A DNA stretch of 64,000 nucleotides, from assembly GCF_003855255.1 (NCBI RefSeq), contig NZ_CP034072.1, forward strand, positions 372,001 through 436,000. The letters run 5' to 3'. Shown here piece by piece: positions 1-64,000 of the stretch. The translations under genes were made by a program, and so were the position numbers. The stretch is from Mycolicibacterium nivoides. Its GTDB lineage: Bacteria > Actinomycetota > Actinomycetes > Mycobacteriales > Mycobacteriaceae. Numbering within the stretch: the first letter of the stretch is position 1; every line of letters begins with the position of its first letter. A model generated the notes under the pieces. It was not told the DNA's origin. It did not search any database and saw nothing but the letters and a program-made list of their open reading frames with translations.

Positions 1-1
1 G

Positions 2-2797
2 CAGATCCTGGCCGATACGCAGGGCAACGTGATGCACCTGTTCGAGCGGGATTGCAGCGTGCAGCGGCGGCACCAGAAGGTGATCGAGCTGGCACCCGCG
101 CCGAATCTGGATCCTGCTCTGCGCGAACAGATTTGCGCGGATGCGGTGGCCCTGGCCCGCCAGATCGGCTACAGCTGCGCGGGCACCATCGAGTTCCTGC
201 TCGACGAGCGCGGTCATCACGTGTTCATCGAGTGCAATCCACGGATCCAGGTCGAGCACACGGTGACCGAGGAGATCACCGATGTGGACCTGGTGGGCTC
301 ACAGTTGCGGATCGCGGCCGGGGAGAGCCTGGCCGATCTGGGTTTGAGCCAGGACTCGCTGGTCATTCGCGGGGCGGCGATGCAGTGCCGGATCACGACC
401 GAGGATCCGGCCAACGGATTCCGTCCGGACACCGGCCGGATCACCGCCTACCGATCGCCCGGTGGCGCCGGCATCCGCCTGGACGGTGGATCCAACCTGG
501 GTGCGGAGATCTCCGCGCATTTCGACTCGATGCTGGTCAAGCTGACCTGTCGTGGACGGGACTTCTCCACGGCCGTCTCACGGGCCCGCCGTGCCCTGGC
601 CGAGTTCCGCATCCGCGGTGTGTCGACGAACATCCCGTTCCTGCAGGCCGTGATCGAGGATCCGGATTTCCGTGCCGGACGGGTCACGACGTCGTTCATC
701 GACGATCGCCCGCAGTTGCTGACCGCGCACACCCCTGCCGATCGCGGTACCAAGATCTTGAACTACCTGGCCGATATCACCGTGAACAAGCCGAACGGGG
801 AACGGCCGACGGGGGTGTATCCGCAGGACAAACTGCCTGCGCTGGATCTGTCGTCGGTACCGGCGCCGGGCTCCAAGCAACGCCTGATCGAGTTGGGGCC
901 CGAAGGCTTCGCGCGGTGGATGCGTGACAGCAAGGCGGTCGGGGTCACCGACACGACGTTCCGTGATGCGCACCAGTCACTGTTGGCCACCCGGTTGCGG
1001 TCCACCGGCCTGCTGAAGGTGGCGCCGTATGTGGCCCGGACGATGCCGCAGTTGCTGTCCATCGAGTGCTGGGGTGGCGCGACTTACGATGTGGCGCTTC
1101 GGTTCCTGAAGGAAGATCCGTGGGAGCGGCTGGCCGCCCTGCGGGAGGCGGTCCCCAATATCTGTCTGCAGATGTTGCTGCGGGGCCGCAACACCGTGGG
1201 ATACACGCCGTATCCGGAATTGGTGTGTTCGGCCTTTGTAGAAGAAGCAGCGGCGACTGGAATCGACATCTTCCGGATCTTCGATGCGCTCAACAACGTC
1301 GAGTCGATGCGCCCGGCGATCGATGCGGTCCGCGAGACGGGCACGGCCATCGCCGAAGTGGCGATGTCCTACACCGGGGATCTCAGCAACCCCAGCGAGA
1401 ACCTGTACACGCTGGACTACTACCTCAAGCTGGCCGAGCAGATCGTCGATGCGGGCGCGCACGTGCTCGCGATCAAGGACATGGCCGGGTTGTTGCGTCC
1501 GCACTCGGCGCACACGCTGGTCTCGGCGTTGCGGTCGCGGTTCGACCTGCCGGTGCATGTGCACACCCATGACACTCCGGGTGGGCAGCTGGCGACGTAC
1601 CTGGCGGCCTGGCAGGCCGGGGCGTCGGCGGTGGACGGTGCCGCGGCCCCGTTGGCCGGCACCACCAGTCAGCCTGCGTTGTCCTCGATCGTGGCCGCCG
1701 CCGCGCACACCGAGTACGACACCGGGTTGTCGCTGGACGCGGTCTGCGATCTTGAGCCCTACTGGGAGGCGTTGCGGAAGGTCTACGCGCCATTCGATGT
1801 TGCGGCGTCGGGTCCTCCATGTCCGACCGGGCGGGTGTACACCCACGAGATCCCCGGCGGACAGTTGAGCAACCTGCGCCAGCAGGCCATCGCCCTGGGG
1901 CTGGGGGACCGGTTCGAGGAGATCGAGACCAGCTATGCCGCGGCCGATCGGGTACTGGGCCGGCTGGTGAAGGTGACCCCGTCGAGCAAGGTGGTCGGGG
2001 ATCTGGCGCTGGCGCTGGTGGGTGCCGGGGTCAGCGCGCAGGAATTCGCCGCCGATCCAGCCCGCTACGACATCCCCGACAGCGTGATCGGGTTCCTGCG
2101 TGGCGAACTCGGCGATCCTCCTGGCGGATGGCCGGAACCGTTGCGCACCAAGGCACTTGAGGGCAGGGAACCGGCCAAGCCGATTCAGGAGCTCTCGGTC
2201 GAGGACGAGGCGCTGCTGGCGGCGCCCGGGCCCAAGCGTCAGGCGGCGTTGAACCGGTTGCTGTTCCCGGCGCCGACCAAGGAGTTCGAGGCGCACCGCG
2301 AAATCTACGGCGACACCTCGAGCCTGAGCGCCAACCAGTTCTTCTACGGGCTGCGCTACGGCGAGGAGCATCGCGTCGAGCTCGAGCGCGGTGTGCAGTT
2401 GCTGATCGGTCTTGAGGCGATCTCGGATGCCGACGAGCGCGGGATGCGCACGGTGATGTGCATTCTCAACGGGCAGCTGCGTCCGATCACGGTGCGCGAC
2501 CGCAGCATCGCCAGTGAGGTCCCGGCGGCGGAGAAGGCTGACCGCAACAACCCGAATCATGTCGCGGCCCCGTTCGCGGGTGTGGTCACCGTCGGTGTCG
2601 CCGCGGGCGACACCGTGGAGGCGGGCGCGACCATCGCGACCATCGAGGCGATGAAGATGGAAGCCGCCATCACCGCCCCCAAGGCCGGCATCGTCGAACG
2701 CGTCGCGGTGGCTGCCACGGCGCAGGTCGAGGGTGGTGACCTCCTCGTGGTGGTCGGTTCGGCGGGCAGGAGCGAAGCGACCGGGGGATCGATCTGA
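2..2797 (+). CDS. pyc: Pyruvate carboxylase, 5'-truncated by the window edge
   Basis: Biotin-dependent enzyme that carboxylates pyruvate to oxaloacetate in the cytoplasm (anaplerosis). The frame is open from base 2, so the N-terminal third of the biotin carboxylase domain lies outside the window. Visible in order are the end of the biotin carboxylase domain ([20 protein letters not shown], then a biotin-carboxylase C-terminal region), the carboxyltransferase domain starting near [20 protein letters not shown] with the metal-site motif [10 protein letters not shown], the conserved PYC_OADA region, and a C-terminal biotinyl domain with EAMKMEA around base 2650, whose Lys is the biotin attachment site. 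One chain carrying all three functions is typical of actinobacterial Pyc. The stop codon overlaps the proposed rsmD start, suggesting cotranscription. Confidence 0.97.
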
Positions 2798-3348
2798 CCC
2801 GCATCATCGCCGGTGCGCTCGGCGGGCGGCGGATTGCGGTGCCCCGCAGCGGCACCCGACCCACCTCAGATCGGGTCAGGGAGGCTGTGTTCAACGCGTT
2901 GACGGCGCGGCTGGATTTCGCGGGATTGTCCGTGCTTGATCTGTACGCCGGTTCGGGAGCGCTTGGCCTGGAAGCGCTTTCGCGTGGTGCGACCTCGGCG
3001 ACCTTTGTCGAGGCCGACGCGCGCGCGGCTGCCGTCATCACCGAGAACATCGCCTCCCTGGGCGTTCGCGGGGCCACCGTGCGCCGCGGCACTGTCGAGA
3101 CCGTGCTGGCCGGGGGCGCCACGCGGCCGGTGGATCTGGTGTTCGCCGACCCGCCCTACGATCTCGACGACGGTGCGGTCGATGCGATGCTCGTGGCGTT
3201 GGCCGACGCCGGGTGGGTGACCCCCGGCAGCGTCGTGCTGGTGGAGCGGCGCGCGTCGAGCCGGCCGGCGAGCTGGCCCGCGGGCTGGGACGAGCTGAGT
3301 ACCCGGCGATACGGCGATACCCGCGTCGAACTCGCCGAAGTGGGCTAG
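2794..3348 (+). CDS. rsmD: 16S rRNA (guanine(966)-N2)-methyltransferase RsmD
   Basis: SAM-dependent methyltransferase of the small ribosomal subunit rRNA. The Rossmann motif [20 protein letters not shown] and the catalytic DPPY motif ([10 protein letters not shown]) are both present. The conserved N-terminus [16 protein letters not shown] is encoded from base 2797 on, but the frame holds no ATG, GTG or TTG between a stop at 2737 and that point. The only start-like codon is CTG at 2794, overlapping the pyc stop (CTGA). A GTG at 2839 would remove about 15 conserved residues. I therefore propose the CTG start, giving 184 residues, which is normal for the family. The gene follows pyc directly and precedes coaD, as in M. 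tuberculosis. Confidence 0.9.
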
Positions 3349-3386
3349 CGGATCCGTTGATACGGCGGCCTGTACCGTCGTCACCC

Positions 3387-3863
3387 ATGAGTGGCGCGGT
3401 ATGCCCCGGCTCCTTCGACCCGGTGACCCTTGGCCATGTCGACATCTTCGAGCGTGCGGCTGCGCAGTTCGACGAGGTCGTGGTGGCGGTTCTGGTGAAC
3501 CCCAACAAGAAGGGCATGTTCGATCTCGACGAGCGCATCGCGATGATCGCCGAGTCGACCACGCACCTGCCGAATCTGCGGGTCGAGTCCGGTCAGGGCC
3601 TGGTGGTCGATTTCGTCAAGACGCGCGGGCTCACCGCGATCGTCAAGGGTCTGCGCACCGGTACGGACTTCGAATATGAGCTGCAGATGGCGCAGATGAA
3701 CAAGCATGTGGCCGGAGTCGACACGTTCTTCGTCGCGACCACCCCGCAGTACTCGTTTGTGTCGTCGTCGCTGGCCAAGGAGGTCGCCTCCCTGGGCGGC
3801 GACGTTTCTGCGCTGCTTCCCGAGCCGGTCAATCGCAGGTTGCAGGCCAAACTGAACGGCTGA
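3387..3863 (+). CDS. coaD: Phosphopantetheine adenylyltransferase CoaD
   Basis: Transfers AMP from ATP to 4'-phosphopantetheine, the penultimate step of coenzyme A synthesis. The N-terminus [20 protein letters not shown] carries the nucleotidyltransferase (T/H)xGH motif, and the C-terminal half has [15 protein letters not shown], which corresponds to the family's second nucleotide-binding motif. The ATG at 3387 gives 158 residues, the usual size; an in-frame longer reading from 3213 would add non-conserved sequence overlapping rsmD. It is often mislabelled kdtB. The next gene is sepIVA, only 110 bp away. Confidence 0.97.
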
Positions 3864-3973
3864 CGCCGGTTGCCGGGCATGGTCCGGCGGCGACACACCG
3901 ATTGTGCTCCCAAGTCACAGGCGTAACACCAGGCACACTGGTTACTAACAACGACGACCTGGAGGGTTTTGCC

Positions 3974-4711
3974 GTGTACCGAGTTTTTGAAGCGCTCGAC
4001 GAGCTCGGCGCGATCGTCGAAGAAGCGCGTGGTGTGCCGATGACCGCCGGTTGCGTGGTCCCGCGCGGTGATGTGCTCGAACTGATCGATGACATCAAGG
4101 ACGCGATCCCCGGTGAGCTCGACGATGCCCAGGACGTGCTCGACGCGCGTGATTCGCTGCTGCGCGAGGCCAAGGAACACTCCGAGTCGGTGATGTCCAA
4201 GGTCAATGCCGACGCCGACGGCATGATCAATCACGCCAGGGGTGAGGCCGACCGACTGCTGGCCGACGCCAAGGCGCAGGCCGACCGGATGGTCGCCGAG
4301 GCCCGTCAGCACAGTGAGCGCATGGTCGGCGAGGCGCGTGAAGAGGCGGCGCGGGTCGCGACCGCGGCGAAGCGTGAGTACGACGCGACCACGGGCCGCG
4401 CCAAGGCCGAAGCCGATCGTCTGATCGAGAACGGCAACATCTCCTACGAGAAGGCCGTACAAGAGGGCATCAAGGAGCAACAGCGCCTGGTGTCGCAGAC
4501 CGAGATCGTCTCGACCGCCACCGCCGAGGCCACCCGGCTCGTCGACGCGGCGCACGCCGAGGCCGACCGGCTTCGCGGCGAGTGCGACATCTACGTCGAC
4601 AGCAAACTGGCTGAGTTCGAGGACTTCCTCAACGGCACGCTGCGCTCCGTCGGCCGCGGACGTCACCAACTACGCACGACCGCCGGCACGCACGACTACG
4701 CCACCCGCTGA
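3974..4711 (+). CDS. sepIVA: DivIVA-like septation factor SepIVA
   Basis: Cytoplasmic coiled-coil protein of the DivIVA family that acts in mycobacterial septation and polar growth; M. tuberculosis Rv2927c is the counterpart. The N-terminus (YRVFEALDELGAIVEEARGV, then MTAGCVVPRGDVLELIDDIK) is the conserved membrane/DivIVA-type head. Residues from about 60 to 220 form a long Ala/Glu/Arg-rich heptad-repeat coiled coil (repeated EADRL and AEAxR patterns). GTG at 3974 is preceded by GGAGGG (3961-3966) and gives 245 residues, matching the known protein. The C-terminus is a short basic tail. The head sequence is diagnostic, so confidence is high. Confidence 0.93.
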   Translation: MYRVFEALDELGAIVEEARGVPMTAGCVVPRGDVLELIDDIKDAIPGELDDAQDVLDARDSLLREAKEHSESVMSKVNADADGMINHARGEADRLLADAKAQADRMVAEARQHSERMVGEAREEAARVATAAKREYDATTGRAKAEADRLIENGNISYEKAVQEGIKEQQRLVSQTEIVSTATAEATRLVDAAHAEADRLRGECDIYVDSKLAEFEDFLNGTLRSVGRGRHQLRTTAGTHDYATR

Positions 4712-4778
4712 CGACCTTGCACAGTTGTCGGTGTGCACTGCGTCGTGACGTGATCTGATACCGCCGTAGGATCGATGC

Positions 4779-5392
4779 ATGGCGACGCATGCGAAATCAG
4801 CTGGACGGGGAGGGCCTGAGAGGCGCTTTGATTCCCGGTCGCCGCTGGTGATCGATGTCTCCCGACTCGGCCGGCGCCCGGGTTCGTTCCTGGCTTACCA
4901 GGAGACGGTGCCGAGTCCGGTGCGGATCGGGGCCGAGCTGGTCGCCATCGAGAAGGGCGCACCGCTCGACCTCGACCTGCAATTGCAGTCGGTGTCGGAG
5001 GGCGTGCTGGTCAGTGGGACCGTATCGGCCCCCACCGTCGGCGAATGTGCGCGCTGCCTGACCGAACTCACCGGTGACGTCGAGATCGACCTCACCGAGC
5101 TCTACGCGTACCCCGACAGCACTACCGACGAGACGACCGAGGCCGACGAGATGGGCCGGGTGGGCGCCTCCGGTCATGCCGACACGGTGAACCTGGAACA
5201 GCCGATCATCGACGCTGTCGGATTGGCGTTGCCGTTCTCCCCGCTGTGCCGTCCTGACTGCCCGGGACTGTGCCCCGATTGCGGTGTCGCACTGGCCACC
5301 GCAGAGCCGGGGCACCACCACGACAAGATCGATCCCCGCTGGGCCAAGCTGGCGGCGATGATGCCCGACGACGAGCGCCCCGGGGGCGACGA

Positions 5393-5396
<4 letters not shown>
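4779..5396 (+). CDS. DUF177 (YceD-type) protein, zinc-ribbon-like Cys cluster
   Basis: Member of the DUF177/YceD family, usually linked with 23S rRNA processing and, in many bacteria, encoded beside rpmF; here it is beside rnc, as in mycobacteria (Rv2926c). The 205-residue protein shows CARCLTEL in the middle and a C-terminal block CRPDCPGLCPDC around residues 150-165, resembling a zinc ribbon. Its last codon overlaps the rnc GTG start (GTGA), so the two are translationally coupled. The exact molecular role in mycobacteria is not established. Confidence 0.9.
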
Positions 5397-6094
<698 letters not shown>

Positions 6095-6100
6095 GCACCG

Positions 6101-6967
6101 ATGCCCGAACTGCCCGAGGTAGAGGTCGTCCGCCGCGGGTTGCAGGAACATGTTGCGGGCAAGACGATTTCAGCGGTACGCGTGCATCATCCGCGTGCCG
6201 TACGCCGTCACGAGGCCGGTCCCGCCGATCTGACCGCGCGACTGCTGGGCGCCCGCATCACCGGAACCGGCCGCCGGGGCAAGTACCTCTGGCTGACGCT
6301 GGGGGAGGATGGCAGCCAGGACGCGACCGATGCCCTGGTGGTGCATCTGGGGATGAGCGGCCAGATGCTGTTGGGGCCGCTGCGCGACGACCGGCATCTG
6401 CGGATCGCCGCGCTGCTCGACGACGGCACGGCCCTGAGCTTCGTCGACCAACGGACGTTCGGGGGCTGGCAGCTGGCCGATCTGGTGACGGTCGACGGCG
6501 CCGCGTTGCCCGAGCCTGTCGCTCACATCGCGCGCGATCCGCTCGACCCGCGCTTCGATCGAGACAGCGTGGTTACCGTGTTGCGGCGCAAGCACTCTGA
6601 GATCAAGCGTCAGCTGCTCGACCAGACCGTGGTATCTGGTATCGGCAACATCTACGCCGACGAGGCGCTGTGGCGGACCAAGGTCAACGGCGCCAGAACC
6701 GCCGCCCTGCTGCCGCGCCGCCGGCTGGCCGAAGTGCTCGATGCCGCCGCCGCGGTGATGACCGATGCGCTCAGCCAGGGTGGTACGTCATTCGATTCGC
6801 TCTATGTGAACGTCAACGGCGAATCGGGCTACTTCGAGCGGTCTTTGGACGCCTACGGCCGCGAAGGGGAGCCGTGCCGGCGGTGCGGCGCGGTGATGCG
6901 CCGCGAGAAGTTCATGAACCGATCGTCGTTCTACTGCCCGAAATGTCAGCCCCGTCCCCGGGGCTGA
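6101..6967 (+). CDS. mutM: Formamidopyrimidine-DNA glycosylase (Fpg/MutM)
   Basis: Bifunctional DNA glycosylase/AP lyase that removes 8-oxoguanine and formamidopyrimidines. The mature N-terminus PELPEVE supplies catalytic Pro2 and Glu3. The helix-two-turn-helix region contains [15 protein letters not shown], and the C-terminus carries the zinc finger CRRCG...FYCPKC. At 288 residues it is full length. It converges on the leftward membrane protein gene with a 10-bp gap. Confidence 0.98.
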
Positions 6968-6977
6968 CCCGGACGGA

Positions 6978-7778
6978 TCACGGCATGCTGGGCATGCCCG
7001 GCATATCGGACATGCAGATCTTCCACGATCCGCTTTCCTTGCGCAGGTACAACTTGCCGGGGCCGGCGCTGCTGGAGATGTCGACGACGGCCTTGCTCCC
7101 GTTCACCGTGATCTTGGTGATCTCTGCCGTCCCGCTGGAATCAGTGGTCTTCGGAATGTCGATGGCATCCAGACCGCCGATCTTGTCGAACAGGTCCTGA
7201 TCCGCCTGGCAGAAATAGGGCAGGGCTTCGTTGAGGTCGCTGCTGCTCGACATCACCTCATCGAGGAAATCCCGGACCTCCTGCTCGGCCGCGCTCTCGC
7301 TGGACGACTGTGACGACCCCGCGTTGGTGCGGCCGTCCTTCGAGTCGCCGCTCAACGCGAAGATGGCGATGCCGCCGACCAGGATCACCACGGCCAGTAC
7401 GGCGCCGGCGATCGCCAGCCACTTACCGTTGCCGCTCTTGGGTGGCTGGGGAGCGGGATAGCCGTACGGCTGCTGCGGCGCGCCGTAAGGCGGCTGGGCT
7501 CCGTAGGGCGAGCCGTAGGGCTGCTGGGGCGCTCCGTATGGAGCTCCATATGGAGACTGGGGCTGCTGGGGTGCCCCGTAGGGCTGCTGAGGTGCGCCGT
7601 AGGGCGAGCCGTAGGGCTGCTCGGGCTGCTGAGGTGCGCCGTAAGGCGAGCCGTAGGGCTGCTCGGGGTTGGCACCGGTGTTCGGATACCCCTGAGGCCC
7701 GCCCGGCTGATACGGCTGCTGCCAGGGCTCGGGGGAGCCTGATGGCGGGGTGGGCGGATTGCTCGGCGGGTACGTCAC
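6978..7778 (-). CDS. Pro/Tyr/Gly-rich single-pass membrane protein, DUF4878-like domain
   Basis: Unnamed membrane protein of 266 residues. The first 115 residues are a low-complexity cytoplasmic region built of SPYGAPQQPYG-type repeats. One transmembrane helix follows (WLAIAGAVLAVVILVGGIAIFAL, roughly 120-143), then an acidic/Ser-rich linker and an outside domain of about 110 residues ending in SGSWKICMSDM. The outside part resembles the DUF4878/lumazine-binding-like fold of mycobacterial proteins. GTG at 7778 is preceded by GAGGAG. A paralogue with the same layout lies at 26813-27442. Function unknown; the repeats suggest protein-protein contacts. Confidence 0.8.
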   Translation of the reverse strand: MTYPPSNPPTPPSGSPEPWQQPYQPGGPQGYPNTGANPEQPYGSPYGAPQQPEQPYGSPYGAPQQPYGAPQQPQSPYGAPYGAPQQPYGSPYGAQPPYGAPQQPYGYPAPQPPKSGNGKWLAIAGAVLAVVILVGGIAIFALSGDSKDGRTNAGSSQSSSESAAEQEVRDFLDEVMSSSSDLNEALPYFCQADQDLFDKIGGLDAIDIPKTTDSSGTAEITKITVNGSKAVVDISSSAGPGKLYLRKESGSWKICMSDMPGMPSMP

Positions 7779-7916
7779 GGTGCTCCTCGGCGAAGTCGGT
7801 CTGCCGAGTCTATCGTCGCTGCATGGTTCACCGCTGTGGTGAACTGGGGCCCCCAAGCAGGGTGCGCGGCCATCACCGCTGGAATAACAGTGTGTCGCGA
7901 CGTGTAGAAATACCGC

Positions 7917-8324
7917 ATGACCGAACTTTGGGTTGACCGCACCGGCGTGCGCCGGTATGTCGGGCGCAGTTCGCGCGGTGCAGAGGTACTCGTCGGCAGT
8001 GAGGACGTCGAGGGCGTGTTCACCCCGGGTGAGCTGATGAAGATCGCCCTCGCGGCGTGCAGCGGGATGTCCAGCGATCAGCCACTGCGCCGGCGTCTGG
8101 GCGACGACTATCCGGCGACCATCAGGGTGTCCGGGCCGGCGGACCGGGAGCAGGAGCGCTACCCGCTGCTGGAGGAGAAACTCGAAATCGACCTGTCGGG
8201 TCTTTCGGAGTCCGAGGTGGCCAGGCTGTTGACCGTGGTCGAGCGCGCCATCGACCAGGTCTGCACGGTGGGCCGCACCCTCAAGTCCGGCACCGAGGTG
8301 AAGTTCGAGGTCGCCACTCGATGA
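7917..8324 (+). CDS. OsmC family protein
   Basis: OsmC/Ohr-fold protein (Rv2923c counterpart), a family of small thiol peroxidases active on organic hydroperoxides. The 135-residue chain keeps two Cys residues in family positions: one in the helix motif [12 protein letters not shown] (about residue 46) and one in [13 protein letters not shown] (about 115). The gene starts with ATG at 7917, diverges from the membrane protein gene at 7778 and overlaps acyP by four bases (ATGA). Peroxidase activity is inferred from the family; the physiological substrate is unknown. Confidence 0.9.
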
Positions 8325-8629
8325 CCGGCCCGGAACTCCCCGCGGCCGGGCCCGACGCCGAAGTGCGTCTGAGTGCCTGGGTGCACGGTCATGTGCAGGG
8401 CGTGGGGTTCCGGTGGTGGACCCGGGCACGGGCGCTGGAGCTCGGTCTGACCGGGTTTGCTTCGAATCGGCCCGACGGCCGGGTGCACGTCGTGGCGCAG
8501 GGGCCGCGCGCGAAATGTCAGCGATTGCTTGAGCTGCTGCAGAGCGGTGAAACCCCAGGGTCGGTGGATAACGTCGTCGCAGATTGGGCGGATGCCGACG
8601 CCCCGATGGCGGGGTTTCACGAACGGTAG
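8321..8629 (+). CDS. acyP: Acylphosphatase
   Basis: Small hydrolase of acyl phosphates. The active-site Arg loop [16 protein letters not shown] and the catalytic Asn motif [12 protein letters not shown] are intact. ATG at 8321 overlaps the OsmC stop and gives 102 residues, slightly longer than the usual 90-95 because of a non-conserved N-terminal extension of about 17 residues. smc starts 26 bases downstream, the same arrangement as M. tuberculosis Rv2922A-Rv2922c. Confidence 0.95.
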
Positions 8630-8655
8630 CCGAGTCGGCGGTAGGGTTTGACTCC

Positions 8656-11600
8656 GTGCACCTCAAGAGTCTGACGCTGAAGGGCTTCAAGTCCTTCGCC
8701 TCGCCGACGACTCTGCGGTTCGAACCCGGCATCACCTGCGTCGTCGGCCCCAACGGGTCGGGCAAGTCGAACGTGGTCGACGCCCTCACCTGGGTGATGG
8801 GCGAGCAGGGCGCCAAGACCCTGCGCGGCGGCAAGATGGAGGACGTCATCTTCGCCGGTACGTCCTCGCGGGCGCCGCTGGGCCGCGCCGAGGTGACGCT
8901 GACCATCGACAACTCCGACAACGCGCTGCCGATCGAGTACTCCGAGGTGTCGATCACCCGCCGCGTGTTCCGTGACGGCGCAGGCGAATACGAGATTAAC
9001 GGCAGCAGCTGCCGGCTGATGGACGTTCAAGAACTGCTGAGTGATTCGGGCATCGGCCGCGAGATGCACGTCATCGTCGGCCAGGGCAAGCTCGCCGAGA
9101 TCCTGGAGTCGCGTCCCGAGGATCGCCGCGCCTTCATCGAGGAGGCCGCCGGGGTTCTCAAGCACCGCAAACGCAAGGAAAAGGCGGTCCGCAAGCTCGA
9201 CTCGATGGCGGCGAACCTGGCCCGTCTGACCGATCTGACAACCGAGTTGCGCCGCCAGCTCAAACCGCTGGGCCGCCAGGCCGAGATGGCGCGGCGCGCG
9301 GCGACGATCCAGGCCGATCTGCGTGACGCCCGCCTGCGCCTGGCCGCCGATGATCTGGTGAGAAGGCAGGTCGAGTTCCACAACACCAACCAGGCCGAGA
9401 CCACGCTGCGCCGCGAGCATGATGAGGCGACCGTCCGGCTGGAGACGTCGACGGTCGAACTGCAGGCGCACGAGGCCGCGGTGGCCGAACTGACCAGGCG
9501 CGCCGAGGCCGCCCAACAGACTTGGTTCCGGGCCTCGGCCCTGGCCGAACGGGTGAGCGCCACCGTGCGGATCGCGACCGACCGGGCCCAGTCGTTCGAG
9601 GCGGAGGCCGAGGTTTCCACCGGGCAGGACCCCGAGGCGCTGGAAGCCGAGGCCGACGAGGTCGCCGAGCTCGAGATGGAGCTGCTGGGCGAGCTCGAAG
9701 AGTCGCGCATCGTCTTGGAGAGTGCCCGCGCCGAGCTGGCCGAACGTGAACAGATCGCCGCGGAGGCCGAGCGGGCGCATCTGGCCGCGGCCCGGGCCGA
9801 GGCGGACCGTCGGGAGGGGCTGGCCCGGTTGGCCGGGCAGGTCGACACCATGCGCACCCGGGTCGAGTCGATCGACGACGGGGTCATGCGGATGTCGGTC
9901 AACATCGAGGAAGCCGCCGCCAAGGCCCAACTGACACGGGCCGAATTCGAGACTGTGCAGAGCCGGGTCAGCGAACTCGATGCCGGGGAAGTGGGTCTGG
10001 ACGAGCAGCACGACCGCTCGGTGGCAGCCCTGCGGATCGCCGATGAACGGGTGGCCGAACTGCAGTCGGCCGAGCGTGCCGCCGAACGGCAGGTCGCCTC
10101 GCTGCGGGCCCGCATCGAGGCCCTCTCCGTCAGCCTGGACCGACGCGACGGTGCTGCCTGGTTGCAGAAGAACCACAGCGGCTCAGGGCTTTTCGGCACC
10201 ATCGGGGAATTCCTGAAAGTGCAGCCGGGGCATGAGGTGGCGGTGGCCACCGTTCTGGGCGCCGCCGCCGACGCGTTGGCCGCCGAGGATTTCGGTGTTG
10301 CCGCCGCCGCCGTGGCCGCGCTCAAGGAATCCGACGGCGGGCGGGCCGCTCTGCTGCTGGGGGACTGGAAGGTCAACGGCTCGGCAGCATCGGGCACGCT
10401 TCCCGACGGCGCGATCTGGGCCAACGACGTGGTCACCGTCCCGGATCGGTTGCGCGGGGCGATCACCGCGATGTTGGCCGGGGTGGCGGTGGTGACCGAT
10501 CTGCCCGCCGGGGTGCAACTGGTGTCGGCGCGCCCGGACCTGCGCGCGGTGACCGCCGACGGCGATCTGGTCGGTGCCGGCTGGATCAGTGGTGGGTCCG
10601 ACCGCAAGCCCTCCACCCTTGAGATCAGTTCCGAGATCGACAAGGCGAGACACGAACTGGAGATCGTCGAGCGGCAGACCGGTGAGCTGGCGGCCGCATT
10701 GTCGGGGGCCCTGGCCGAGCAGGCGGCCCGACAGGAGTCGGCCGAAGAGGCGATGGCCGCGCTCAACGAATCCGACGCCGCGATCTCGGCCATCTACGAA
10801 CAGCTGGGCCGCCTGGGACAGGATGCCCGTGGCGCCGGTGACGAGTGGCAGCGGCTGATCCGCCAGCGCGACGAGCTCGAGGCCGGGCGCACCAAGACGG
10901 TCGAGGAACTCACCGAACTCGAGTCGCGGCTGCGCAACGCCGAACAGCTTCCGACGTTCGAGGCCGAGCCCGTGGACCGCCAGGCCTCGATGGCCGCCGC
11001 GGAGGCGGCGCGTTCGGTCGAGGTGGAGGCCCGGCTGTCGGTGCGTACAGCCGAAGAGCGAGCGAATGCGGTTCGCGGACGGGCTGATTCACTACGCCGC
11101 GCCGCTGCCGCCGAGCGCGAGGCTCGGGCGCGTGCGCAACGGGCCCGGGAGGCGCGCGAACATGCGGCGCGGGTGGCCGCGGCGGTGTCCGAAGCGGGAC
11201 GCATTGTGGCGGGGCGGTTGAGCGCTGTGGTTTCGGTGGCTTCGCGGATGCGCGACGAGCTGGCCACCGAGCGGCAGATTCGGGCCACCGCGCTGTCCCA
11301 GGTGCGCGAAGCGGTCACCGAACTCAACGCGAGGATCACGGCGCTGACCGATGCGCTGCACCGTGACGAGATGGCCAAAGCGCAAGCGTCCCTTCGTATC
11401 GAGCAGCTCGAGGCTCAGGTGCTCGAGCAGTTCGGGATGCCGGCCGCCGACCTGATCGCCGAGTACGGCCCCCAGGTGGCGCTGCCGCCCACCGAGCTGG
11501 AGATGGCGGAGTACGAGCAGGCGCGCGAGCGGGGCGAACAGGTTATGGCGCCCGCACCGATGCCGTTCGACCGGCCGACCCAGGAACGTCGGGCCAAGAA

Positions 11601-12243
11601 GGCCGAACGCGAACTCTCGGAGTTGGGCCGGGTCAATCCTCTTGCGCTGGAAGAGTTTGCCGCCCTGGAGGAGCGCTACAACTTCCTGTCCACGCAGCTT
11701 GAGGACGTCAAAGCCGCGCGAACCGATCTGCTCGATGTGATCGCCGATGTCGACACGCGCATCCTGCAGGTGTTCACCGAGGCATATGTCGATGTCGAGC
11801 GCGAGTTCGAGCAGGTGTTTTCCACGCTGTTCCCCGGCGGCGAGGGCCGGCTGCTGCTGACCAACCCCAGTGACATGCTGACCACCGGCATCGAGGTCGA
11901 GGCCAGGCCGCCGGGGAAGAAGATCAAGCGACTCTCGCTGCTGTCCGGCGGCGAGAAGTCCCTGACTGCGGTGGCCATGCTGGTGGCGATCTTCCGGGCC
12001 CGCCCATCCCCGTTCTACGTGATGGACGAGGTCGAGGCCGCGCTCGACGATGTGAACCTGCGCCGGCTGATCAGCCTGTTCGAGCAGCTGCGGGAAAAGT
12101 CTCAGCTGATCGTGATCACCCACCAGAAGCCCACCATGGAGGTCGCCGACGCGCTCTACGGTGTGACGATGCGCGGTGACGGCATCACCACCGTGATCTC
12201 GCAGCGGATGCGGGGACAGGAACTGGCGGCCAACCCGAGCTGA
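8656..12243 (+). CDS. smc: Chromosome segregation/condensation ATPase SMC
   Basis: ATPase of the condensin-like SMC-ScpAB complex. The N-terminal head has Walker [10 protein letters not shown] (residues 31-39). A long coiled coil follows, with a hinge near residues 510-640 (around [19 protein letters not shown]), then a second coil rich in Ala/Glu/Arg. The C-terminal head has the signature [13 protein letters not shown] (about 1094-1106) and Walker [14 protein letters not shown] (about 1117). GTG at 8656 matches the conserved start [13 protein letters not shown] and gives 1195 residues, full length. A strong hairpin terminator lies 17 bp past the stop. Confidence 0.98.
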
Positions 12244-12259
12244 TCGGGTGCCGAGCGTG

Positions 12260-12301
12260 GGGGTGAGATCCGGATTCCCCCGCGGATCTGGATCTCACCC
12301 C
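12260..12301. terminator. Bidirectional hairpin terminator between smc and the PE-PPE gene
   Basis: The arms 12260-12277 and 12284-12301 pair over 18 positions (two G-U pairs and one U-G pair counted as paired) around a 6-base loop. The perfect outer core is GGGGTGAGATCC against GGATCTCACCCC. It lies between the ends of two convergent genes, 17 bp after smc and 22 bp before the stop of the leftward gene, the expected place for a shared terminator. There is no long U-tract, which is usual in mycobacteria. Confidence 0.8.
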
Positions 12302-12322
12302 GCACGCTTGACCGATGTGCCC

Positions 12323-13894
12323 CTATGCCGCGTCGGAGTGTGCGGCGCGGTGGCTACGGCGTGGCTTATCTTGTGTACCGCTGTCTTTCGCCTCCGCGGT
12401 TCCGGATGTGGGCTGGGCCGAACCGCTTTCGTCGGTGCGATGAATCTTGCGGGTCGGATGGGGGTCGGCGCCCGATTCGTCGACCTTGACGCCGTCGGAC
12501 GCCTTGGGCGAGAGTGCCTGCCGCACTGTCTGCCTGATTCGCTCGGCCGCCGATCTCGGCTTCGGTGGCGTCTTGGTCTTGACCTCGCTCTTGATGTCGC
12601 CCTCGGCTTTGACGACCGCGTCCACGGCTGTGTCGACGGCGGTGTCGGCCTCAGGATCCTTCGTCTCCGGATCGGATTTCGGGATGTCGGTGTCGGCTAC
12701 GGCGAGGATGGCGTTATCCGTTGTGGGATGCGTGCGGGGCACGTGCAGTCGGGTCAGCCCGGGCGGAAGCCCCTCCGGCGTCGAAACGCCGGGTGTCACC
12801 TTCTCGGTCACCGATTTATCCAGTGCGGCAACGGTTTCTGTGTGACGATCGGCTGTGTCGGCTGTGTTGATCCCCAGGCCGGCGAGGGCATTGCGCACGC
12901 CCTCCTCGGCCGCGGCTCTCAGGTCCGATGCCAACTTGTCGAGATTGATGTGGGGTATCAGCCCGGCGCGGGTCGGGACACCCATGTTGGCCGGCGTGCG
13001 GTCATAGGCGAGCTCGATCAACACCCGCAGGGTGGGCTCGACCAGGTCGATGACCGGCGTCGGGATCCCTATGTCGCGGAACGGCTGCAGCAGCGGAAGG
13101 TGCTCGGTGTGCACCAGGTAGTAGGTGGTGTTGCCGGACGTGTAGGAGTCGTATGTGCTCGGATCGTTCAGGTCGACCACCGATGACCCGTAGTTCGGAT
13201 GTAGGTAGACGTAGCCCATCAGGGCGTTGAGATCGGCCAGCAGATTGAGCGGATACTTGGGAAAGTCGGCGATCAGGTCGTACTGGCGCGCGACATCGAT
13301 CGTCGTGTATTCATCATCCGGGGTGGCGCCGTCGAAGCTGACCCCGAGGATCGGGATGTAGAGGCCCTCGAACCGGGCCAGGATTCCGCCGTTGGGCCGG
13401 TTGGGGTTGGCCACGAACACGAATGACAGCTCGTCAGGCGAGGGCACCGTGGCGCCCTGGGCGCGCAACTCGGCCAGGTTCCGCTTCTCCCGGGTGGCGA
13501 TGTTGGCACTCTGTGAGTAGCCGACGACGACCTTTTCGCCCGGTGTGCTCATTACGGCGTTGTTGAGGCTGAGGACGCCGCGGGCCACCGAGGTGTCGAA
13601 GCTGATGTCGGTCAGGCTGGTCGCGGGCCAGAACTGCTCCGGTGTCTGTACCCATTTCAAATCGTCCTCGTCGAGGTGCCGATCGGACAGATAGGTGTTG
13701 TTCACCTGGTCCAGGTACGTGCCGGCACCCCACTGATGCGGATCTCCCAGCGCCTTCATTCCGGTCCCGCCCATGATGAGCGCCGTGGCCGCCAGTTGAA
13801 CCAACGTCGTCATGCTCGCCGTCACGACCAGCCCGACGGTGCCGACCAGGGCGACCAGCGTCACTGCCAGCCCCCGAAGCACACGAATGTGCAT
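12323..13894 (-). CDS. PE-PPE domain (alpha/beta hydrolase) exported protein
   Basis: Protein of 523 residues with an N-terminal hydrophobic signal/anchor (VLRGLAVTLVALVGTVGLVV). The following PE-PPE domain (PF08237-type serine esterase fold) carries the nucleophile motif VVVGYSQSANIA (GxSxS) near residue 125 and IPTPVIDLVEPTLRVLIELAYDR further on. The C-terminal 170 residues are charged and of low complexity (Asp/Glu/Lys/Thr-rich). There is no PE or PPE domain; stand-alone PE-PPE domain proteins are common in environmental mycobacteria. ATG at 13894 follows GGGAGGAAAAGG. The gene sits between smc and ftsY, which are neighbours in M. tuberculosis. Natural substrate unknown; esterase activity is inferred. 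Confidence 0.88.
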   Translation of the reverse strand: MHIRVLRGLAVTLVALVGTVGLVVTASMTTLVQLAATALIMGGTGMKALGDPHQWGAGTYLDQVNNTYLSDRHLDEDDLKWVQTPEQFWPATSLTDISFDTSVARGVLSLNNAVMSTPGEKVVVGYSQSANIATREKRNLAELRAQGATVPSPDELSFVFVANPNRPNGGILARFEGLYIPILGVSFDGATPDDEYTTIDVARQYDLIADFPKYPLNLLADLNALMGYVYLHPNYGSSVVDLNDPSTYDSYTSGNTTYYLVHTEHLPLLQPFRDIGIPTPVIDLVEPTLRVLIELAYDRTPANMGVPTRAGLIPHINLDKLASDLRAAAEEGVRNALAGLGINTADTADRHTETVAALDKSVTEKVTPGVSTPEGLPPGLTRLHVPRTHPTTDNAILAVADTDIPKSDPETKDPEADTAVDTAVDAVVKAEGDIKSEVKTKTPPKPRSAAERIRQTVRQALSPKASDGVKVDESGADPHPTRKIHRTDESGSAQPTSGTAEAKDSGTQDKPRRSHRAAHSDAA

Positions 13895-14297
13895 CCTTTT
13901 CCTCCCTTTCGCGAAAATCCCAAGGGAAGGACCACATGCCGACCAAACGCTGAAGCCATTCCCGACCCACGTGGATCGTGAACCACATTCCGGCCCGTTG
14001 TCAGCGAATTGAAAGAAGTGCGCTGGAAAACTGCAAAATCATAGGTAGAGGGCAGGTTTAGAATGGCATAAATCATCACGTCAGCTAAGCCGTAGAGGAT
14101 ATCTACGGCTGGAACGAGCGCGTTCGTCCGGTGGCGTGGTGAGTGAAAGATACCGCTTCGGTACGTTCGTGTACCACGGTTTTGAGCAATCCGCTGAGCC
14201 GAGTTTTCGCCGGCATCGGTGGACGCGGCGATCGGCGGCAGGTCGGCCGGCAACGGGGCCGGTCGTTCCCACACCGCCGCCCTGCGACAATGACGGC
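13895..14297. other. Divergent intergenic region, PE-PPE gene / ftsY
   Basis: About 400 bp without a convincing gene. The stretch 13990-14110 is markedly more AT-rich than its surroundings and contains -10-like hexamers such as TAGAAT (14059-14064), so promoters for the two divergent genes probably lie here. I could not fix a -35/-10 pair with confidence. The sequence in frame with ftsY from 14136 to 14297 is open but does not look conserved. Confidence 0.4.
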
Positions 14298-15653
14298 GTG
14301 ACAGAAGGTGCGTTGTTGGGTCTGTGGATCGCTATCGCGGTCGTCGCCGTTCTCGTTGTCGTCGCTCTCACCGTGGGGCTGGTGCGATACCGCCGGCGGC
14401 GGATCAGCCTGTCCGAGCGAGACGCCGCGAAACCGATCGACCGCTCCGGCGGCTACACGGCTTCGTCGGGCATCACGTTCAGCCAGTCGGGCACCGCGAC
14501 CGTTGAGCGCATCGACACCAGTGGGCTGCCCGCGGTCGGCGATGACGCCACCATTCCGCGCGACGCACCCAAACGCACCATCTCCGATGTGCAGCTGCCG
14601 GAGCCGCCGGTCGAGCCGGTCGCTCCGCAGACGCCGGTCGAACCGGCCGAGCCGGAAGTGGTCGTCGAACCGGAACCAGCCGTCGAGCCGGCCGAAACCC
14701 CCGATCCGGTCGCTGCCGCCGTCGAGGACATCGCCCCGGCCGAAGGCCGGATGGACCGGCTGCGCGGACGCCTGGCCAAGTCACAGAACGCGTTGGGCCG
14801 CAGCATGCTCGGGTTGCTCGGTGGCGGCGATCTCGACGAAGACTCCTGGGAGGCTGTCGAGGACACCCTGTTGATCGCCGACCTCGGCCCGGTGGTCACC
14901 GAATCCGTCGTCGCGGCATTGCGTGAGCGGATGGCCAGCAAGAGCGTGCGCAGCGAAGCCGATGCGCGTGCGGTGCTGCGCGAGGTGCTGATGGCCGAGC
15001 TGCGACCCGAGATGGACCGATCGATCAAGGCGCTGCCGCATGCCGAGAAGCCGTCCGTGCTGTTGGTGGTCGGCGTGAACGGCACCGGTAAGACCACCAC
15101 CGTGGGCAAGCTGGCGCGGGTGCTGGTGGCCGACGGCCGCCGGGTCGTGCTCGGCGCCGCCGACACGTTCCGCGCCGCGGCCGCCGACCAGCTGCAGACC
15201 TGGGCCGCTCGCGTCGGTGCAGAGGTGGTGCGGGGCGCCGAGGGTGCCGACCCCGCATCGGTGGCGTTCGACGCCGTCGACGAGGGCGTCAGGGCCGGGG
15301 CCGATGTCGTGGTGATCGATACTGCGGGCCGCCTGCACACCAAGACCGGCCTGATGGACGAACTCGGCAAGGTAAAGCGAGTGGTGGAGAAGCGGGCCGC
15401 AGTCGATGAGGTGCTGCTGGTACTCGATGCCACGATCGGGCAGAACAGCCTGCCGCAGGCCAAGGTGTTCGCCGAGGTCGTCGACATCACCGGGGTGGTG
15501 CTGACCAAACTCGACGGGACCGCCAAGGGCGGGATCGTGTTCCGGGTCCAGCAGGAACTCGGTGTCCCGGTCAAACTCGTCGGACTCGGGGAAGGTCCCG
15601 ACGACCTCGCTCCGTTCGAGCCGGCGGCCTTCGTCGACGCCCTTCTGGGCTGA
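14298..15653 (+). CDS. ftsY: Signal recognition particle receptor FtsY
   Basis: SRP GTPase receptor that docks ribosome-nascent chain complexes with Ffh at the membrane. The N-terminus has a real transmembrane helix (LGLWIAIAVVAVLVVVALTV) followed by basic RYRRRR, typical of actinobacterial FtsY. A Pro/Val/Glu-rich linker follows (about residues 95-145). The NG domain starts near residue 150, with G1 GVNGTGKTTT (about 259-268), DTFRAAAADQL, DTAGRLHTK and TKLDGTAKGG. GTG at 14298 gives 451 residues. In M. tuberculosis it lies directly next to smc. Confidence 0.97.
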   Translation: MTEGALLGLWIAIAVVAVLVVVALTVGLVRYRRRRISLSERDAAKPIDRSGGYTASSGITFSQSGTATVERIDTSGLPAVGDDATIPRDAPKRTISDVQLPEPPVEPVAPQTPVEPAEPEVVVEPEPAVEPAETPDPVAAAVEDIAPAEGRMDRLRGRLAKSQNALGRSMLGLLGGGDLDEDSWEAVEDTLLIADLGPVVTESVVAALRERMASKSVRSEADARAVLREVLMAELRPEMDRSIKALPHAEKPSVLLVVGVNGTGKTTTVGKLARVLVADGRRVVLGAADTFRAAAADQLQTWAARVGAEVVRGAEGADPASVAFDAVDEGVRAGADVVVIDTAGRLHTKTGLMDELGKVKRVVEKRAAVDEVLLVLDATIGQNSLPQAKVFAEVVDITGVVLTKLDGTAKGGIVFRVQQELGVPVKLVGLGEGPDDLAPFEPAAFVDALLG

Positions 15654-15686
15654 AATCCCGCGGAAAAACCCCGGGAAAGGCACGGT

Positions 15687-15734
15687 GTAACACCGGCGAA
15701 ACGCAGCCTGGCTATCCGTTCACACGAGCGAAAC
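15687..15734 (+). promoter_or_regulatory. Tandem GlnR-type boxes upstream of amtB
   Basis: Two copies of the GlnR pattern (gtnAC-N6-GaAAC) are visible: GTAAC-N6-GAAAC at 15687-15702 and TTCAC-N6-GAAAC at 15719-15734. They are 32 bp apart, three helical turns, and lie 102-149 bp before the amtB start. In actinomycetes including M. smegmatis, GlnR activates the amtB-glnK-glnD operon under nitrogen limitation, so both sequence and position support activation of this operon. Confidence 0.8.
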
Positions 15735-15835
15735 GCAACGGCGCCGTGGCTGAAACATCCACTCAGCATTGTTCTGGACCAGGTCAATGGTCGTAAATCC
15801 TTGCGGCCGTGGCGTGGTGAAGGAGGAAACTGCGA

Positions 15836-17191
15836 GTGGAGCAATTCCCGATATTGGGTGCGCCGGACACCGGTGACACAGCATGGATGCTGGCCAGCGC
15901 CGCACTTGTGCTGCTGATGACGCCGGGCCTGGCCTTCTTCTACGGCGGCATGGTCCGTGCCAAGGGCGTGCTCAACATGATCATGATGAGCGTCAGCGCC
16001 ATGGGTGTCGTGACCGTCCTGTGGGCGCTGTACGGCTATTCGGTCGCATTCGGCGACAACACCGCCGGCGTGATCGGCAATCCGGCACAGTTCTTCGGTC
16101 TCAAGGGCCTGATCGGCGGGAACGGTTCGGCCGATGCGCCCATCGCGCTGGCCGGGACCATCCCGGCCTCCGTGTTCGTGGGCTTCCAGCTGATGTTCGC
16201 GATCATCACGGTCGCACTGATCTCCGGTGCTGTCGCCGACCGCATCAAGTTCGGCGGCTGGCTGCTGTTCGCCGCGCTGTGGGCGACTGTTGTCTACTTC
16301 CCGGTCGCGCACTGGGTCTTCGACTTCGACGTCAAGGGCTCCGACGGTGAGACCGTGATTCACCACGGGGGATGGATCGCCAACCAGCTCAAGGCAATTG
16401 ACTTCGCGGGTGGTACTGCGGTGCACATCAACGCAGGTACGGCCGGCCTGGTCCTGGCCATCATCCTCGGCAAGCGGCTCGGTTGGCCCGGCACGCCGAT
16501 GCGCCCGCACAACCTCCCGTTCGTGATGCTCGGCGCCGGCCTGCTGTGGTTCGGTTGGTACGGATTCAACGCCGGTTCCGCGGTGTCGGCCAACGGAGTT
16601 GCCGGTTCGACCTTCGTCACGACCACGGTGGCGACCGCGGCGGCCATGCTGGCATGGCTGCTCACCGAGCGCATCCGCGACGGCCACGCCACATCGCTGG
16701 GTGCGGCTTCGGGCATCGTTGCCGGCCTGGTGGCGATCACGCCGTCCTGCTCGTCGGTGAATGTGGTGGGCGCACTCGTGATTGGTGTTTCCGCAGGTGT
16801 GCTGTGTGCGCTGGCGGTGGGCCTGAAGTTCAAGTTCGGTTTCGATGATTCGCTCGACGTCGTGGGTGTCCACCTGGTCGGTGGCATCGTGGGCACGTTG
16901 CTGGTCGGCCTGGTGGCCACCAAGGAGGCGCCTGCCGCTGTCGCCGGTCTGTTCTACGGTGGCGGGTTCGATCAGTTGTGGCGACAGGCCGTCGGGGCGG
17001 GTGCTGTTCTGCTCTATTCGGCGGTGGGTACGGCTATCTTGGCGTTGATTGTGAAATACACCGTGGGCCTGCGCCTGGACAAAGAAGAGGAGGCTTCCGG
17101 TATCGACGAGTCCGAGCACGCGGAGAGCGCTTACGACTTCGTCGCTGTCGGAACCGGTTCTGTTCTTGGTCGTCACGGCGGGGAGGAATAA
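15836..17191 (+). CDS. amtB: Ammonium transporter AmtB
   Basis: Trimeric inner-membrane ammonium channel. The 451-residue protein starts with the family sequence DTAWMLASAALVLLMTPGLA and has about eleven membrane helices. The twin pore histidines are visible in TAVHINAG (His197) and VGVHLVGG (His346). The C-terminal tail is acidic and Ser-rich (EEEASGIDESEHAES). GTG at 15836 follows a strong AGGAGG (15821-15826). glnK starts six bases after the stop; AmtB is normally blocked by binding of unmodified GlnK. Confidence 0.97.
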   Translation: MEQFPILGAPDTGDTAWMLASAALVLLMTPGLAFFYGGMVRAKGVLNMIMMSVSAMGVVTVLWALYGYSVAFGDNTAGVIGNPAQFFGLKGLIGGNGSADAPIALAGTIPASVFVGFQLMFAIITVALISGAVADRIKFGGWLLFAALWATVVYFPVAHWVFDFDVKGSDGETVIHHGGWIANQLKAIDFAGGTAVHINAGTAGLVLAIILGKRLGWPGTPMRPHNLPFVMLGAGLLWFGWYGFNAGSAVSANGVAGSTFVTTTVATAAAMLAWLLTERIRDGHATSLGAASGIVAGLVAITPSCSSVNVVGALVIGVSAGVLCALAVGLKFKFGFDDSLDVVGVHLVGGIVGTLLVGLVATKEAPAAVAGLFYGGGFDQLWRQAVGAGAVLLYSAVGTAILALIVKYTVGLRLDKEEEASGIDESEHAESAYDFVAVGTGSVLGRHGGEE

Positions 17192-17536
<345 letters not shown>

Positions 17537-17560
17537 TCGGAGCGTCCGTCGAGACGCCTT

Positions 17561-17609
17561 CTCCCCGGCCAGCAATCGCGTGAGCACAACCCGGTGATCG
17601 GCCGGGGAG
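17561..17609 (+). promoter_or_regulatory. Stem-loop covering the glnD ribosome-binding site
   Basis: CTCCCCGGCC (17561-17570) and GGCCGGGGAG (17600-17609) form a perfect 10-bp GC-rich inverted repeat with a 29-base loop. The 3' arm overlaps the glnD Shine-Dalgarno GGGGAGGAG (17604-17612), so the folded RNA would hide the site. The pairing is seen in the sequence; a role in limiting GlnD translation relative to AmtB/GlnK is inference. Confidence 0.55.
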
Positions 17610-17617
17610 GAGTCGAA

Positions 17618-20116
17618 ATGACAGAGAACAACGCAGAATCCGCCGGAGTCTCTCCCCAAGGGGCTCCGGCGGTTTCGTCCCGGCCCGCCAACGATCTGAC
17701 GGCGGCCACCAAGCAGTTGCTCAGCGGGGGATCGCGCCAGCTGGATGCGGCCGCTCTGCGCAACGCGTTACTCGATCTGCACGAATTCTGGCTCACCACA
17801 AAGGCTGCCGAGATCGGGATCACCGCCACCAGTGGATTCTCGATCGTGGCCACGGGTGGTTTGGGCCGCGGCGAGATGTTGCCCTACTCCGACCTCGACC
17901 TCACGTTGCTGCACGACAACATGCCTGTCGAACTCGTCTCCGAAGTAGCCGAGAAACTCTGGTACCCCTTGTGGGACGCCAACATTCGTATCGATCACAG
18001 CGTCCGTACTGTGCCCGAGGCGCTCAAAGTCGCAGGTGAAGACATCTCGGTGGGTCTGGCGATGCTCGACGCGCGTCATATCGCCGGTGATGCCGATCTG
18101 TCGGCACTGCTGGTCGGCGGCTCGCGCCGGCAGTGGCGGATCGGAATCGCTTCGCGGTTCGACGAACTCGTCGAGCATGCGCAGTCGCGGTGGGAGCGCA
18201 GCGGCCAGATCGCGCACCGAGCCGAACCTGACCTGAAATCGGGCCGGGGCGGTCTGCGGGACGTTCAGCTGCTCAACGCGCTCGCGATAGCGCAACTGGC
18301 CGACGTGTATCCGAGCCGGGCTCTGGCCTCGCCGACCGGAACTCTGGGTGATGCACACCTGGCGCTGCTCAATGTCCGGACCGAACTGCACCGGGCTTCC
18401 GGCCGGGGCCGGGAGTTGTTGCTGGCACAGCATGCCGACGAGATCGGCGCGGCCCTGCGGATCGGGGACCGATTCGATCTGGCCCGCACCCTCTCGGATG
18501 CCGCGCGCACCGTCAGTTACTACGTCGATTCCGGGATTCGCACAGCCGCCAATGCCTTACCGCGGCGTGGCTTTGCCGCTCTGCGCCGCCCGGTGCGCCG
18601 TCCTCTCGACGAAGGGGTGATCGAGTACGCGGGCGAGGTGATCCTGGCCCGCGACGCCCGGCCGGAACGCGATCCCGGCCTGATCCTGCGGGTGGCGGCC
18701 GCGTCGGCCACTACCGGGTTGCCGATGGCGGTGTCCACGTTGAGCCGACTGGCCGAAACCGCACCTGAACTGCGCACGCCCTGGCCTCGCCAGGCGCTGA
18801 AGGACCTGCTGGTGCTGCTCGCGTCCGGCGCCGCAGCGGTCGCCACCATCGAGGCGCTGGACCGTACCGGTCTGTGGGGCAGGCTGTTCCCGGAGTGGGG
18901 CGCGGTGCGAGACCTGCCGCCGCGGGATGTCGTGCACACCTGGACAGTTGACCGGCATCTGGTCGAAACCGTCTCGCGGGCAGGTGCTTTCACCACCCGG
19001 GTGTCACGTCCGGACCTGCTGCTGCTGGGTGCGCTGTGCCACGACATCGGCAAGGGGCGCGGCGGCGACCACAGTGTGATCGGTGCAGAACTGGCCACCC
19101 AGATCGGCACCCGGCTGGGTCTGTGGCCATCCGACATCGATGTGCTGTCGAAGATCGTGCGGTACCACCTCCTGCTGCCCGACACCGCGACACGGCGAGA
19201 TCTGCAGGATCCCAAGACCATTGACGCCGTAGCCGATGCACTCGGCGGCGATATGGTGCTGTTGGAGCTGCTCCACGTCCTGGCCGAGGCCGATTCGCTG
19301 GCCACCGGACCGGGGGTGTGGGGGGACTGGAAGGCATCGCTGATCGGTGACCTGGTCCGCCGGTGCCGGCTGGTGATGGCCGGTGAATCGCTGCCGAAAC
19401 CCGATCCCATCGAGCCGCGGTTCATGGCGCTGGCCGCCGAGGCGGGTGTCCATGTCGAGCTCACCGAGGGCGACAGCCCGCACATCTACAACGTGACGAT
19501 GATCGCCGCGGACCGGCGCGGCCTGCTGTCCAAGGCGGCGGGCGTGCTGGCGTTGAACTCCCTGCGGGTCCACTCGGCCTCGGTCAACAGTCACGAGGGC
19601 TCGGCGATCAACACCTTCGCGGTGTCCCCGCATTTCGGTGCCCCACCACCTGCCGAGCTGCTGCGTCAGCAGTTCATCCTGGCGCTCGACGGCGAACTGG
19701 ACGTGATCGGTGCGCTGGAACGGCGGGATCTGGAGGCTGCCCAGCATCCGACGACCCGGGCCGGCGAGATCCTGGCCTCGGTACCGGCCAATCACGTGCC
19801 CGCCCCGCCGCGCATCCTGTGGTCGGTGGGCACCGCGCCCGAAGACCTGATCGTCCAGATCCGCACGATCGACCGGTCCGGTCTGTTGGCCCGTCTGACC
19901 GCGGTGTTCGAGCGAGACGGCGTGGATGTCTCCTGGGCGAAGGTGACCACGCTGGGCTCTTCGGTGGTCGACGTGTTCTGCATCACCGCGCCGGCACTGG
20001 CTGCCGACGAGGAGCGGCGGGCCGCGTTCCGCGAGGAACTTGAGCGCGACATGTTCGCGATCCTTCCCGCGCCGCCGCCGGCCAAACCGGCCAAACCGGC
20101 TGAGCACGCCAGCTGA
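17618..20116 (+). CDS. glnD: PII nucleotidyltransferase GlnD
   Basis: Bifunctional enzyme that modifies and de-modifies PII; in actinobacteria it acts as an adenylyltransferase on GlnK Tyr51. Order of domains: nucleotidyltransferase with [19 protein letters not shown] (Asp92 and Asp94), linker region, HD domain with [17 protein letters not shown] (about residue 475), and two C-terminal ACT domains (around [20 protein letters not shown] and [19 protein letters not shown]). ATG at 17618 has GGGGAGGAG ahead of it, preferred over an in-frame ATG-less extension from 17594; it gives 832 residues. Confidence 0.96.
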
Positions 20117-20179
20117 CCTCTGAGCGGGTTGGCTGGTGGGCTCACCACCCCGTCCGTGCCCGGCCGCTAGGCTTACCAC

Positions 20180-21733
20180 GTGTTTGAGAGCTTGTCTGAC
20201 CGGTTGACCGGAGCCCTGCAGGGTCTACGCGGCAAGGGGCGGTTGACCGACGCCGATATCGACGCCACGGCGCGCGAGATCCGGTTGGCCCTGCTGGAGG
20301 CCGACGTCTCGCTGCCGGTGGTGCGTGCCTTCGTCGCGCGCATCAAGGATCGTGCCAAGGGCGCCGAGGTCTCGGCCGCGCTGAACCCAGCGCAGCAGGT
20401 GGTCAAGATCGTCAACGAGGAGCTGATCGGCATCCTCGGCGGCGAGACCCGTCAGCTGGCGTTCGCCAAGAACCCGCCGACGGTGATCATGCTGGCCGGT
20501 CTGCAAGGTGCCGGTAAGACCACCCTGGCCGGCAAGCTGGCGAAATGGCTTAAGGGACTGGGCCATACCCCGTTGCTCGTGGCGTGTGACCTGCAGCGGC
20601 CCGGCGCGGTCAACCAGCTGCAGATCGTCGGTGAGCGCGCCGGTGTGGGTGTCTTCGCCCCGCACCCGGGCACCTCACCCGACGGCCTGGCGATCGGCGG
20701 CCACGGCGATCCCGTGGCGGTCGCGTCGGCCGGTATGGCTGAGGCCCGGGCCAAGCACTACGACGTCGTCATCGTCGACACCGCCGGCCGGCTGGGTATC
20801 GACGACGAGCTGATGGGTCAGGCCGCGGCGATTCGCGATGCCGTGAAACCCGACGAGACGCTGTTCGTCCTCGACGCGATGATCGGTCAGGACGCCGTCG
20901 CCACCGCCGAGGCGTTCCGCGAGGGCGTCGGCTTCACCGGTGTCGTGCTGACCAAGCTCGACGGCGACGCCCGTGGTGGCGCGGCCCTGTCGGTCCGCGA
21001 GATCACCGGTGTGCCGATCCTGTTCGCCTCCGCGGGGGAGAAGCTCGAAGACTTCGACGTCTTCCACCCCGACCGGATGGCCAGCCGCATCCTGGGCATG
21101 GGCGATGTGCTCACCCTCATCGAGCAGGCCGAGCAGGTCTTCGATCAGCAGAAGGCCGAGGAGGCCGCTGCCAAGATCGGCTCCGGCGAGCTGACGCTGG
21201 AGGACTTCCTCGAGCAGATGCTGGCCATCCGCAAGATGGGCCCGATCGGCAACCTGCTGGGCATGCTGCCCGGGGCCGGCCAGATGAAGGACGCGCTGGC
21301 CGCGGTCGACGACAAGCAGCTGGACCGGGTGCAGGCCATCATCCGCGGCATGACCCCGGCCGAGCGGGCCGACCCCAAGATCATCAACGCCTCGCGCCGG
21401 CTCCGTATCGCCAACGGCTCCGGTGTCGAGGTCTCCGAGGTCAACCAGCTCGTCGACCGGTTCTTCGACGCCCGCAAGATGATGTCGTCGATGGCCGGCC
21501 AGATGGGCATGCCGTTCGGACGCAAGAACTCTCCGCGCAAGGCCGCCAAGGGCAAGAACAAGCAGGCCGGCAAGAAGAAGGGCCGCGGTCCGACCCCGCC
21601 GAAGAACCCGTTCGGCGCCGGGATGCCTGCCGGTTTCCCGGACCTGTCGAACATGCCCAAGGGTCTGGACGAGCTGCCGCCCGGCCTGGCCGATTTCGAC
21701 CTTTCCAAGCTGAAGTTCCCCGGCCAGAAGTAG
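20180..21733 (+). CDS. ffh: Signal recognition particle protein Ffh
   Basis: GTPase subunit of SRP that binds signal sequences and 4.5S RNA. It starts MFESLSDRLTGALQGLRGKG; G1 is GLQGAGKTT (about residues 107-115), followed by DLQRPGAVNQL, DTAGRLGID and TKLDGDARGG. The M domain begins near residue 300 and carries QMLAIRKMGPIGNLLGMLPG and the RNA-binding region up to SSMAGQMGMPF. The tail is Lys/Gly/Pro-rich. GTG at 20180, 517 residues. It follows glnD by 63 bp; M. tuberculosis has an extra gene (Rv2917) in that gap. Confidence 0.97.
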   Translation: MFESLSDRLTGALQGLRGKGRLTDADIDATAREIRLALLEADVSLPVVRAFVARIKDRAKGAEVSAALNPAQQVVKIVNEELIGILGGETRQLAFAKNPPTVIMLAGLQGAGKTTLAGKLAKWLKGLGHTPLLVACDLQRPGAVNQLQIVGERAGVGVFAPHPGTSPDGLAIGGHGDPVAVASAGMAEARAKHYDVVIVDTAGRLGIDDELMGQAAAIRDAVKPDETLFVLDAMIGQDAVATAEAFREGVGFTGVVLTKLDGDARGGAALSVREITGVPILFASAGEKLEDFDVFHPDRMASRILGMGDVLTLIEQAEQVFDQQKAEEAAAKIGSGELTLEDFLEQMLAIRKMGPIGNLLGMLPGAGQMKDALAAVDDKQLDRVQAIIRGMTPAERADPKIINASRRLRIANGSGVEVSEVNQLVDRFFDARKMMSSMAGQMGMPFGRKNSPRKAAKGKNKQAGKKKGRGPTPPKNPFGAGMPAGFPDLSNMPKGLDELPPGLADFDLSKLKFPGQK

Positions 21734-21737
21734 CGCT

Positions 21738-22796
21738 GTGCTCCACGTCCGGGGACGCGGCCTACCCGACGGCGAACCCGTCGAGTGGTGGGTGGACCGG
21801 GGCGTGCTGTCAGCGGAGCCGATTGCCAACGCCGACACCGTGTTTGACGGTGGCTGGATCATCCCCGGCCTGGTCGACGCGCACTGTCATGTCGGGCTGG
21901 GGCCCGGCGGCGCGGTGTCACTGGACGAGTCGGTGGCGCAGGCCGAAACCGAACGCGATGCCGGCGCATTGTTGTTGCGGGATGCCGGATCACCGGTGGA
22001 CACCCGGAGCTTCGACGAGCGCGACGACCTGCCACGGATCATCCGGGCGGGCCGGCACCTGGCGCGGCCCAAGCGGTACTCACCCGGGCTGCCGATCGAC
22101 ATCGAGGACGAATCGCAGCTGCCCGACGCGGTGGCCCAGCAGGCCCGCTGGGGCGACGGCTGGGTGAAGCTGGTCGGTGACTGGATCGACCGGAGCGTCG
22201 GGGACCTGGCGCCGCTGTGGTCCGACGAGATCCTCAAGGCGGCGATCGACGCCGCCCACGCCGAGGGGGCGCGGGTCACCGCGCACGTGTTCGGCGAGGA
22301 GGCCCTGCCCGGGCTCATCAACGCCGGAATCGACTGCATCGAGCACGGCACGGGAATCACCGACGACACCATCGAGTTGATGCTCGAACACGGCACGGCG
22401 CTGGTGCCCACCCTGATCAACATCGACAACTTCCCGGGCATCGCCGACGCGGCAGGCAAGTACCCGGCGTATGCCAAGCACATGCGCGATCTCTACGCGT
22501 CTTGCCGCAGCCGGGTCGGCGCGGCCCACGAGGCGGGCGTGCCGATCTTCGCGGGCACCGATGCCGGCGGCATGATCGCCCACGGCCGCATCGCCGACGA
22601 GATCGAGGCACTCAAAGGCATCGGGATGAGTCCCACCGCCGCGTTGGGGGCGGCCAGCTGGGACGCCAGGGCCTGGCTCGGCCGGCCCGCTCTGGAGCAC
22701 GGGGCGTCAGCGGACCTGGTCTGCTACACCGAGGATCCGCGCCACGGCGGGGTCAGCCGCCCGGATCTGGTGATCCTGCGCGGCCGGGTGTACTGA
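21738..22796 (+). CDS. Amidohydrolase family protein (Rv2915c-like)
   Basis: Metal-dependent hydrolase of the imidazolonepropionase/prolidase-like amidohydrolase group, 352 residues. The metal-site motif DAHCHVG lies near residue 53; further ligand candidates are in VTAHVFGEEALPG, CIEHGTG and FAGTDAGGMIAHG. GTG at 21738 is four bases after the ffh stop, so it is probably cotranscribed with ffh, as in M. tuberculosis. The substrate is not known. Confidence 0.85.
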   Translation: MLHVRGRGLPDGEPVEWWVDRGVLSAEPIANADTVFDGGWIIPGLVDAHCHVGLGPGGAVSLDESVAQAETERDAGALLLRDAGSPVDTRSFDERDDLPRIIRAGRHLARPKRYSPGLPIDIEDESQLPDAVAQQARWGDGWVKLVGDWIDRSVGDLAPLWSDEILKAAIDAAHAEGARVTAHVFGEEALPGLINAGIDCIEHGTGITDDTIELMLEHGTALVPTLINIDNFPGIADAAGKYPAYAKHMRDLYASCRSRVGAAHEAGVPIFAGTDAGGMIAHGRIADEIEALKGIGMSPTAALGAASWDARAWLGRPALEHGASADLVCYTEDPRHGGVSRPDLVILRGRVY

Positions 22797-22804
22797 CCAT
22801 TCGG

Positions 22805-22862
22805 CGAGCAGACGCGTAGGTACCCGAAATTCCGCGTTCTCGGGTACCTACGCGTCTGCTCG
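22805..22862. terminator. Long perfect palindrome between convergent genes
   Basis: Arms 22805-22827 and 22840-22862 are a perfect 23-bp inverted repeat (CGAGCAGACGCGTAGGTACC... and its complement) around a 12-base loop. It begins 8 bp after the amidohydrolase stop and ends 11 bp before the stop of the opposing flavoprotein gene, so it can end transcription from both sides. The length and perfection suggest it may also belong to a dispersed palindromic repeat family. Confidence 0.75.
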
Positions 22863-22873
22863 CGGAGTAGGCC

Positions 22874-24415
22874 TCAGTACACGTCCCGCAGGTAGCGGTG
22901 GGTCTTGATCAGGTCGTTGACATAGGCGTGCGCGGCACCGGCGTCCATGCCGCCGCTCTCGGCGACGATCTCGTGCAGAGTGGCGTCGACGTCCTTGGCC
23001 ATGCGTTCGGCGTCACCGCACACATAAAGGTGGGCACCGTCTTGCAGCCAGGCGAACAGCTCGGCTGAATTCTCCCGCATACGTTGCTGCACATACACTT
23101 TGGTGTCCTGGTCACGGGAGAACGCCACATCGAGCCGGGTCAACACGCCGGACTCGACAAATCCAGTGAGCTCCTGGCCGTAGAGGAAGTCGGTGGCCCG
23201 GCGCCGGTCCCCGAAGAACAGCCAGGACCGGCCCGACGCTCCGGCGGCCTGTCGTTCCTGCAGGAAGGCGCGGAACGGTGCGATACCGGTGCCCGGCCCG
23301 ATCATGATGATCGGTACATCGGCGGCGGGCAGCCGGAAATGATGGTTGGGGCGCAGGTGAATCCGAACGCTCTGGGTGCGCTCCGCAAGGTACGTCGACG
23401 CCACGCCGCCGTGTTGGCGGTCGGTGGCGGGGTAGCGCACCGTGGCCACGGTCAGGTGCACGTGATCGGGGTGAACCAGGGGGCTTGAGGCGATCGAGTA
23501 GTCGCGGAACTGCAACGGGCGCAACGTATCGACGACCTCATCGACGGTGAGGTCGGCCCGCTTGATGAGATCGAGGACGTCCTCGCCGTAGGCGGCGGGA
23601 CCCGCCAATTCCTGCAGTGCGCGCGAGGGTGTGCGGATCTCGAGCTGCTCGGAGAGCAGAACCCCCAATGTCTCATCGGCTCCGGCTACGCGGTGGGCGG
23701 GTCCCACTTTGAGTTCGGTCAGGATCGCCGCTACCAGACCAGGATCGTTGAGCGGGTGGACGGCCAGCGAATCGCCGGCCTGGTAGGCGATCCCGGAACC
23801 GGTGAGGTCGAGCTCGTAGTGGCGAACCTCCTTGTCGGATTCCGCCGAGGTGAGCAGCCGATTGACCGTCAGGGGTGCTGCGAAGCGTTCCTGGCTGCGT
23901 TGTGGGGGGTCGGCCGGGGGGCTTTCGATGACGGTGACAGCACCGATCGTGGGTCCGCTCTGGGCGGCGGTGAGCTGCTTGACGAGGTCGGTGGTCCAGG
24001 CAGCGGCAGGTTGTTCGTAATAGCCGTCGACGTCGACCCGGTCTGTCAGCCGGGTTGCGCCGAGCTCTTCCAGCCGCGCGTCGAGGAGTATTCCTGCGTT
24101 GCAGAACAATTCGTAGGACGAGTCTCCGAGGGCGAGCACAGCGAAACTCATGTGCTCCAGCCGCTCGGTCGAGGCACTGATCGCCTCCCAGAACAATGTG
24201 GCGGTGTCCGGGAATTCGCCGTCGCCGAAGGTTGACGTCACCACGATGAAATGCGTTGTGGTAGTGAGATGGTGGAGTTCCACCTGGTTGAGTTCGACGG
24301 CCTCGGCGGGAATTCCGGCGGCAGTGGCGGCTTCGGCGAACGACATGGCGGCGTCTTCGGCGTTGCCCATGTCGGTGCCGTAGGCGACCACCAACGAGAA
24401 CTCACGGTCGGACAA
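22874..24415 (-). CDS. Sulfite-reductase-flavoprotein-like diflavin reductase (CysJ type)
   Basis: NADPH-dependent diflavin reductase of about 513 residues with three modules: flavodoxin/FMN (VVAYGTDMGNAEDAA; TSTFGDGEFPDTA; ALGDSSYELFCNAG), FAD-binding (RDYSIASSPLVHP; GGVASTYL) and NADPH-binding (IGPGTGIAPFRAFLQER; YVCGDAERMAKDV), ending in an aromatic residue (RDVY). It would pass electrons from NADPH to a haem or iron-sulfur partner that is not encoded nearby. Start choice is open: TTG at 24415 has AGGGGAG five bases ahead; ATG at 24430 and GTG at 24448 have no such site, though GTG at 24448 could be leaderless after TAAATT. Confidence 0.88.
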   Translation of the reverse strand: MSDREFSLVVAYGTDMGNAEDAAMSFAEAATAAGIPAEAVELNQVELHHLTTTTHFIVVTSTFGDGEFPDTATLFWEAISASTERLEHMSFAVLALGDSSYELFCNAGILLDARLEELGATRLTDRVDVDGYYEQPAAAWTTDLVKQLTAAQSGPTIGAVTVIESPPADPPQRSQERFAAPLTVNRLLTSAESDKEVRHYELDLTGSGIAYQAGDSLAVHPLNDPGLVAAILTELKVGPAHRVAGADETLGVLLSEQLEIRTPSRALQELAGPAAYGEDVLDLIKRADLTVDEVVDTLRPLQFRDYSIASSPLVHPDHVHLTVATVRYPATDRQHGGVASTYLAERTQSVRIHLRPNHHFRLPAADVPIIMIGPGTGIAPFRAFLQERQAAGASGRSWLFFGDRRRATDFLYGQELTGFVESGVLTRLDVAFSRDQDTKVYVQQRMRENSAELFAWLQDGAHLYVCGDAERMAKDVDATLHEIVAESGGMDAGAAHAYVNDLIKTHRYLRDVY

Positions 24416-24520
24416 GTCGGCTCCCCTCATCGCGCGCGGGCACACCACGCGAATTTAGGGTGACCTTAATTTGTTGCGAGTCTTGGTGGGGCCCTACCTC
24501 TTACCCCTCGGCGTTCACCG

Positions 24521-25348
24521 TCAGTGTGAGAAGCCGTAGTCGAACAAGTCGATCGCCTGACCGTACAGATCGCCGGTGCCGTACATCTGCACCACGATCA
24601 GACGTCGGTTACCGCGTTGGGCAGCACCCACGTACGTCTTGCGGGCGAGATCGGTGTATCCGGTCTTGCCGGCGATGTCACCGGGGTAGCGCTGCAGCAG
24701 TTCGTTCTGGTTGGTCAGGGTCTTGCCCGGGAACTGGGCCGACGGTTGCGCCATGATCTGGGCGATCAGCGGGTATCTCAGCGCTGCCCGCAGGATCACC
24801 GCGAGGTCGTGCGGGGTGGTGACGGTTTCCCAGCCGGGGCCGTCGAGGCCCGATGGTGAGCCGGCCCGGGTGTTGCGGGCGCCGACGCTCGCCGCTTTGC
24901 GCGTCATCGCCGCCACGGTGGCGGGCCGCCCACCGAGCATGTCGGCGAGCATGTTCGCCGCGTCGTTGCCCGACACCATCAGCAGTGCTTCGAGCAGTTG
25001 GCGGGTGGTGTACGGCTGCCCTGGCTTGAGCCCCACGCACGAGCATTCGACCTTGGTGTGCGACTCGTTGGCCCTGGCGAAATTGTCGGGCCGAAGGTGG
25101 TCGAGCACCACCATCGCCAGCAGCGGCTTGATGGTGCTGGCCGGGGCGTACGAGCCGTTGGGATCCTTGGATGCCAGCACCTGGCCGGTGTCCATATCGG
25201 CGACCAGCCACGCCTTGGCCGGCCCGTCGGGAATCTGGGCGCCCGCAGGCTGAACACCGGGCTGCGCAGCGACCGGAGGGGACCCGATGGCCGCGGCGGT
25301 CATTGCCGTGCCGAGGGCGAGCGCGAGCGCCCCGAACAGTCTTCGCAC
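24521..25348 (-). CDS. dacB: D-alanyl-D-alanine carboxypeptidase (DacB2-like)
   Basis: Exported penicillin-binding protein that trims the terminal D-Ala of peptidoglycan stem peptides. A signal peptide covers about residues 1-29 (ending AAQ). Catalytic motifs are STIK (Ser71/Lys74), SGN (126-128) and KTG (228-230). It has two Cys in KVECSCVG. At 275 residues there is no C-terminal membrane amphipathic extension. It corresponds to the Rv2911 position, and a second copy lies directly upstream on the same strand (25427-26329). Confidence 0.93.
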   Translation of the reverse strand: MRRLFGALALALGTAMTAAAIGSPPVAAQPGVQPAGAQIPDGPAKAWLVADMDTGQVLASKDPNGSYAPASTIKPLLAMVVLDHLRPDNFARANESHTKVECSCVGLKPGQPYTTRQLLEALLMVSGNDAANMLADMLGGRPATVAAMTRKAASVGARNTRAGSPSGLDGPGWETVTTPHDLAVILRAALRYPLIAQIMAQPSAQFPGKTLTNQNELLQRYPGDIAGKTGYTDLARKTYVGAAQRGNRRLIVVQMYGTGDLYGQAIDLFDYGFSH

Positions 25349-25426
25349 GAGCGCCGACGCTACGGAGCTTCGGACTCGATCAGCGCGCGGTCAGGTTTCC
25401 TTCAGATATCGACTGAATCGCGCAGC

Positions 25427-26329
25427 CTAGAGCGACCCGATGCTGGCGGACCGATCCTGGGCGAAACCCCAGTCCAGAAGTGTGGCGGCCTGATCCCAGT
25501 AGGTAGGGCCACCCTCCTTGACCAGCCCGTACATCATCGTGACTACCAGTCGGCGGCCGTCTCGCTGTGCGGCGCCGACGAATGTCTTGCGGGCGATGTC
25601 GGTGAAGCCCGTCTTGCCGCCGATGGCACCGGGGTAGCGATGCAGCAGCTCGTCCTGGTTGACCAGGACCCGATTGCCGGTCTTGCTGGGGAAGGTGGTC
25701 GAGGGCATCGCGGTGATCTGCGCGAAGACCGGGTTGGCCATCGCTCCGCGGAAGATCGTCGCCATGTCGTGCGGTGTGGACCAGAACGGCATGCCGGGCC
25801 CGTCCAGTCCGGACGGCGTCGCGACGTTGGTGCTGTTCGCCCCGAGCGCGACCGCCTTGGCGTTCATCTTGGCCACGGCCGCTTCGGGGCCGCCGATCAT
25901 GCGGGCCAGGGTGTTGGCGGCGTCGTTGCCCGAGGCCAGAAGTGCCGCCTCCAGCAGTTGGCGCGCGGTGTAGGTCTGCCCGGGCGCGACGCCGGCGCAG
26001 TTGCACTCGACTTTGGTATCGGCGTCGTCGGCCACGATCGTGGTGTCCAGCGGGACCTCGTCGAGCACCACCTGAGCCAGCAGGGTCTTGATAGTGCTCG
26101 CGGGCGCGTAGTGGGTGTTCTCGTTGCGGGCTGCCAATACCTGGCCGGTGTCGAGGTCGGCGACCACCCAGCCCTGCGCGGGACCGTCCGGGATGGGTGC
26201 GGATCCGACCTGCTGCACTTCGAGATCGGCTCTGGCCACCGGCACTGCTCCGGACACCGATGAGAGTGGGATCAGCGCGACGGCAACCGCGGCCGTCGCT
26301 GCAACAGAGAACCTGACGAACCTCCCCAT
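25427..26329 (-). CDS. D-alanyl-D-alanine carboxypeptidase, second tandem copy
   Basis: Paralogue of the next gene, 300 residues. A signal peptide ends near ARADL (about residue 35). Motifs STIK (Ser78/Lys81), SGN (133-135) and KTG in IGGKTGF are all present, and the paired Cys region KVECNCAG is shared with the neighbour. The two genes are 78 bp apart and codirectional. M. smegmatis also carries two DD-carboxypeptidase genes in this place, while M. tuberculosis has one. Redundant activity is likely; division of labour is unknown. Confidence 0.92.
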   Translation of the reverse strand: MGRFVRFSVAATAAVAVALIPLSSVSGAVPVARADLEVQQVGSAPIPDGPAQGWVVADLDTGQVLAARNENTHYAPASTIKTLLAQVVLDEVPLDTTIVADDADTKVECNCAGVAPGQTYTARQLLEAALLASGNDAANTLARMIGGPEAAVAKMNAKAVALGANSTNVATPSGLDGPGMPFWSTPHDMATIFRGAMANPVFAQITAMPSTTFPSKTGNRVLVNQDELLHRYPGAIGGKTGFTDIARKTFVGAAQRDGRRLVVTMMYGLVKEGGPTYWDQAATLLDWGFAQDRSASIGSL

Positions 26330-26361
26330 GGCGGGCCAGCCTAATCGTGTTGAATCGAGAC

Positions 26362-26781
26362 ATGTTGAGCCTGGCCGAGATTTCGGATCGTCTGGAGATC
26401 CAGCAGTTGTTGATCGACTACTCCACGGCGATAGACCGTCGACTGTTCGATGACCTCGATGCGGTCTTCACTCCTGATGCCTACATCGACTACCGCGCGA
26501 TGGGCGGTATCGACGGCCAGTATCCGGAGGTCAAGGCGTGGTTGGCCGAGGTGCTGCCGAACTTCCCGGCCTATGCGCACATGCTCGGCAACTTCGATGT
26601 CCGAATCGACGGCGACACCGCGTCGTCCCGCACCATCTGCTTCAACCCCATGGTGCTGCCCGGGCTGGAACAGCAGGTGTTGTTCTGCGGGCTCTGGTAC
26701 GAGGACGAGTTCGTCCGGACCTCCGAGGGGTGGCGGATGAGCCGCCGGGTCGAGACCAAGTGTTTCGACAAGGTCGTTTAG
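26362..26781 (+). CDS. SnoaL-like/NTF2-fold small protein (Rv2910c-like)
   Basis: Small protein of 139 residues with the alpha+beta-barrel SnoaL-like pattern: EISDRLEIQQLLIDYSTAID, VFTPDAYIDYRAMGG, YAHMLGNFDVRIDGDTASS and GWRMSRRVETKCF. Family members are isomerases, dehydratases or binding proteins; no substrate can be read from the sequence. ATG at 26362 is chosen because homology begins there; a GTG at 26347 is also in frame. It is divergent from the carboxypeptidase gene with only 32 bp between starts. Confidence 0.85.
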   Translation: MLSLAEISDRLEIQQLLIDYSTAIDRRLFDDLDAVFTPDAYIDYRAMGGIDGQYPEVKAWLAEVLPNFPAYAHMLGNFDVRIDGDTASSRTICFNPMVLPGLEQQVLFCGLWYEDEFVRTSEGWRMSRRVETKCFDKVV

Positions 26782-26812
26782 GCGGGGCTCCGCTGGTGTC
26801 GTTGAGGCCGTA

Positions 26813-27442
26813 TCAGGACCGTGGGGCCAGCTTCGGATCTTCGGCCATACAGAGTTTCCAATCGCCATCTTCCTTGCGGAAGTAGGCGGAGCCGTCGGGC
26901 TCCCCGTCTGTTATGACGGTGGCTGTGGCCCGGTCACCGTCGACTTTCACATCGGTGACCTCGACCGAGTCCGGTCGCCCCGTGGGTTCGGGGATGTCGG
27001 CGTCGAAGCTTCCGGGCATGCTCGATTCGTACTTCTTCATCATCTGCTGATCTTCTGCGCAGAAGTACTTCATCGACTCTGACGCTGATCCGGTCTCGCT
27101 GATGTCTTCGAAGACCTGCTTGATGGCGCGCTCGTCGCTGGACGACCCGGTGCCCATCACGATCACCATGACGATGACGACGAGCAGGATGACCGCCCCG
27201 CCGATGCCGCCGAGGATCAACGCGGTGCGCTTGCTGTTGTTCCGACCCGGCGGGGGCATGCCGTAGCCGTACGGCGCGGGTGTGCCGTAGCCGTACGGCG
27301 ACGATGCCTGATACGGCGGCGGGCCTCCGTAGGGCTGCCCAGGAACCCCGAACGGGTTCGGGGTTCCTGGCTGCTGCGGCACCCCGAATTGCTGCGGCGG
27401 CGCTGATGACCACGGGTCTGGCGGTCCCGGCGGAAATGTCAC
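26813..27442 (-). CDS. Pro/Gly/Tyr-rich single-pass membrane protein, DUF4878-like (paralogue)
   Basis: 209 residues with the same plan as the protein at 6978-7778: a Pro/Gly/Tyr-rich N-terminal region of about 65 residues with PYGYG motifs, a transmembrane helix (ILGGIGGAVILLVVIVMVIVM), then an outside domain with a conserved Cys (KYFCAEDQQ) and the ending GDWKLCMAEDP, which matches GSWKICMSDM of the paralogue. GTG at 27442 follows AGAGGAG. Function unknown. Confidence 0.8.
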   Translation of the reverse strand: MTFPPGPPDPWSSAPPQQFGVPQQPGTPNPFGVPGQPYGGPPPYQASSPYGYGTPAPYGYGMPPPGRNNSKRTALILGGIGGAVILLVVIVMVIVMGTGSSSDERAIKQVFEDISETGSASESMKYFCAEDQQMMKKYESSMPGSFDADIPEPTGRPDSVEVTDVKVDGDRATATVITDGEPDGSAYFRKEDGDWKLCMAEDPKLAPRS

Positions 27443-27592
27443 GAAGACTCCTCTTGCTGCAGGGCTGTCAGAACCCTAACGGTGTGACCGGCCACCGCGA
27501 CGCACCAAAATGTGGGACGCCGCAGTCACCTGAGCAGGCGATCATTCGCAGCGATGAGCAAGCGTCGATTCGTCAGCTCGAACTCCGCGATT

Positions 27593-27621
27593 TTGGCCGG
27601 TACTGCCTGCTCTGGCACAAT
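27593..27621 (+). promoter_or_regulatory. rpsP operon promoter (SigA-like)
   Basis: TTGGCC (27593-27598), a 17-base spacer and CACAAT (27616-27621) form a plausible SigA promoter about 130 bp before rpsP. The surrounding sequence TCTGGCACAATTG (27611-27623) followed by TGTCTGC recurs in front of rplS, which supports a functional element. The rest of the 27443-27750 interval shows no convincing gene; short open frames there lack conserved features. Confidence 0.6.
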
Positions 27622-27750
27622 TGGCGGCTGTCTGCCGTGCGACTCGTTCAATGCGCTGCGCGGCGGTCACACACGTAAGGCAAAACCGGATCGGGCAATT
27701 CCGTCCGCATCGCTGAATTGCAGCGTGACACAGAGGAGAAGTGCTTAACC

Positions 27751-28227
27751 ATGGCTGTCAAGATCAAGCTCACCCGGCTTGGCAAGATCCGCAACCCCCA
27801 GTACCGCATCGCCGTCGCCGACGCGCGCACCCGCCGCGAAGGCCGCGCCATCGAGGTCATCGGCCGCTACCACCCCAAGGAAGAGCCGAGCCTGATCGAG
27901 ATCGATTCGGAGCGCGCGCAGTACTGGCTGGGTGTCGGCGCCCAGCCCACCGAGCCGGTGCTGGCCCTGCTGAAGATCACCGGTGACTGGCAGAAGTTCA
28001 AGGGCCTGCCGGGTGCCGAGGGCACGCTGAAGGTCAAGGAGCCCAAGCCGTCCAAGCTGGAGCTGTTCAACGCGGCGCTGGCCGAGGCCGAGAGCGGCAC
28101 CGGTGCCGCGGCCGTCACGCCCAAGAAGAAGAAGGCTCCCAAGAAGGACGAGGCTGCTGCCGAGACCGCCGAGGCCGAGGCGCCGGCTGCTGAGGCCGCT
28201 GCCGACGAAGCCGCAAGCGAGAGCTGA
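27751..28227 (+). CDS. rpsP: 30S ribosomal protein bS16
   Basis: Ribosomal protein S16. The first 80 residues are the conserved domain ([25 protein letters not shown]-type region [16 protein letters not shown]). The 158-residue chain has the actinobacterial extension, a Lys/Ala/Glu-rich low-complexity tail from about residue 115. ATG at 27751 is preceded by AGAGGAGAAG. It heads the rpsP-KH-rimM-trmD block. Confidence 0.98.
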
Positions 28228-28235
28228 GCATCGCA

Positions 28236-28478
28236 GTGAGTTCTGTCGTGGTCGACGCCGTCGAGCACCTGGTCCGCGGCATCGTGGACAATCCCGACGA
28301 CGTACGCGTCGACATGGTCACCAGCCGCCGCGGGCGCACGGTCGAGGTTCACGTGCACCCTGACGACCTGGGCAAGGTCATCGGGCGCGGAGGCCGTACC
28401 GCCACTGCGCTGCGGACCCTGGTCGCAGGCATCGGTGGGCGCGGCATCCGCGTCGACGTGGTGGACACCGACCAGTAG
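28236..28478 (+). CDS. khpA: KH-domain RNA-binding protein KhpA
   Basis: 80-residue RNA-binding protein with one KH domain; the GxxG loop is GRGG in [20 protein letters not shown]. Family members (KhpA, Rv2908c) work with KhpB in RNA regulation and cell division in other bacteria. GTG at 28236 lies eight bases after the rpsP stop and rimM follows after ten bases, so it is within one operon. Confidence 0.95.
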
Positions 28479-28488
28479 CGTCGGATCC

Positions 28489-29016
28489 ATGGACCTGGTT
28501 GTCGGGCGGGTTGTCAAAGCTCACGGCATTTCCGGTGAGGTCGTTGTCGAGGTCCGTACCGACGACCCCGACGCTCGGTTCACCCCTGGCGTGGCCCTTC
28601 GGGGCCGCGCGAAGGGGGGTGCCGAGCGCACTTTCTCAGTCGAGTCCGTGCGTGATCACGCGGGTCGGCTACTGATCCGGCTGGCCGGTGTCGCCGACCG
28701 CAATGCGGCCGACGAATTGCGCGGCACGGTGTTCATCGTCGACACCGCCGACCTGCCCGCGATCGATGACCCCGACGAGTTCTACGACCACGAACTCGAA
28801 GGACTGCGGGTCGTCACGGTCGACGGCACCGCGGTGGGCGCGGTCCGCGAGGTGCTGCACACCGCCGCCGGCGAACTGCTGTCGGTCAAAGCCGATACGG
28901 ATGGCCGCGAAGTACTGATCCCGTTCGTCAGCGCCATCGTCACCTCGGTGTCCCGGGAAACCGGAACCGTCGTCATCGATCCTCCAGACGGTCTGCTGAA
29001 CCTGGACCTGGTCTAG
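28489..29016 (+). CDS. rimM: 16S rRNA processing protein RimM
   Basis: Assembly factor for the 30S head domain, binding uS19. The N-terminal beta-barrel starts [20 protein letters not shown], and the C-terminal PRC-barrel contains [17 protein letters not shown] and [13 protein letters not shown] at 28489 gives 175 residues, matching the family; an upstream in-frame start at 28435 would overlap khpA. Confidence 0.96.
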
Positions 29017-29029
29017 AAGGTGCGCAACC

Positions 29030-29713
29030 GTGCACATTGATGTCGTCACGATCTTCCCGTCCTACCTCGATCCCATCCGGCAGTCGCTGCCGGGCAAGGC
29101 GATCGACGCCGGAATTCTCACCGTGTCCGTGCATGACCTGCGGAACTGGACCCACGATGTGCACCGTTCGGTGGATGACTCCCCGTACGGCGGGGGACCC
29201 GGAATGGTCATGAAAGCGCCGGTGTGGGGTGAGGCGCTCGACGAAATTTGTTCCGAGGAAACGCTTCTGGTCGTACCGACCCCTGCGGGACGGCCGTTCA
29301 CCCAAGCGGTGGCCGAACGCTGGAGTGCGGAGTCTCACCTGGTGTTCGCCTGTGGACGGTACGAGGGGATCGACCAACGGGTGGCCGACGACGCGGCCCG
29401 CCGGATGCGGGTCGAAGAGGTTTCCATCGGCGACTACGTCCTCAACGGCGGCGAGTCCGCGGCGTTGGTGATGATCGAGGCTGTGGTCCGGTTGATGCCC
29501 GACGTGTTGGGCAATCCCGCTTCGCACCAACAGGATTCGCATTCCGACGGACTGCTTGAGGGGCCGAGCTACACCCGGCCGCAGAGCTGGCGCGGGCTCG
29601 AAGTGCCCGATGTTCTGCTGTCCGGGGATCACGCCAAGGTGGCAGCGTGGCGCCATGAGCAATCGCTGCAACGGACCCGTGAACGCAGGCCGGATCTGCT
29701 CGACGAGTCCTAG
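29030..29713 (+). CDS. trmD: tRNA (guanosine(37)-N1)-methyltransferase TrmD
   Basis: SPOUT-class knotted methyltransferase that modifies G37 next to the anticodon and prevents frameshifting. The diagnostic sequences are [43 protein letters not shown] and [11 protein letters not shown]; the last two line the SAM-binding knot. GTG at 29030, 227 residues. Its stop overlaps the stop of the opposing lppW gene by four bases. Confidence 0.97.
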
Positions 29714-30666
29714 ATCCGGCCGCCGGGGAACATCGTCTTGACGGCGTCGGTGATGGTGTCGCGCGCGGTGGCGGCGTTCGTGGGCTGCAGTGAACCGATC
29801 ACCATGATGAAGCGACGGTCGGGGCCGATCACGCCGGTCGACAGGTGCATCCAGTCCGAACCGATACAGCACATCCAGCCCTGCTTGACCGCGACGGGTT
29901 CGGCGTAGAGGCCTTCGGGAATGCCGAATCGCTGGGGGTAGATGCCGCCCGGTTGGGTGCCGTCGATGGCGTTCGGGGTGGATTGGGCCAGGTTGGCCAG
30001 GATCACGTTGGCTTGTTCGGCGGGAAGGCCGCCGCTGCCGTTCATCAGCATGTCGTAGTAGCGCACCAGATCCGCCGCGGTGCTGATGGTGTTCCACCAT
30101 CGCCCGTCGTTCGGCGGCCGGGTGGAACCCAGGCCGTAGCGGGCCGCCACCCGGTTCACGATCGCGCTGCCGCCGCTGCGGTTCCAGAACACCTCGGCGG
30201 CGCTGTCGTCGGAGGACCGCAGCATCACGTCGAGCTGTTCGCGGTCGTCGGGGGTGATCACCGTCTGCCCCTTGGCCTCCTGCAGCAGGAGATCGTCGGC
30301 GATGAACAACTTCACCACCGACGCGATGGCGATGGTCGTCCCGTTTCCGTTGGACACCAGCTGGCCGGTGTTGCGGTCGAGGACCAGCAGTGTGATCTCG
30401 GCGCCGGCGTCGGCGGCGTTCTCGGTGGCCAGTTGGGCTCGGTCCCCGAGCCCCATGAATGCGGCGGCGGGTTCGCCGGGCGGCGCCTCGGGCAGCGGGG
30501 CCAGGCTGCCCTGGGGGACGACGACGGTCAGCTGCGGCGCCCCGGCCGGGGCCGGGGGTGTTCCGTAGACGCGAGCTTCGCAACCAACCGTTACGACGGC
30601 CATCGCGACCACTGCCGTCACGCCGGCCGCGTTCGCAATCCTCAGCTTCGACGGCCGCCGTCGCAT
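29710..30666 (-). CDS. lppW: Lipoprotein LppW, serine-hydrolase/beta-lactamase-like
   Basis: Exported lipoprotein of 318 residues with lipobox TVGC (Cys29). The body resembles the class A beta-lactamase/penicillin-recognising fold: SVVK at 116-119 fits SxxK, SDDS stands at the SDN position, and VKQGW at the KTG position. Two Cys are adjacent in GWMCCIG. The imperfect second and third motifs make beta-lactamase activity uncertain. It lies between trmD and rplS as in M. tuberculosis (Rv2905), and is transcribed away from rplS. Confidence 0.88.
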
Positions 30667-30821
30667 GGTCCTCCTTGCACCGTCAAGAAAATCCGATGGG
30701 CTCTACAGGACCGGCACATCGGTGTGTGCAGCCTAACTGTTCGCCTTGTGGCTCGCGTGCTCAGTCGTGCTCGAAGTATGCTGCCCGAGTCGGTGCAGAT
30801 GGGTACGGAGACCCGCCGGAT

Positions 30822-30851
30822 TTCACGGTATGGGGACCCGTCTGGCACAAT
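30822..30851 (+). promoter_or_regulatory. rplS promoter (SigA-like), same core as the rpsP promoter
   Basis: TTCACG (30822-30827), an 18-base spacer and CACAAT (30846-30851) lie about 140 bp before rplS in the 30667-30990 intergenic region. The block TCTGGCACAATTG (30841-30853), then TGTCTGC (30860-30866), is identical to the block upstream of rpsP apart from the 5-6 bases between the two parts. Nothing else gene-like was seen in this interval. Confidence 0.6.
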
Positions 30852-30990
30852 TGAGCAGTTGTCTGCGCAGGCCTGGTCCGGCTTGTCCGCGTTCCGCTGC
30901 GAGATACACCCCGATACACCCGAAAATAGCTTCGGCTGCGCGCCACGTGCGTGCCCGTCCGGAGCCGCGAACAACAAGGAAGTGTCACCG

Positions 30991-31332
30991 ATGAACACGC
31001 TGGACTTCGTCGATCAGGCGTCGCTGCGCGACGACATCCCGACCTTCAGCCCCGGCGACACCGTCAACGTGCACGTGAAGGTGATCGAGGGCTCGAAGGA
31101 GCGCATCCAGGTCTTCAAGGGTGTCGTGATCCGTCGCCAGGGCGGCGGCATCCGCGAGACCTTCACCGTGCGGAAGGAGAGCTACGGCGTCGGCGTCGAG
31201 CGGACCTTCCCGGTGCATTCGCCCAACATCGATCACCTCGATGTCGTGACCCGCGGTGACGTGCGTCGCGCCAAGCTCTACTACCTGCGCGAACTGCGTG
31301 GCAAGAAGGCGAAGATCAAGGAAAAGCGCTGA
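30991..31332 (+). CDS. rplS: 50S ribosomal protein bL19
   Basis: Ribosomal protein L19, 113 residues, full length. Conserved parts are [50 protein letters not shown] and [15 protein letters not shown] at 30991 follows AAGGAAG at a suitable distance. It heads rplS-lepB-rnhB-DUF2469, and has its own promoter about 140 bp upstream. Confidence 0.98.
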
Positions 31333-31399
31333 GCGCGCTGCTCCGCCTGACGAAGCTCTCGTCGCGGGACCGGTCACAACGCTCGCTACTGTGGTGCCT

Positions 31400-32260
31400 G
31401 TGACCGGACCCACCGATTCCGCCGACGCGTGCTCGGAGGGCAGCCTCGAATCGGACTCAGAGCCTGATTCCGCCCCAGATTCGGCGGAGTCGGCCACCGG
31501 CGAAGCGCCGGACGAGTCACCCAAGCGCAAGCATTCCACCGCGCGCGAGATTGCCATTCTGGCCACCATCGCCTTGGTGCTCTATTACGTGACGCTGACG
31601 TTCATCGCGCGTCCGTACCTGATTCCGTCGGAGTCCATGGAACCGACGCTGCACGGCTGTGCCGGCTGCGTGGGTGACCGGATCATGGTCGACAAGGTCA
31701 CCTACCGGTTCTCCAAGCCCGAGCCGGGCGATGTGGTGGTCTTCAAGGGTCCGCCGTCGTGGAACATCGGTTACAAGTCGATCCGTTCGGACAACACCGC
31801 CATCCGCTGGGTGCAGAACGCCCTTTCGTTTGTCGGGTTTGTGCCGCCGGACGAGAACGACCTGGTCAAGCGGGTGATCGCGGTCGGCGGTCAGACCGTG
31901 CAGTGCCGTGCTGACACTGGGCTGACGGTCGACGGAAAACGCCTCGACGAACCGTACCTGGACCCGGCCACCATGATGGCCGACCCGGGCATCTACCCGT
32001 GCTTGGGTCCTGAGTTCGGACCCGTCACGGTCCCATCCGATCGCCTGTGGGTGATGGGTGACAACCGGACGCACTCGGCCGACTCACGCGTGCACTGCAG
32101 CAACCTGCCCGCCGACGCGCGGAATGGACTTCAGTGCACCGGCGATCCGATGGCCGGCACCGTTCCGGTGGAGAATGTAATCGGAAAGGCACGGTTCATC
32201 GCCTGGCCACCGTCCCGCTGGGGCGGTATCAACGGCGTGAACCCGCAGACCGACTCCTAG
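31400..32260 (+). CDS. lepB: Signal peptidase I
   Basis: Membrane-bound serine/lysine protease that removes Sec and Tat signal peptides. The N-terminus is acidic and Ser-rich (about 40 residues), then one transmembrane helix ([20 protein letters not shown]). Catalytic Ser79 lies in PSESMEPT, catalytic Lys157 in [12 protein letters not shown], and the third signature is [13 protein letters not shown]. Start is uncertain: GTGs at 31391, 31394 and 31400 are in frame and none has a good ribosome-binding site; 31400 gives 286 residues. Confidence 0.95.
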
Positions 32261-32270
32261 GAGCTGCCCT

Positions 32271-33122
32271 GTGCCTCCAGTGGTGAAGACGTCGTGGCCG
32301 CCGCGAACGGTCATCCGGAGGTCATCCGGGCTGCGCACCCTGGAATCCGCCTTGTATCGCAACGGTCTCGGCCCGGTCGCCGGGGTGGACGAGGTGGGCC
32401 GCGGGGCCTGTGCGGGACCGCTGGTGGTGGCCGCCTGTGTACTGGGCCCCAACCGGATGGACAGCCTGGCGTCTCTCGATGACTCCAAGAAGCTCGGGGA
32501 GCGGGAGCGGGAGCGGCTGTTTCCACTGATTCGCCGGTACGCGCTGGCCTATCACGTGGTGTTCATCCCCTCCGACGAGGTGGACCGGCTCGGTGTTCAC
32601 GTGGCCAACATCGAGGGCATGCGGCGTGCGGTGGCAGGGTTGTCCCTGCGGCCCGGCTACGTACTGTCCGACGGGTTCCGGGTGCCGGGCCTGGCGGTGC
32701 CGTCCTTGCCGGTGATCGGGGGAGACGCCGCGGCCGCCTGCATCGCGGCGGCCAGCGTGCTGGCCAAGGTCAGCCGGGACCGGTTGATGGTCGAGATGGA
32801 GCAGCACCACCCCGGTTACGGGTTCGCCGAGCACAAGGGGTACAGCACTGCGGCGCACTCCGAGGCGTTGGTCGAGTTGGGACCGTGCGCGGAGCACCGC
32901 TACTCGTATGTGAACGTGCGGCGGGCCGCAGAGAGCACCGGCGTGCGGCGGGCCGCAGAGAGCACCGGCGTGCGGCGGGCCGCAGAGAGCACCGGCGTGC
33001 GGCGGGCCGCAGAGATGACAGACGTACGACGGGATGTGGCACCAATGCGGCATGCTGAAGTGGGGTACGCAAAGATGGTCGACAGGGCATCAGCACAACC
33101 AGAAGGACAGCACACCAGATGA
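32271..33122 (+). CDS. rnhB: Ribonuclease HII with tandem-repeat C-terminus
   Basis: Endonuclease that cuts the RNA strand of RNA-DNA hybrids and misincorporated ribonucleotides. Active-site region [16 protein letters not shown] holds the Asp-Glu pair; SLDDSKKL and a later acidic region complete the site. The catalytic core ends at [10 protein letters not shown] (about residue 220). The remaining 60 residues include four copies of a nine-residue unit RRAAESTGV (last copy RRAAEMTDV) encoded by a 27-bp tandem repeat. GTG at 32271 follows GGAG. The stop overlaps the DUF2469 start (ATGA). Confidence 0.95.
32916..33023 (+). repeat. 27-bp in-frame tandem repeat (minisatellite) in rnhB
   Basis: Three exact copies of a 27-bp unit start at 32916, 32943 and 32970. 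A fourth begins at 32997 and keeps the first 18 bases before diverging, and a decayed fifth start (GTACGACGGG) follows at 33024. The unit length is a multiple of three, so copy-number change would lengthen or shorten the RNase HII tail without shifting frame. Confidence 0.95.
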
Positions 33123-33424
33123 GCGCCGAGGATCTCGAGAAGTATGAAACCGAGATGGAGCTCTCGCTTTACCGCGAATACAAGGACATCGTCGGGCAGT
33201 TCAGCTACGTCGTGGAGACCGAGCGCCGGTTCTACCTGGCCAACAGCGTGGAGCTGATTCCGCGCAACTCCGAGGGCGAAGTCTATTTCGAGCTGAGGCT
33301 CGCCGATGCCTGGGTGTGGGACATGTACCGCCCGGCTCGGTTCGTCAAGCAGGTGCGCGTCATCACGTTCAAGGACGTGAACATCGAAGAGGTCGAAAAG
33401 CCCGAGCTGCGGTTGCCGGAGTAG
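33119..33424 (+). CDS. DUF2469 family protein (Rv2901c-like)
   Basis: Highly conserved actinobacterial protein of 101 residues, acidic at the N-terminus ([20 protein letters not shown]) with [17 protein letters not shown] and [20 protein letters not shown]. Function unknown. Its ATG overlaps the rnhB stop, so it is translationally coupled. This gene is the last one in the window that keeps the M. tuberculosis gene order. Confidence 0.93.
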
Positions 33425-33445
33425 CGGCGGACAGGGGGCGACGCG

Positions 33446-34699
33446 ATGGCGGCTGTCAGTACCGGACCCGACGATGTTCGCCGCCGCGCCGAGGCCGTGC
33501 TGGCGCATCTACCCGCGGTGCGGGCATGGCAAGAGCCGCTCTATCGGGACCTGCATCAGCATCCCGAGCTCTCACATCAGGAACGACGCACTGCCGGCGT
33601 GGTGGCCGCCCGCCTACGGGAGTCCGGCCTGACCGTCCATGAAGGTGTCGGGGGAACCGGTGTGGTCGGGGTGCTGAGGAACGGCGACGGTCCCCGGGTG
33701 CTGTTGCGTGCGGATATGGATGCGCTGCCGGTGACCGAGGCAACGGGTCTGCCGTATGCGAGTAGCGAGGCCGGCGTGATGCATGCCTGTGGTCACGACA
33801 CGCACGTGACCTGTCTGCTGGGTGCGGCGGATTTGTTCGCCCGGGCGACGGATCACTGGCGTGGCACGGTGATCGCGGTTTTCCAACCCGCCGAAGAGGT
33901 GGGCGACGGGGCCCGCGGGATGGCCGAGGACGGTCTGGCCGATCTGGTCGGCCCAATCGATGTGGCGTTGGCCCAGCATGTATTTCCGGCGCCGGCCGGG
34001 CAGCTGCGTACCCGCAGCGGACCGGTGTTGTCTGCGGCCGACAGCATGAGAATCACGGTCTTCGGTCGTGGTGGGCACGGTTCGATGCCGCAGGCGACGG
34101 TGGATCCGGTGGTGCTGGCGTCGATGATCGTCATCCGCTTACAGACGATCGTGTCGCGCGAGGTGGATCCGAGCCAGACGGTCGTCCTGACCGTCGGCAG
34201 CATTCAGGCGGGGACCAAGAGCAACGTCATCGGTGATCATGCGGTACTCGAACTCAACCTGCGCACCTTCGACGAATCGGTGCGCACCGCGGTGCTCGCC
34301 GCGATCCGGCGCGTGGTGATCGCCGAGTGCCAGGCGTCCGACTCGCCGCGCGACCCGGAGTTCGAGTTGTACGCCAGCTTTCCGCTGACCGTCAACGACG
34401 AAGCGGTGACGGCTCGTGTCGAGGCCGCGTTCGGTGAGTACTTCGGCGACCGGGCGCAGACCATGCCGGCCGGATCGGCCAGTGAAGACTTCAGCGACAT
34501 CCCGGCTGCGCTGGGAGCGCCCTACACCTATTGGGGTTTCGGCGGAATCGACGACGAGGCCTTCCGCGCGGCGGTGGCCGCCGATCGCGCTCGTGTGGAC
34601 ATTCCGGTCAACCATTCTCCGCGGTTCGCCCCGGTGATCCAGCCGACGTTGGACACCGGTACCGAGGCGCTGGTGGTGGCCGGGCTCAGTTGGCTTTAG
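33446..34699 (+). CDS. M20D family amidohydrolase/peptidase (hippurate-hydrolase-like)
   Basis: Metal-dependent hydrolase of N-acyl amino acids, 417 residues. Metal-binding and catalytic motifs are RDLHQHPELSHQE near the N-terminus, LLRADMDALPV, HACGHDTHV, FQPAEEVGDGARGM and the C-terminal AGSASEDFSDI. The dimerisation lid domain starts near FGRGGHGSMPQATVDPV. ATG at 33446 is 21 bases after DUF2469. Its 3' end overlaps the opposing dienelactone hydrolase by 14 bp. Substrate unknown (N-acyl amino acid or IAA-conjugate type). Confidence 0.9.
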   Translation: MAAVSTGPDDVRRRAEAVLAHLPAVRAWQEPLYRDLHQHPELSHQERRTAGVVAARLRESGLTVHEGVGGTGVVGVLRNGDGPRVLLRADMDALPVTEATGLPYASSEAGVMHACGHDTHVTCLLGAADLFARATDHWRGTVIAVFQPAEEVGDGARGMAEDGLADLVGPIDVALAQHVFPAPAGQLRTRSGPVLSAADSMRITVFGRGGHGSMPQATVDPVVLASMIVIRLQTIVSREVDPSQTVVLTVGSIQAGTKSNVIGDHAVLELNLRTFDESVRTAVLAAIRRVVIAECQASDSPRDPEFELYASFPLTVNDEAVTARVEAAFGEYFGDRAQTMPAGSASEDFSDIPAALGAPYTYWGFGGIDDEAFRAAVAADRARVDIPVNHSPRFAPVIQPTLDTGTEALVVAGLSWL

Positions 34700-35390
34700 C
34701 CCCCAGGTGCTCGCCGAAGAACGCAAACACCCGCGACCAGGCGTCGGCGGTGGCGGCCTCGTTGTAGCCGAAGCCGGCAATCCGCAGAAAGGCCTGCCCC
34801 GGTAGCTGATTGGCGAAGCTGTGCCCGGCTTCGGGGTAGACCTTGATGTCGGCCGGGATGTTCTTGTCGTCCACGACGCGCTGCAGCCGGCCGGCGGCAC
34901 CGATGCCCATCGGATCGCGGCGGCCGAAGCTGGCCACCACCGGGCACGAGGCGTTCAACGTCTGGTCTAGCCGCCTCGGCAGCGGGGTGCCGTAGAACGG
35001 CGCTGAGGCGCCGAATCCCTTGGGGCCCATGATCAGAGCGAACTGGCCGCCCATGCAGAACCCCGCGATGCCGATGGTCCCGTTGCACTGCGGGTGCGCG
35101 CGCAGGTGGTCGCGCGCGGCCAGGATGTCGTCGAGCGCCCGGCCGCGCTGGGTCAGCAGTTCACGGAACACCCGGGTGATACACCGGGCCCTGCCGCCGC
35201 GGGAGTAGAGGTTCGGCGTGAGCGCGACATAGCCGGCCGCCGCGACGCGTTCCGAGATCGCCTCATTGTCGGGTCCGTGGCCGATCGCGTCATGAATGAT
35301 CACCACCCCGGGCCACGGTCCTTCGCCGCTTGGGAGGCTGAGGAGAGCGTCGATCGGGCCGGCCGGAGTATCCATCGTGATCGTCGTCAC
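34686..35390 (-). CDS. Dienelactone hydrolase family protein
   Basis: Alpha/beta hydrolase of 234 residues. The triad is readable as Cys in GIAGFCMGGQ (nucleophile), Asp in FGRRDPMG and His in YPEAGHSFAN. Dienelactone hydrolases open lactone rings in aromatic breakdown, but family members have wide substrate ranges and no aromatic pathway genes are adjacent. The gene ends inside the M20 gene and starts 24 bp after selO, so it is probably in the leftward selO group. Confidence 0.88.
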   Translation of the reverse strand: MTTITMDTPAGPIDALLSLPSGEGPWPGVVIIHDAIGHGPDNEAISERVAAAGYVALTPNLYSRGGRARCITRVFRELLTQRGRALDDILAARDHLRAHPQCNGTIGIAGFCMGGQFALIMGPKGFGASAPFYGTPLPRRLDQTLNASCPVVASFGRRDPMGIGAAGRLQRVVDDKNIPADIKVYPEAGHSFANQLPGQAFLRIAGFGYNEAATADAWSRVFAFFGEHLGAKAN

Positions 35391-35414
35391 CCGACCTACG
35401 GTAGCGGCTGGTCC

Positions 35415-36869
35415 TCAGGTTCCGCAGAACGTGCGGTAGGCACCGAAGTCGGCGGGCGCGGGTGCGGCATATCGTTCGAGCCCGGGGCGTTCGTCATAGG
35501 GCGCCGTGAGGGCGTCCATCAGGTGCTCGACGGGTTCCAGGTCGCCGTTCGTAGCGGGGTTCAGTGCTTCCTCGACGAGGTGATTGCGGGGGATGTAGAC
35601 GGGATTCACCCGGTCCATCGCGGCGGTGTCGGGGTCGAGGGCACGCCACCGCGCCAGCCACTCGTCGAACCCGGCGGCGATCCTGCTCTCTCCGCCCGCG
35701 GTACGGCCGAGGTCACGGAAGAACGACGTGTAGTCAGTTCGGTTCTGCTGCAGCAGCGCAAGCAGGTCGTCGATCAGAGTGCGTGCTGCTTCGTCGGTGA
35801 CATCGGCGGGCAGGCCGAGCTTGGCGCGCATACCCGCCGACCACGCCGCGTCGAACTGCGGCCCGAACCCGTGCAGCGCTCGGGTGGCCAGCTCGACGGC
35901 CTGCTCACCGTCGTCGGCGAGCAGGGGGAGCAGGGTTTCGGCGAAGCGGGCCAGGTTCCACGCGGCCACGGTCGGCTGGTTGCCGTAGGCGTACCGGCCG
36001 CCATGGTCGATCGAACTGAATACCGTTGCGGGATCGAAGGTTTCCATGAATGCGCACGGCCCATAGTCGATGGTCTCACCCGAGATGGTCATGTTGTCGG
36101 TGTTCATCACGCCGTGTACGAACCCGACCAGCATCCACTGCGCGAGCAGCGAGGCCTGCGCCGAGATGACCGCCTCGTAGAGAGCCAGGTATGGGTTGGC
36201 GGCGTCGGCCGCACCGGGATGGTGGCGGGCGATGGCGTGGTCGGCCAGCCGGCGCAGCAACCCGATATCGCCGGCGGCCTGGGCATGTGCGATGGCGTAC
36301 TGGAAACTGCCGACACGTAGATGGCTGCCGGCGACCCTGGCCAGCACCGCCCCGGGCAGCAGGGTTTCGCGCCGGACGTCGCGTCCGGTGGCGACGACGG
36401 CCAGTGCCCGGGTCGTGGGAATGCCCATGGCGTGCATGGCCTCGCTCACGATGTACTCGCGCAGCATGGGCCCGACGACGGCCAGGCCGTCGCCGCCCCG
36501 GGCGAACGGGGTACGTCCCGATCCTTTGAGATGCAGGTCGCGGGGACGGTCGCCGGGGCCGACGAACTCACCGAGCAGCAGCGCACGGCCATCGCCCAGC
36601 CGTGGGACGTATCCGCCGAACTGATGACCGGCGTAGGCCTGCGCGACGGGTGTGGCGCCGTCGGGGACCACGGTGCCCGACAGCAGACCGAGCCCGTCGG
36701 GGCTGCGCAGCCAGGAGGCATCGAGGCCGAGCTCGTCGGCGAGCGGCTCGTTGAGCACGAGCAGCCGCAGTGCCGGGGCCGCCTCGGCCTGCCACGCGAC
36801 GGCCATCTCGGGAAGCGCGCGGGCGAAGCGGTTGTCCAGGATGACGGTCGGATCAGGTGCGACGCTCAC
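35415..36869 (-). CDS. selO: Protein adenylyltransferase SelO (YdiU)
   Basis: Pseudokinase-fold enzyme that transfers AMP from ATP to proteins, linked to redox stress. The 484-residue chain has [57 protein letters not shown] and the metal-binding [18 protein letters not shown]. It ends FCGT, with Cys at the place where animal homologues have selenocysteine. The length is normal. Overlaps nothing and lies 19 bp after DUF2237 on the same strand. Confidence 0.95.
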
Positions 36870-36888
36870 ACCACGAGCCTACGGAGCC

Positions 36889-37275
36889 TCAGAGGCTGCC
36901 CAGGTCGTCGGGCACGTCGACGGCGTACTGCTGGAGGACGTCGAGGGGCACAAGGTCGAGGGTGCGTTCATGGGTGGCTGCCAGCACCACCGGGGCGGCC
37001 TTGCCGTCGTCGTGTGCGCGCAGCCAGTTGACCGCGGTGACGCACCAGCGGTCCCCGGGTGTCAGGCCGGGAAACCGGTACTGCGGTGCCGGCGTCGACA
37101 GGTCGTTGCCGATGGATTGCTGATGTTCGAGGAATTCGGCGGTCACCACCGCACAGATTGTGTGCCGGCCCGCGTCGGCGTCGCCGGTCGAGCAGCAGCC
37201 GTCGCGGTAGAAGCCGGTGAGCGGGTCGGTGCCACACTCCGCCAGCGGGCCACCCAGCACATTGCGATCAGCCAT
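36889..37275 (-). CDS. DUF2237 family protein
   Basis: 128-residue cytoplasmic protein matching the DUF2237 pattern: NVLGGPLAECGTDPLTGFYRDGCC at the start, HTICAVVTAEFLEHQ, GDRWCVTAVNWLRA in the middle and HERTLDLVPLDVLQQYA near the end. Conserved Cys and Asp residues suggest metal binding, but function is unknown. ATG at 37275 is chosen because homology starts there; an upstream in-frame start at 37356 would overlap the IclR gene. Confidence 0.9.
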   Translation of the reverse strand: MADRNVLGGPLAECGTDPLTGFYRDGCCSTGDADAGRHTICAVVTAEFLEHQQSIGNDLSTPAPQYRFPGLTPGDRWCVTAVNWLRAHDDGKAAPVVLAATHERTLDLVPLDVLQQYAVDVPDDLGSL

Positions 37276-37310
37276 CTCGGTATCGCCTCTCCAGAGTTTT
37301 CTGCGCGGGT

Positions 37311-38051
37311 TCACAATGCCGCGGAGATTCGTTGCGCGGTCTCGCGCACCGCACATCCGAACCTAGCGAACTTGTCGGCGGTAATCCTGCTGCTCGGTCC
37401 CGATATCGAGACCGATCCGACGGGTTCGCGCTGTGCGTTGACGATACTGGCGCCGAGTGCGGTGATGCCGGCGTTCAGGCCCTGCTCGTTCACCGAGTAT
37501 CCCCGCGTCCGCACCAAGTCGATGGTCTCGTTCAACCGGTCCGGATCGGTGATCGTGTGTTCGGTCTGCGGTGCAAGCTGCTGCGAAAGATATCGCGCGA
37601 CGTAATCGTCGGTGCTGGCTGCGAGAAAGGCGATTCCGGTTGCGGAGGCGTGCAACGGAATTCGTGATCCCAATGGCATGAAGGCGCGCAGCGGATGCGG
37701 GGTGTCCAAGCGTTCGATGAGTACCAACTCCGGTCCGTCTGGTGCGGCAAGGTGAATGGTCTCGGTGGTATCGAGCTGCAACTCGTTGAGGAACGGGAGC
37801 GCGGTTTCGCGCATCAGCTGATGATCGCCGGCCCGGCTGCCGACGGAAAACGCCCGGTACGTCAGGTTCCACCGGGTGGGTTGCGCGGAAGTTGGTCGCA
37901 GCCAGCCGATCTCGTGCAGCGTCAGCAAACACCTCTGCACCGTGCTCTTTGGCAGGCCGACCGCACGCGTGAGCTCGGACAGCCCCACCGGCTGCATTCG
38001 TGCGACCGTTTCCAACACCTGAAACGCGGACACCACGCTGTTCGTCGACAC
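37311..38051 (-). CDS. IclR family transcriptional regulator
   Basis: 246-residue regulator with an N-terminal winged helix-turn-helix (VVSAFQVLETVARMQPVGLS; GLPKSTVQRCLLTLHEIGWL) and a C-terminal IclR effector domain (PLHASATGIAFLAAS; RGYSVNEQGLNAGITALGA). GTG at 38051 is preceded by GAGGAGGG; a start at 38087 is less well placed. It is divergent from matC, and a 19-bp palindrome lies in the shared intergenic region, so it most likely controls matC-matB in response to malonate or a related acid. Confidence 0.9.
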   Translation of the reverse strand: MSTNSVVSAFQVLETVARMQPVGLSELTRAVGLPKSTVQRCLLTLHEIGWLRPTSAQPTRWNLTYRAFSVGSRAGDHQLMRETALPFLNELQLDTTETIHLAAPDGPELVLIERLDTPHPLRAFMPLGSRIPLHASATGIAFLAASTDDYVARYLSQQLAPQTEHTITDPDRLNETIDLVRTRGYSVNEQGLNAGITALGASIVNAQREPVGSVSISGPSSRITADKFARFGCAVRETAQRISAAL

Positions 38052-38118
38052 GCGCCCTCCTCGGCGATCCACATTGACCCGTGGCACGGATGTGAGCTAG
38101 CTTACCCGCACCGGTTCA

Positions 38119-38146
38119 TACAGTAGACCACTGTGCCACACAGTGG
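38119..38146 (+). promoter_or_regulatory. matC promoter -10 with adjacent palindromic operator (IclR candidate)
   Basis: TACAGT at 38119-38124 fits the mycobacterial -10 (TANNNT). Directly after it lies the palindrome CCACTGTG-CCA-CACAGTGG (38128-38146), which would cover the transcription start of matC. It is the only strong dyad in the 38052-38188 interval between the IclR gene and matC. Binding by IclR is inferred from position. Confidence 0.55.
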
Positions 38147-38188
38147 ACCAGTTGGGGAAGCGGGTCCAACGTTTCGAAAGGCGATGGA

Positions 38189-39544
38189 ATGACAATTCAG
38201 CTGCTGGCGCTGGCGATCTTTGTCGGTGTCTTCGCGGTTTCGGCATGGCGCAATGCCCACCTGGGCGTGTTGATGTTCGCCGCGGCGTGCGGGGTGGGGC
38301 TCGGAATGGCGGGCATGCCGATCGACGACATCATCGACGGCTTCCCGATCGACATCCTGGTGCTGCTGGTCGGGGTGACCTATTTCTTCGGGATCGCCCA
38401 CGCCAACGGCACCATCGACCGGATCATCGAGGTCACCCTGGCCAAGGTCGGGCACCGGACAGTGCTGCTGCCCCTGGTGTTCTTCCTGCTGACCGCGGCG
38501 ATCTCGGCGATGGGCTCCCCGCTGGGCGGGTTGGTGATGGCGCCGATCGGCATGATGGTGGCCGACAAGCGCGCGATCGATCCGATGCTGATGGCTCTGT
38601 CGATCGGCACCGGCCTGAGCGCTGGGGCGTTCGCGCCAACCAGCCTGTTCGGCATCGTCACCTACGGCACCGCGCACCAGGCCGGCATCGACCTCAACCC
38701 GTTCGTGCTGTTCGTCGTGGCCCTGACGGTCAACCTGGTTTTGCTGGTGGCGGCATACGTCCTGTTCGGAGGACTCAAACTGCTGCACCGCAATGTGGTC
38801 ACCGAGCCGGCGGTGGCCATCCCCGCCGAGGATCGACTGATCACAGTCGGCGGTGGTGGTGGGCGGGACGTGCCCCGTGGCGGCGCATCGAGCCCGGACC
38901 TGCCATCCGGACCGGAACGAAACCCCTTCACGCCCAACCAGATTGTCACCGTTGCAGCCATGGTCGGCCTGATCGGCGCGGTCATCGGAATGTCGCTGGC
39001 AGGCATGGATCCCGACATCGGCGTACTGGCATTCGCACTCGGCGCGGTGCTCACCCTCGTGGATCCACGATCAGGAAACAAGGCGATTCCCCGGATCGAC
39101 TGGTCGACAGTTCTGCTGGTGGGCGGAATCATCACGTTCGTCGGCGTGCTCGACAAGCTGGGATCGGTCGATCTGCTCGGTGAATTCGCCGGCCACATCG
39201 GCGTCCCGCTCGTCTCTGCGCTGTTCATATGCCTTGTGGCAGGGCTTGTCTCGGCGTTCGCCTCGACCACGGGCATGCTGGCGGCACTCGTTCCGCTCGC
39301 TCTGCCCCTGGTGGCCGCCGGAGGCATCCCCGGCTGGGCGCTGATGTGTGCGCTCGGCGTGTGCGCGTCGATCGTTGACGTGTCGCCGTTCTCGACGGTG
39401 GGCGCGACGCTGGTGGCGACCACCGTCGACGAAGCGCAACGGCCCCGCATGACCAGGCTGCTGATGCGCTGGGGGCTGTCGATGGTGGTGATCGGCCCGG
39501 TGCTGCTGGTCGGTGCCCTTGTCCTGCCGGGCACGGTGTTGTGA
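38189..39544 (+). CDS. matC: Malonate/dicarboxylate carrier MatC-like transporter
   Basis: Inner-membrane carrier of 451 residues with about twelve hydrophobic segments in two halves joined by a Gly/Pro-rich cytoplasmic loop (residues about 210-255). The N-terminus (FVGVFAVSAWRNAHLGVLMF...GFPIDILVLLVGVTYFFGIA) has the look of the MatC N-terminal family, and repeated Gly/Ser-rich hairpins (AMGSPLGGLVMAPIG; SAFASTTGMLAALVPLALP) resemble ion transporter family gates. It is followed by a malonyl-CoA synthetase gene 36 bp downstream, which supports malonate as substrate. ATG at 38189 follows GAAAGG. Confidence 0.82.
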   Translation: MTIQLLALAIFVGVFAVSAWRNAHLGVLMFAAACGVGLGMAGMPIDDIIDGFPIDILVLLVGVTYFFGIAHANGTIDRIIEVTLAKVGHRTVLLPLVFFLLTAAISAMGSPLGGLVMAPIGMMVADKRAIDPMLMALSIGTGLSAGAFAPTSLFGIVTYGTAHQAGIDLNPFVLFVVALTVNLVLLVAAYVLFGGLKLLHRNVVTEPAVAIPAEDRLITVGGGGGRDVPRGGASSPDLPSGPERNPFTPNQIVTVAAMVGLIGAVIGMSLAGMDPDIGVLAFALGAVLTLVDPRSGNKAIPRIDWSTVLLVGGIITFVGVLDKLGSVDLLGEFAGHIGVPLVSALFICLVAGLVSAFASTTGMLAALVPLALPLVAAGGIPGWALMCALGVCASIVDVSPFSTVGATLVATTVDEAQRPRMTRLLMRWGLSMVVIGPVLLVGALVLPGTVL

Positions 39545-39580
39545 GTGTCCGCCGCAAGCAATGAAAGGACTTGTCCGCCG

Positions 39581-40990
39581 ATGTTTTTGACGTCTCTTGA
39601 CCCTGCCGGGAGCGACTCGGTCGACACTGCCGCCGCACTCTCTGTGGGTGCACGGAGCGTGTCGCGGGCTCAGCTGTTCGAGGCTGCCTGCGCGCTTGCC
39701 GGCGCATTGCCTGACGGGGGACCGGTTGCCGTGTGCGCCCAACCGACGCTGGAGACGGTCGTCGCTGTGGTCGGCTGCCTGTTGGCCGGCGTTCCAGTGG
39801 TGCCCATTCCACCCGACTCCGGCTCTGCCGAACTGCGGCACATGCTCACCGATGCGCGTGTCACGTGTTGGGCGGGGCCGCCGCACCGGGATTCCGAACT
39901 CCCCGCGATACCGGCAACGGTCCGGCGTTCCAGTGGCGAATTGCCGGAGGCGCCGTCTCCCGAAGCTGTCGCGATGATCTTGTACACCTCGGGGACCACC
40001 GGTGCGCCCAAGGGTGTCAATCTCAGCCATCGGGCGCTCGCGGCCGGTATCGACGCCGTTGCCGAAGCCTGGCAATGGACACGCGACGACACGGTGGTGC
40101 ACGGTCTGCCGTTGTTCCACCTACACGGACTGATGCTCGGCGTGCTCGCCTCGTTGCGCATCGGCTCCCGCGTGGTCCATACCGTCAAACCGCGGCCGGA
40201 GCGCTATGCCGCCGCGGCCGGGACGATGTACTTCGGCGTGCCCACGGTGTGGTCGCGCATCGCCGCCGACGAAGCATCGGCGCGGGCGCTGCGTGGTGCC
40301 CGGCTGCTGGTATCCGGTAGCGCGCCGTTGGTCACGCCGGTGTTCCACCGCATCGCCGAGCTCACCGGTTGCACACCGATCGAGCGGTACGGCATGAGCG
40401 AAACGATGATCACCCTTTCCACCCGCGCGGACGGCGAACGCAGGCCCGGCTCGGTCGGTCAACCCGTTCTCGGCGTCGATACCCGGCTGCGCACGGAGGA
40501 CGGTCAGGTAGTTCCCGACGACGGCACCAGTATCGGACGGCTCCAGGTTCGCGGCCCCATGCTGTTCGACGGCTACCTCAATCGACCCGAGGCCACGGCG
40601 GACGCATGGACCGACGACGGCTGGTTCATGACCGGAGACGTCGCCACCCGCGACACGGACGGATTCCACCGAATCGTCGGGCGGGAATCAGTGGATCTGA
40701 TCAAGTCGGGCGGATACCGCATCGGCGCGGGCGAGGTCGAAACCGCGCTGCTGGCCCATCCGTCGGTGCGTGAGGCAGCTGTTGTCGGACGCGCGGATGC
40801 CGACTTGGGGCAGCGGGTCGTGGCATACGTGGTGGCCGATGACGGGAACCGCCCTCAGCTCGCCGACGGTCTCATCGAGTTCGTGTCCCAGACGCTGTCG
40901 CAGCACAAGCGGCCGCGCGAAGTCGTGTTCGTCGGCGAGCTGCCGAGAAACGCGATGGGCAAGGTGCAGAAGAAGCTGCTCACCGATTGA
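39581..40990 (+). CDS. matB: Malonyl-CoA synthetase (MatB-like acyl-CoA ligase)
   Basis: ANL-superfamily ligase that adenylates a dicarboxylic acid (malonate, perhaps methylmalonate) and forms the CoA thioester. Core motifs are MILYTSGTTGAPKGVNLSH, VHGLPLFHLHGLMLGVLAS, LVSGSAPL, IERYGMSETMI, GWFMTGDVATRD and the catalytic Lys motif RNAMGKVQKK. It is short (469 residues) and its central region closely resembles actinobacterial MatB (for example AEAWQW...QGLPLFHxHGL). ATG at 39581 is preferred to GTG at 39545. No malonyl-CoA decarboxylase gene is present nearby. Confidence 0.85.
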   Translation: MFLTSLDPAGSDSVDTAAALSVGARSVSRAQLFEAACALAGALPDGGPVAVCAQPTLETVVAVVGCLLAGVPVVPIPPDSGSAELRHMLTDARVTCWAGPPHRDSELPAIPATVRRSSGELPEAPSPEAVAMILYTSGTTGAPKGVNLSHRALAAGIDAVAEAWQWTRDDTVVHGLPLFHLHGLMLGVLASLRIGSRVVHTVKPRPERYAAAAGTMYFGVPTVWSRIAADEASARALRGARLLVSGSAPLVTPVFHRIAELTGCTPIERYGMSETMITLSTRADGERRPGSVGQPVLGVDTRLRTEDGQVVPDDGTSIGRLQVRGPMLFDGYLNRPEATADAWTDDGWFMTGDVATRDTDGFHRIVGRESVDLIKSGGYRIGAGEVETALLAHPSVREAAVVGRADADLGQRVVAYVVADDGNRPQLADGLIEFVSQTLSQHKRPREVVFVGELPRNAMGKVQKKLLTD

Positions 40991-40995
40991 GTGGA

Positions 40996-42600
40996 TCAGG
41001 GTGCAGCTTGCGGGCTGGCGCTGCGCTGGGCGTCGAGGATGAGCAACGCCACGTGCAGTGAGGTCATCGATTCGCCGTCGTCGAGGTTGACGCCGAGTCG
41101 GCGTTCGATCGAGGCCAGCCGGCTGTAGAGGGCCGGGCGGCTCATGTGCAGGCGTTTGGCCAGTGCGGACTTGTTGCCCGCGAGTTCCAGGTAACCGCGC
41201 AGCACTGCCACGTCGTCGCTGCCCTGCTCGGCGGCGTGGATCAGCAGGGTCCTGAGTTCGGTTTCGGCGAACATCTGGACTCGCGGATCGTCGAGCAGCA
41301 ACGTGATCAGCCCGCGCAGCCGGACATCGGAGGCGCGCACGAACGGACGCGTCAGATCCGACATCGACGCCGCGACCTCGGCGACGTGAGCGGCCTCGCG
41401 CAAGCCGTGGACGGCGTCGGCGAACGCACCGGCGTCTCCGCCGACGGCGATGACGACCTTGTCGGTGTCGCCGCCGCGCGCGATGGCCTCCCGCCAGCCC
41501 TCGGCCAGGCGGCTGAGCGTGGCATCGGCGCTGGATCCGCGCCGATGGTTCAGTGCCAGCACCAGGCCGATCTCGCCGTCCCGCCGGATCGAGCAGATCG
41601 CGCTGTGCCCTTGGGCTTTCACGCTGTGGGCGACGGCATCGAGGATGCGGATGTTCCGGCGTTGCGTGCCGACCGGGTCGAGCCGGTCCGCTGGCGCACC
41701 GACCCGGACCGTGGCCGGGAGGTACGGGCCCCCGGCCCGCAGGCCGAGGGCCAGGGCCCGCGCGTCCGCCTCGCGGTCGTCGTCGATCCGTCCGCCCAGT
41801 ACATCGTCGATCAACCCGCTCTGGGCCTGATGCTCGAGGCCGGACCGGCCGCGTTCGGCCATCCGCTGCAGGGCCAGCGCCTGGGCGGCGCGTTCGAGGA
41901 CCATCTTGGTCTTGGCCGGCGCGGACGGGGTGCGCGGCACGATCAGCCGGCCCCACTCCTCGGCGCGAGGGCCCACGGCGGTGGTGGCCCACGGTTCGGT
42001 CATCGCCCGGGACCGGCGTTGCCAGTCGGACAGGACGCCGGTGGCCGGCTCGTTGCGGGGTGAGATCGCCAGCACCTGGTGCGACAGATCCTCGAGTACC
42101 ACCGATTCGTCGATCATCTCGGCTGCTGCCCGCACGATGTCCGCCATCGTCGGGCGCTTCATGCTCAACTCGGTGAAGGTCTTGTGGGTGCGGTGGGCGA
42201 ACTCGAGTTCCTCGTACTGGTCGGCGACGATGAGCCGGTGCACCGCCTCGGTGACCTCGACGAACTTGGTCTCCTGGTGCAGCACGACAAGCGCGAGGCC
42301 GAGGGTTTGGGCCGTCTCGCCAACACTGTCGGGAAGCGATTCGATGCGGGTGCCCAGTTCGACCACCACGCCGACCGCACCGGCGCGCTGCATCCCTCGC
42401 AGGTAGTCACGGGGCGCGTCGCGGAGTGCGGCGCCGGTGGTGAGCACCAGTTCGCCACCTTGCAACAGGCCGGCGAGGTCGGGCATATCGCTGACATGGA
42501 CCCACCGCACCGGGCGGTCGAGTTGTTGCGCGCTGAGTACCTCGGGCTGGCCGGCCCGGACCACCGGAAGCCCGATGATGTCGCGCACGGTCGGGATCAT
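40996..42600 (-). CDS. PucR family transcriptional regulator
   Basis: 534-residue regulator with an N-terminal PucR domain (TVRDIIGLPVVRAGQPEVLS; WVHVSDMPDLAGLLQGGELV), a central CdaR GGDEF-like region, and a C-terminal helix-turn-helix (LELAGNKSALAKRLHMSRPALYSRLASI). ATG at 42600. It diverges from the mmsA-aminotransferase pair and so probably controls it; PucR proteins often respond to amino or nucleobase-derived nitrogen compounds. It converges on matB with a five-base gap. Confidence 0.9.
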   Translation of the reverse strand: MIPTVRDIIGLPVVRAGQPEVLSAQQLDRPVRWVHVSDMPDLAGLLQGGELVLTTGAALRDAPRDYLRGMQRAGAVGVVVELGTRIESLPDSVGETAQTLGLALVVLHQETKFVEVTEAVHRLIVADQYEELEFAHRTHKTFTELSMKRPTMADIVRAAAEMIDESVVLEDLSHQVLAISPRNEPATGVLSDWQRRSRAMTEPWATTAVGPRAEEWGRLIVPRTPSAPAKTKMVLERAAQALALQRMAERGRSGLEHQAQSGLIDDVLGGRIDDDREADARALALGLRAGGPYLPATVRVGAPADRLDPVGTQRRNIRILDAVAHSVKAQGHSAICSIRRDGEIGLVLALNHRRGSSADATLSRLAEGWREAIARGGDTDKVVIAVGGDAGAFADAVHGLREAAHVAEVAASMSDLTRPFVRASDVRLRGLITLLLDDPRVQMFAETELRTLLIHAAEQGSDDVAVLRGYLELAGNKSALAKRLHMSRPALYSRLASIERRLGVNLDDGESMTSLHVALLILDAQRSASPQAAP

Positions 42601-42608
42601 TGACAAAG

Positions 42609-42636
42609 TGTAATAAACGATCAGATGAGACTTACA
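42609..42636. promoter_or_regulatory. Dyad in the pucR/mmsA divergent promoter region
   Basis: The AT-rich segment after the PucR start contains TGTAA (42609-42613) and TTACA (42632-42636), an inverted pair centred about 90 bp before mmsA. The half-sites are short and the pair could be chance, but the location suits an operator for the neighbouring PucR protein. Confidence 0.3.
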
Positions 42637-42712
42637 AATTGATCGCTCCGACGGCGTGAATGGTGGCTCAGAGTGATAGCCGTACCCCAATGCCGCAGGA
42701 AGGTTCGGACCC

Positions 42713-44206
42713 ATGAGCAATGTCATCCAGCACTGGCGCGACGGCAAGATCTTTGCCGGGACTTCGACCGCCACCGCCCCGGTAACCAACCCGGCCACGG
42801 GCGCGGTGACCGGTGAGGTCGCACTGGCCAGCGTGGATGACGCGCGCGCGGTGATCGACGCCGCCGCGGCGGCCTTCCCGGCCTGGCGCGACACGTCGCT
42901 CGCCAAGCGCACCTCGGTGCTGTTCGCGTTCCGCGAGCTGCTGAACGCCCGTAAGGAGGAGGTGGCCGCGCTCATCACCGCCGAGCACGGCAAGGTGCTC
43001 TCCGATGCCCTCGGTGAGGTGAGCCGGGGCCTCGAGGTCGTCGAATTCGCGTGCGGCATCCCGAGTCTGCTCAAGGGCGGATTCAGCGAGAACGCCTCGA
43101 CCAACGTGGATGTGCACTCCGTGCTGCAGCCGCTGGGACCGGTCGGCATCATCTCGCCGTTCAACTTCCCGGCCATGGTGCCGATGTGGTTCTTCCCGAT
43201 CGCCATCGCCGCGGGCAACACCGTGGTGCTCAAGCCCTCGGAGAAGGACCCCAGCGCTGCGCTGTGGATGGCCCGCCTGTGGGCCGAGGCCGGCTTGCCC
43301 GAGGGCGTGTTCAACGTGCTGCAGGGGGACAAGACCGCGGTCGACGAGCTGCTGACCAACCCCAAGATCAAGGCGATCTCCTTCGTCGGCTCCACCCCGA
43401 TCGCGCAGTACGTCTACGCCACCGCCACCGCGGCCGGCAAGCGCGTGCAGGCATTGGGCGGGGCCAAGAACCACGCCGTGATCCTGCCCGACGCCGATCT
43501 GGACCTGGCCGCCGACGCCATGGTCAACGCCGGTTTCGGCTCCGCCGGTGAGCGCTGCATGGCGATCTCCGCCGCGGTCGCCGTCGGTCCCATCGCCGAC
43601 GACCTGGTGGCCAAGATCGCCGAGCGCGCCGCCACCATCAAAACCGGTGACGGAACCAAGGATTCGGACATGGGCCCGTTGGTCACCAAGGTCCACCGCG
43701 ACAAGGTGGCCTCCTACATCGATGCCGGCGAGGCCGACGGGGCCAAGGTCGTGCTCGACGGTCGCACCGTCATCGCCAACGGCGGAGCCGACGGCTTCTG
43801 GCTGGGCCCGACCCTGCTCGACAACGTCACCCCCGAGATGAGCGTCTACACGGACGAGATCTTCGGCCCGGTGCTGTCGGTGCTGCGCGTCGAGTCCTAC
43901 GACGAGGCTCTTGAGTTGATCAACAACAACCCCTACGGCAACGGCACGGCGATCTTCACCAACGACGGCGGCGCCGCGCGGCGTTTCCAGAACGAGGTCG
44001 AGGTCGGCATGGTCGGCATCAACGTGCCGATCCCGGTTCCCATGGCCTACTTCAGCTTTGGCGGCTGGAAGGCATCGCTGTTCGGCGACAGCCACGCCCA
44101 CGGCGCCGAAGGTGTGCACTTCTTCACCCGGACCAAGGCCATCACCACCCGCTGGCTGGACCCCAGCCACGGGGGCATCAACCTCGGCTTCCCCGAGAAC
44201 AAGTGA
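42713..44206 (+). CDS. mmsA: CoA-acylating methylmalonate-semialdehyde dehydrogenase
   Basis: Aldehyde dehydrogenase that oxidatively decarboxylates (methyl)malonate semialdehyde to propionyl-CoA or acetyl-CoA with NAD+. The 497-residue sequence has the family motifs SPFNFPAMVPMWFFPIAIA, LKPSEKDPS, FVGSTPIAQYVYATA, NHAVILPDADLDLA, catalytic Cys282 in GSAGERCMAIS, and DEIFGPVLSVLRV. ATG at 42713 follows GCAGGAAGG. It is paired with an omega-aminotransferase 13 bp downstream, consistent with beta-alanine or beta-aminoisobutyrate breakdown. Confidence 0.93.
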   Translation: MSNVIQHWRDGKIFAGTSTATAPVTNPATGAVTGEVALASVDDARAVIDAAAAAFPAWRDTSLAKRTSVLFAFRELLNARKEEVAALITAEHGKVLSDALGEVSRGLEVVEFACGIPSLLKGGFSENASTNVDVHSVLQPLGPVGIISPFNFPAMVPMWFFPIAIAAGNTVVLKPSEKDPSAALWMARLWAEAGLPEGVFNVLQGDKTAVDELLTNPKIKAISFVGSTPIAQYVYATATAAGKRVQALGGAKNHAVILPDADLDLAADAMVNAGFGSAGERCMAISAAVAVGPIADDLVAKIAERAATIKTGDGTKDSDMGPLVTKVHRDKVASYIDAGEADGAKVVLDGRTVIANGGADGFWLGPTLLDNVTPEMSVYTDEIFGPVLSVLRVESYDEALELINNNPYGNGTAIFTNDGGAARRFQNEVEVGMVGINVPIPVPMAYFSFGGWKASLFGDSHAHGAEGVHFFTRTKAITTRWLDPSHGGINLGFPENK

Positions 44207-44219
44207 GAGAATTTCACCC

Positions 44220-45605
44220 ATGACTGTGATTCAAGAGTCCGCCGCGCTGCCCAACGGGTTGACCGTCGAGGCGGCGAAGGCCGAGGCCGCGCGGGCCTAT
44301 GAACTCGACCGCGCACACGTGTTCCACTCCTGGTCGGCGCAGGAGGAGATCTCGCCGATGACGATCACCGCCGCGCAGGGTTCGTACGTGTGGGACGGCG
44401 ACGGCAACCGCCTGCTGGACTTCTCCTGCCAGTTGGTCAACACCAACATCGGCCACCAGCACCCGAAAGTTGTTGCCGCCATTGCCGAGCAGGCCGCCAA
44501 GCTGTGCACGGTGGCCCCGCAGTACGCCAACGCGGCCCGCTCGGAGGCGGCCCGGCTGATCGCCGAGCGCACCCCCGGTGAGCTGAACAAGGTGTTCTTC
44601 ACCAACGGCGGTGCCGACGCGGTCGAGCACGCGGTGCGCATGGCCCGCCTGCACACGGGTCGCTACAAGGTGCTGTCGCGGTACCGGGCCTACCACGGTG
44701 GCACCGACACCGCGATCAACCTGACCGGTGACCCGCGGCGCTGGCCCAACGACCGCGGCAACGCCGGCATCGTGCACTTCAACGGACCGTTTCTGTATCG
44801 CTCGTCGTTCTACGCCGAGACCGAGGAACAGGAATCGCAACGCGCGCTGGAGTACCTCGACAAGCTGATCCAGATGGAGGGCCCGGCCACCATCGCGGCG
44901 ATCATCCTGGAGTCGATTCCGGGTACTGCCGGCATCATGGTGCCCCCGCCCGGATACATGGCCGGGGTGCGGGAGATCTGCGACCGCTACGGCATCGTGT
45001 TCATCGCCGACGAGGTGATGGCGGGATTCGGCCGCAGCGGAAAGTGGTTCTCCATCGACCACTTCGACGTGGTGCCGGATCTGCTCACCTTCGCCAAGGG
45101 CGTCAACTCCGGTTACGTGCCGCTCGGTGGTGTGGCGATCAGCCCGGCCATCTACGAGACGTTCGCGCATCGCGCCTACCCGGGTGGGTTGACCTACTCC
45201 GGGCATCCGCTGGCCACCGCGGCCGCCGTCGCGACCATCAATGCGATGGCCGACGAGGGCATGGTCGAGAACGCGGCCAAGATCGGCGCCGAGGTTCTGG
45301 CGCCGGGCCTGGCCGAGCTGGCCGCCAAGCACCGCAGCGTCGGTGAGGTGCGCGGCGCCGGTGTGTTCTGGGCCGTCGAACTGGTCGCCGACCAGCAGAC
45401 CCGGGAGCCGTTGGCGCCGTACGGTGGGTCCAGCCCGGCGATGAACGCCGTGGTCGGCGCGTGCAAGGCCAATGGTCTGCTGCCGTTCGCCAACTTCAAC
45501 CGCGTCCACGTGGTGCCGCCGTGCAATGTCACCGCGGAAGAGGCGCGCGAAGGTCTGGCGATCCTGGACAAGGCGCTCGACGTCGCCGATCAGCACACGA
45601 ACTGA
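44220..45605 (+). CDS. Class III (omega-amino acid:pyruvate-type) aminotransferase
   Basis: PLP-dependent enzyme of 461 residues. Motifs: FSCQLVNTNIGHQHPKVV, FFTNGGADAVEHAVRMAR, YHGGTDTAINLTGDPRRWP, FIADEVMAGFGRSGKW, and PLP-binding Lys293 in TFAKGVNSGYVPLGG. Close relatives act on beta-alanine or taurine with pyruvate. The product of beta-alanine transamination, malonate semialdehyde, is the substrate of the adjacent dehydrogenase, so the pair probably forms a two-step route to acetyl-CoA. A strong terminator follows ten bases after the stop. Confidence 0.88.
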   Translation: MTVIQESAALPNGLTVEAAKAEAARAYELDRAHVFHSWSAQEEISPMTITAAQGSYVWDGDGNRLLDFSCQLVNTNIGHQHPKVVAAIAEQAAKLCTVAPQYANAARSEAARLIAERTPGELNKVFFTNGGADAVEHAVRMARLHTGRYKVLSRYRAYHGGTDTAINLTGDPRRWPNDRGNAGIVHFNGPFLYRSSFYAETEEQESQRALEYLDKLIQMEGPATIAAIILESIPGTAGIMVPPPGYMAGVREICDRYGIVFIADEVMAGFGRSGKWFSIDHFDVVPDLLTFAKGVNSGYVPLGGVAISPAIYETFAHRAYPGGLTYSGHPLATAAAVATINAMADEGMVENAAKIGAEVLAPGLAELAAKHRSVGEVRGAGVFWAVELVADQQTREPLAPYGGSSPAMNAVVGACKANGLLPFANFNRVHVVPPCNVTAEEAREGLAILDKALDVADQHTN

Positions 45606-45614
45606 CGTCCGATC

Positions 45615-45653
45615 CCGATGCCCGGCTGCGCCATTGGCGTGGCCGGGCATCGG
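45615..45653 (+). terminator. Hairpin terminator after the aminotransferase gene
   Basis: CCGATGCCCGGC (45615-45626) pairs perfectly with GCCGGGCATCGG (45642-45653). The stem continues inward through two wobble and four GC pairs to a three-base loop, 18 positions in all. It begins nine bases after the stop of the mmsA-aminotransferase operon. No U-tract follows, as is common in mycobacteria. Confidence 0.8.
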
Positions 45654-45737
45654 CGTTCACCGGGCTGTGACGTCGCCGCACCCTGCGGATAACTTCGTTG
45701 GCCCCTGAGCGGCGGCGCAAGTTGGGACACTGGACTC

Positions 45738-46511
45738 GTGCGTTCACCTGCCCAGTGCTGGCTAACCGACATGGACGGCGTCCTGGTGCGCGAAGAACAT
45801 GCGCTCCCGGGTGCCGCTGAATTCCTGCAGACATTGGCCGACAAGGAACGGCCATTCCTGGTGCTGACCAACAATTCGATCTTCACGCCGCGTGACCTGG
45901 CTGCCCGGCTGGCTCGCTCGGGCTTGATCGTCCCCGAGGCTGCGATCTGGACGTCGGCGCTGGCGACCGCCGCGTTTCTCGACGATCAGCTGCCGGGCGG
46001 CTCGGCCTATGTGATCGGTGAGGCCGGGCTGACCACCGCGCTGCACGAGGCTGGTTACACCCTGACCGACATCGCGCCGGACTATGTGGTGCTGGGGGAG
46101 ACCCGCACCTACTCGTTCGAGGCGATCACCAAAGCCGTCCGGTTGATCCTCGGCGGTGCCCGGTTCATCGCCACCAATCCTGACGTCAGTGGCCCGTCGG
46201 CGGAGGGGCCGCTGCCGGCTACCGGGTCGGTTGCCGCGATGATCACCAAGGCCACCGGACGCGACCCCTATTTCGTCGGCAAGCCCAATCCGATGATGTT
46301 CCGCAGCGCGCTCAATCGGATCGAGGCGCACTCGGAGAACACCGTCATGGTGGGGGATCGGATGGACACCGATGTGGTGGCCGGTATCGAGGCGGGGCTG
46401 GACACCATCCTGGTGCTCACCGGTTCGACGTCGGTCGAGGACATCGAACGCTATCCATTCCGGCCCAGCCGGGTAATGCCGTCGATCGCCGAGGCGATCG
46501 AGCTGATCTGA
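45738..46511 (+). CDS. HAD-IIA family phosphatase (NagD-like)
   Basis: Haloacid dehalogenase hydrolase of 257 residues. The nucleophile motif is LTDMDGVLV (Asp11, Asp13), motif II is VLTNNS, motif III FVGKPNP and motif [14 protein letters not shown]; the inserted C2 cap fits the IIA/NagD group. Such enzymes dephosphorylate nucleoside monophosphates or sugar phosphates; the substrate here is unknown. GTG at 45738. It has no close operon partner. Confidence 0.9.
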
Positions 46512-46592
46512 GCCGTTGACTACGTTCGACGGTCAACTCTGCAGTTATGACGCGCCGCAAAGGGGCGGCGATCTGGCATAGCAACCTGGTGA

Positions 46593-46609
46593 TCGCATAG
46601 AGTATCCAA
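46593..46609. promoter_or_regulatory. Operator A (17-bp palindrome) upstream of gntR
   Basis: TCGCATA-GAG-TATCCAA, 22 bp before the GntR start. The right half matches sites B and C exactly and the left half five of seven bases of the perfect site B. Positions 6-11 of the element (TAGAGT, 46598-46603) fit the TANNNT -10 hexamer. Presence before the regulator's own gene suggests autoregulation. Confidence 0.7.
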
Positions 46610-46630
46610 TATTAGCGAAAGCGAGATTTG

Positions 46631-47356
46631 ATGCCACCGCGAACAGCCAACCGGCGTACAGCCGTCGCGTCCGCCTCCGCCACTGGAGCGCGGTCGGATT
46701 TCGTCCGGCCCAAGACCGCCCAGCAAGCGGTGGCCGAAGCGCTGCGACGCGACATCACCAGTGGCAAACTCGCGCCCGGCAGCTGGATCGTGCAGGAGAG
46801 CCTGGCCGAGCAGTTCGGTATGTCGCGAATTCCGGTTCGCGAGGCGCTGAAAACCCTTGAGGCCGAGGAGTACATCACCTACGTGCCGCACAGCGGATAT
46901 CGCGTCGCGCAACTCGGGTTGGACGAACTCGTCGAGGTGTTCCGGATTCGCGACATCCTCGAGGCCGAACTCATTCGTGATGCGATGCCGGCGGTCACCG
47001 ACGAACTCATCGATGCCATGCGTGAGCAGATGGCCGTGATGGACCGGGCCGCAGCCGAGGCTGATCTCATCGGGGTGGGCCTGGCTAACCGGCAGTTTCA
47101 CTTCCTGACCTTCGAGGCCAGTCGCATGGCGCGCACCAAGCGGATCGTCACCCAGCTGTGGAACACCGCTGACGCATATCGCCCGATGTATGCGCACCTG
47201 ATGGACCTGGACCAGGTCAACAGTGAGCACGTGCTGCTGGTCGATGCGATGGCGGCACGCGATGTCGATCGGGTGGTCGCGTTGAACCACCAGCACCGCA
47301 GTCATGCCATCGAACACCTGCACACCGTCTTCGGCAATCAGGACCCGGGAGCGTGA
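46631..47356 (+). CDS. GntR/FadR (FCD) family transcriptional regulator
   Basis: 241-residue regulator. After about 25 basic, Ala/Ser-rich residues comes the winged helix-turn-helix (AVAEALRRDITSGKLAPGSWI; LAEQFGMSRIPVREALKTLEAEEYI), then an FCD ligand domain (DELVEVFRIRDILEAELIRD; NRQFHFLTFEAS; EHVLLVDAMAARD), with His residues that usually bind a metal next to a carboxylate ligand. ATG at 46631. The stop overlaps the RidA start (GTGA). Four copies of one palindrome in the next 12 kb make it the likely local repressor. Confidence 0.92.
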   Translation: MPPRTANRRTAVASASATGARSDFVRPKTAQQAVAEALRRDITSGKLAPGSWIVQESLAEQFGMSRIPVREALKTLEAEEYITYVPHSGYRVAQLGLDELVEVFRIRDILEAELIRDAMPAVTDELIDAMREQMAVMDRAAAEADLIGVGLANRQFHFLTFEASRMARTKRIVTQLWNTADAYRPMYAHLMDLDQVNSEHVLLVDAMAARDVDRVVALNHQHRSHAIEHLHTVFGNQDPGA

Positions 47357-47814
47357 CGGTCGGGGAACGCTTGGCTTCGTTGGGGATCGAGCTGCCTGCA
47401 CCGGCGCGGCCGAAGGGAGCCTATTTTCCGAGCCGCCGGCATGGAGACCAGCTGTGGGTTTCGGGAACCACCGCGCGTCGTCCCGACGATCGGGGTGCGG
47501 TGGGTGTGGTCGGCGCTGACGTCACCGCTGAGCAGGCGGCAGCCCAGGCGCGGCTGGCTGCCCTCAATCTCGTGGCAGCGTTGGATGCCGCCGTCGGCCT
47601 GGATTCGGTCACCGCACTGGTGCATCTGCGTGGATACGTCCGCGCCACTTCGGATTTCGATTCCCATCCCGGGGTGATCGACGGAGCGTCGGAGCTGTTG
47701 CTCGAGGTATTCGGAGAAGAGTGCGGGGCGCACGCCCGCACCGCGATCGGGGTGGCGTCCTTGCCTGGTGGCGCGTGCGTGGAACTCGAACTCGTCGCAG
47801 CCGTGCGCGACTGA
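47353..47814 (+). CDS. RidA/YjgF family enamine/imine deaminase
   Basis: 153-residue Rid-family protein. Recognisable parts are FPSRRHGDQLWVSGTTARRP, ALVHLRGYVRATSDF and the C-terminal ARTAIGVASLPGGACVELELVAA, which keeps the Arg used by active RidA proteins to hydrolyse enamines and imines to ketones and ammonia. It is coupled to the GntR gene by a four-base overlap. Reactive enamine or imine intermediates are expected in N-heterocycle ring opening, which would explain its presence here. Confidence 0.9.
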   Translation: MTVGERLASLGIELPAPARPKGAYFPSRRHGDQLWVSGTTARRPDDRGAVGVVGADVTAEQAAAQARLAALNLVAALDAAVGLDSVTALVHLRGYVRATSDFDSHPGVIDGASELLLEVFGEECGAHARTAIGVASLPGGACVELELVAAVRD

Positions 47815-48408
47815 TCAGGACCGTCGCGCGGCGGTGCGTCCGATCGCAAGGCCGAGCGCGATCCCGGCCAAGGTGGTCAACAGGATCGAACACCAGTCGT
47901 TTTCGGTGAACCCTGCCTGTCGTCGGGTCGGGATCACTTCGACGACCGCGCTCTGGGTGCCGTCTGACCCCACAATCATCGTGTTGAGCTTGCGGACGAA
48001 CTGCCCGATGATGCGATTGCTGACCTGAGAGATGACTCCGCTGCCGAACTGGGCGATGCGGCCGCCTAGTTCGAGGTCGGTACGTACCGTGACTTCGGTG
48101 TGGTCGCCCCGTTCGCAGGCCGACATGGTGACTGTGGCTTCCGCCGAGCCGTTCCCTTTCCGGTCGCGGGCCTGGCCATGGACCGCCATCTCGTGCGTGC
48201 CGTCGTCGCGACGGATCACCGTCGCGGTGCCGGCGAGGGTGAGTCCGACCGGGCCCACTTTGATGGCGACGTTGGCGCGGTAGTCGTCACCGTCGTGGCT
48301 TTCCAGCGTCGCGCCAGGGATGCACTCGACCACGCGGGGCACGTCCGTCAGTGCCGCCCAGGCGATGTCGAGCGGGGCATCGACGGAGAACTCGTTGACT
48401 AGCTGCAT
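47815..48408 (-). CDS. CoxG-like SRPBCC protein with C-terminal membrane anchor
   Basis: 197-residue protein: an SRPBCC (START-like) domain typical of CoxG (MQLVNEFSVDAPLDIAWAAL; VVECIPGATLE; GPVGLTLAGTATV; DLELGGRIAQFGSGVI), a short linker and a C-terminal transmembrane helix (SILLTTLAGIALGLAIG). CoxG proteins accompany molybdenum hydroxylases and recruit them to the membrane. ATG at 48408 follows GAGGAGACGG; an upstream start at 48486 would run through operator B. It is divergent from the LLM gene. Confidence 0.88.
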   Translation of the reverse strand: MQLVNEFSVDAPLDIAWAALTDVPRVVECIPGATLESHDGDDYRANVAIKVGPVGLTLAGTATVIRRDDGTHEMAVHGQARDRKGNGSAEATVTMSACERGDHTEVTVRTDLELGGRIAQFGSGVISQVSNRIIGQFVRKLNTMIVGSDGTQSAVVEVIPTRRQAGFTENDWCSILLTTLAGIALGLAIGRTAARRS

Positions 48409-48469
48409 GGCGGTTTCCGTCTCCTCGATCGCGTGCTGCGGTTGTGCGTCCCGAAGGCCCGCCCTACGA

Positions 48470-48486
48470 TTGGATACGATATCCAA
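48470..48486. promoter_or_regulatory. Operator B (perfect 17-bp palindrome), coxG/LLM intergenic
   Basis: TTGGATA-CGA-TATCCAA is a perfect 7-3-7 inverted repeat, the best copy of the local element. It lies 21 bp before the LLM gene and 62 bp before the divergent coxG start, so one site can control both. Positions 6-11 (TACGAT, 48475-48480) fit a TANNNT -10. Confidence 0.75.
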
Positions 48487-48506
48487 CGTCGCCCAGGAGG
48501 TCGATA

Positions 48507-49502
48507 GTGCTGAGTAAGGGAGTCGGTCTGTTTCCGACCGAACCGGTGGGCACGATGTGTGAATACGTGCGGTTGAGCGAATCGCTCGGTTACGACAACG
48601 TCTGGTTCGGGGATTCGCAGAACATCTGGCGGGAGTCCTCCACCGTCATGGGAGCCGCAGCCGTCGGAACCGAACGCATCATCTTCGGCACCGGCGTCAC
48701 CAATGCGGTGACCCGGCATCAATCCCTGCTGGCGTCCACGTGGGCGACCCTGGCCGAATACACCGGTGGCCGGGTGGCGCTGGGCATCGGTACCGGCGAC
48801 TCGTCTTTGCGGACAATGGGTCTCAAGCCGCTCAAGCTGGCTGAGCTCGAAGAGTCGATCCGCGAGCTGCGCGCGTTGTTCAGGGGCGAGAAGGTGGCGG
48901 AGCCGACCAGCGGCTCCGAGTATCACCTCAACTATCTCACTGGTCCGATGGACATTCCGATCTACATCGCCGCCTCCGCCCCGAAGATCCTGCGGATGTC
49001 CGGACGCATCGCCGACGGTGTCATCGTGCTCGTCGGCACTGCACCGCACTTCATCGAGGCGGCGTTGCAGACGATCGAAGCCGGCGCCGCCGAGAGTGGC
49101 CGTTCCCTCGATGACATCCACGTGGTGCTGTGGACCCCGACGGCCATCGACGAAGATCGGACCAAGGCGCGGGATCTGGTGCGCGCGCACGTGTCCCGCG
49201 TGGCGATCAGGCCGCTCCCGGCCAAGGTGGATCCCGCCTTGGAGAAGGTGATCGATCGGATCCGAGACTCCTACGACTATTACCAGCACATGAATCCCGA
49301 GGCCTCGCACGCCGACCTGGTGCCCGACGAGCTGGTCGACCTGTTTGCGCTCGCCGGGACACCTGACGAATGCGCGCAGCGCCTCAAGGAGATCGAATCG
49401 CTTGGCGTCGACCAAGTGTCGATCGTGCCGTTCGTGCGACCCGGGGAGAGCCGGGCGCCCACCATCCGTACCTTCGCGCGCATCGTCGACGGCCGTGGCT
49501 GA
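48507..49502 (+). CDS. LLM-class (F420-type) flavin-dependent oxidoreductase
   Basis: TIM-barrel enzyme of the luciferase-like superfamily, 331 residues. Visible are GVGLFPTEPVGTMCEYVRLS, YDNVWFGDSQNIWRESS, RIIFGTGVTNAVTRHQSLL, GRVALGIGTGDSSLR and IPIYIAASAPKILRMSGRIADG. In mycobacteria close relatives of this type (methylene-H4MPT-reductase-like) mostly use F420; FMN cannot be excluded. GTG at 48507 follows AGGAGGT. Given its place among N-heterocycle genes it may reduce a hydroxylated ring with F420H2. Confidence 0.88.
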   Translation: MLSKGVGLFPTEPVGTMCEYVRLSESLGYDNVWFGDSQNIWRESSTVMGAAAVGTERIIFGTGVTNAVTRHQSLLASTWATLAEYTGGRVALGIGTGDSSLRTMGLKPLKLAELEESIRELRALFRGEKVAEPTSGSEYHLNYLTGPMDIPIYIAASAPKILRMSGRIADGVIVLVGTAPHFIEAALQTIEAGAAESGRSLDDIHVVLWTPTAIDEDRTKARDLVRAHVSRVAIRPLPAKVDPALEKVIDRIRDSYDYYQHMNPEASHADLVPDELVDLFALAGTPDECAQRLKEIESLGVDQVSIVPFVRPGESRAPTIRTFARIVDGRG

Positions 49503-49773
49503 GGGGCCTCACGGGGAGTTTCCCGCACCCGGTAGCGCGGTGCCGGGTGCCCCGCCCCCGCTGAGGAGGAATCTCACTGCGGCTGACGGCGTTTCGGTTG
49601 TGGCGGTCGGGGCCGGGGAACCGGGTGTCCCGAGCGCGGCACCCCTTCGGGTACCCGCCGCGCCGAGGTCGAGGTTCACCACGGCTGCGGCACTGATCGG
49701 TGTGGCGGTCGGACTGGAGCTGTCTCGGCTGTGGATGGGTGGCGGTGCTTCCCGCATTGGACCAAAATGTTGA
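49495..49773 (+). CDS. Possible small protein with C-terminal membrane helix (CoxG-tail-like)
   Basis: A 92-codon frame begins with GTG at 49495, overlapping the LLM stop. The product is Pro/Ala/Gly-rich for 60 residues and ends in one hydrophobic helix (FTTAAALIGVAVGLELSRLW). This layout is that of a CoxG C-terminal tail without the SRPBCC domain. There is no clear ribosome-binding site and no conserved motif, so it may be a decayed remnant or not a gene. Confidence 0.3.
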   Translation: MAEGPHGEFPAPGSAVPGAPPPLRRNLTAADGVSVVAVGAGEPGVPSAAPLRVPAAPRSRFTTAAALIGVAVGLELSRLWMGGGASRIGPKC

Positions 49774-49797
49774 CCTATTGGACAAAAACATTGACCT
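49756..49797 (+). repeat. Tandem 21-bp direct repeat upstream of the ABC operon
   Basis: Two adjacent 21-bp copies, 49756-49776 (ATTGGACCAAAATGTTGACCT) less one and 49777-49797, agree at 18 of 21 positions. They start ATTGGAC and end TTGACCT, and the second TTGACC is the -35 of the promoter that follows. A 21-bp period is two helical turns, so both copies face the same side of the DNA, which suits paired protein binding at the promoter. Confidence 0.7.
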
Positions 49798-49827
49798 AGA
49801 TCACAGTAATTCGTATAGTGTATCCAA
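49791..49827 (+). promoter_or_regulatory. SigA promoter with embedded operator C, ABC/Mo-hydroxylase operon
   Basis: TTGACC (49791-49796), a 17-base spacer and TATAGT (49814-49819) make a near-consensus SigA promoter. Operator C, TCGTATA-GTG-TATCCAA (49811-49827), overlaps the -10; its TANNNT hexamer in the shared register is TAGTGT (49816-49821). A protein bound here would block RNA polymerase, so the operon is likely repressed until an inducer is present. The first gene starts 29 bp downstream. Confidence 0.75.
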
Positions 49828-49856
49828 TATTCAACCCGTCTCGGAGGTTTGCGTCC

Positions 49857-50840
49857 ATGGCCTGGTTTCGTAAAGTGTTCGCCGCGGCGGGTACCGCGGT
49901 AGCACTCGTCGCGGCAGCAACCGCCTGTGCCGACGAATCGACAGGCCCGGAAAGTGGCGGTGCCGATACGCTGAGCATCTCGGCGACCGGCGTCGACAGT
50001 TTGCCGTTCATGGCGATACTGCAGGTCGGAATCGACAAGGGCTGGTTCAAAGAGCAGGGTGTCAACGTCGATCTTTATTCCGGTGGTGGCGGCGGCAACA
50101 CTCTGCGTGTGGTCACCAGCGGCGACGCGGATATGGCGATCGCCGGCAACAGTTCGGTGATTCTCGCGGCGCAGCAACCGAATTCGAACCTCAAGGTGGT
50201 TGCGCCCTGGTTCCAGGTCAACGACTTCTCGTGGATCTCGCCACCGGGCCGGAAACTGGAGAACGCCACCCTCGGGTTCAGTTCTGCGGGCTCGTCCACC
50301 GAGCTGATCGTCAAGGGCCTGGAGCGCAAGCTCGGGGTCAAGTCGCAAGCGGTGGGACCGATGGGTGACAACTGGACCGCTGCGAAGGCCGGTCAGATCA
50401 CCGCGGGTTGGGCCATGCAGCCGTTCATCGCCGACAAGCAGGCTTCCGATCACGCCGAGGTGCTCGTCGATTCCAGGGACGTGGTGGGCGACCTACCCGC
50501 CGACCTGGTCGCGGTGAATGCCGAATACGCTCAACGGAATCCCGATAAGGTGCGCGCGTTCTTCACCGTCGCCGATCGACTGAACGACTGGCTGGTGGCC
50601 AACCCCGGTGAGGCGGCCGATGAGATCGCCCCCCTGGTCGGAGTGTCGCCCGAAGTGATGAGGGCAGCGTTCGCCGGTAATCCCGATCTTGCCAAGGGCT
50701 ATTCCCTGAAAGTCGACGCGGAGGGGCTGAAGAATCTTTCCGAGCTGATGGTCGGTGCCGGGCAGATCCCGGAGCAGATCGATTGGGCCGCAACGCTTGA
50801 TCAGCAGTACCTGCCCGACGACGCGCAGACCGACATCTGA
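49857..50840 (+). CDS. ABC transporter substrate-binding lipoprotein (NMT1/SsuA/TauA-like)
   Basis: Exported solute receptor of 327 residues with a signal peptide and probable lipid-modified Cys in AAATACADES (about residue 28). The body shows the NMT1/THI5-like pattern: LPFMAILQVGIDKGWFKEQGVNVDL, SGDADMAIAGNSSVIL, LGFSSAGSSTELIVKGLE, AGQITAGWAMQPFIA. ATG at 49857 follows GGAGG. The family binds nitrate, sulfonates, taurine, pyrimidines and aromatic acids. The neighbouring catabolic genes suggest a heterocyclic carboxylate. Confidence 0.88.
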   Translation: MAWFRKVFAAAGTAVALVAAATACADESTGPESGGADTLSISATGVDSLPFMAILQVGIDKGWFKEQGVNVDLYSGGGGGNTLRVVTSGDADMAIAGNSSVILAAQQPNSNLKVVAPWFQVNDFSWISPPGRKLENATLGFSSAGSSTELIVKGLERKLGVKSQAVGPMGDNWTAAKAGQITAGWAMQPFIADKQASDHAEVLVDSRDVVGDLPADLVAVNAEYAQRNPDKVRAFFTVADRLNDWLVANPGEAADEIAPLVGVSPEVMRAAFAGNPDLAKGYSLKVDAEGLKNLSELMVGAGQIPEQIDWAATLDQQYLPDDAQTDI

Positions 50841-50875
50841 GCTGACCAGGGCCAGTGCCCCCGAAAGGCGTATCA

Positions 50876-51685
50876 ATGGATCGTGACGGTATCCGGATCG
50901 ACAACGTCTCCGTGGTCTTCGACACCCCGGCCGGCAAGGTGACAGCGGTAACCGACATCAAACAGCACGTGCCGCATGCCAGTTTCGTGTCCATCGTCGG
51001 ACCGAGCGGGTGCGGAAAGTCGACCCTGCTGGCCGTGATCTCCGGTCTGCAGGAGTCATCAACCGGATTGGTGCGCGTCGCCGGAAGGCCCGTCACGGGC
51101 CCTGACCCGTCAATCGGTGTGGTGTTTCAGGAAGATTCCACGCTGCCGTGGCGCACGGTCGAAGAGAACGTGGCATTCGCGATGGAGATGATCGGGACCG
51201 ACAAGGCCGATCGCCGTCGACGGGCGAACGAGGCGATCGAACTGGTCGGACTCGGCGGCTTCGAAAAATCCTATCCCTCCATGCTTTCCGGAGGCATGCG
51301 GCAGCGGGTCGCGCTCGCGCGGACCTTGGCGGTTCAGCCGGAAGTGGTGCTGATGGACGAGCCGTTCGCGGCGCTCGACCAGCAGACCCGGCTGTTTCTC
51401 GGTGCCGAGGTACGGCAGATCTGGGCGAGAACCAAACAGACCATCGTGTTCGTCACCCATGATATTTCCGAGGCGATTCTGCTCTCCCAACAGGTTTGGG
51501 TGATGTCGTACCGGCCTGGATCGATCATCGATGTCGTTGACATCGACCTACCCGCCGAGCGTGACGCGAGCATGGTCTCCACCCCGCGATTCAACGAACT
51601 CCAGAACCGGATCTGGACGTCACTGCAAGCCGAATCCATGCGCGGGTTCAGACAGCAGGAAGCCCAGAAGAAGGTGGCTACGTGA
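50876..51685 (+). CDS. ABC transporter ATP-binding protein (SsuB/TauB-like)
   Basis: ATPase subunit of 269 residues. Walker A is GPSGCGKST, the Q-loop [14 protein letters not shown], the signature [13 protein letters not shown], Walker B VVLMDEPF with AALDQ, and the H-loop [13 protein letters not shown] at 50876. The stop overlaps the first permease start (GTGA). Confidence 0.93.
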
Positions 51686-52533
51686 CGACGTCTTATGTCG
51701 CACAGGATGACCTGCCCACCGAGGCCATGAGTACCCACGCGGGCCGCCCGGAGCCCCAGCGGCGCAAGGTCCGGTTGGGCAGCTCGGCGATCAGTCTGGT
51801 CTCGACACTCGCGCTCATCGTCGGCTTCCTACTGATCGCCGAGTTGGGAGCCCGGACGGGGCTGTGGAGTGACCGCATTCTGCCCGCGCCTTCGGTGATT
51901 CTGTCCGAGCTCGGCAGCCTCCTCGGCGAAGCGCAGTTCTGGAAGGACGCGGCCCGGACGGGTATCGAGGTGGCGTTCTCGATTCTGTTCGGCAGTTTAC
52001 TGGGTTTCGCGGCCGGCCTGACCTTCTGGAAGCTGCCTGCCGTCGGGCGCATCTTCGAGCCGTACCTGGTGTCGTTCTATGCGGTGCCGCTCGTGCTGTT
52101 CTATCCCGTGATGATCGTGATCGTCGGGATCAACGCGACGTCGGTGATCATCCTGGCGACCATCATGGCGGCCATTCCGATGGCGCTGAACACGGCGGTC
52201 GGGCTCAACACGATGCCGCCGGTGTACATGAAACTGGCCCGCTCACTGAAGGCTTCGCCCCGCCAGACCCTTTTCGCGATCGCCATCCCGGCGGCCGGCC
52301 CGTACATCGTGGCGGGCCTGCGCCTGGCCGTCGTCTACGCGCTGATCGGAACCATCGCGATGGAGTTCACCACCGCGCAGGCCGGCCTGGGCTACCGGAT
52401 CCGGTACCTCTACGAGATTTTCAACAACAACGAGATGTTCGCCTACATCGCGGTCGTGCTGGTGCTGTCCTGCATCCTCACGGCGCTGCTGGCCGCGGTG
52501 GAACGCATTCTGCTGCGCGGGAGGAACCGATGA
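51682..52533 (+). CDS. ABC transporter permease, first
   Basis: BPD-type inner-membrane permease of 283 residues with about six helices after a charged N-terminal segment. The EAA-loop region is [32 protein letters not shown], the contact to the ATPase. GTG at 51682 overlaps the ATPase gene, and its end overlaps the second permease (ATGA). Two different permeases with one ATPase suggest a heterodimeric channel. Confidence 0.92.
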
Positions 52534-53330
52534 CCTCGACCCTGCAGTCACCTGCCGGACACCATGCGGTGCCCGCGCCGCGAACCATGCCGCAGCGACT
52601 CCGCGCCGTCCTCGGCAACCAGGCCGTCGGGGCGACCCTGCTGGCACTCGTGGTGGTCGTCGTCTGGGAGATCTTCTCGGCGTTGACGTTTGTCATTCCC
52701 TCACCGGTGGAGACCTTCCGGGTACTCGTCCACAATCTTGCCGATCCCGGGTATCTGTTCGATCTGCAGGTCACAGCACAGTCGGTGTTCCTGGCGTTCG
52801 TGATAGGCACGGCAATCGGTGGGGCGCTGGGGCTCGTGCTCGGTCTGTCTCAGCGGTTGCGCGTGATGTTCGAGCCGATGCTGATAGTTCTGAACGGAAT
52901 TCCGAAGATCGTGCTGTACCCGGTACTGCTGCCGATCTTCAGCCTTTCTGGCTCCAAGATCGTCATGGGGGTGCTGTTCGCACTGTTTCCGGTATTGATC
53001 AACGTGACCACCGGCGTGCGGGAAATCCCGCGGGTGTACTGGAAACTGGCCCGGTCGGTGCGGGCCAACGGCTGGCAGACCTTGGTGCACATCATCATTC
53101 CGGCGATCCGGCGGCCGCTGTTGACCGGAATCCGGCTGGCGGTGAGCCTCGCGGTGGTCGGCGTGGTGCTGTCGGAGTTCTTCGCGACCAGACGAGGTCT
53201 CGGCCGGGTGGTACTGCAGGCCTACAGTCACGGCGACTACCCGTCCATGGTGGCCACCATCATGTTGCTGATCACCATCTCGTTCGGTATCTCGATCGCG
53301 CTCTGGCAGTGGGAGAAACGACTTCATTGA
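52530..53330 (+). CDS. ABC transporter permease, second
   Basis: Second SsuC/TauC-type permease, 266 residues, six helices. EAA region: YWKLARSVRANGWQTLVHIIIPAIRRPLLTGIRLA. It shares low but clear similarity with the first permease. The stop overlaps the likely TTG start of the molybdenum hydroxylase large subunit, so transporter and enzyme are one operon. Confidence 0.92.
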   Translation: MTSTLQSPAGHHAVPAPRTMPQRLRAVLGNQAVGATLLALVVVVVWEIFSALTFVIPSPVETFRVLVHNLADPGYLFDLQVTAQSVFLAFVIGTAIGGALGLVLGLSQRLRVMFEPMLIVLNGIPKIVLYPVLLPIFSLSGSKIVMGVLFALFPVLINVTTGVREIPRVYWKLARSVRANGWQTLVHIIIPAIRRPLLTGIRLAVSLAVVGVVLSEFFATRRGLGRVVLQAYSHGDYPSMVATIMLLITISFGISIALWQWEKRLH

Positions 53331-55660
53331 CCGCGAACTCATCGGCGCCGGGGCACATCGGTAGCTCGGTCCGGCGTCGCGAAGACGAGCGCCTACTCGG
53401 CGGTCACGGTCAGTTCGTGGCCGACTGTGCGGCGGGTGCGCACCACGTCGTGTTCCTGCGGTCGGCCCAACCGCACGCGAGGATCATCCGACTCGACGTG
53501 TCGGTGGCCGAGCAGATGCCGGGCGTGATCGGTGTCTACACCGCCGATGACCTGGGTCTGTGTGGTGTCCCCATCCCTTCACTGACCACTCCCGATCCGG
53601 ACTTCACCGCAGCCACGTCGTGTGTGTTGGCCGAGCAGCGGCTGCCGATCCTGGCTCACGACCGCGTGCACTACGCCGGACAACCGGTGGCGGTCGTGGT
53701 CGCCGAGGATCGCTATCGGGCCGAAGACGCTCTGGAGGCCGTCGAGGTCGACTATGAGCCGCTGCCGGTGGTAACCGATCCGTTCAGCGCTCTCGATGCC
53801 GACTGTCCGCCGCTGTTCGAGCACCTCGACAGCAACGAGGCGGCCCGATTGCACTATTCGTTCGGCGATGTCGAGAGCGGGTTCGCCTCGGCCGCAACGG
53901 TGGTCAGCGGTACCTACCGGATGAACCGGCACGGTGCGGTCCCACTGGAATGCCGAGGCGTGCTGGCGCAGTTCGACTCTCGGCGGCAGCGGGTGGAGGT
54001 GACCACCTCGACTCAGGTTCCGCACATGGTGCGCAACGCGATCTGTGCGGTAACCGGCTGGTCACGCCAGGATGTCAAGGTCGCGGTTCCCGACGTGGGC
54101 GGTGGCTTCGGTACGAAGGCCAACGTGTACGGCGAAGAGGTCCTGCTGGCACTGTTGGCCCGGCACACCGGCCAGCGGTTGATCTGGATCGAGGATCGCC
54201 AGGAACATCTGCTGGCCAGCGCGCAGGGCCGCGATCAGGTGCACCGCACCAGGCTTGCCGTCGATCGCGACGGCCACATCCTGGCCTGGGTAGACGATTT
54301 CGTCGTCGATATCGGGGCCGGAAGCCTCTGGGTGGCCGGCATCATCGCCAACACCGCGATCCACCTCCTCGGCCCGTATCGGATACCGGCCGCACAGATC
54401 TCCGGTCGCGCTGCACTGACCAACAAGACGTTGGTCGCCCAGTATCGCGGTGCCGGCCGGCCCGAGGCGACGTTCGCTCTGGAGCGCAGCCTCGACGCCG
54501 CAGCCCGCGAGATCGGCCTGAGTACCGACGAGATCCGGCGGCGCAACCTCCTGACCAATGCCGACATGCCTTACCCCAGGCCGATTCCCTACCGTGACGG
54601 TGTGCCCATCCGGTACGACGGTCACGACTATCGGGCCTGTCTCGAATCGGTGCTCGACGCGCTGCCGCGGAGCGAATCGGCCGCCTGCGCAGTCGAGTTC
54701 CCGCAGTACCACATCGGGTACGGCCTGTCGTCCTATCTGGAGGCCACTGGCCGTGGGCCGCACGAGACCGCGCGGATACGCCTGCTGCCCGACGGCCAGT
54801 TCGAGGTCACCGCTGGAGCGGCGTCGGCCGGTCAGGGGCATGAGACGGTGTTCGCGCAGGTTGCCGCCGAGGCTTTGGCGGTGCCGTTCGACCGGGTCCA
54901 TTACGTGCCGGGGGACACCGAGCGGCTGCCCGACGGCGTGGGTACCTTCGCCAGCCGTTCGGCGATTCTCGCAGGCTCAGCGGTACACAAAGCCGCCTGC
55001 ACCCTGATTGAGCTGGCCACCGAGCGGATCGCAGTCCTGTCGAACGCACAACGCGGCGACGTCCAATACGTCGGTGGGCGGTTTCACGTCGCCAGGGACT
55101 ATTCGATCGACTGGGTGGAGCTCGCCAGGGCGGCCGCGGTGGGCGGCGAGCAGGAGAGCAGCGGTGCTCTCGATGTCACTGCGGTACATCGGGTTTCGAC
55201 GGTGACCTGGACGATGGGTGTGCACGCTGCGATCGTCGGCGTGCATCGGCGGACCGGAATCATCAAGGTGTTGCGGTATGCGGTGTCGCACGAGGGCGGT
55301 CGTGAGATCAATCCGAGAATCGTCGAAGGACAGATCATCGGCGGTGTCGCTCAGGGGGTCGGTGGGGCGCTGTTCGAGCAATGGAAGTACTCGGAAACCG
55401 GTCAGCCGCAATCGACCACGTTTGCCGCCTACCACCTGCCGTTGACGACGGACATGCCGATGGTGCGGGTACGGCATCTGTATGCCGACACCCCGGCGAA
55501 CCCGATCGGGGTTCGCGGGGCGGGGGAGAGCGGGACCATCGCCGTGTACGCCGTGCTCGCCGGGGCCGTCGACGATGCACTCGGTCGACGGATCGAGATC
55601 GACAGCACGCCGATCTGTACGGCACAACTGTTCCGAGCCCTTGACCGGCAGGCATCGTGA
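53327..55660 (+). CDS. Molybdenum hydroxylase large subunit (xanthine dehydrogenase family)
   Basis: Molybdopterin-cytosine-dinucleotide-binding subunit of about 777 residues. N-terminal a/b-hammerhead (SSVRRREDERLLGGHGQFVAD), then GGGFGTKANVYGEE (about 258), the cofactor loop AQYRGAGRPEATF (about 371), GAASAGQGHETVFAQVAAEA and the active-site Glu in VRGAGESGT (about 734). The loop is of the RGAGR type, not the AYRCSFR of true CO dehydrogenase, so it hydroxylates an organic substrate, probably an N-heteroaromatic ring. Start: TTG at 53327 overlaps the permease stop and has GGGAG upstream; GTG at 53309 is the alternative. Confidence 0.9.
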   Translation: MTANSSAPGHIGSSVRRREDERLLGGHGQFVADCAAGAHHVVFLRSAQPHARIIRLDVSVAEQMPGVIGVYTADDLGLCGVPIPSLTTPDPDFTAATSCVLAEQRLPILAHDRVHYAGQPVAVVVAEDRYRAEDALEAVEVDYEPLPVVTDPFSALDADCPPLFEHLDSNEAARLHYSFGDVESGFASAATVVSGTYRMNRHGAVPLECRGVLAQFDSRRQRVEVTTSTQVPHMVRNAICAVTGWSRQDVKVAVPDVGGGFGTKANVYGEEVLLALLARHTGQRLIWIEDRQEHLLASAQGRDQVHRTRLAVDRDGHILAWVDDFVVDIGAGSLWVAGIIANTAIHLLGPYRIPAAQISGRAALTNKTLVAQYRGAGRPEATFALERSLDAAAREIGLSTDEIRRRNLLTNADMPYPRPIPYRDGVPIRYDGHDYRACLESVLDALPRSESAACAVEFPQYHIGYGLSSYLEATGRGPHETARIRLLPDGQFEVTAGAASAGQGHETVFAQVAAEALAVPFDRVHYVPGDTERLPDGVGTFASRSAILAGSAVHKAACTLIELATERIAVLSNAQRGDVQYVGGRFHVARDYSIDWVELARAAAVGGEQESSGALDVTAVHRVSTVTWTMGVHAAIVGVHRRTGIIKVLRYAVSHEGGREINPRIVEGQIIGGVAQGVGGALFEQWKYSETGQPQSTTFAAYHLPLTTDMPMVRVRHLYADTPANPIGVRGAGESGTIAVYAVLAGAVDDALGRRIEIDSTPICTAQLFRALDRQAS

Positions 55661-56538
55661 AGCCCGCGTCCTTTCATTACCTCCGGCCGGATTCGGTCGG
55701 CGAGGCCCTCGAGCAGTTGGCGAGTTATCCAGACGCCAAACTGATGGCCGGCGGACAGTCGCTGATGGCGCTGATGAACCTTCGGTTGGCGCGACCGAGC
55801 GTGATCATCGACATCGGCCGCCTCGATGAACTCCGGCGGGTTTTCGACGACACCGACGATCTGATCCTCGGCGCCTTGGTGACTCATCGCACCGTGGAGG
55901 TCGATCCGTTGATCGCCGCTCGCGCGCCGCTGCTGGCGACCGCTGCCGGCCAGATCGGACACATCGGGATCCGTAACCGAGGAACTCTCGGCGGTTCGGT
56001 GGCTCACGCCGATCCGGCGGCCGAAATGCCGTTGGCCACCTTGGTGCTCGGCGCGACATTTCACACCGAGTCCGCGCGCGGCGGCCGTCGCGCTGTCGCG
56101 GCCGAGGACATGTTCGTGTCGTTCTACACCAACGCGCTCGAACCGGACGAGATGGTCACGTGGGTTTCGATCCCCGCCATAGGCCGGGATCAGGGCTGGG
56201 GATTCGTCGAATATGCCCGGCAACATGGTGATTACGGGCTGGCCGGTGCCGGTTGCCTGCTGAGCGTCGACAGTGCGGGCCGGGTCGCGTCGTTGCGCGC
56301 CGGTGCTCTCAGCGCCGCGGACCGGCCACTGTTGTTCACCGGCGACGAGGTGGTCGGTGAACGTCCCTCGGCGCGATTGTGGCGAGGTCTGGCACAGCGT
56401 TGGGCGGCTACCGCCGAACCGTCGTCCGATGATCCCGACTACTCGCGGCGGTTGTGCGGCGAGGCTTTGGCGCAAGCGCTCACCGAAGCTCAGCGGCGCA
56501 TCGAAGAGGGACAGGAGACCTTCCATGCGGGCAATTGA
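55657..56538 (+). CDS. Molybdenum hydroxylase FAD-binding medium subunit
   Basis: 293-residue FAD subunit of the CoxM type. FAD-contact motifs AGGQSLMALMNLRLARP and TLGGSVAHADPAAEMPLATLVL are intact, followed by a C-terminal domain. It passes electrons from the iron-sulfur subunit to an acceptor. GTG at 55657 overlaps the large-subunit stop, and the 3' end overlaps the small subunit by 14 bp. Confidence 0.93.
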   Translation: MKPASFHYLRPDSVGEALEQLASYPDAKLMAGGQSLMALMNLRLARPSVIIDIGRLDELRRVFDDTDDLILGALVTHRTVEVDPLIAARAPLLATAAGQIGHIGIRNRGTLGGSVAHADPAAEMPLATLVLGATFHTESARGGRRAVAAEDMFVSFYTNALEPDEMVTWVSIPAIGRDQGWGFVEYARQHGDYGLAGAGCLLSVDSAGRVASLRAGALSAADRPLLFTGDEVVGERPSARLWRGLAQRWAATAEPSSDDPDYSRRLCGEALAQALTEAQRRIEEGQETFHAGN

Positions 56539-57046
56539 GACGCTGGCTACCGATACGTCGCAGCCGCCGGCGGGTGTGCCGATATCAGCTGTGGTCAACG
56601 GCAGGTCGATACAGCGCACGGTGGCGCCCCGATTGACGCTGGCCGATTTTCTGCGGGACGAACTGGGCCTGACCGGAACACACCTGGGTTGCGAGCACGG
56701 GGTATGCGGCGCTTGTTCGGTATTCCTCGATGGTCGCAGCGTGCGCACCTGCCTCATGCTGGCGGTGCAGATCGACGGGATGCGGGTGACGACGGTCGAG
56801 GGTCTCGAGGAGTTCGAGGAGACCAGAAGGCTGCGCCAGGCGTTTTCCGAGCGAGGGGGCCTGCAGTGCGGGTTCTGTACTCCGGGATTCCTCGTCACTG
56901 CCGTCGAGCTGTTGCGTGATCCCGATACCGAGAAGCCGCTGACCGAGGATTCGGTGCGAGAGGCGTTGTCAGGCAATATCTGCCGTTGCACCGGCTACCA
57001 AGGCATCGTGCAGGCGGTGCTGGACGCCGCCGGTCAATCCGGGTGA
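56525..57046 (+). CDS. Molybdenum hydroxylase [2Fe-2S] small subunit
   Basis: 173-residue electron-transfer subunit of the CoxS type. The plant-type cluster is ligated by Cys56, 61, 64 and 76 (GCEHGVCGACSVFLDG...RTC), the second by Cys115, 118, 153 and 155 (QCGFCTPGF and ICRCTGY). About 18 residues precede the ferredoxin-like domain, which is slightly longer than usual. ATG at 56525 lies inside the FAD-subunit gene; gene order large-medium-small is unusual compared with many xdh/cox loci (medium-small-large). Confidence 0.93.
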   Translation: MRAIETLATDTSQPPAGVPISAVVNGRSIQRTVAPRLTLADFLRDELGLTGTHLGCEHGVCGACSVFLDGRSVRTCLMLAVQIDGMRVTTVEGLEEFEETRRLRQAFSERGGLQCGFCTPGFLVTAVELLRDPDTEKPLTEDSVREALSGNICRCTGYQGIVQAVLDAAGQSG

Positions 57047-58071
57047 TGGCGTCGCGCGCGGGGCCTGCCGACAGCCTTGTGAACGTAGGCCGGCTCCGCA
57101 CTCCGGAGCTGCTGCGTCCCGTGGGCAGTAGCCGGTGGGGGATGGGTGCGGCGCTCGCCGTCGGGCTGGGTGTGATCCTTTGTGGCACAGCTCTGTTGGG
57201 CCGGGCCGAGTGGGGGTCGGCGATCGGGCTGGGCTTCGTGCTGACCGCCGTTCCCGAGATACCCACCGCCTGGCGCCCGGCCCTGCACACCATGGCTGTG
57301 CGAGCCGCTACGGTGATGGCCGCCGGAGCGCTCGTCGTCAGCATGCACAACGCCGTGGTACTCGCGGCGCTCACCGTCGCGGCGTCGATCGCGGGCGCAC
57401 TCGTGCCAGGGGTCGGTGCCACGGCGGGCCTCGCGGTGGTTCTGATATCGCTCGACCTGGATGCCGACGCCACGGGTCCGACCGCGCTGTGGCCGTATCT
57501 CGTCGGCATCGTCATCGTGTTCGTCGGCTGGATGGTGTGGTTCGCGGTATCCCGGCTGCGGCACCGCGGCGAGGATGAGCCGACCTCGGCGAGCGGCCCG
57601 GCCGGGGTGGCTCATGCGGTTCGCGTAGGCGTCGCCGTGGGGCTGGCCGTCTTGCTGGCGACACTGCTGCCCGCCGGGATGGTGGGCGGCCATTGGTTGG
57701 TCACCAGCGTGCTGTTGACCATTCAGCCGAGCCAGTCCCAGACCGGCCAGCGCTTGGCCCAGCGGCTTTCGGGCAACGCAGTCGGTGCGGTGATCGCCGC
57801 AGCTCTGCTGGGGGCACATCCACCGGCGCCGGTGGTGATCGGACTGACCGTGGTGCTGTTCCTGCTCGCGATGGCGCTGCGGCCTGTCAACTACACGTGG
57901 TGGGCGATCACCGGTCCTCCCGTGCTGCTGGTGATCAGTGAATACCCGGAATTGTTCCCCTGGTACGAGGGCGTGGTGCGGCTGGCGATGAATATCGCGG
58001 GCGCGTTGATCGTGTTGCTGGTCGTGTTCGTGGCGCCGTTGGTGGCACCGATGTGGTTGCGGCAGCGGTGA
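57046..58071 (+). CDS. FUSC family membrane protein
   Basis: 341-residue membrane protein with about ten hydrophobic helices in two similar halves, each starting with a WGxG or HWLVTSV-type motif (GSSRWGMGAALAVGLGVIL; MVGGHWLVTSVLLTIQPSQSQTGQRLAQRLSGN). The second half is the FUSC/aromatic-acid-exporter signature. It is the last gene of the importer-hydroxylase operon (start overlaps the small-subunit stop). It may export a toxic substrate or hydroxylated intermediate; direction of transport cannot be read from sequence. Confidence 0.82.
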   Translation: MASRAGPADSLVNVGRLRTPELLRPVGSSRWGMGAALAVGLGVILCGTALLGRAEWGSAIGLGFVLTAVPEIPTAWRPALHTMAVRAATVMAAGALVVSMHNAVVLAALTVAASIAGALVPGVGATAGLAVVLISLDLDADATGPTALWPYLVGIVIVFVGWMVWFAVSRLRHRGEDEPTSASGPAGVAHAVRVGVAVGLAVLLATLLPAGMVGGHWLVTSVLLTIQPSQSQTGQRLAQRLSGNAVGAVIAAALLGAHPPAPVVIGLTVVLFLLAMALRPVNYTWWAITGPPVLLVISEYPELFPWYEGVVRLAMNIAGALIVLLVVFVAPLVAPMWLRQR

Positions 58072-58143
58072 ATACCAACAGGGCTGAATCGGCGGGCACC
58101 GCAGTCGTGTCGCCGACGGTTGCGCTATGCCGATTACGCAACA

Positions 58144-58160
58144 TCGGATAGTGTATACAA
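58144..58160. promoter_or_regulatory. Operator D (17-bp palindrome) upstream of the enamidase operon
   Basis: TCGGATA-GTG-TATACAA matches the perfect site B at six of seven bases in each half. Its TANNNT hexamer is TAGTGT (58149-58154), the same register as in the other copies. It lies 21 bp before the GTG of the enamidase-like gene. Confidence 0.7.
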
Positions 58161-58181
58161 AATCCAACCGTGGGAGGACCT

Positions 58182-59402
58182 GTGACCACACTGCTCGTCG
58201 AGGACATCGGCCTGCTGGTGTCCGGCGATGCCTCGTCGCCACCCCAGCGTGACACCACGCTGCTGATCGAGGACGGATACGTCGCAGGCATCGGGGTCGA
58301 CCACCACGATCCCGACCACGTGCTGTCCGCCGGCGGGTTGACCGTCGTACCCGGACTCGTCGACGGGCACGTGCACCCGACGTTCGGCGAGTGGACGCCG
58401 GCACAGAACTCGATCGGTTGGATCGGCAACTATCTCCAGGGCGGGACCACCTCGATGGTGTCCGCGGGCGAACTGCACATCCCCGGCTTGGATTTCGGCG
58501 CGCTGACGCCGGAACTCGTACTGAGCATCGCGATCACGTCCAAGCACACCACCGGGCGTGCGCGCCCTTCGGGCGTGAAGGTCAACGCGGGCACGGTGCT
58601 GCTGGTGCCGGGTATGACAGAGGAGCACTTCGACCGGGCGCACTGCGAAGGCATCGACCAACTCAAGTTCATCTTCTACGACTGGAGCCGGCTGGGCGAC
58701 GGCGAAGCGCAGCGCTACGTCCAATGGGCCCATGAACGCGGCATGACCGTCAAGATGCACTCAGGCGGGGTGTCGCGGTCCGGGTCGAGCCGGGTGGCCG
58801 GACGTGACGTCGTGGTAGCGGTCAAGCCGGACATCGTGGGTCATATCTCGGGTGGCCCGATCCCACCCCCTGACGACGACATCGTGGCGATCATCGCCGA
58901 TCTGCCCTCGGCGCACGTCGAGGTGTGCAGCTCCATGAACTACCGCGCGACCAAACTGGTCGTCGACCAACTGTCCGCGCGCGACGAACTCGGCAGGCTC
59001 ACGCTCGGCACCGATACACCCGGCGGCACCGGCGTGATCCCTCGAGGAATGCTGCGCAACATCTGCTTTCTGGCCTCGGTCTGCGGCGTCGACCCGGCCC
59101 GCGCGGTTGCGGCGGCCACCGGCCAGACCGCGCGGGCACACGGCCTGGACACCGGGGTGCTCGCGGAAGGGCGACCTGCCGACCTGCTGGTCCTCGGACC
59201 GGTCACCGGATCGACCGCCGACGACGCCCTGGACTGCTTTGCCTTCGGTGACCTACCGGGCATCGCGACCGTGCTGGTCGACGGTATGCCACTGGTGAAG
59301 ACACGCAGTGAACAGACCCCGCCTCCGAGCCGCGCGGTCAAATGGCGCGGCGAGCCGGCGCCGGCCGCGCATTCCACGGAGCGCCGCATCGGGTGCTGCT
59401 GA
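58182..59402 (+). CDS. Enamidase-like amidohydrolase
   Basis: Binuclear-metal amidohydrolase of 406 residues. Candidate ligands are His63/His65 (DGHVHP), His193 (KMHSGG), His221 (GHISGG) and Asp278 (TDTPGGTGVIP). As I recall its sequence, Eubacterium barkeri enamidase, which opens 1,4,5,6-tetrahydro-6-oxonicotinate to 2-formylglutarate, shares the start (VSGD), RPxGVKV, GLTEEDF-like and GDxPGIxxVLxDG segments over the whole length. The role here is thus probably cyclic enamide hydrolysis. GTG at 58182 follows GGGAGGA. Heads the enamidase-ACAD-E1-CoA-transferase operon. Confidence 0.82.
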   Translation: MTTLLVEDIGLLVSGDASSPPQRDTTLLIEDGYVAGIGVDHHDPDHVLSAGGLTVVPGLVDGHVHPTFGEWTPAQNSIGWIGNYLQGGTTSMVSAGELHIPGLDFGALTPELVLSIAITSKHTTGRARPSGVKVNAGTVLLVPGMTEEHFDRAHCEGIDQLKFIFYDWSRLGDGEAQRYVQWAHERGMTVKMHSGGVSRSGSSRVAGRDVVVAVKPDIVGHISGGPIPPPDDDIVAIIADLPSAHVEVCSSMNYRATKLVVDQLSARDELGRLTLGTDTPGGTGVIPRGMLRNICFLASVCGVDPARAVAAATGQTARAHGLDTGVLAEGRPADLLVLGPVTGSTADDALDCFAFGDLPGIATVLVDGMPLVKTRSEQTPPPSRAVKWRGEPAPAAHSTERRIGCC

Positions 59403-59433
59403 ACCGACCACCAACCACCAGGAGTCCAGAAAT

Positions 59434-60633
59434 ATGGTTGAAGCTGCTGTGGCCCCGCGCAGTTCCGGAACCGTCGACGCCGACCCGATGTTCGGTATCG
59501 ATGCGCTGCTCTCGGCCGAAGAACGCGAGATTCGCGACACCGTGCGATCGGTCGTCCAGCGGAGTATCAGCCCGCACGTCGCGAGTTGGTATGAGAGCGG
59601 CGAGCTCCCGGCCCGTGAGTTGGCGCGCGAGCTCGGCGAACTCGGGTTGCTCGGCATGCACCTGCAGGGTTACGGATGCGCGGGCACCAGCGCGGTGGCC
59701 TACGGGTTGGCCTGCCTGGAGCTGGAAGCCGGTGACTCCGGGATCCGGTCGCTGGTCAGCGTGCAGGGATCGCTGGCCATGTTCGCCATTCACACATTCG
59801 GCAGCGAGGAGCAGAAGCAGCGGTGGCTCCCGGCGATGTCCGCCGGTCGCACGATCGGGTGCTTCGGCCTCACCGAACCCGACCACGGGTCCAACCCGGC
59901 CGGGATGCGAACCCGGGCTATCCGGTCCGGCGACGACTGGGTGTTGACCGGCACCAAGATGTGGATCACCAACGGATCGGTGGCCGATGTGGCCGTCATC
60001 TGGGCGCGCACCGACGAGGGCGTCCGCGGCTTCGTCGTACCCACGGACACAACGGGTTTCGCCGCCAACACGATCAAGTCGAAGATGTCGCTGCGGGCGT
60101 CGGTGACCAGCGAGTTGGTACTCGACGGTGTCCGGCTGCCCGACAGCGCGCGGCTCCCCGGAGCGACCAGTCTCGGCGCGCCGCTGCGCTGTCTGAACGA
60201 GGCGCGGTTCGGCATCGTTTTCGGTGCCCTCGGTGCGGCGCGGGACTGCCTGCAGACCGCACTGGAGTATGCGCGGTCACGTGAACAGTTCGGCCGGCCG
60301 ATCGGCGGCTTCCAGCTCACGCAGCAGAAGCTCGCGGACATGACGCTGGAGTACGGAAAGGGTGTGTTGCTCGCACTGCACCTCGGCAGGCGTAAGGACG
60401 CCGGCGATCTGGTTCCGGATCAAGTCAGCCTCGGCAAGCTCAACAATGTCCGGGAAGCCCTGGAGATCGCCCGCACCGCGCGCACCATCCTGGGCGCCAG
60501 CGGTATCAGTGCCGAATATCCGGTGATGCGGCACGCCAACAACCTGGAATCGGTGTTGACCTACGAAGGCACCAGCGAAATGCATAGTCTGATCATCGGG
60601 CAGGCGCTCACCGGAATTCCGGCGTTCCGCTGA
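59434..60633 (+). CDS. Glutaryl-CoA dehydrogenase-like acyl-CoA dehydrogenase
   Basis: FAD enzyme of 399 residues of the glutaryl-CoA dehydrogenase branch, which oxidises and decarboxylates glutaryl-CoA to crotonyl-CoA. Typical segments are GYGCAGTSAVAYGL, GDSGIRSLVSVQGSL (Arg105 is the residue binding the distal carboxylate), GCFGLTEPDHGSNP, YARSREQFGRPIGGFQLTQQKLADM and LTYEGTSEMHSLIIGQALTG with catalytic Glu378. ATG at 59434 follows CAGGAG. It is 31 bp after the enamidase gene, linking ring opening to a glutarate route. Confidence 0.88.
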   Translation: MVEAAVAPRSSGTVDADPMFGIDALLSAEEREIRDTVRSVVQRSISPHVASWYESGELPARELARELGELGLLGMHLQGYGCAGTSAVAYGLACLELEAGDSGIRSLVSVQGSLAMFAIHTFGSEEQKQRWLPAMSAGRTIGCFGLTEPDHGSNPAGMRTRAIRSGDDWVLTGTKMWITNGSVADVAVIWARTDEGVRGFVVPTDTTGFAANTIKSKMSLRASVTSELVLDGVRLPDSARLPGATSLGAPLRCLNEARFGIVFGALGAARDCLQTALEYARSREQFGRPIGGFQLTQQKLADMTLEYGKGVLLALHLGRRKDAGDLVPDQVSLGKLNNVREALEIARTARTILGASGISAEYPVMRHANNLESVLTYEGTSEMHSLIIGQALTGIPAFR

Positions 60634-60664
60634 TCGTCCGCCCGCCGCGAGCTCAGGAGGCCAG

Positions 60665-62827
60665 GTGGCCAGTTCTCACCACGAAGCCATCGACGAATAC
60701 TTCTGCACCACCGTTTCGGAGTTCACTGGACCCGGCGACCAACCGTGGCCCGACGGATCGGCGTTGACCGAACGGATTGCATTGGCCCTCTTCGACGCCC
60801 AGCTGGGCAGTCGCCACCTCGACCTGGCCGCGCGCTGGTTGCGGGCACAGGGCAAAGGCTTCTACACGATCGGATCATCCGGACACGAGGGCAACGCGGC
60901 GGTCGCCGCGGCGCTGCGCGCAGACGATCCAGCACTGCTGCATTACCGTTCCGGAGGTTTCTACCTGGCCCGTGCTGCTCAGGTGGCCGGCAGCGATCCT
61001 GTGCGCGATGTGCTGCTGGGCCTGGTCGCTGCCACTGACGAGCCGATTTCCGGCGGGCGGCACAAGGTGTTCGGCCGCCACGACCTGAACATCATTCCGC
61101 AGACTTCGACGATCGCCTCGCACCTACCGCGGGCGGTGGGGGTCGCCTTTTCGATCGCCCGGGCCCGCAAACTCGATGTCGCCTGTCCGTGGCCCGACGA
61201 TGCGGTCACGGTGTGCAGCTTCGGTGACGCATCAGCCAACCACTCCACGGCCGTGGGCGCGATCAATGCCGCACTGCACGCCTCCTACCAGGGACTGCCC
61301 ATGCCGCTGCTGTTCGTCTGTGAAGACAACGGCATCGGGATCAGTACCAAGACGCCGCGCGGGTGGGTGGCCCGGACTTATGCCCACCACGACGGACTCA
61401 AGTATTTCGCCGCCGACGGCTGCGATCTGTTCACGGCGTTCGACACCGCACTGGCCGCCGCACAGTGGGTGCGCAACCATCGCAAACCCGCCTTCCTGCA
61501 TCTCGGCACGGTTCGGCTGATGGGCCATGCCGGCTCCGACTACGAGCCGGCCTATCGCAGGCCCGATGAAATCCTGGCCGACTTCGACCGAGATCCGGTG
61601 CTCAATACCGCGAGAATCCTTGTGGCACACGGTGTACTAACCGCCAGCGACGCCGTCGAGCGATACGAGGCCAAACGGACCGAGGTGATCGCGCTGGCAG
61701 GGGAGCTCAGCGCCTGCTCACAGCTCGACAGCGCGCCGGCGGTGATGAAACCGCTGCGCGATACGTTCGACGAGGCCCGGGCGGTCTCGGTGGCCGGCCC
61801 GGCAGAACCGGGCGGCGCGCCGCTGACCCTGGCGCTGGCCATCAACCGAGCCCTCAAGGACGTGCTGCGAGCGCACCCGGAGGCGATCGCATTCGGAGAG
61901 GACATCGCCCGCAAAGGCGGCGTCTATGGCGTCACCCGGGGCCTGCAGAACACCGCCGGACCCGCCCGCGTGTTCGACACCCTGCTCGACGAACAAACGA
62001 TTCTCGGCCTGGCCCTGGGGGCCGGGCTATCGGGCCTGCTGCCGATCCCGGAGATCCAGTACCTGGCCTATCTGCACAACGCGGCCGACCAGATCCGCGG
62101 TGAGGGAGCCACGCTGCAGTTCTTCTCCAACCGCCAGTACCGGAATCCGATGGTGGTGCGGATCGCGGGCTACGGCTACCAGAAGGGATTCGGCGGCCAC
62201 TTCCACAACGACGACTCGATCGCTGCGATCCGCGACATCCCCGGGGTGGTGATCGCATCGCCGGCCCGGCCCGACGATGCGGCAGCGATGTTGCACACCT
62301 GCGTCGCCGCGGCGAAAACCGCTGGTGCCGTGTGCGTTTACCTCGAACCGATCGCCCTGTACCACACCAGGGACCTGCACGCCGATGGCGATCAGGAATG
62401 GTTGGCGCCCTATCCGGCCGAGCCGGTGCGCATCGGTGCGGCCCGCACCTACGGTGCCGGCGCCGACCTGACCATCCTGACGTTCGGCAACGGATTGTGG
62501 ATGAGCCTGCGGGTGGCCCGTCGCCTGGAGCAGGCCGGGATCGCCGCGCGGGTGGTCGACCTGCGCTGGCTGTCGCCGCTGCCGGTCGAGGACATGCTGC
62601 GCGAGGCGGACGCGACCGGCCGGGTGCTCATCGTCGACGAGACCCGCCGCACCGGAGGCGTGGGGGAAGGCGTGCTGGCCGAACTCATCGATCACGGCTT
62701 CACCGGCAGCGTGCAGCGCGTGGCCAGTGCCGACAGCTTCATCCCGCTGGGCGACGCCGCGCTGCAGGTGCTGTTGTCCGAGGACACCATCGAGGCCGCC
62801 GCAGTGAAACTGGTCGGCGCACGATAG
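60665..62827 (+). CDS. Fused alpha/beta 2-oxoacid dehydrogenase-type E1 (ThDP enzyme)
   Basis: 720-residue single-chain E1. The N-terminal half is the alpha part with a ThDP-Mg motif (SFGDASANHSTAVGAINAAL) and YRSGGFYLARAAQ; the C-terminal half (from about 375) is the beta part with AFGEDIARKGGVYGVTRGLQ, EIQYLAYLHNAADQIRGEGA and the final swivel domain (VVDLRWLSPLPVEDMLREA). Such fused E1s feed branched-chain-type complexes, but no E2 or E3 gene is in the window. Substrate unknown. GTG at 60665 follows CAGGAGG. Confidence 0.88.
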   Translation: MASSHHEAIDEYFCTTVSEFTGPGDQPWPDGSALTERIALALFDAQLGSRHLDLAARWLRAQGKGFYTIGSSGHEGNAAVAAALRADDPALLHYRSGGFYLARAAQVAGSDPVRDVLLGLVAATDEPISGGRHKVFGRHDLNIIPQTSTIASHLPRAVGVAFSIARARKLDVACPWPDDAVTVCSFGDASANHSTAVGAINAALHASYQGLPMPLLFVCEDNGIGISTKTPRGWVARTYAHHDGLKYFAADGCDLFTAFDTALAAAQWVRNHRKPAFLHLGTVRLMGHAGSDYEPAYRRPDEILADFDRDPVLNTARILVAHGVLTASDAVERYEAKRTEVIALAGELSACSQLDSAPAVMKPLRDTFDEARAVSVAGPAEPGGAPLTLALAINRALKDVLRAHPEAIAFGEDIARKGGVYGVTRGLQNTAGPARVFDTLLDEQTILGLALGAGLSGLLPIPEIQYLAYLHNAADQIRGEGATLQFFSNRQYRNPMVVRIAGYGYQKGFGGHFHNDDSIAAIRDIPGVVIASPARPDDAAAMLHTCVAAAKTAGAVCVYLEPIALYHTRDLHADGDQEWLAPYPAEPVRIGAARTYGAGADLTILTFGNGLWMSLRVARRLEQAGIAARVVDLRWLSPLPVEDMLREADATGRVLIVDETRRTGGVGEGVLAELIDHGFTGSVQRVASADSFIPLGDAALQVLLSEDTIEAAAVKLVGAR

Positions 62828-62837
62828 CTTGACTGGC

Positions 62838-64000
62838 ATGGCCGAATCTGTGACGCCGGATCCGACCCGTCCGCTGGCCGGGGTGCGCATCATCGAGATC
62901 TCCAGCTTCGTCGCCGTGCCGCTGGCGGGCATGACCCTGGCCCAGTTGGGGGCCGAGGTGGTGCGGGTGGATCCCATCGGGGGTGCTGCCGACTATCACC
63001 GCTGGCCGCTCACCGACGGCGGTGACAGCATCTACTGGGCCGGGCTGAACAAGGGCAAGCGCTCGCTGGCCGCCGATATGCGCTCACCCGAGGGGCAGCA
63101 GCTGGTACAGCAGCTGATCGCCGAGGCCGGCGTGCTCATCACGAATGTGGCCGGGCGGCAGTGGCATTCGTACGACGTACTGTCCGCGCTGCGTCCCGAC
63201 CTGATCCATGTCGAGGTGTCTGGGCGCGCCGACGGTGGCACCGGGGTGGATTACACGGTCAACGCCGGCCTGGGCTTCCCGATGGTGACCGGGCCCGCGC
63301 AGTTGGCCACGCCGGTCAACCATGTGCTTCCGGCCTGGGATGTCAGCTGCGGGCTGTACGTGGCGCTGGCAGTCAGTGCCGCACTGCGCCATCGGGATTC
63401 CACCGGTGAGGGCGCACGGATCAGTATTCCCCTGGAGAACGTCGCACTCGCCACGGCGGGCAATCTCGGGTTCCTGACCGAGGTGATGATCAACGGCACC
63501 GGCCGAGAACGGCTCGGCAATACCCTGTACGGCACCTACGGGCAGAACTTCACCAGCAGCGACGGCGTCGGCTTCATGCTCGTGGCGCTCACCGGCCGGC
63601 ATTTCCGCGATCTCACCGAAGTCACCGGGACCACCAAAGCCGTTGCCGCCCTTGCGGAGGCGTTCGGTGCCGACTTCAGCGACGAAGGTCAGCGCTACAC
63701 CCACCGCGACGCGCTGACCGGACTGTTCACCCTCTGGTTCAGCGAGCACACCGCCGAGGAGATCAGCACAGCGCTCTCGGGAACATCGGTGCTCTGGGAG
63801 CGGTACCGCAGCTTCGCCGAGGTCGCCGTCAACGAGCGGGTCGTCGCCAACCCGCTGTTCACCCCGCTGGAGCAACCCCGTATCGGGACCTACCTGGCGC
63901 CGGGCCTGCCCGTGTCGATCGGTGGGATGTATCCGCCCGCCGTCCCCGCGCCCGCGCTCGGGGACGACACCACCGCCGTGCTGGCCGAACACCTCGGGCT
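62838..64000 (+). CDS. CaiB/BaiF class III CoA-transferase, 3'-truncated by the window edge
   Basis: Open to the end of the window (387 codons). It has the family start PLAGVRIIEISSFVAVPLAGMTLAQLGAEVV, NKGKRSLAADMRSPEG, and GTGVDYTVNAGLGFPM, where the Asp of VDYT is the likely catalytic residue. Class III enzymes move CoA between carboxylic acids; the human glutarate CoA-transferase SUGCT belongs to this class. Behind a glutaryl-CoA dehydrogenase-like gene it may form glutaryl-CoA. ATG at 62838 is ten bases after the E1 stop. Confidence 0.88.
   Translation, partial: MAESVTPDPTRPLAGVRIIEISSFVAVPLAGMTLAQLGAEVVRVDPIGGAADYHRWPLTDGGDSIYWAGLNKGKRSLAADMRSPEGQQLVQQLIAEAGVLITNVAGRQWHSYDVLSALRPDLIHVEVSGRADGGTGVDYTVNAGLGFPMVTGPAQLATPVNHVLPAWDVSCGLYVALAVSAALRHRDSTGEGARISIPLENVALATAGNLGFLTEVMINGTGRERLGNTLYGTYGQNFTSSDGVGFMLVALTGRHFRDLTEVTGTTKAVAALAEAFGADFSDEGQRYTHRDALTGLFTLWFSEHTAEEISTALSGTSVLWERYRSFAEVAVNERVVANPLFTPLEQPRIGTYLAPGLPVSIGGMYPPAVPAPALGDDTTAVLAEHLG

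Follow-up and report, generated by a model that had tools for sequence, protein, structure and literature searches.

A putative GntR-controlled cluster for F420H2-dependent reductive degradation of a pyridine-2-carboxylate in Mycolicibacterium nivoides

Gene content and operators of the cluster

The window is the whole 64,000-nucleotide stretch of Mycolicibacterium nivoides DNA that was analysed. A cluster of 17 genes occupies positions 46593 to 64876, running 876 bases past the end of the window. The gene families that an earlier note had listed here were all confirmed by profile or structure-sequence searches, and the frames contain no internal stops. Within the window, all genes of the cluster but one lie on the forward strand.

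The first unit encodes a GntR/FCD transcriptional regulator (46631..47356; PF00392 and PF07729; ATG start at 46631) and a RidA-family protein (47353..47814; PF14588/PF01042), a proposed 2-enamine/2-imino acid deaminase. A gene on the reverse strand (47815..48408; PF06240) encodes a CoxG-like SRPBCC protein with a hydrophobic C-terminus. The divergent gene encodes a Mer-like LLM oxidoreductase (48507..49502; Bac_luciferase profile and PDB matches), proposed here as an F420H2-dependent ring reductase. The transporter unit starts with an ABC substrate-binding protein of the NMT1/SsuA type (49857..50840; PF09084, with TIGR01728 below its cut-off); its ATG at 49857 follows GGAGG. The protein has only weak NMT1/THI5-like matches. 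Profile searches placed the ATP-binding protein at 50876..51685 and two permeases at 51682..52533 and 52530..53330, making an importer of the NitT/TauT type. Next are the large (53309..55660), FAD (55657..56538) and 2Fe-2S (56525..57046) subunits of a Mo hydroxylase. The second and third were recognised by profile searches, and the start of the third was placed by inspection of the sequence. A FUSC/aromatic-acid-exporter-like membrane protein (57043..58071; PF13515) follows.

The last unit begins with an enamidase-family amidohydrolase (58182..59402), which has a GTG start after GGGAGGA. Downstream are a glutaryl-CoA dehydrogenase (59434..60633; 767 bits with 3sf6) and a fused ThDP-dependent 2-oxo acid dehydrogenase E1, alpha plus beta (60665..62827; PF00676, PF02779 and PF02780; E 3.5e-45 with 3duf, an E1 beta in the PDB). 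A class III CoA-transferase (62829..64000; PF02515; 8apq) loses its last 67 bases at the window end. It extends to base 64067 and, on the same contig, a TesB-type thioesterase lies at 64064-64876; neither point was in the earlier note. The same note had called the island complete-looking. The gene set is real, yet no E2 or E3 for the E1 was seen within the cluster. Searches of the window for RNA elements found no tRNA, and nothing reached the Rfam gathering scores.

Scanning the window with the consensus TYGNATA-N3-TATCCAA placed a predicted operator at each of the cluster's four promoter regions. Operator 1 (TCGCATAGAGTATCCAA; 46593..46609, forward strand) precedes the GntR-RidA unit and recurs in front of it in the majority of the loci compared. 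Operator 2 (48470..48486, no strand assigned) is an inverted repeat, TTGGATA-CGA-TATCCAA, between the divergent CoxG and LLM genes. The repeat has no mismatches; 0.04 are expected at up to 3 mismatches. Operators 3 (TCGTATAGTGTATCCAA; 49811..49827) and 4 (TCGGATAGTGTATACAA; 58144..58160), both on the forward strand, precede the transporter and enamidase units. A weaker match overlaps operator 4 at 58151-58167. With up to 3 mismatches allowed, 0.26 sites would be expected in 64 kb against the four observed, and no further copies occur elsewhere within the 64-kb window. When up to 2 mismatches were allowed, 32 loci yielded 133 sites, of which 130 fall at those promoters; these loci are related to one another, and the same promoters supplied the pattern. 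Because the operator marks all four promoter regions and is absent from the rest of the window, the cluster looks like one regulon. The GntR/FCD regulator is the likely owner of the putative operator.

Two upstream genes, for an aldehyde dehydrogenase (42713-44206) and an aminotransferase (44058-45605), were considered as pathway steps and rejected. They lie beyond a HAD gene and outside the operator-marked units. Even the HAD gene next to the cluster recurs in no more than 10 of 32 loci.

A close enamidase is present in 40 of 396 same-genus genomes searched, counting the host's own. Of the 39 further genomes that gave a match, 29 contributed loci to the comparison, in which presence was scored at 40% identity or more. 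For named loci the comparison reached at most ~10 kb either side of the enamidase, and less on short contigs. Missing genes aside, gene order is kept throughout. Sequences for GntR, RidA, CoxG, all three Mo hydroxylase subunits and the enamidase were present in 29/29 loci. The LLM gene was found in 28, FUSC in 27, E1 in 26 and glutaryl-CoA dehydrogenase in 25; the CoA-transferase and thioesterase were found in only 12. The locus without LLM, L183, looks decayed. This recurrence of the same set indicates that the cluster is more than a chance assembly.

The LLM oxidoreductase and the enamidase

In profile and PDB sequence searches the LLM protein is closest to F420-dependent Mer, by ranking of matches rather than by tree. 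It scores 187.4 (cut-off 276) and 172.5 bits (cut-off 348.7) with Mer profiles, below both curated cut-offs. With Mer and bacterial F420 LLM reductases it shares the fold, the closest sequence family and, presumably, a hydride from F420H2; it differs from Mer in this score and in a genomic setting of ring catabolism. The structural model has a pLDDT of 90.9. Its first 18 PDB fold matches are all F420 enzymes, and FMN monooxygenases appear from rank 19. The host makes F420, as judged by CofH/FbiC in its genome, G000 (538 bits, cut-off 374). The same genome has 85 Bac_luciferase matches.

PyrA and RutA are FMN monooxygenases that open the ring oxidatively in pyridine and uracil breakdown, respectively. 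LLM, RidA and amidohydrolase are the gene mix of such pathways, so that the LLM protein might act in this way, with RidA working as in Rut and the amidohydrolase on a linear enamide. In the Arthrobacter 68b pyridine and Rut pathways, which have the same LLM and amidohydrolase/RidA combination, ring cleavage needs oxygen and FMN, unlike in our proposal. We rejected the FMN monooxygenase assignment on the PDB sequence and fold rankings, which favour F420 enzymes, and regard it as very improbable. Furthermore, profile searches identified no cluster gene as a flavin reductase, and two operons carry an extra gene for FGD, the F420H2-making glucose-6-phosphate dehydrogenase. These operons are in the related genomes G1090 and G1067, where the enamidase stop overlaps the FGD start; the L181 copy scores 713 bits (cut-off 420). 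Both genomes have three FGD genes, compared with one in G000, G279 and G260. The same search found none in G1378, G431 or G1598.

Reductive opening of pyridine acids by Hnr, the iron-sulfur 6-hydroxynicotinate reductase, has been described in the anaerobe Eubacterium barkeri and in Azorhizobium/Bradyrhizobiaceae (PMC3511419). Of 131 locus records searched, 40 contain Hnr and 32 contain an LLM of the window type; none contains both. A search of G000 that extended to E 10 found no Hnr, and none was found in G279, G260, G431, G1017 or G173. As a positive control, G402, G371 and G1018 each gave an Hnr with this query.

The enamidase matches 2vun, a solved enamidase, over its full length (E 1.4e-81; next match E 1.8e-4), and its model superposes on the 2vun fold with TM 0.86/0.91. 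Residues H62, H64, H192, H220 and D277, which we take to be the metal ligands of the amidohydrolase family, are invariant in 18/18 aligned sequences. The protein is proposed as the candidate ring opener of this cluster. In a tree of 109 rows, it falls in a clade of 14, none of them with Hnr, and all 40 Hnr-linked rows are on the other side. The solved enamidase 2vun is 61% identical to an Hnr-linked Clostridiales protein compared with 40% to the window enamidase. A residue comparison between the two clades found clade-specific charge changes. A second G431 enamidase sits on a long branch and its tree position is unsure.

The earlier note had proposed that the LLM enzyme, using F420H2, stands in for the ferredoxin-type reductase. 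Such a replacement of Hnr as the predicted ring reductase is well supported, because the LLM protein is Mer-like, LLM and Hnr never share a locus, and an extra FGD gene lies beside the enamidase gene in two related genomes. In Nocardioides soli an LLM protein (52%) is paired with an enamidase of the Hnr-side clade, and no RidA or E1 was found near the locus. Thus, this LLM may serve a nicotinate-type ring too.

The 2-oxo acid branch and the proposed substrate

The best solved relatives of the Mo hydroxylase large subunit are 6-hydroxypseudooxynicotine dehydrogenase (7dqx, 458 bits) and quinoline 2-oxidoreductase (1t3q). The substrate of the first is a nicotine derivative and that of the second quinoline, and the Mo hydroxylase has no relative known to be specific for picolinate. 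Nicotinate dehydrogenase, 3hrd, is a distant match by comparison with 7dqx (127 and 105 bits). CoxG is proposed as the membrane link of the Mo hydroxylase.

RidA matches Rid proteins in the PDB. Its match to 2-aminomuconate deaminase, 6izh, is weak (E 1.8e-4). The latter belongs to the RidA superfamily and deaminates a C6 2-enamino diacid; the substrate proposed for the cluster's RidA is the dihydro analogue. In three lineages the set is accompanied by RidA, glutaryl-CoA dehydrogenase and 2-oxo acid enzymes, which are a fused E1, an E1-E2, or a ThDP decarboxylase with an aldehyde dehydrogenase and a CoA-transferase. In G431 the glutaryl-CoA dehydrogenase gene is followed directly by E1 alpha, E1 beta and E2. 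This E1 alpha scores 421 bits, just above the curated pyruvate dehydrogenase E1 alpha cut-off of 411; its suggested 2-oxoadipate role therefore rests on adjacency to glutaryl-CoA dehydrogenase. G1598 resembles the window in LLM (79% identity), enamidase (68%), RidA (57%) and glutaryl-CoA dehydrogenase (69%). It has no E1 orthologue. In its place are the ThDP decarboxylase, aldehyde dehydrogenase and CoA-transferase, all below curated cut-offs; the best model for the last is succinate-glutarate CoA-transferase. G1090, G1067 and G1378 also gave no E1 orthologue (paralogues at 33-35% or nothing), so either a different 2-oxo acid dehydrogenase serves there or the route differs. The G431 and G1598 clusters have additional Rieske oxygenase, HyuA/B and UbiD/UbiX genes outside the proposed scheme.

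The fused E1, RidA and the replacements elsewhere suggest that the pathway yields a 2-oxo acid. This would be 2-oxoadipate, a product expected from a pyridine-2-carboxylate and not from nicotinate. We lean towards a GntR-controlled regulon for the aerobic, reductive degradation of such a pyridine acid, with picolinate the most likely one; its substrate, regiochemistry and reactions we infer from the genes. The ring acid would be imported by the ABC transporter. The Mo hydroxylase, with CoxG helping membrane attachment, would oxidise C6, converting picolinate to 6-hydroxypicolinate (6-oxo-1,6-dihydropicolinate). The Mer-like LLM enzyme could then transfer a hydride from F420H2 to C4, with a proton going to C5, to yield the cyclic enamide 1,4,5,6-tetrahydro-6-oxopicolinate. 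Hydrolysis of this lactam by the enamidase would produce 2-aminohex-2-enedioate, and RidA would deaminate the enamine/imine to 2-oxoadipate and ammonium, as its distant relative does with 2-aminomuconate. Glutaryl-CoA would then be made by the fused E1, working with the E2/E3 of a different complex. Finally, glutaryl-CoA dehydrogenase would form crotonyl-CoA for beta-oxidation. An accessory role is proposed for the CoA-transferase and thioesterase.

The same enamide could be reached from the opposite direction. Mer-type enzymes are reversible, and in a lysine/pipecolate-type route the LLM enzyme would oxidise 6-oxopipecolate with F420, leaving enamidase, RidA and E1 to continue to glutaryl-CoA with identical end products. 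We think this highly improbable; the Mo hydroxylase, CoxG and aromatic-acid exporter would be unneeded, as would the F420H2 that FGD beside the enamidase yields.

The earlier note had favoured nicotinate. By that scheme, in which F420 would serve the Azorhizobium route, nicotinate would pass through 6-hydroxynicotinate to 1,4,5,6-tetrahydro-6-oxonicotinate (LLM/F420H2), then 2-formylglutarate (enamidase), glutarate, glutaryl-CoA (CoA-transferase) and crotonyl-CoA. In Azorhizobium the nicotinate pathway continues from glutarate to glutaryl-CoA; passage through glutarate is stated in PMC3511419. The enamidase is of the same family as the E. barkeri nicotinate enzyme, LLM and Hnr exclude each other beside enamidases, and a class III CoA-transferase and glutaryl-CoA dehydrogenase are both in the cluster. 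However, E1 and RidA would have no job. No candidate 2-formylglutarate decarboxylase was found, and no aldehyde dehydrogenase was seen within the operator-marked units. The enamidase is outside the Hnr-linked clade, and searches of the 40 Hnr loci turned up neither RidA nor E1, E2, a ThDP enzyme or an aldehyde dehydrogenase of the G1598 kind. Since Hnr loci mostly have no lower-pathway genes of any kind, their missing E1 is weaker evidence than its presence in LLM loci. The patchy CoA-transferase is not decisive either, as only 2 of the 40 Hnr loci hold a local one. The window CoA-transferase scores 397 bits with TIGR04253, a 2-methylfumaryl-CoA isomerase model (cut-off 725), and only 123 bits with the succinate-glutarate model (cut-off 750); a role as glutarate CoA-transferase was rejected on these scores. 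Nicotinate with glutarate is not our main reading, because it leaves E1, RidA and the replacements unexplained and its CoA-transferase is not constant. The scheme as a whole is unlikely, and nicotinate is probably not the substrate. The 2-formylglutarate and glutarate of the earlier note find no support as intermediates, and 2-oxoadipate is favoured. The note's outline of one N-heterocyclic acid island (Mo hydroxylation, LLM/F420H2 reduction, then enamidase opening) is supported, and so is its end point of glutaryl-CoA and crotonyl-CoA.

A related entry compound would be a more substituted or masked 2-carboxypyridine, an amide or dicarboxylate, from which UbiD/UbiX and an isochorismatase-like hydrolase strip the extra group in G1598, with the same route below 2-oxoadipate. 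UbiD, UbiX and isochorismatase-like genes do lie within the G1598 island, and UbiD occurs in the neighbourhood of two sister enamidases, L034 and L035, as well. The same queries, however, find no UbiD, UbiX or isochorismatase-like gene in the window or the same-genus loci, and we consider this entry point quite improbable.

Relation to known pathways

The nicotinate clusters of E. barkeri, Azorhizobium and Bradyrhizobium, with Hnr and enamidase, have in common with picolinate degradation as proposed here a Mo hydroxylase, reduction to a cyclic enamide, an enamidase and an ABC transporter. The cluster differs from them in using LLM in place of Hnr, a separate enamidase clade and another Mo hydroxylase lineage, and in having RidA, E1 and glutaryl-CoA dehydrogenase within the regulon. 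The pic pathway of Alcaligenes/Bordetella shares the probable substrate and the first intermediate, 6-hydroxypicolinate. It proceeds by a second hydroxylation, decarboxylation and oxidative cleavage of 2,5-dihydroxypyridine to fumarate (PMC10142695), whereas reduction and hydrolysis to 2-oxoadipate are proposed here. Family annotation recognised none of PicB-PicG, of the 3,6-dihydroxypicolinate route, among the cluster's own genes.

Isolated Gram-positive picolinate degraders include strains of Arthrobacter, Streptomyces and Rhodococcus, and in the passage that lists them the one strain with a studied gene cluster is Gram-negative (PMC10142695). Searches limited to open-licence papers showed no description of an F420/picolinate pathway among the matches listed, which is weak evidence of absence. 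The case is evenly balanced for an aerobic, F420H2-dependent, dearomatising picolinate pathway in Actinobacteria that is not previously described and has its own GntR with predicted operators at four promoter regions. If true, this would be, as far as is known, the first catabolic reduction of a pyridine ring by F420, and would provide a gene basis for picolinate use by Gram-positive bacteria. In Actinobacteria, the reductive opening of pyridine acids appears to rely on another class of enzyme and another cofactor. The genus has many orphan LLM proteins, one of which would gain a catabolic role, and the scheme makes a concrete prediction, that 2-oxoadipate is formed from picolinate.

Layout, operator and conservation of the cluster

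The window (bases 372001-436000 of one 6.9-Mb contig) carries the gene families listed in the earlier note, as profile and sequence searches confirmed. The cluster begins with an operator at 46593; its last gene, TesB-like, stops 876 bases beyond the window. Judging by gene spacing and operators, the genes form five units served by four promoter regions: GntR-RidA; CoxG (minus strand) and the LLM gene (plus strand; a Mer-like luciferase-family enzyme), with one divergent promoter region common to both; ABC importer-Mo hydroxylase-FUSC; and enamidase-glutaryl-CoA dehydrogenase-E1-CoA-transferase-thioesterase. The genome is mycobacterium-like, and the best match of its glutaryl-CoA dehydrogenase is 3sf6, a protein of M. 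smegmatis. Mycobacterial CoxG has a quinone-shuttle role, and the sequence of the CoxG encoded here ends in a hydrophobic C-terminus. For Sulfolobus, PMC11962113 describes a dehydrogenase anchored to the membrane by CoxG-like proteins.

Just upstream (38189-45605) are genes for a MatC-like carrier, an AMP-binding ligase, an aldehyde dehydrogenase and a class III aminotransferase, perhaps a separate malonate/beta-amino acid unit. Downstream in the same genome (L009, 7190-14984), translations read by eye revealed a series of Mce-like genes.

Alignment of the CoxG/LLM gap from 29 loci revealed a conserved inverted repeat, which in the window is TTGGATA-CGA-TATCCAA (48470-48486; 0.04 matches expected at ≤3 mismatches). 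Copies precede the genes for GntR (46593), the ABC binding protein (49811) and enamidase (58144, with a weaker overlapping match). Outside the four promoter regions the 64-kb window contains no further copy (0.26 expected). At ≤2 mismatches, 32 loci gave 133 sites, some enamidase promoters being counted twice via overlapping matches; 130 were at cluster promoters and 3 elsewhere. Across six loci the real pattern had 30 matches, compared with 0 to 5 for 20 permuted versions. Since the pattern was derived from cluster promoters, and the loci are related, the single-window count is the cleaner control. We infer that the GntR protein binds this operator. G1598, a genome from the family of Nocardioides soli, has a single weak site, at enamidase; hence, the operator is a same-genus feature.

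A close enamidase was found in 40 of 396 same-genus genomes searched, including the window's own, and loci were compared for 29 of the other 39. Regulator, RidA, CoxG, Mo hydroxylase and enamidase were each present in 29/29, LLM in 28/29, E1 in 26/29, glutaryl-CoA dehydrogenase in 25/29, and CoA-transferase with thioesterase in 12/29. L183 (G1293) looks like a decayed form: LLM and two transporter genes are absent and the enamidase frame has an inner stop. L189 meets a contig end immediately past enamidase, L171 is missing glutaryl-CoA dehydrogenase, and L181 and L185 are without both this gene and E1. Class-wide, with five candidates scored per genome, a close LLM (E ≤1e-90) occurred in 3 of 394 genomes, exactly the three of that sample in which the cluster had by then been recognised.

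The LLM enzyme as a candidate F420-dependent ring reductase

By profile and by sequence, the family nearest to LLM is methylenetetrahydromethanopterin reductase (Mer); the score is below the Mer cut-off, so the enzyme is Mer-like and not Mer. The first eight fold matches to its model (pLDDT 90.9) are Mer chains, F420 enzymes fill ranks 1-18, and FMN enzymes start at rank 19. The host genome encodes CofH/FbiC.

In two genomes, G1090 and G1067, a gene for FGD, the F420 glucose-6-phosphate dehydrogenase, follows enamidase so tightly that its start and the enamidase stop overlap (TGATGG). The G1090 product reaches 713 bits (cut-off 420); that of G1067 is 90% identical (717 bits in a genome search). 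Both genomes have three FGD genes; the window's genome, G279 and G260 have one. We regard this linkage as the strongest hint of F420 use, being independent of LLM itself. The two genomes are close relatives (enamidases 91% identical), so the gain may be one event. FGD had no match at the threshold used in G1378, G431 or G1598, where F420H2 must have another source.

The iron-sulfur 6-hydroxynicotinate reductase (Hnr; query from Bradyrhizobium, L096) occurs in 40 of 131 locus records and LLM in 32, never together; many records have neither, and two are flanks without enamidase. No Hnr was found in five LLM genomes or in G173; three control genomes were positive. Taken together, mutual exclusion by locus, kinship to F420 enzymes and the FGD linkage make it probable that LLM performs F420-dependent ring reduction in place of the ferredoxin-type reductase, as the earlier note proposed. 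CofH is also present in the Hnr-bearing G402 and G371, of the same phylum, so the choice of enzyme is not set by F420 supply alone.

In the enamidase tree (109 rows), the window clade (n=14; 12 labelled LLM, 2 neither) is separate from all 40 Hnr rows. Many fixed differences set 11 rows of this clade apart from 2vun and the 40 Hnr-linked rows. Two Arg fixed in those 41 are lost (positions 78 and 107, counted in the frame that begins at 58170), and Lys 166, Arg 203 and Arg 292 are gained.

The enamidase of Nocardioides soli (LLM 52%) is in the opposite clade. Its small cluster (L044) has an IclR-like regulator, this classic-clade enamidase, NitT/TauT transporter genes and LLM, with no RidA or E1, and perhaps represents an F420-using form of the nicotinate pathway. 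Four Acidimicrobiia MAGs (L050, L057, L058, L060) have a different LLM near enamidase, 24-26% identical to the window's.

The ring acid

By inferred chemistry, nicotinate would yield 2-formylglutarate, and a 2-carboxypyridine would give 2-aminohex-2-enedioate and then 2-oxoadipate. Three lineages bear on the choice. In the same-genus loci the regulon includes RidA and a fused E1. G431 (another class, same phylum) has Mo hydroxylase, enamidase (62%), LLM (60%), CoxG and glutaryl-CoA dehydrogenase (64%), the last followed directly by E1 alpha, E1 beta and E2. This E1 alpha scores 421, above the curated pyruvate dehydrogenase E1 alpha cut-off of 411; the E2 exceeds no curated cut-off. G1598 has LLM (79%), glutaryl-CoA dehydrogenase (69%), enamidase (68%), RidA (57%), GntR (46%) and CoxG (29%). 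No E1 orthologue was found in the whole G1598 genome; in its stead the island has a ThDP decarboxylase (nearest 5-guanidino-2-oxopentanoate decarboxylase), aldehyde dehydrogenases and a CoA-transferase (nearest succinate-glutarate CoA-transferase), each under its curated cut-off. Both the G431 and G1598 sets would convert a 2-oxo acid to an acyl-CoA. PDB relatives of the window's RidA include, as a weak match, 2-aminomuconate deaminase.

The same queries found no RidA, ThDP enzyme, G1598-type aldehyde dehydrogenase, E2 or E1 in the 40 Hnr loci; CoA-transferase occurred twice, an isochorismatase-like gene once, and acyl-CoA dehydrogenase as one weak match (L049, 92 bits). Because Hnr loci have few lower-pathway genes of any sort, presence in LLM loci outweighs absence there. 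RidA, E1 and its replacements thus fit a 2-oxo acid, and we prefer this reading to the earlier proposal of nicotinate degraded through 2-formylglutarate. Against this, no E1 orthologue was found in G1090, G1067 or G1378, the G431 and G1598 islands contain extra genes without a place in the scheme, and the Mo hydroxylase gives no information on ring position. Given these points, our confidence in F420 use stays high rather than complete, a 2-oxo acid intermediate is likely, and picolinate itself is a slightly favoured substrate.

Further loci and known pathways

On contig 160 of G431 (L114, L128), a second LLM-enamidase pair (37% and 43%) is accompanied by RidA, a homocitrate/isopropylmalate-synthase-like gene and an aldehyde dehydrogenase. 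It adjoins a Rieske oxygenase pair and HyuA/HyuB-like genes, both assigned by eye, and a second ring acid is possible. UbiD-like decarboxylases are near sister enamidases in two alphaproteobacterial MAGs (L034, L035), and the G1598 island (L198) has one together with UbiX.

PMC3511419, PMC9304392 and PMC7356986 cover either the route through Hnr and enamidase or the enamidase of E. barkeri; PMC10142695 treats the oxidative pic pathway for picolinate, and PMC6279831 the F420 background. Among the literature matches listed, all open-licence papers, none describes a pyridine-acid pathway that uses F420 or passes through 2-oxoadipate. We have filed the cluster as a putative new form of reductive pyridine-acid catabolism, which would be distinct from the Hnr-dependent nicotinate pathway.
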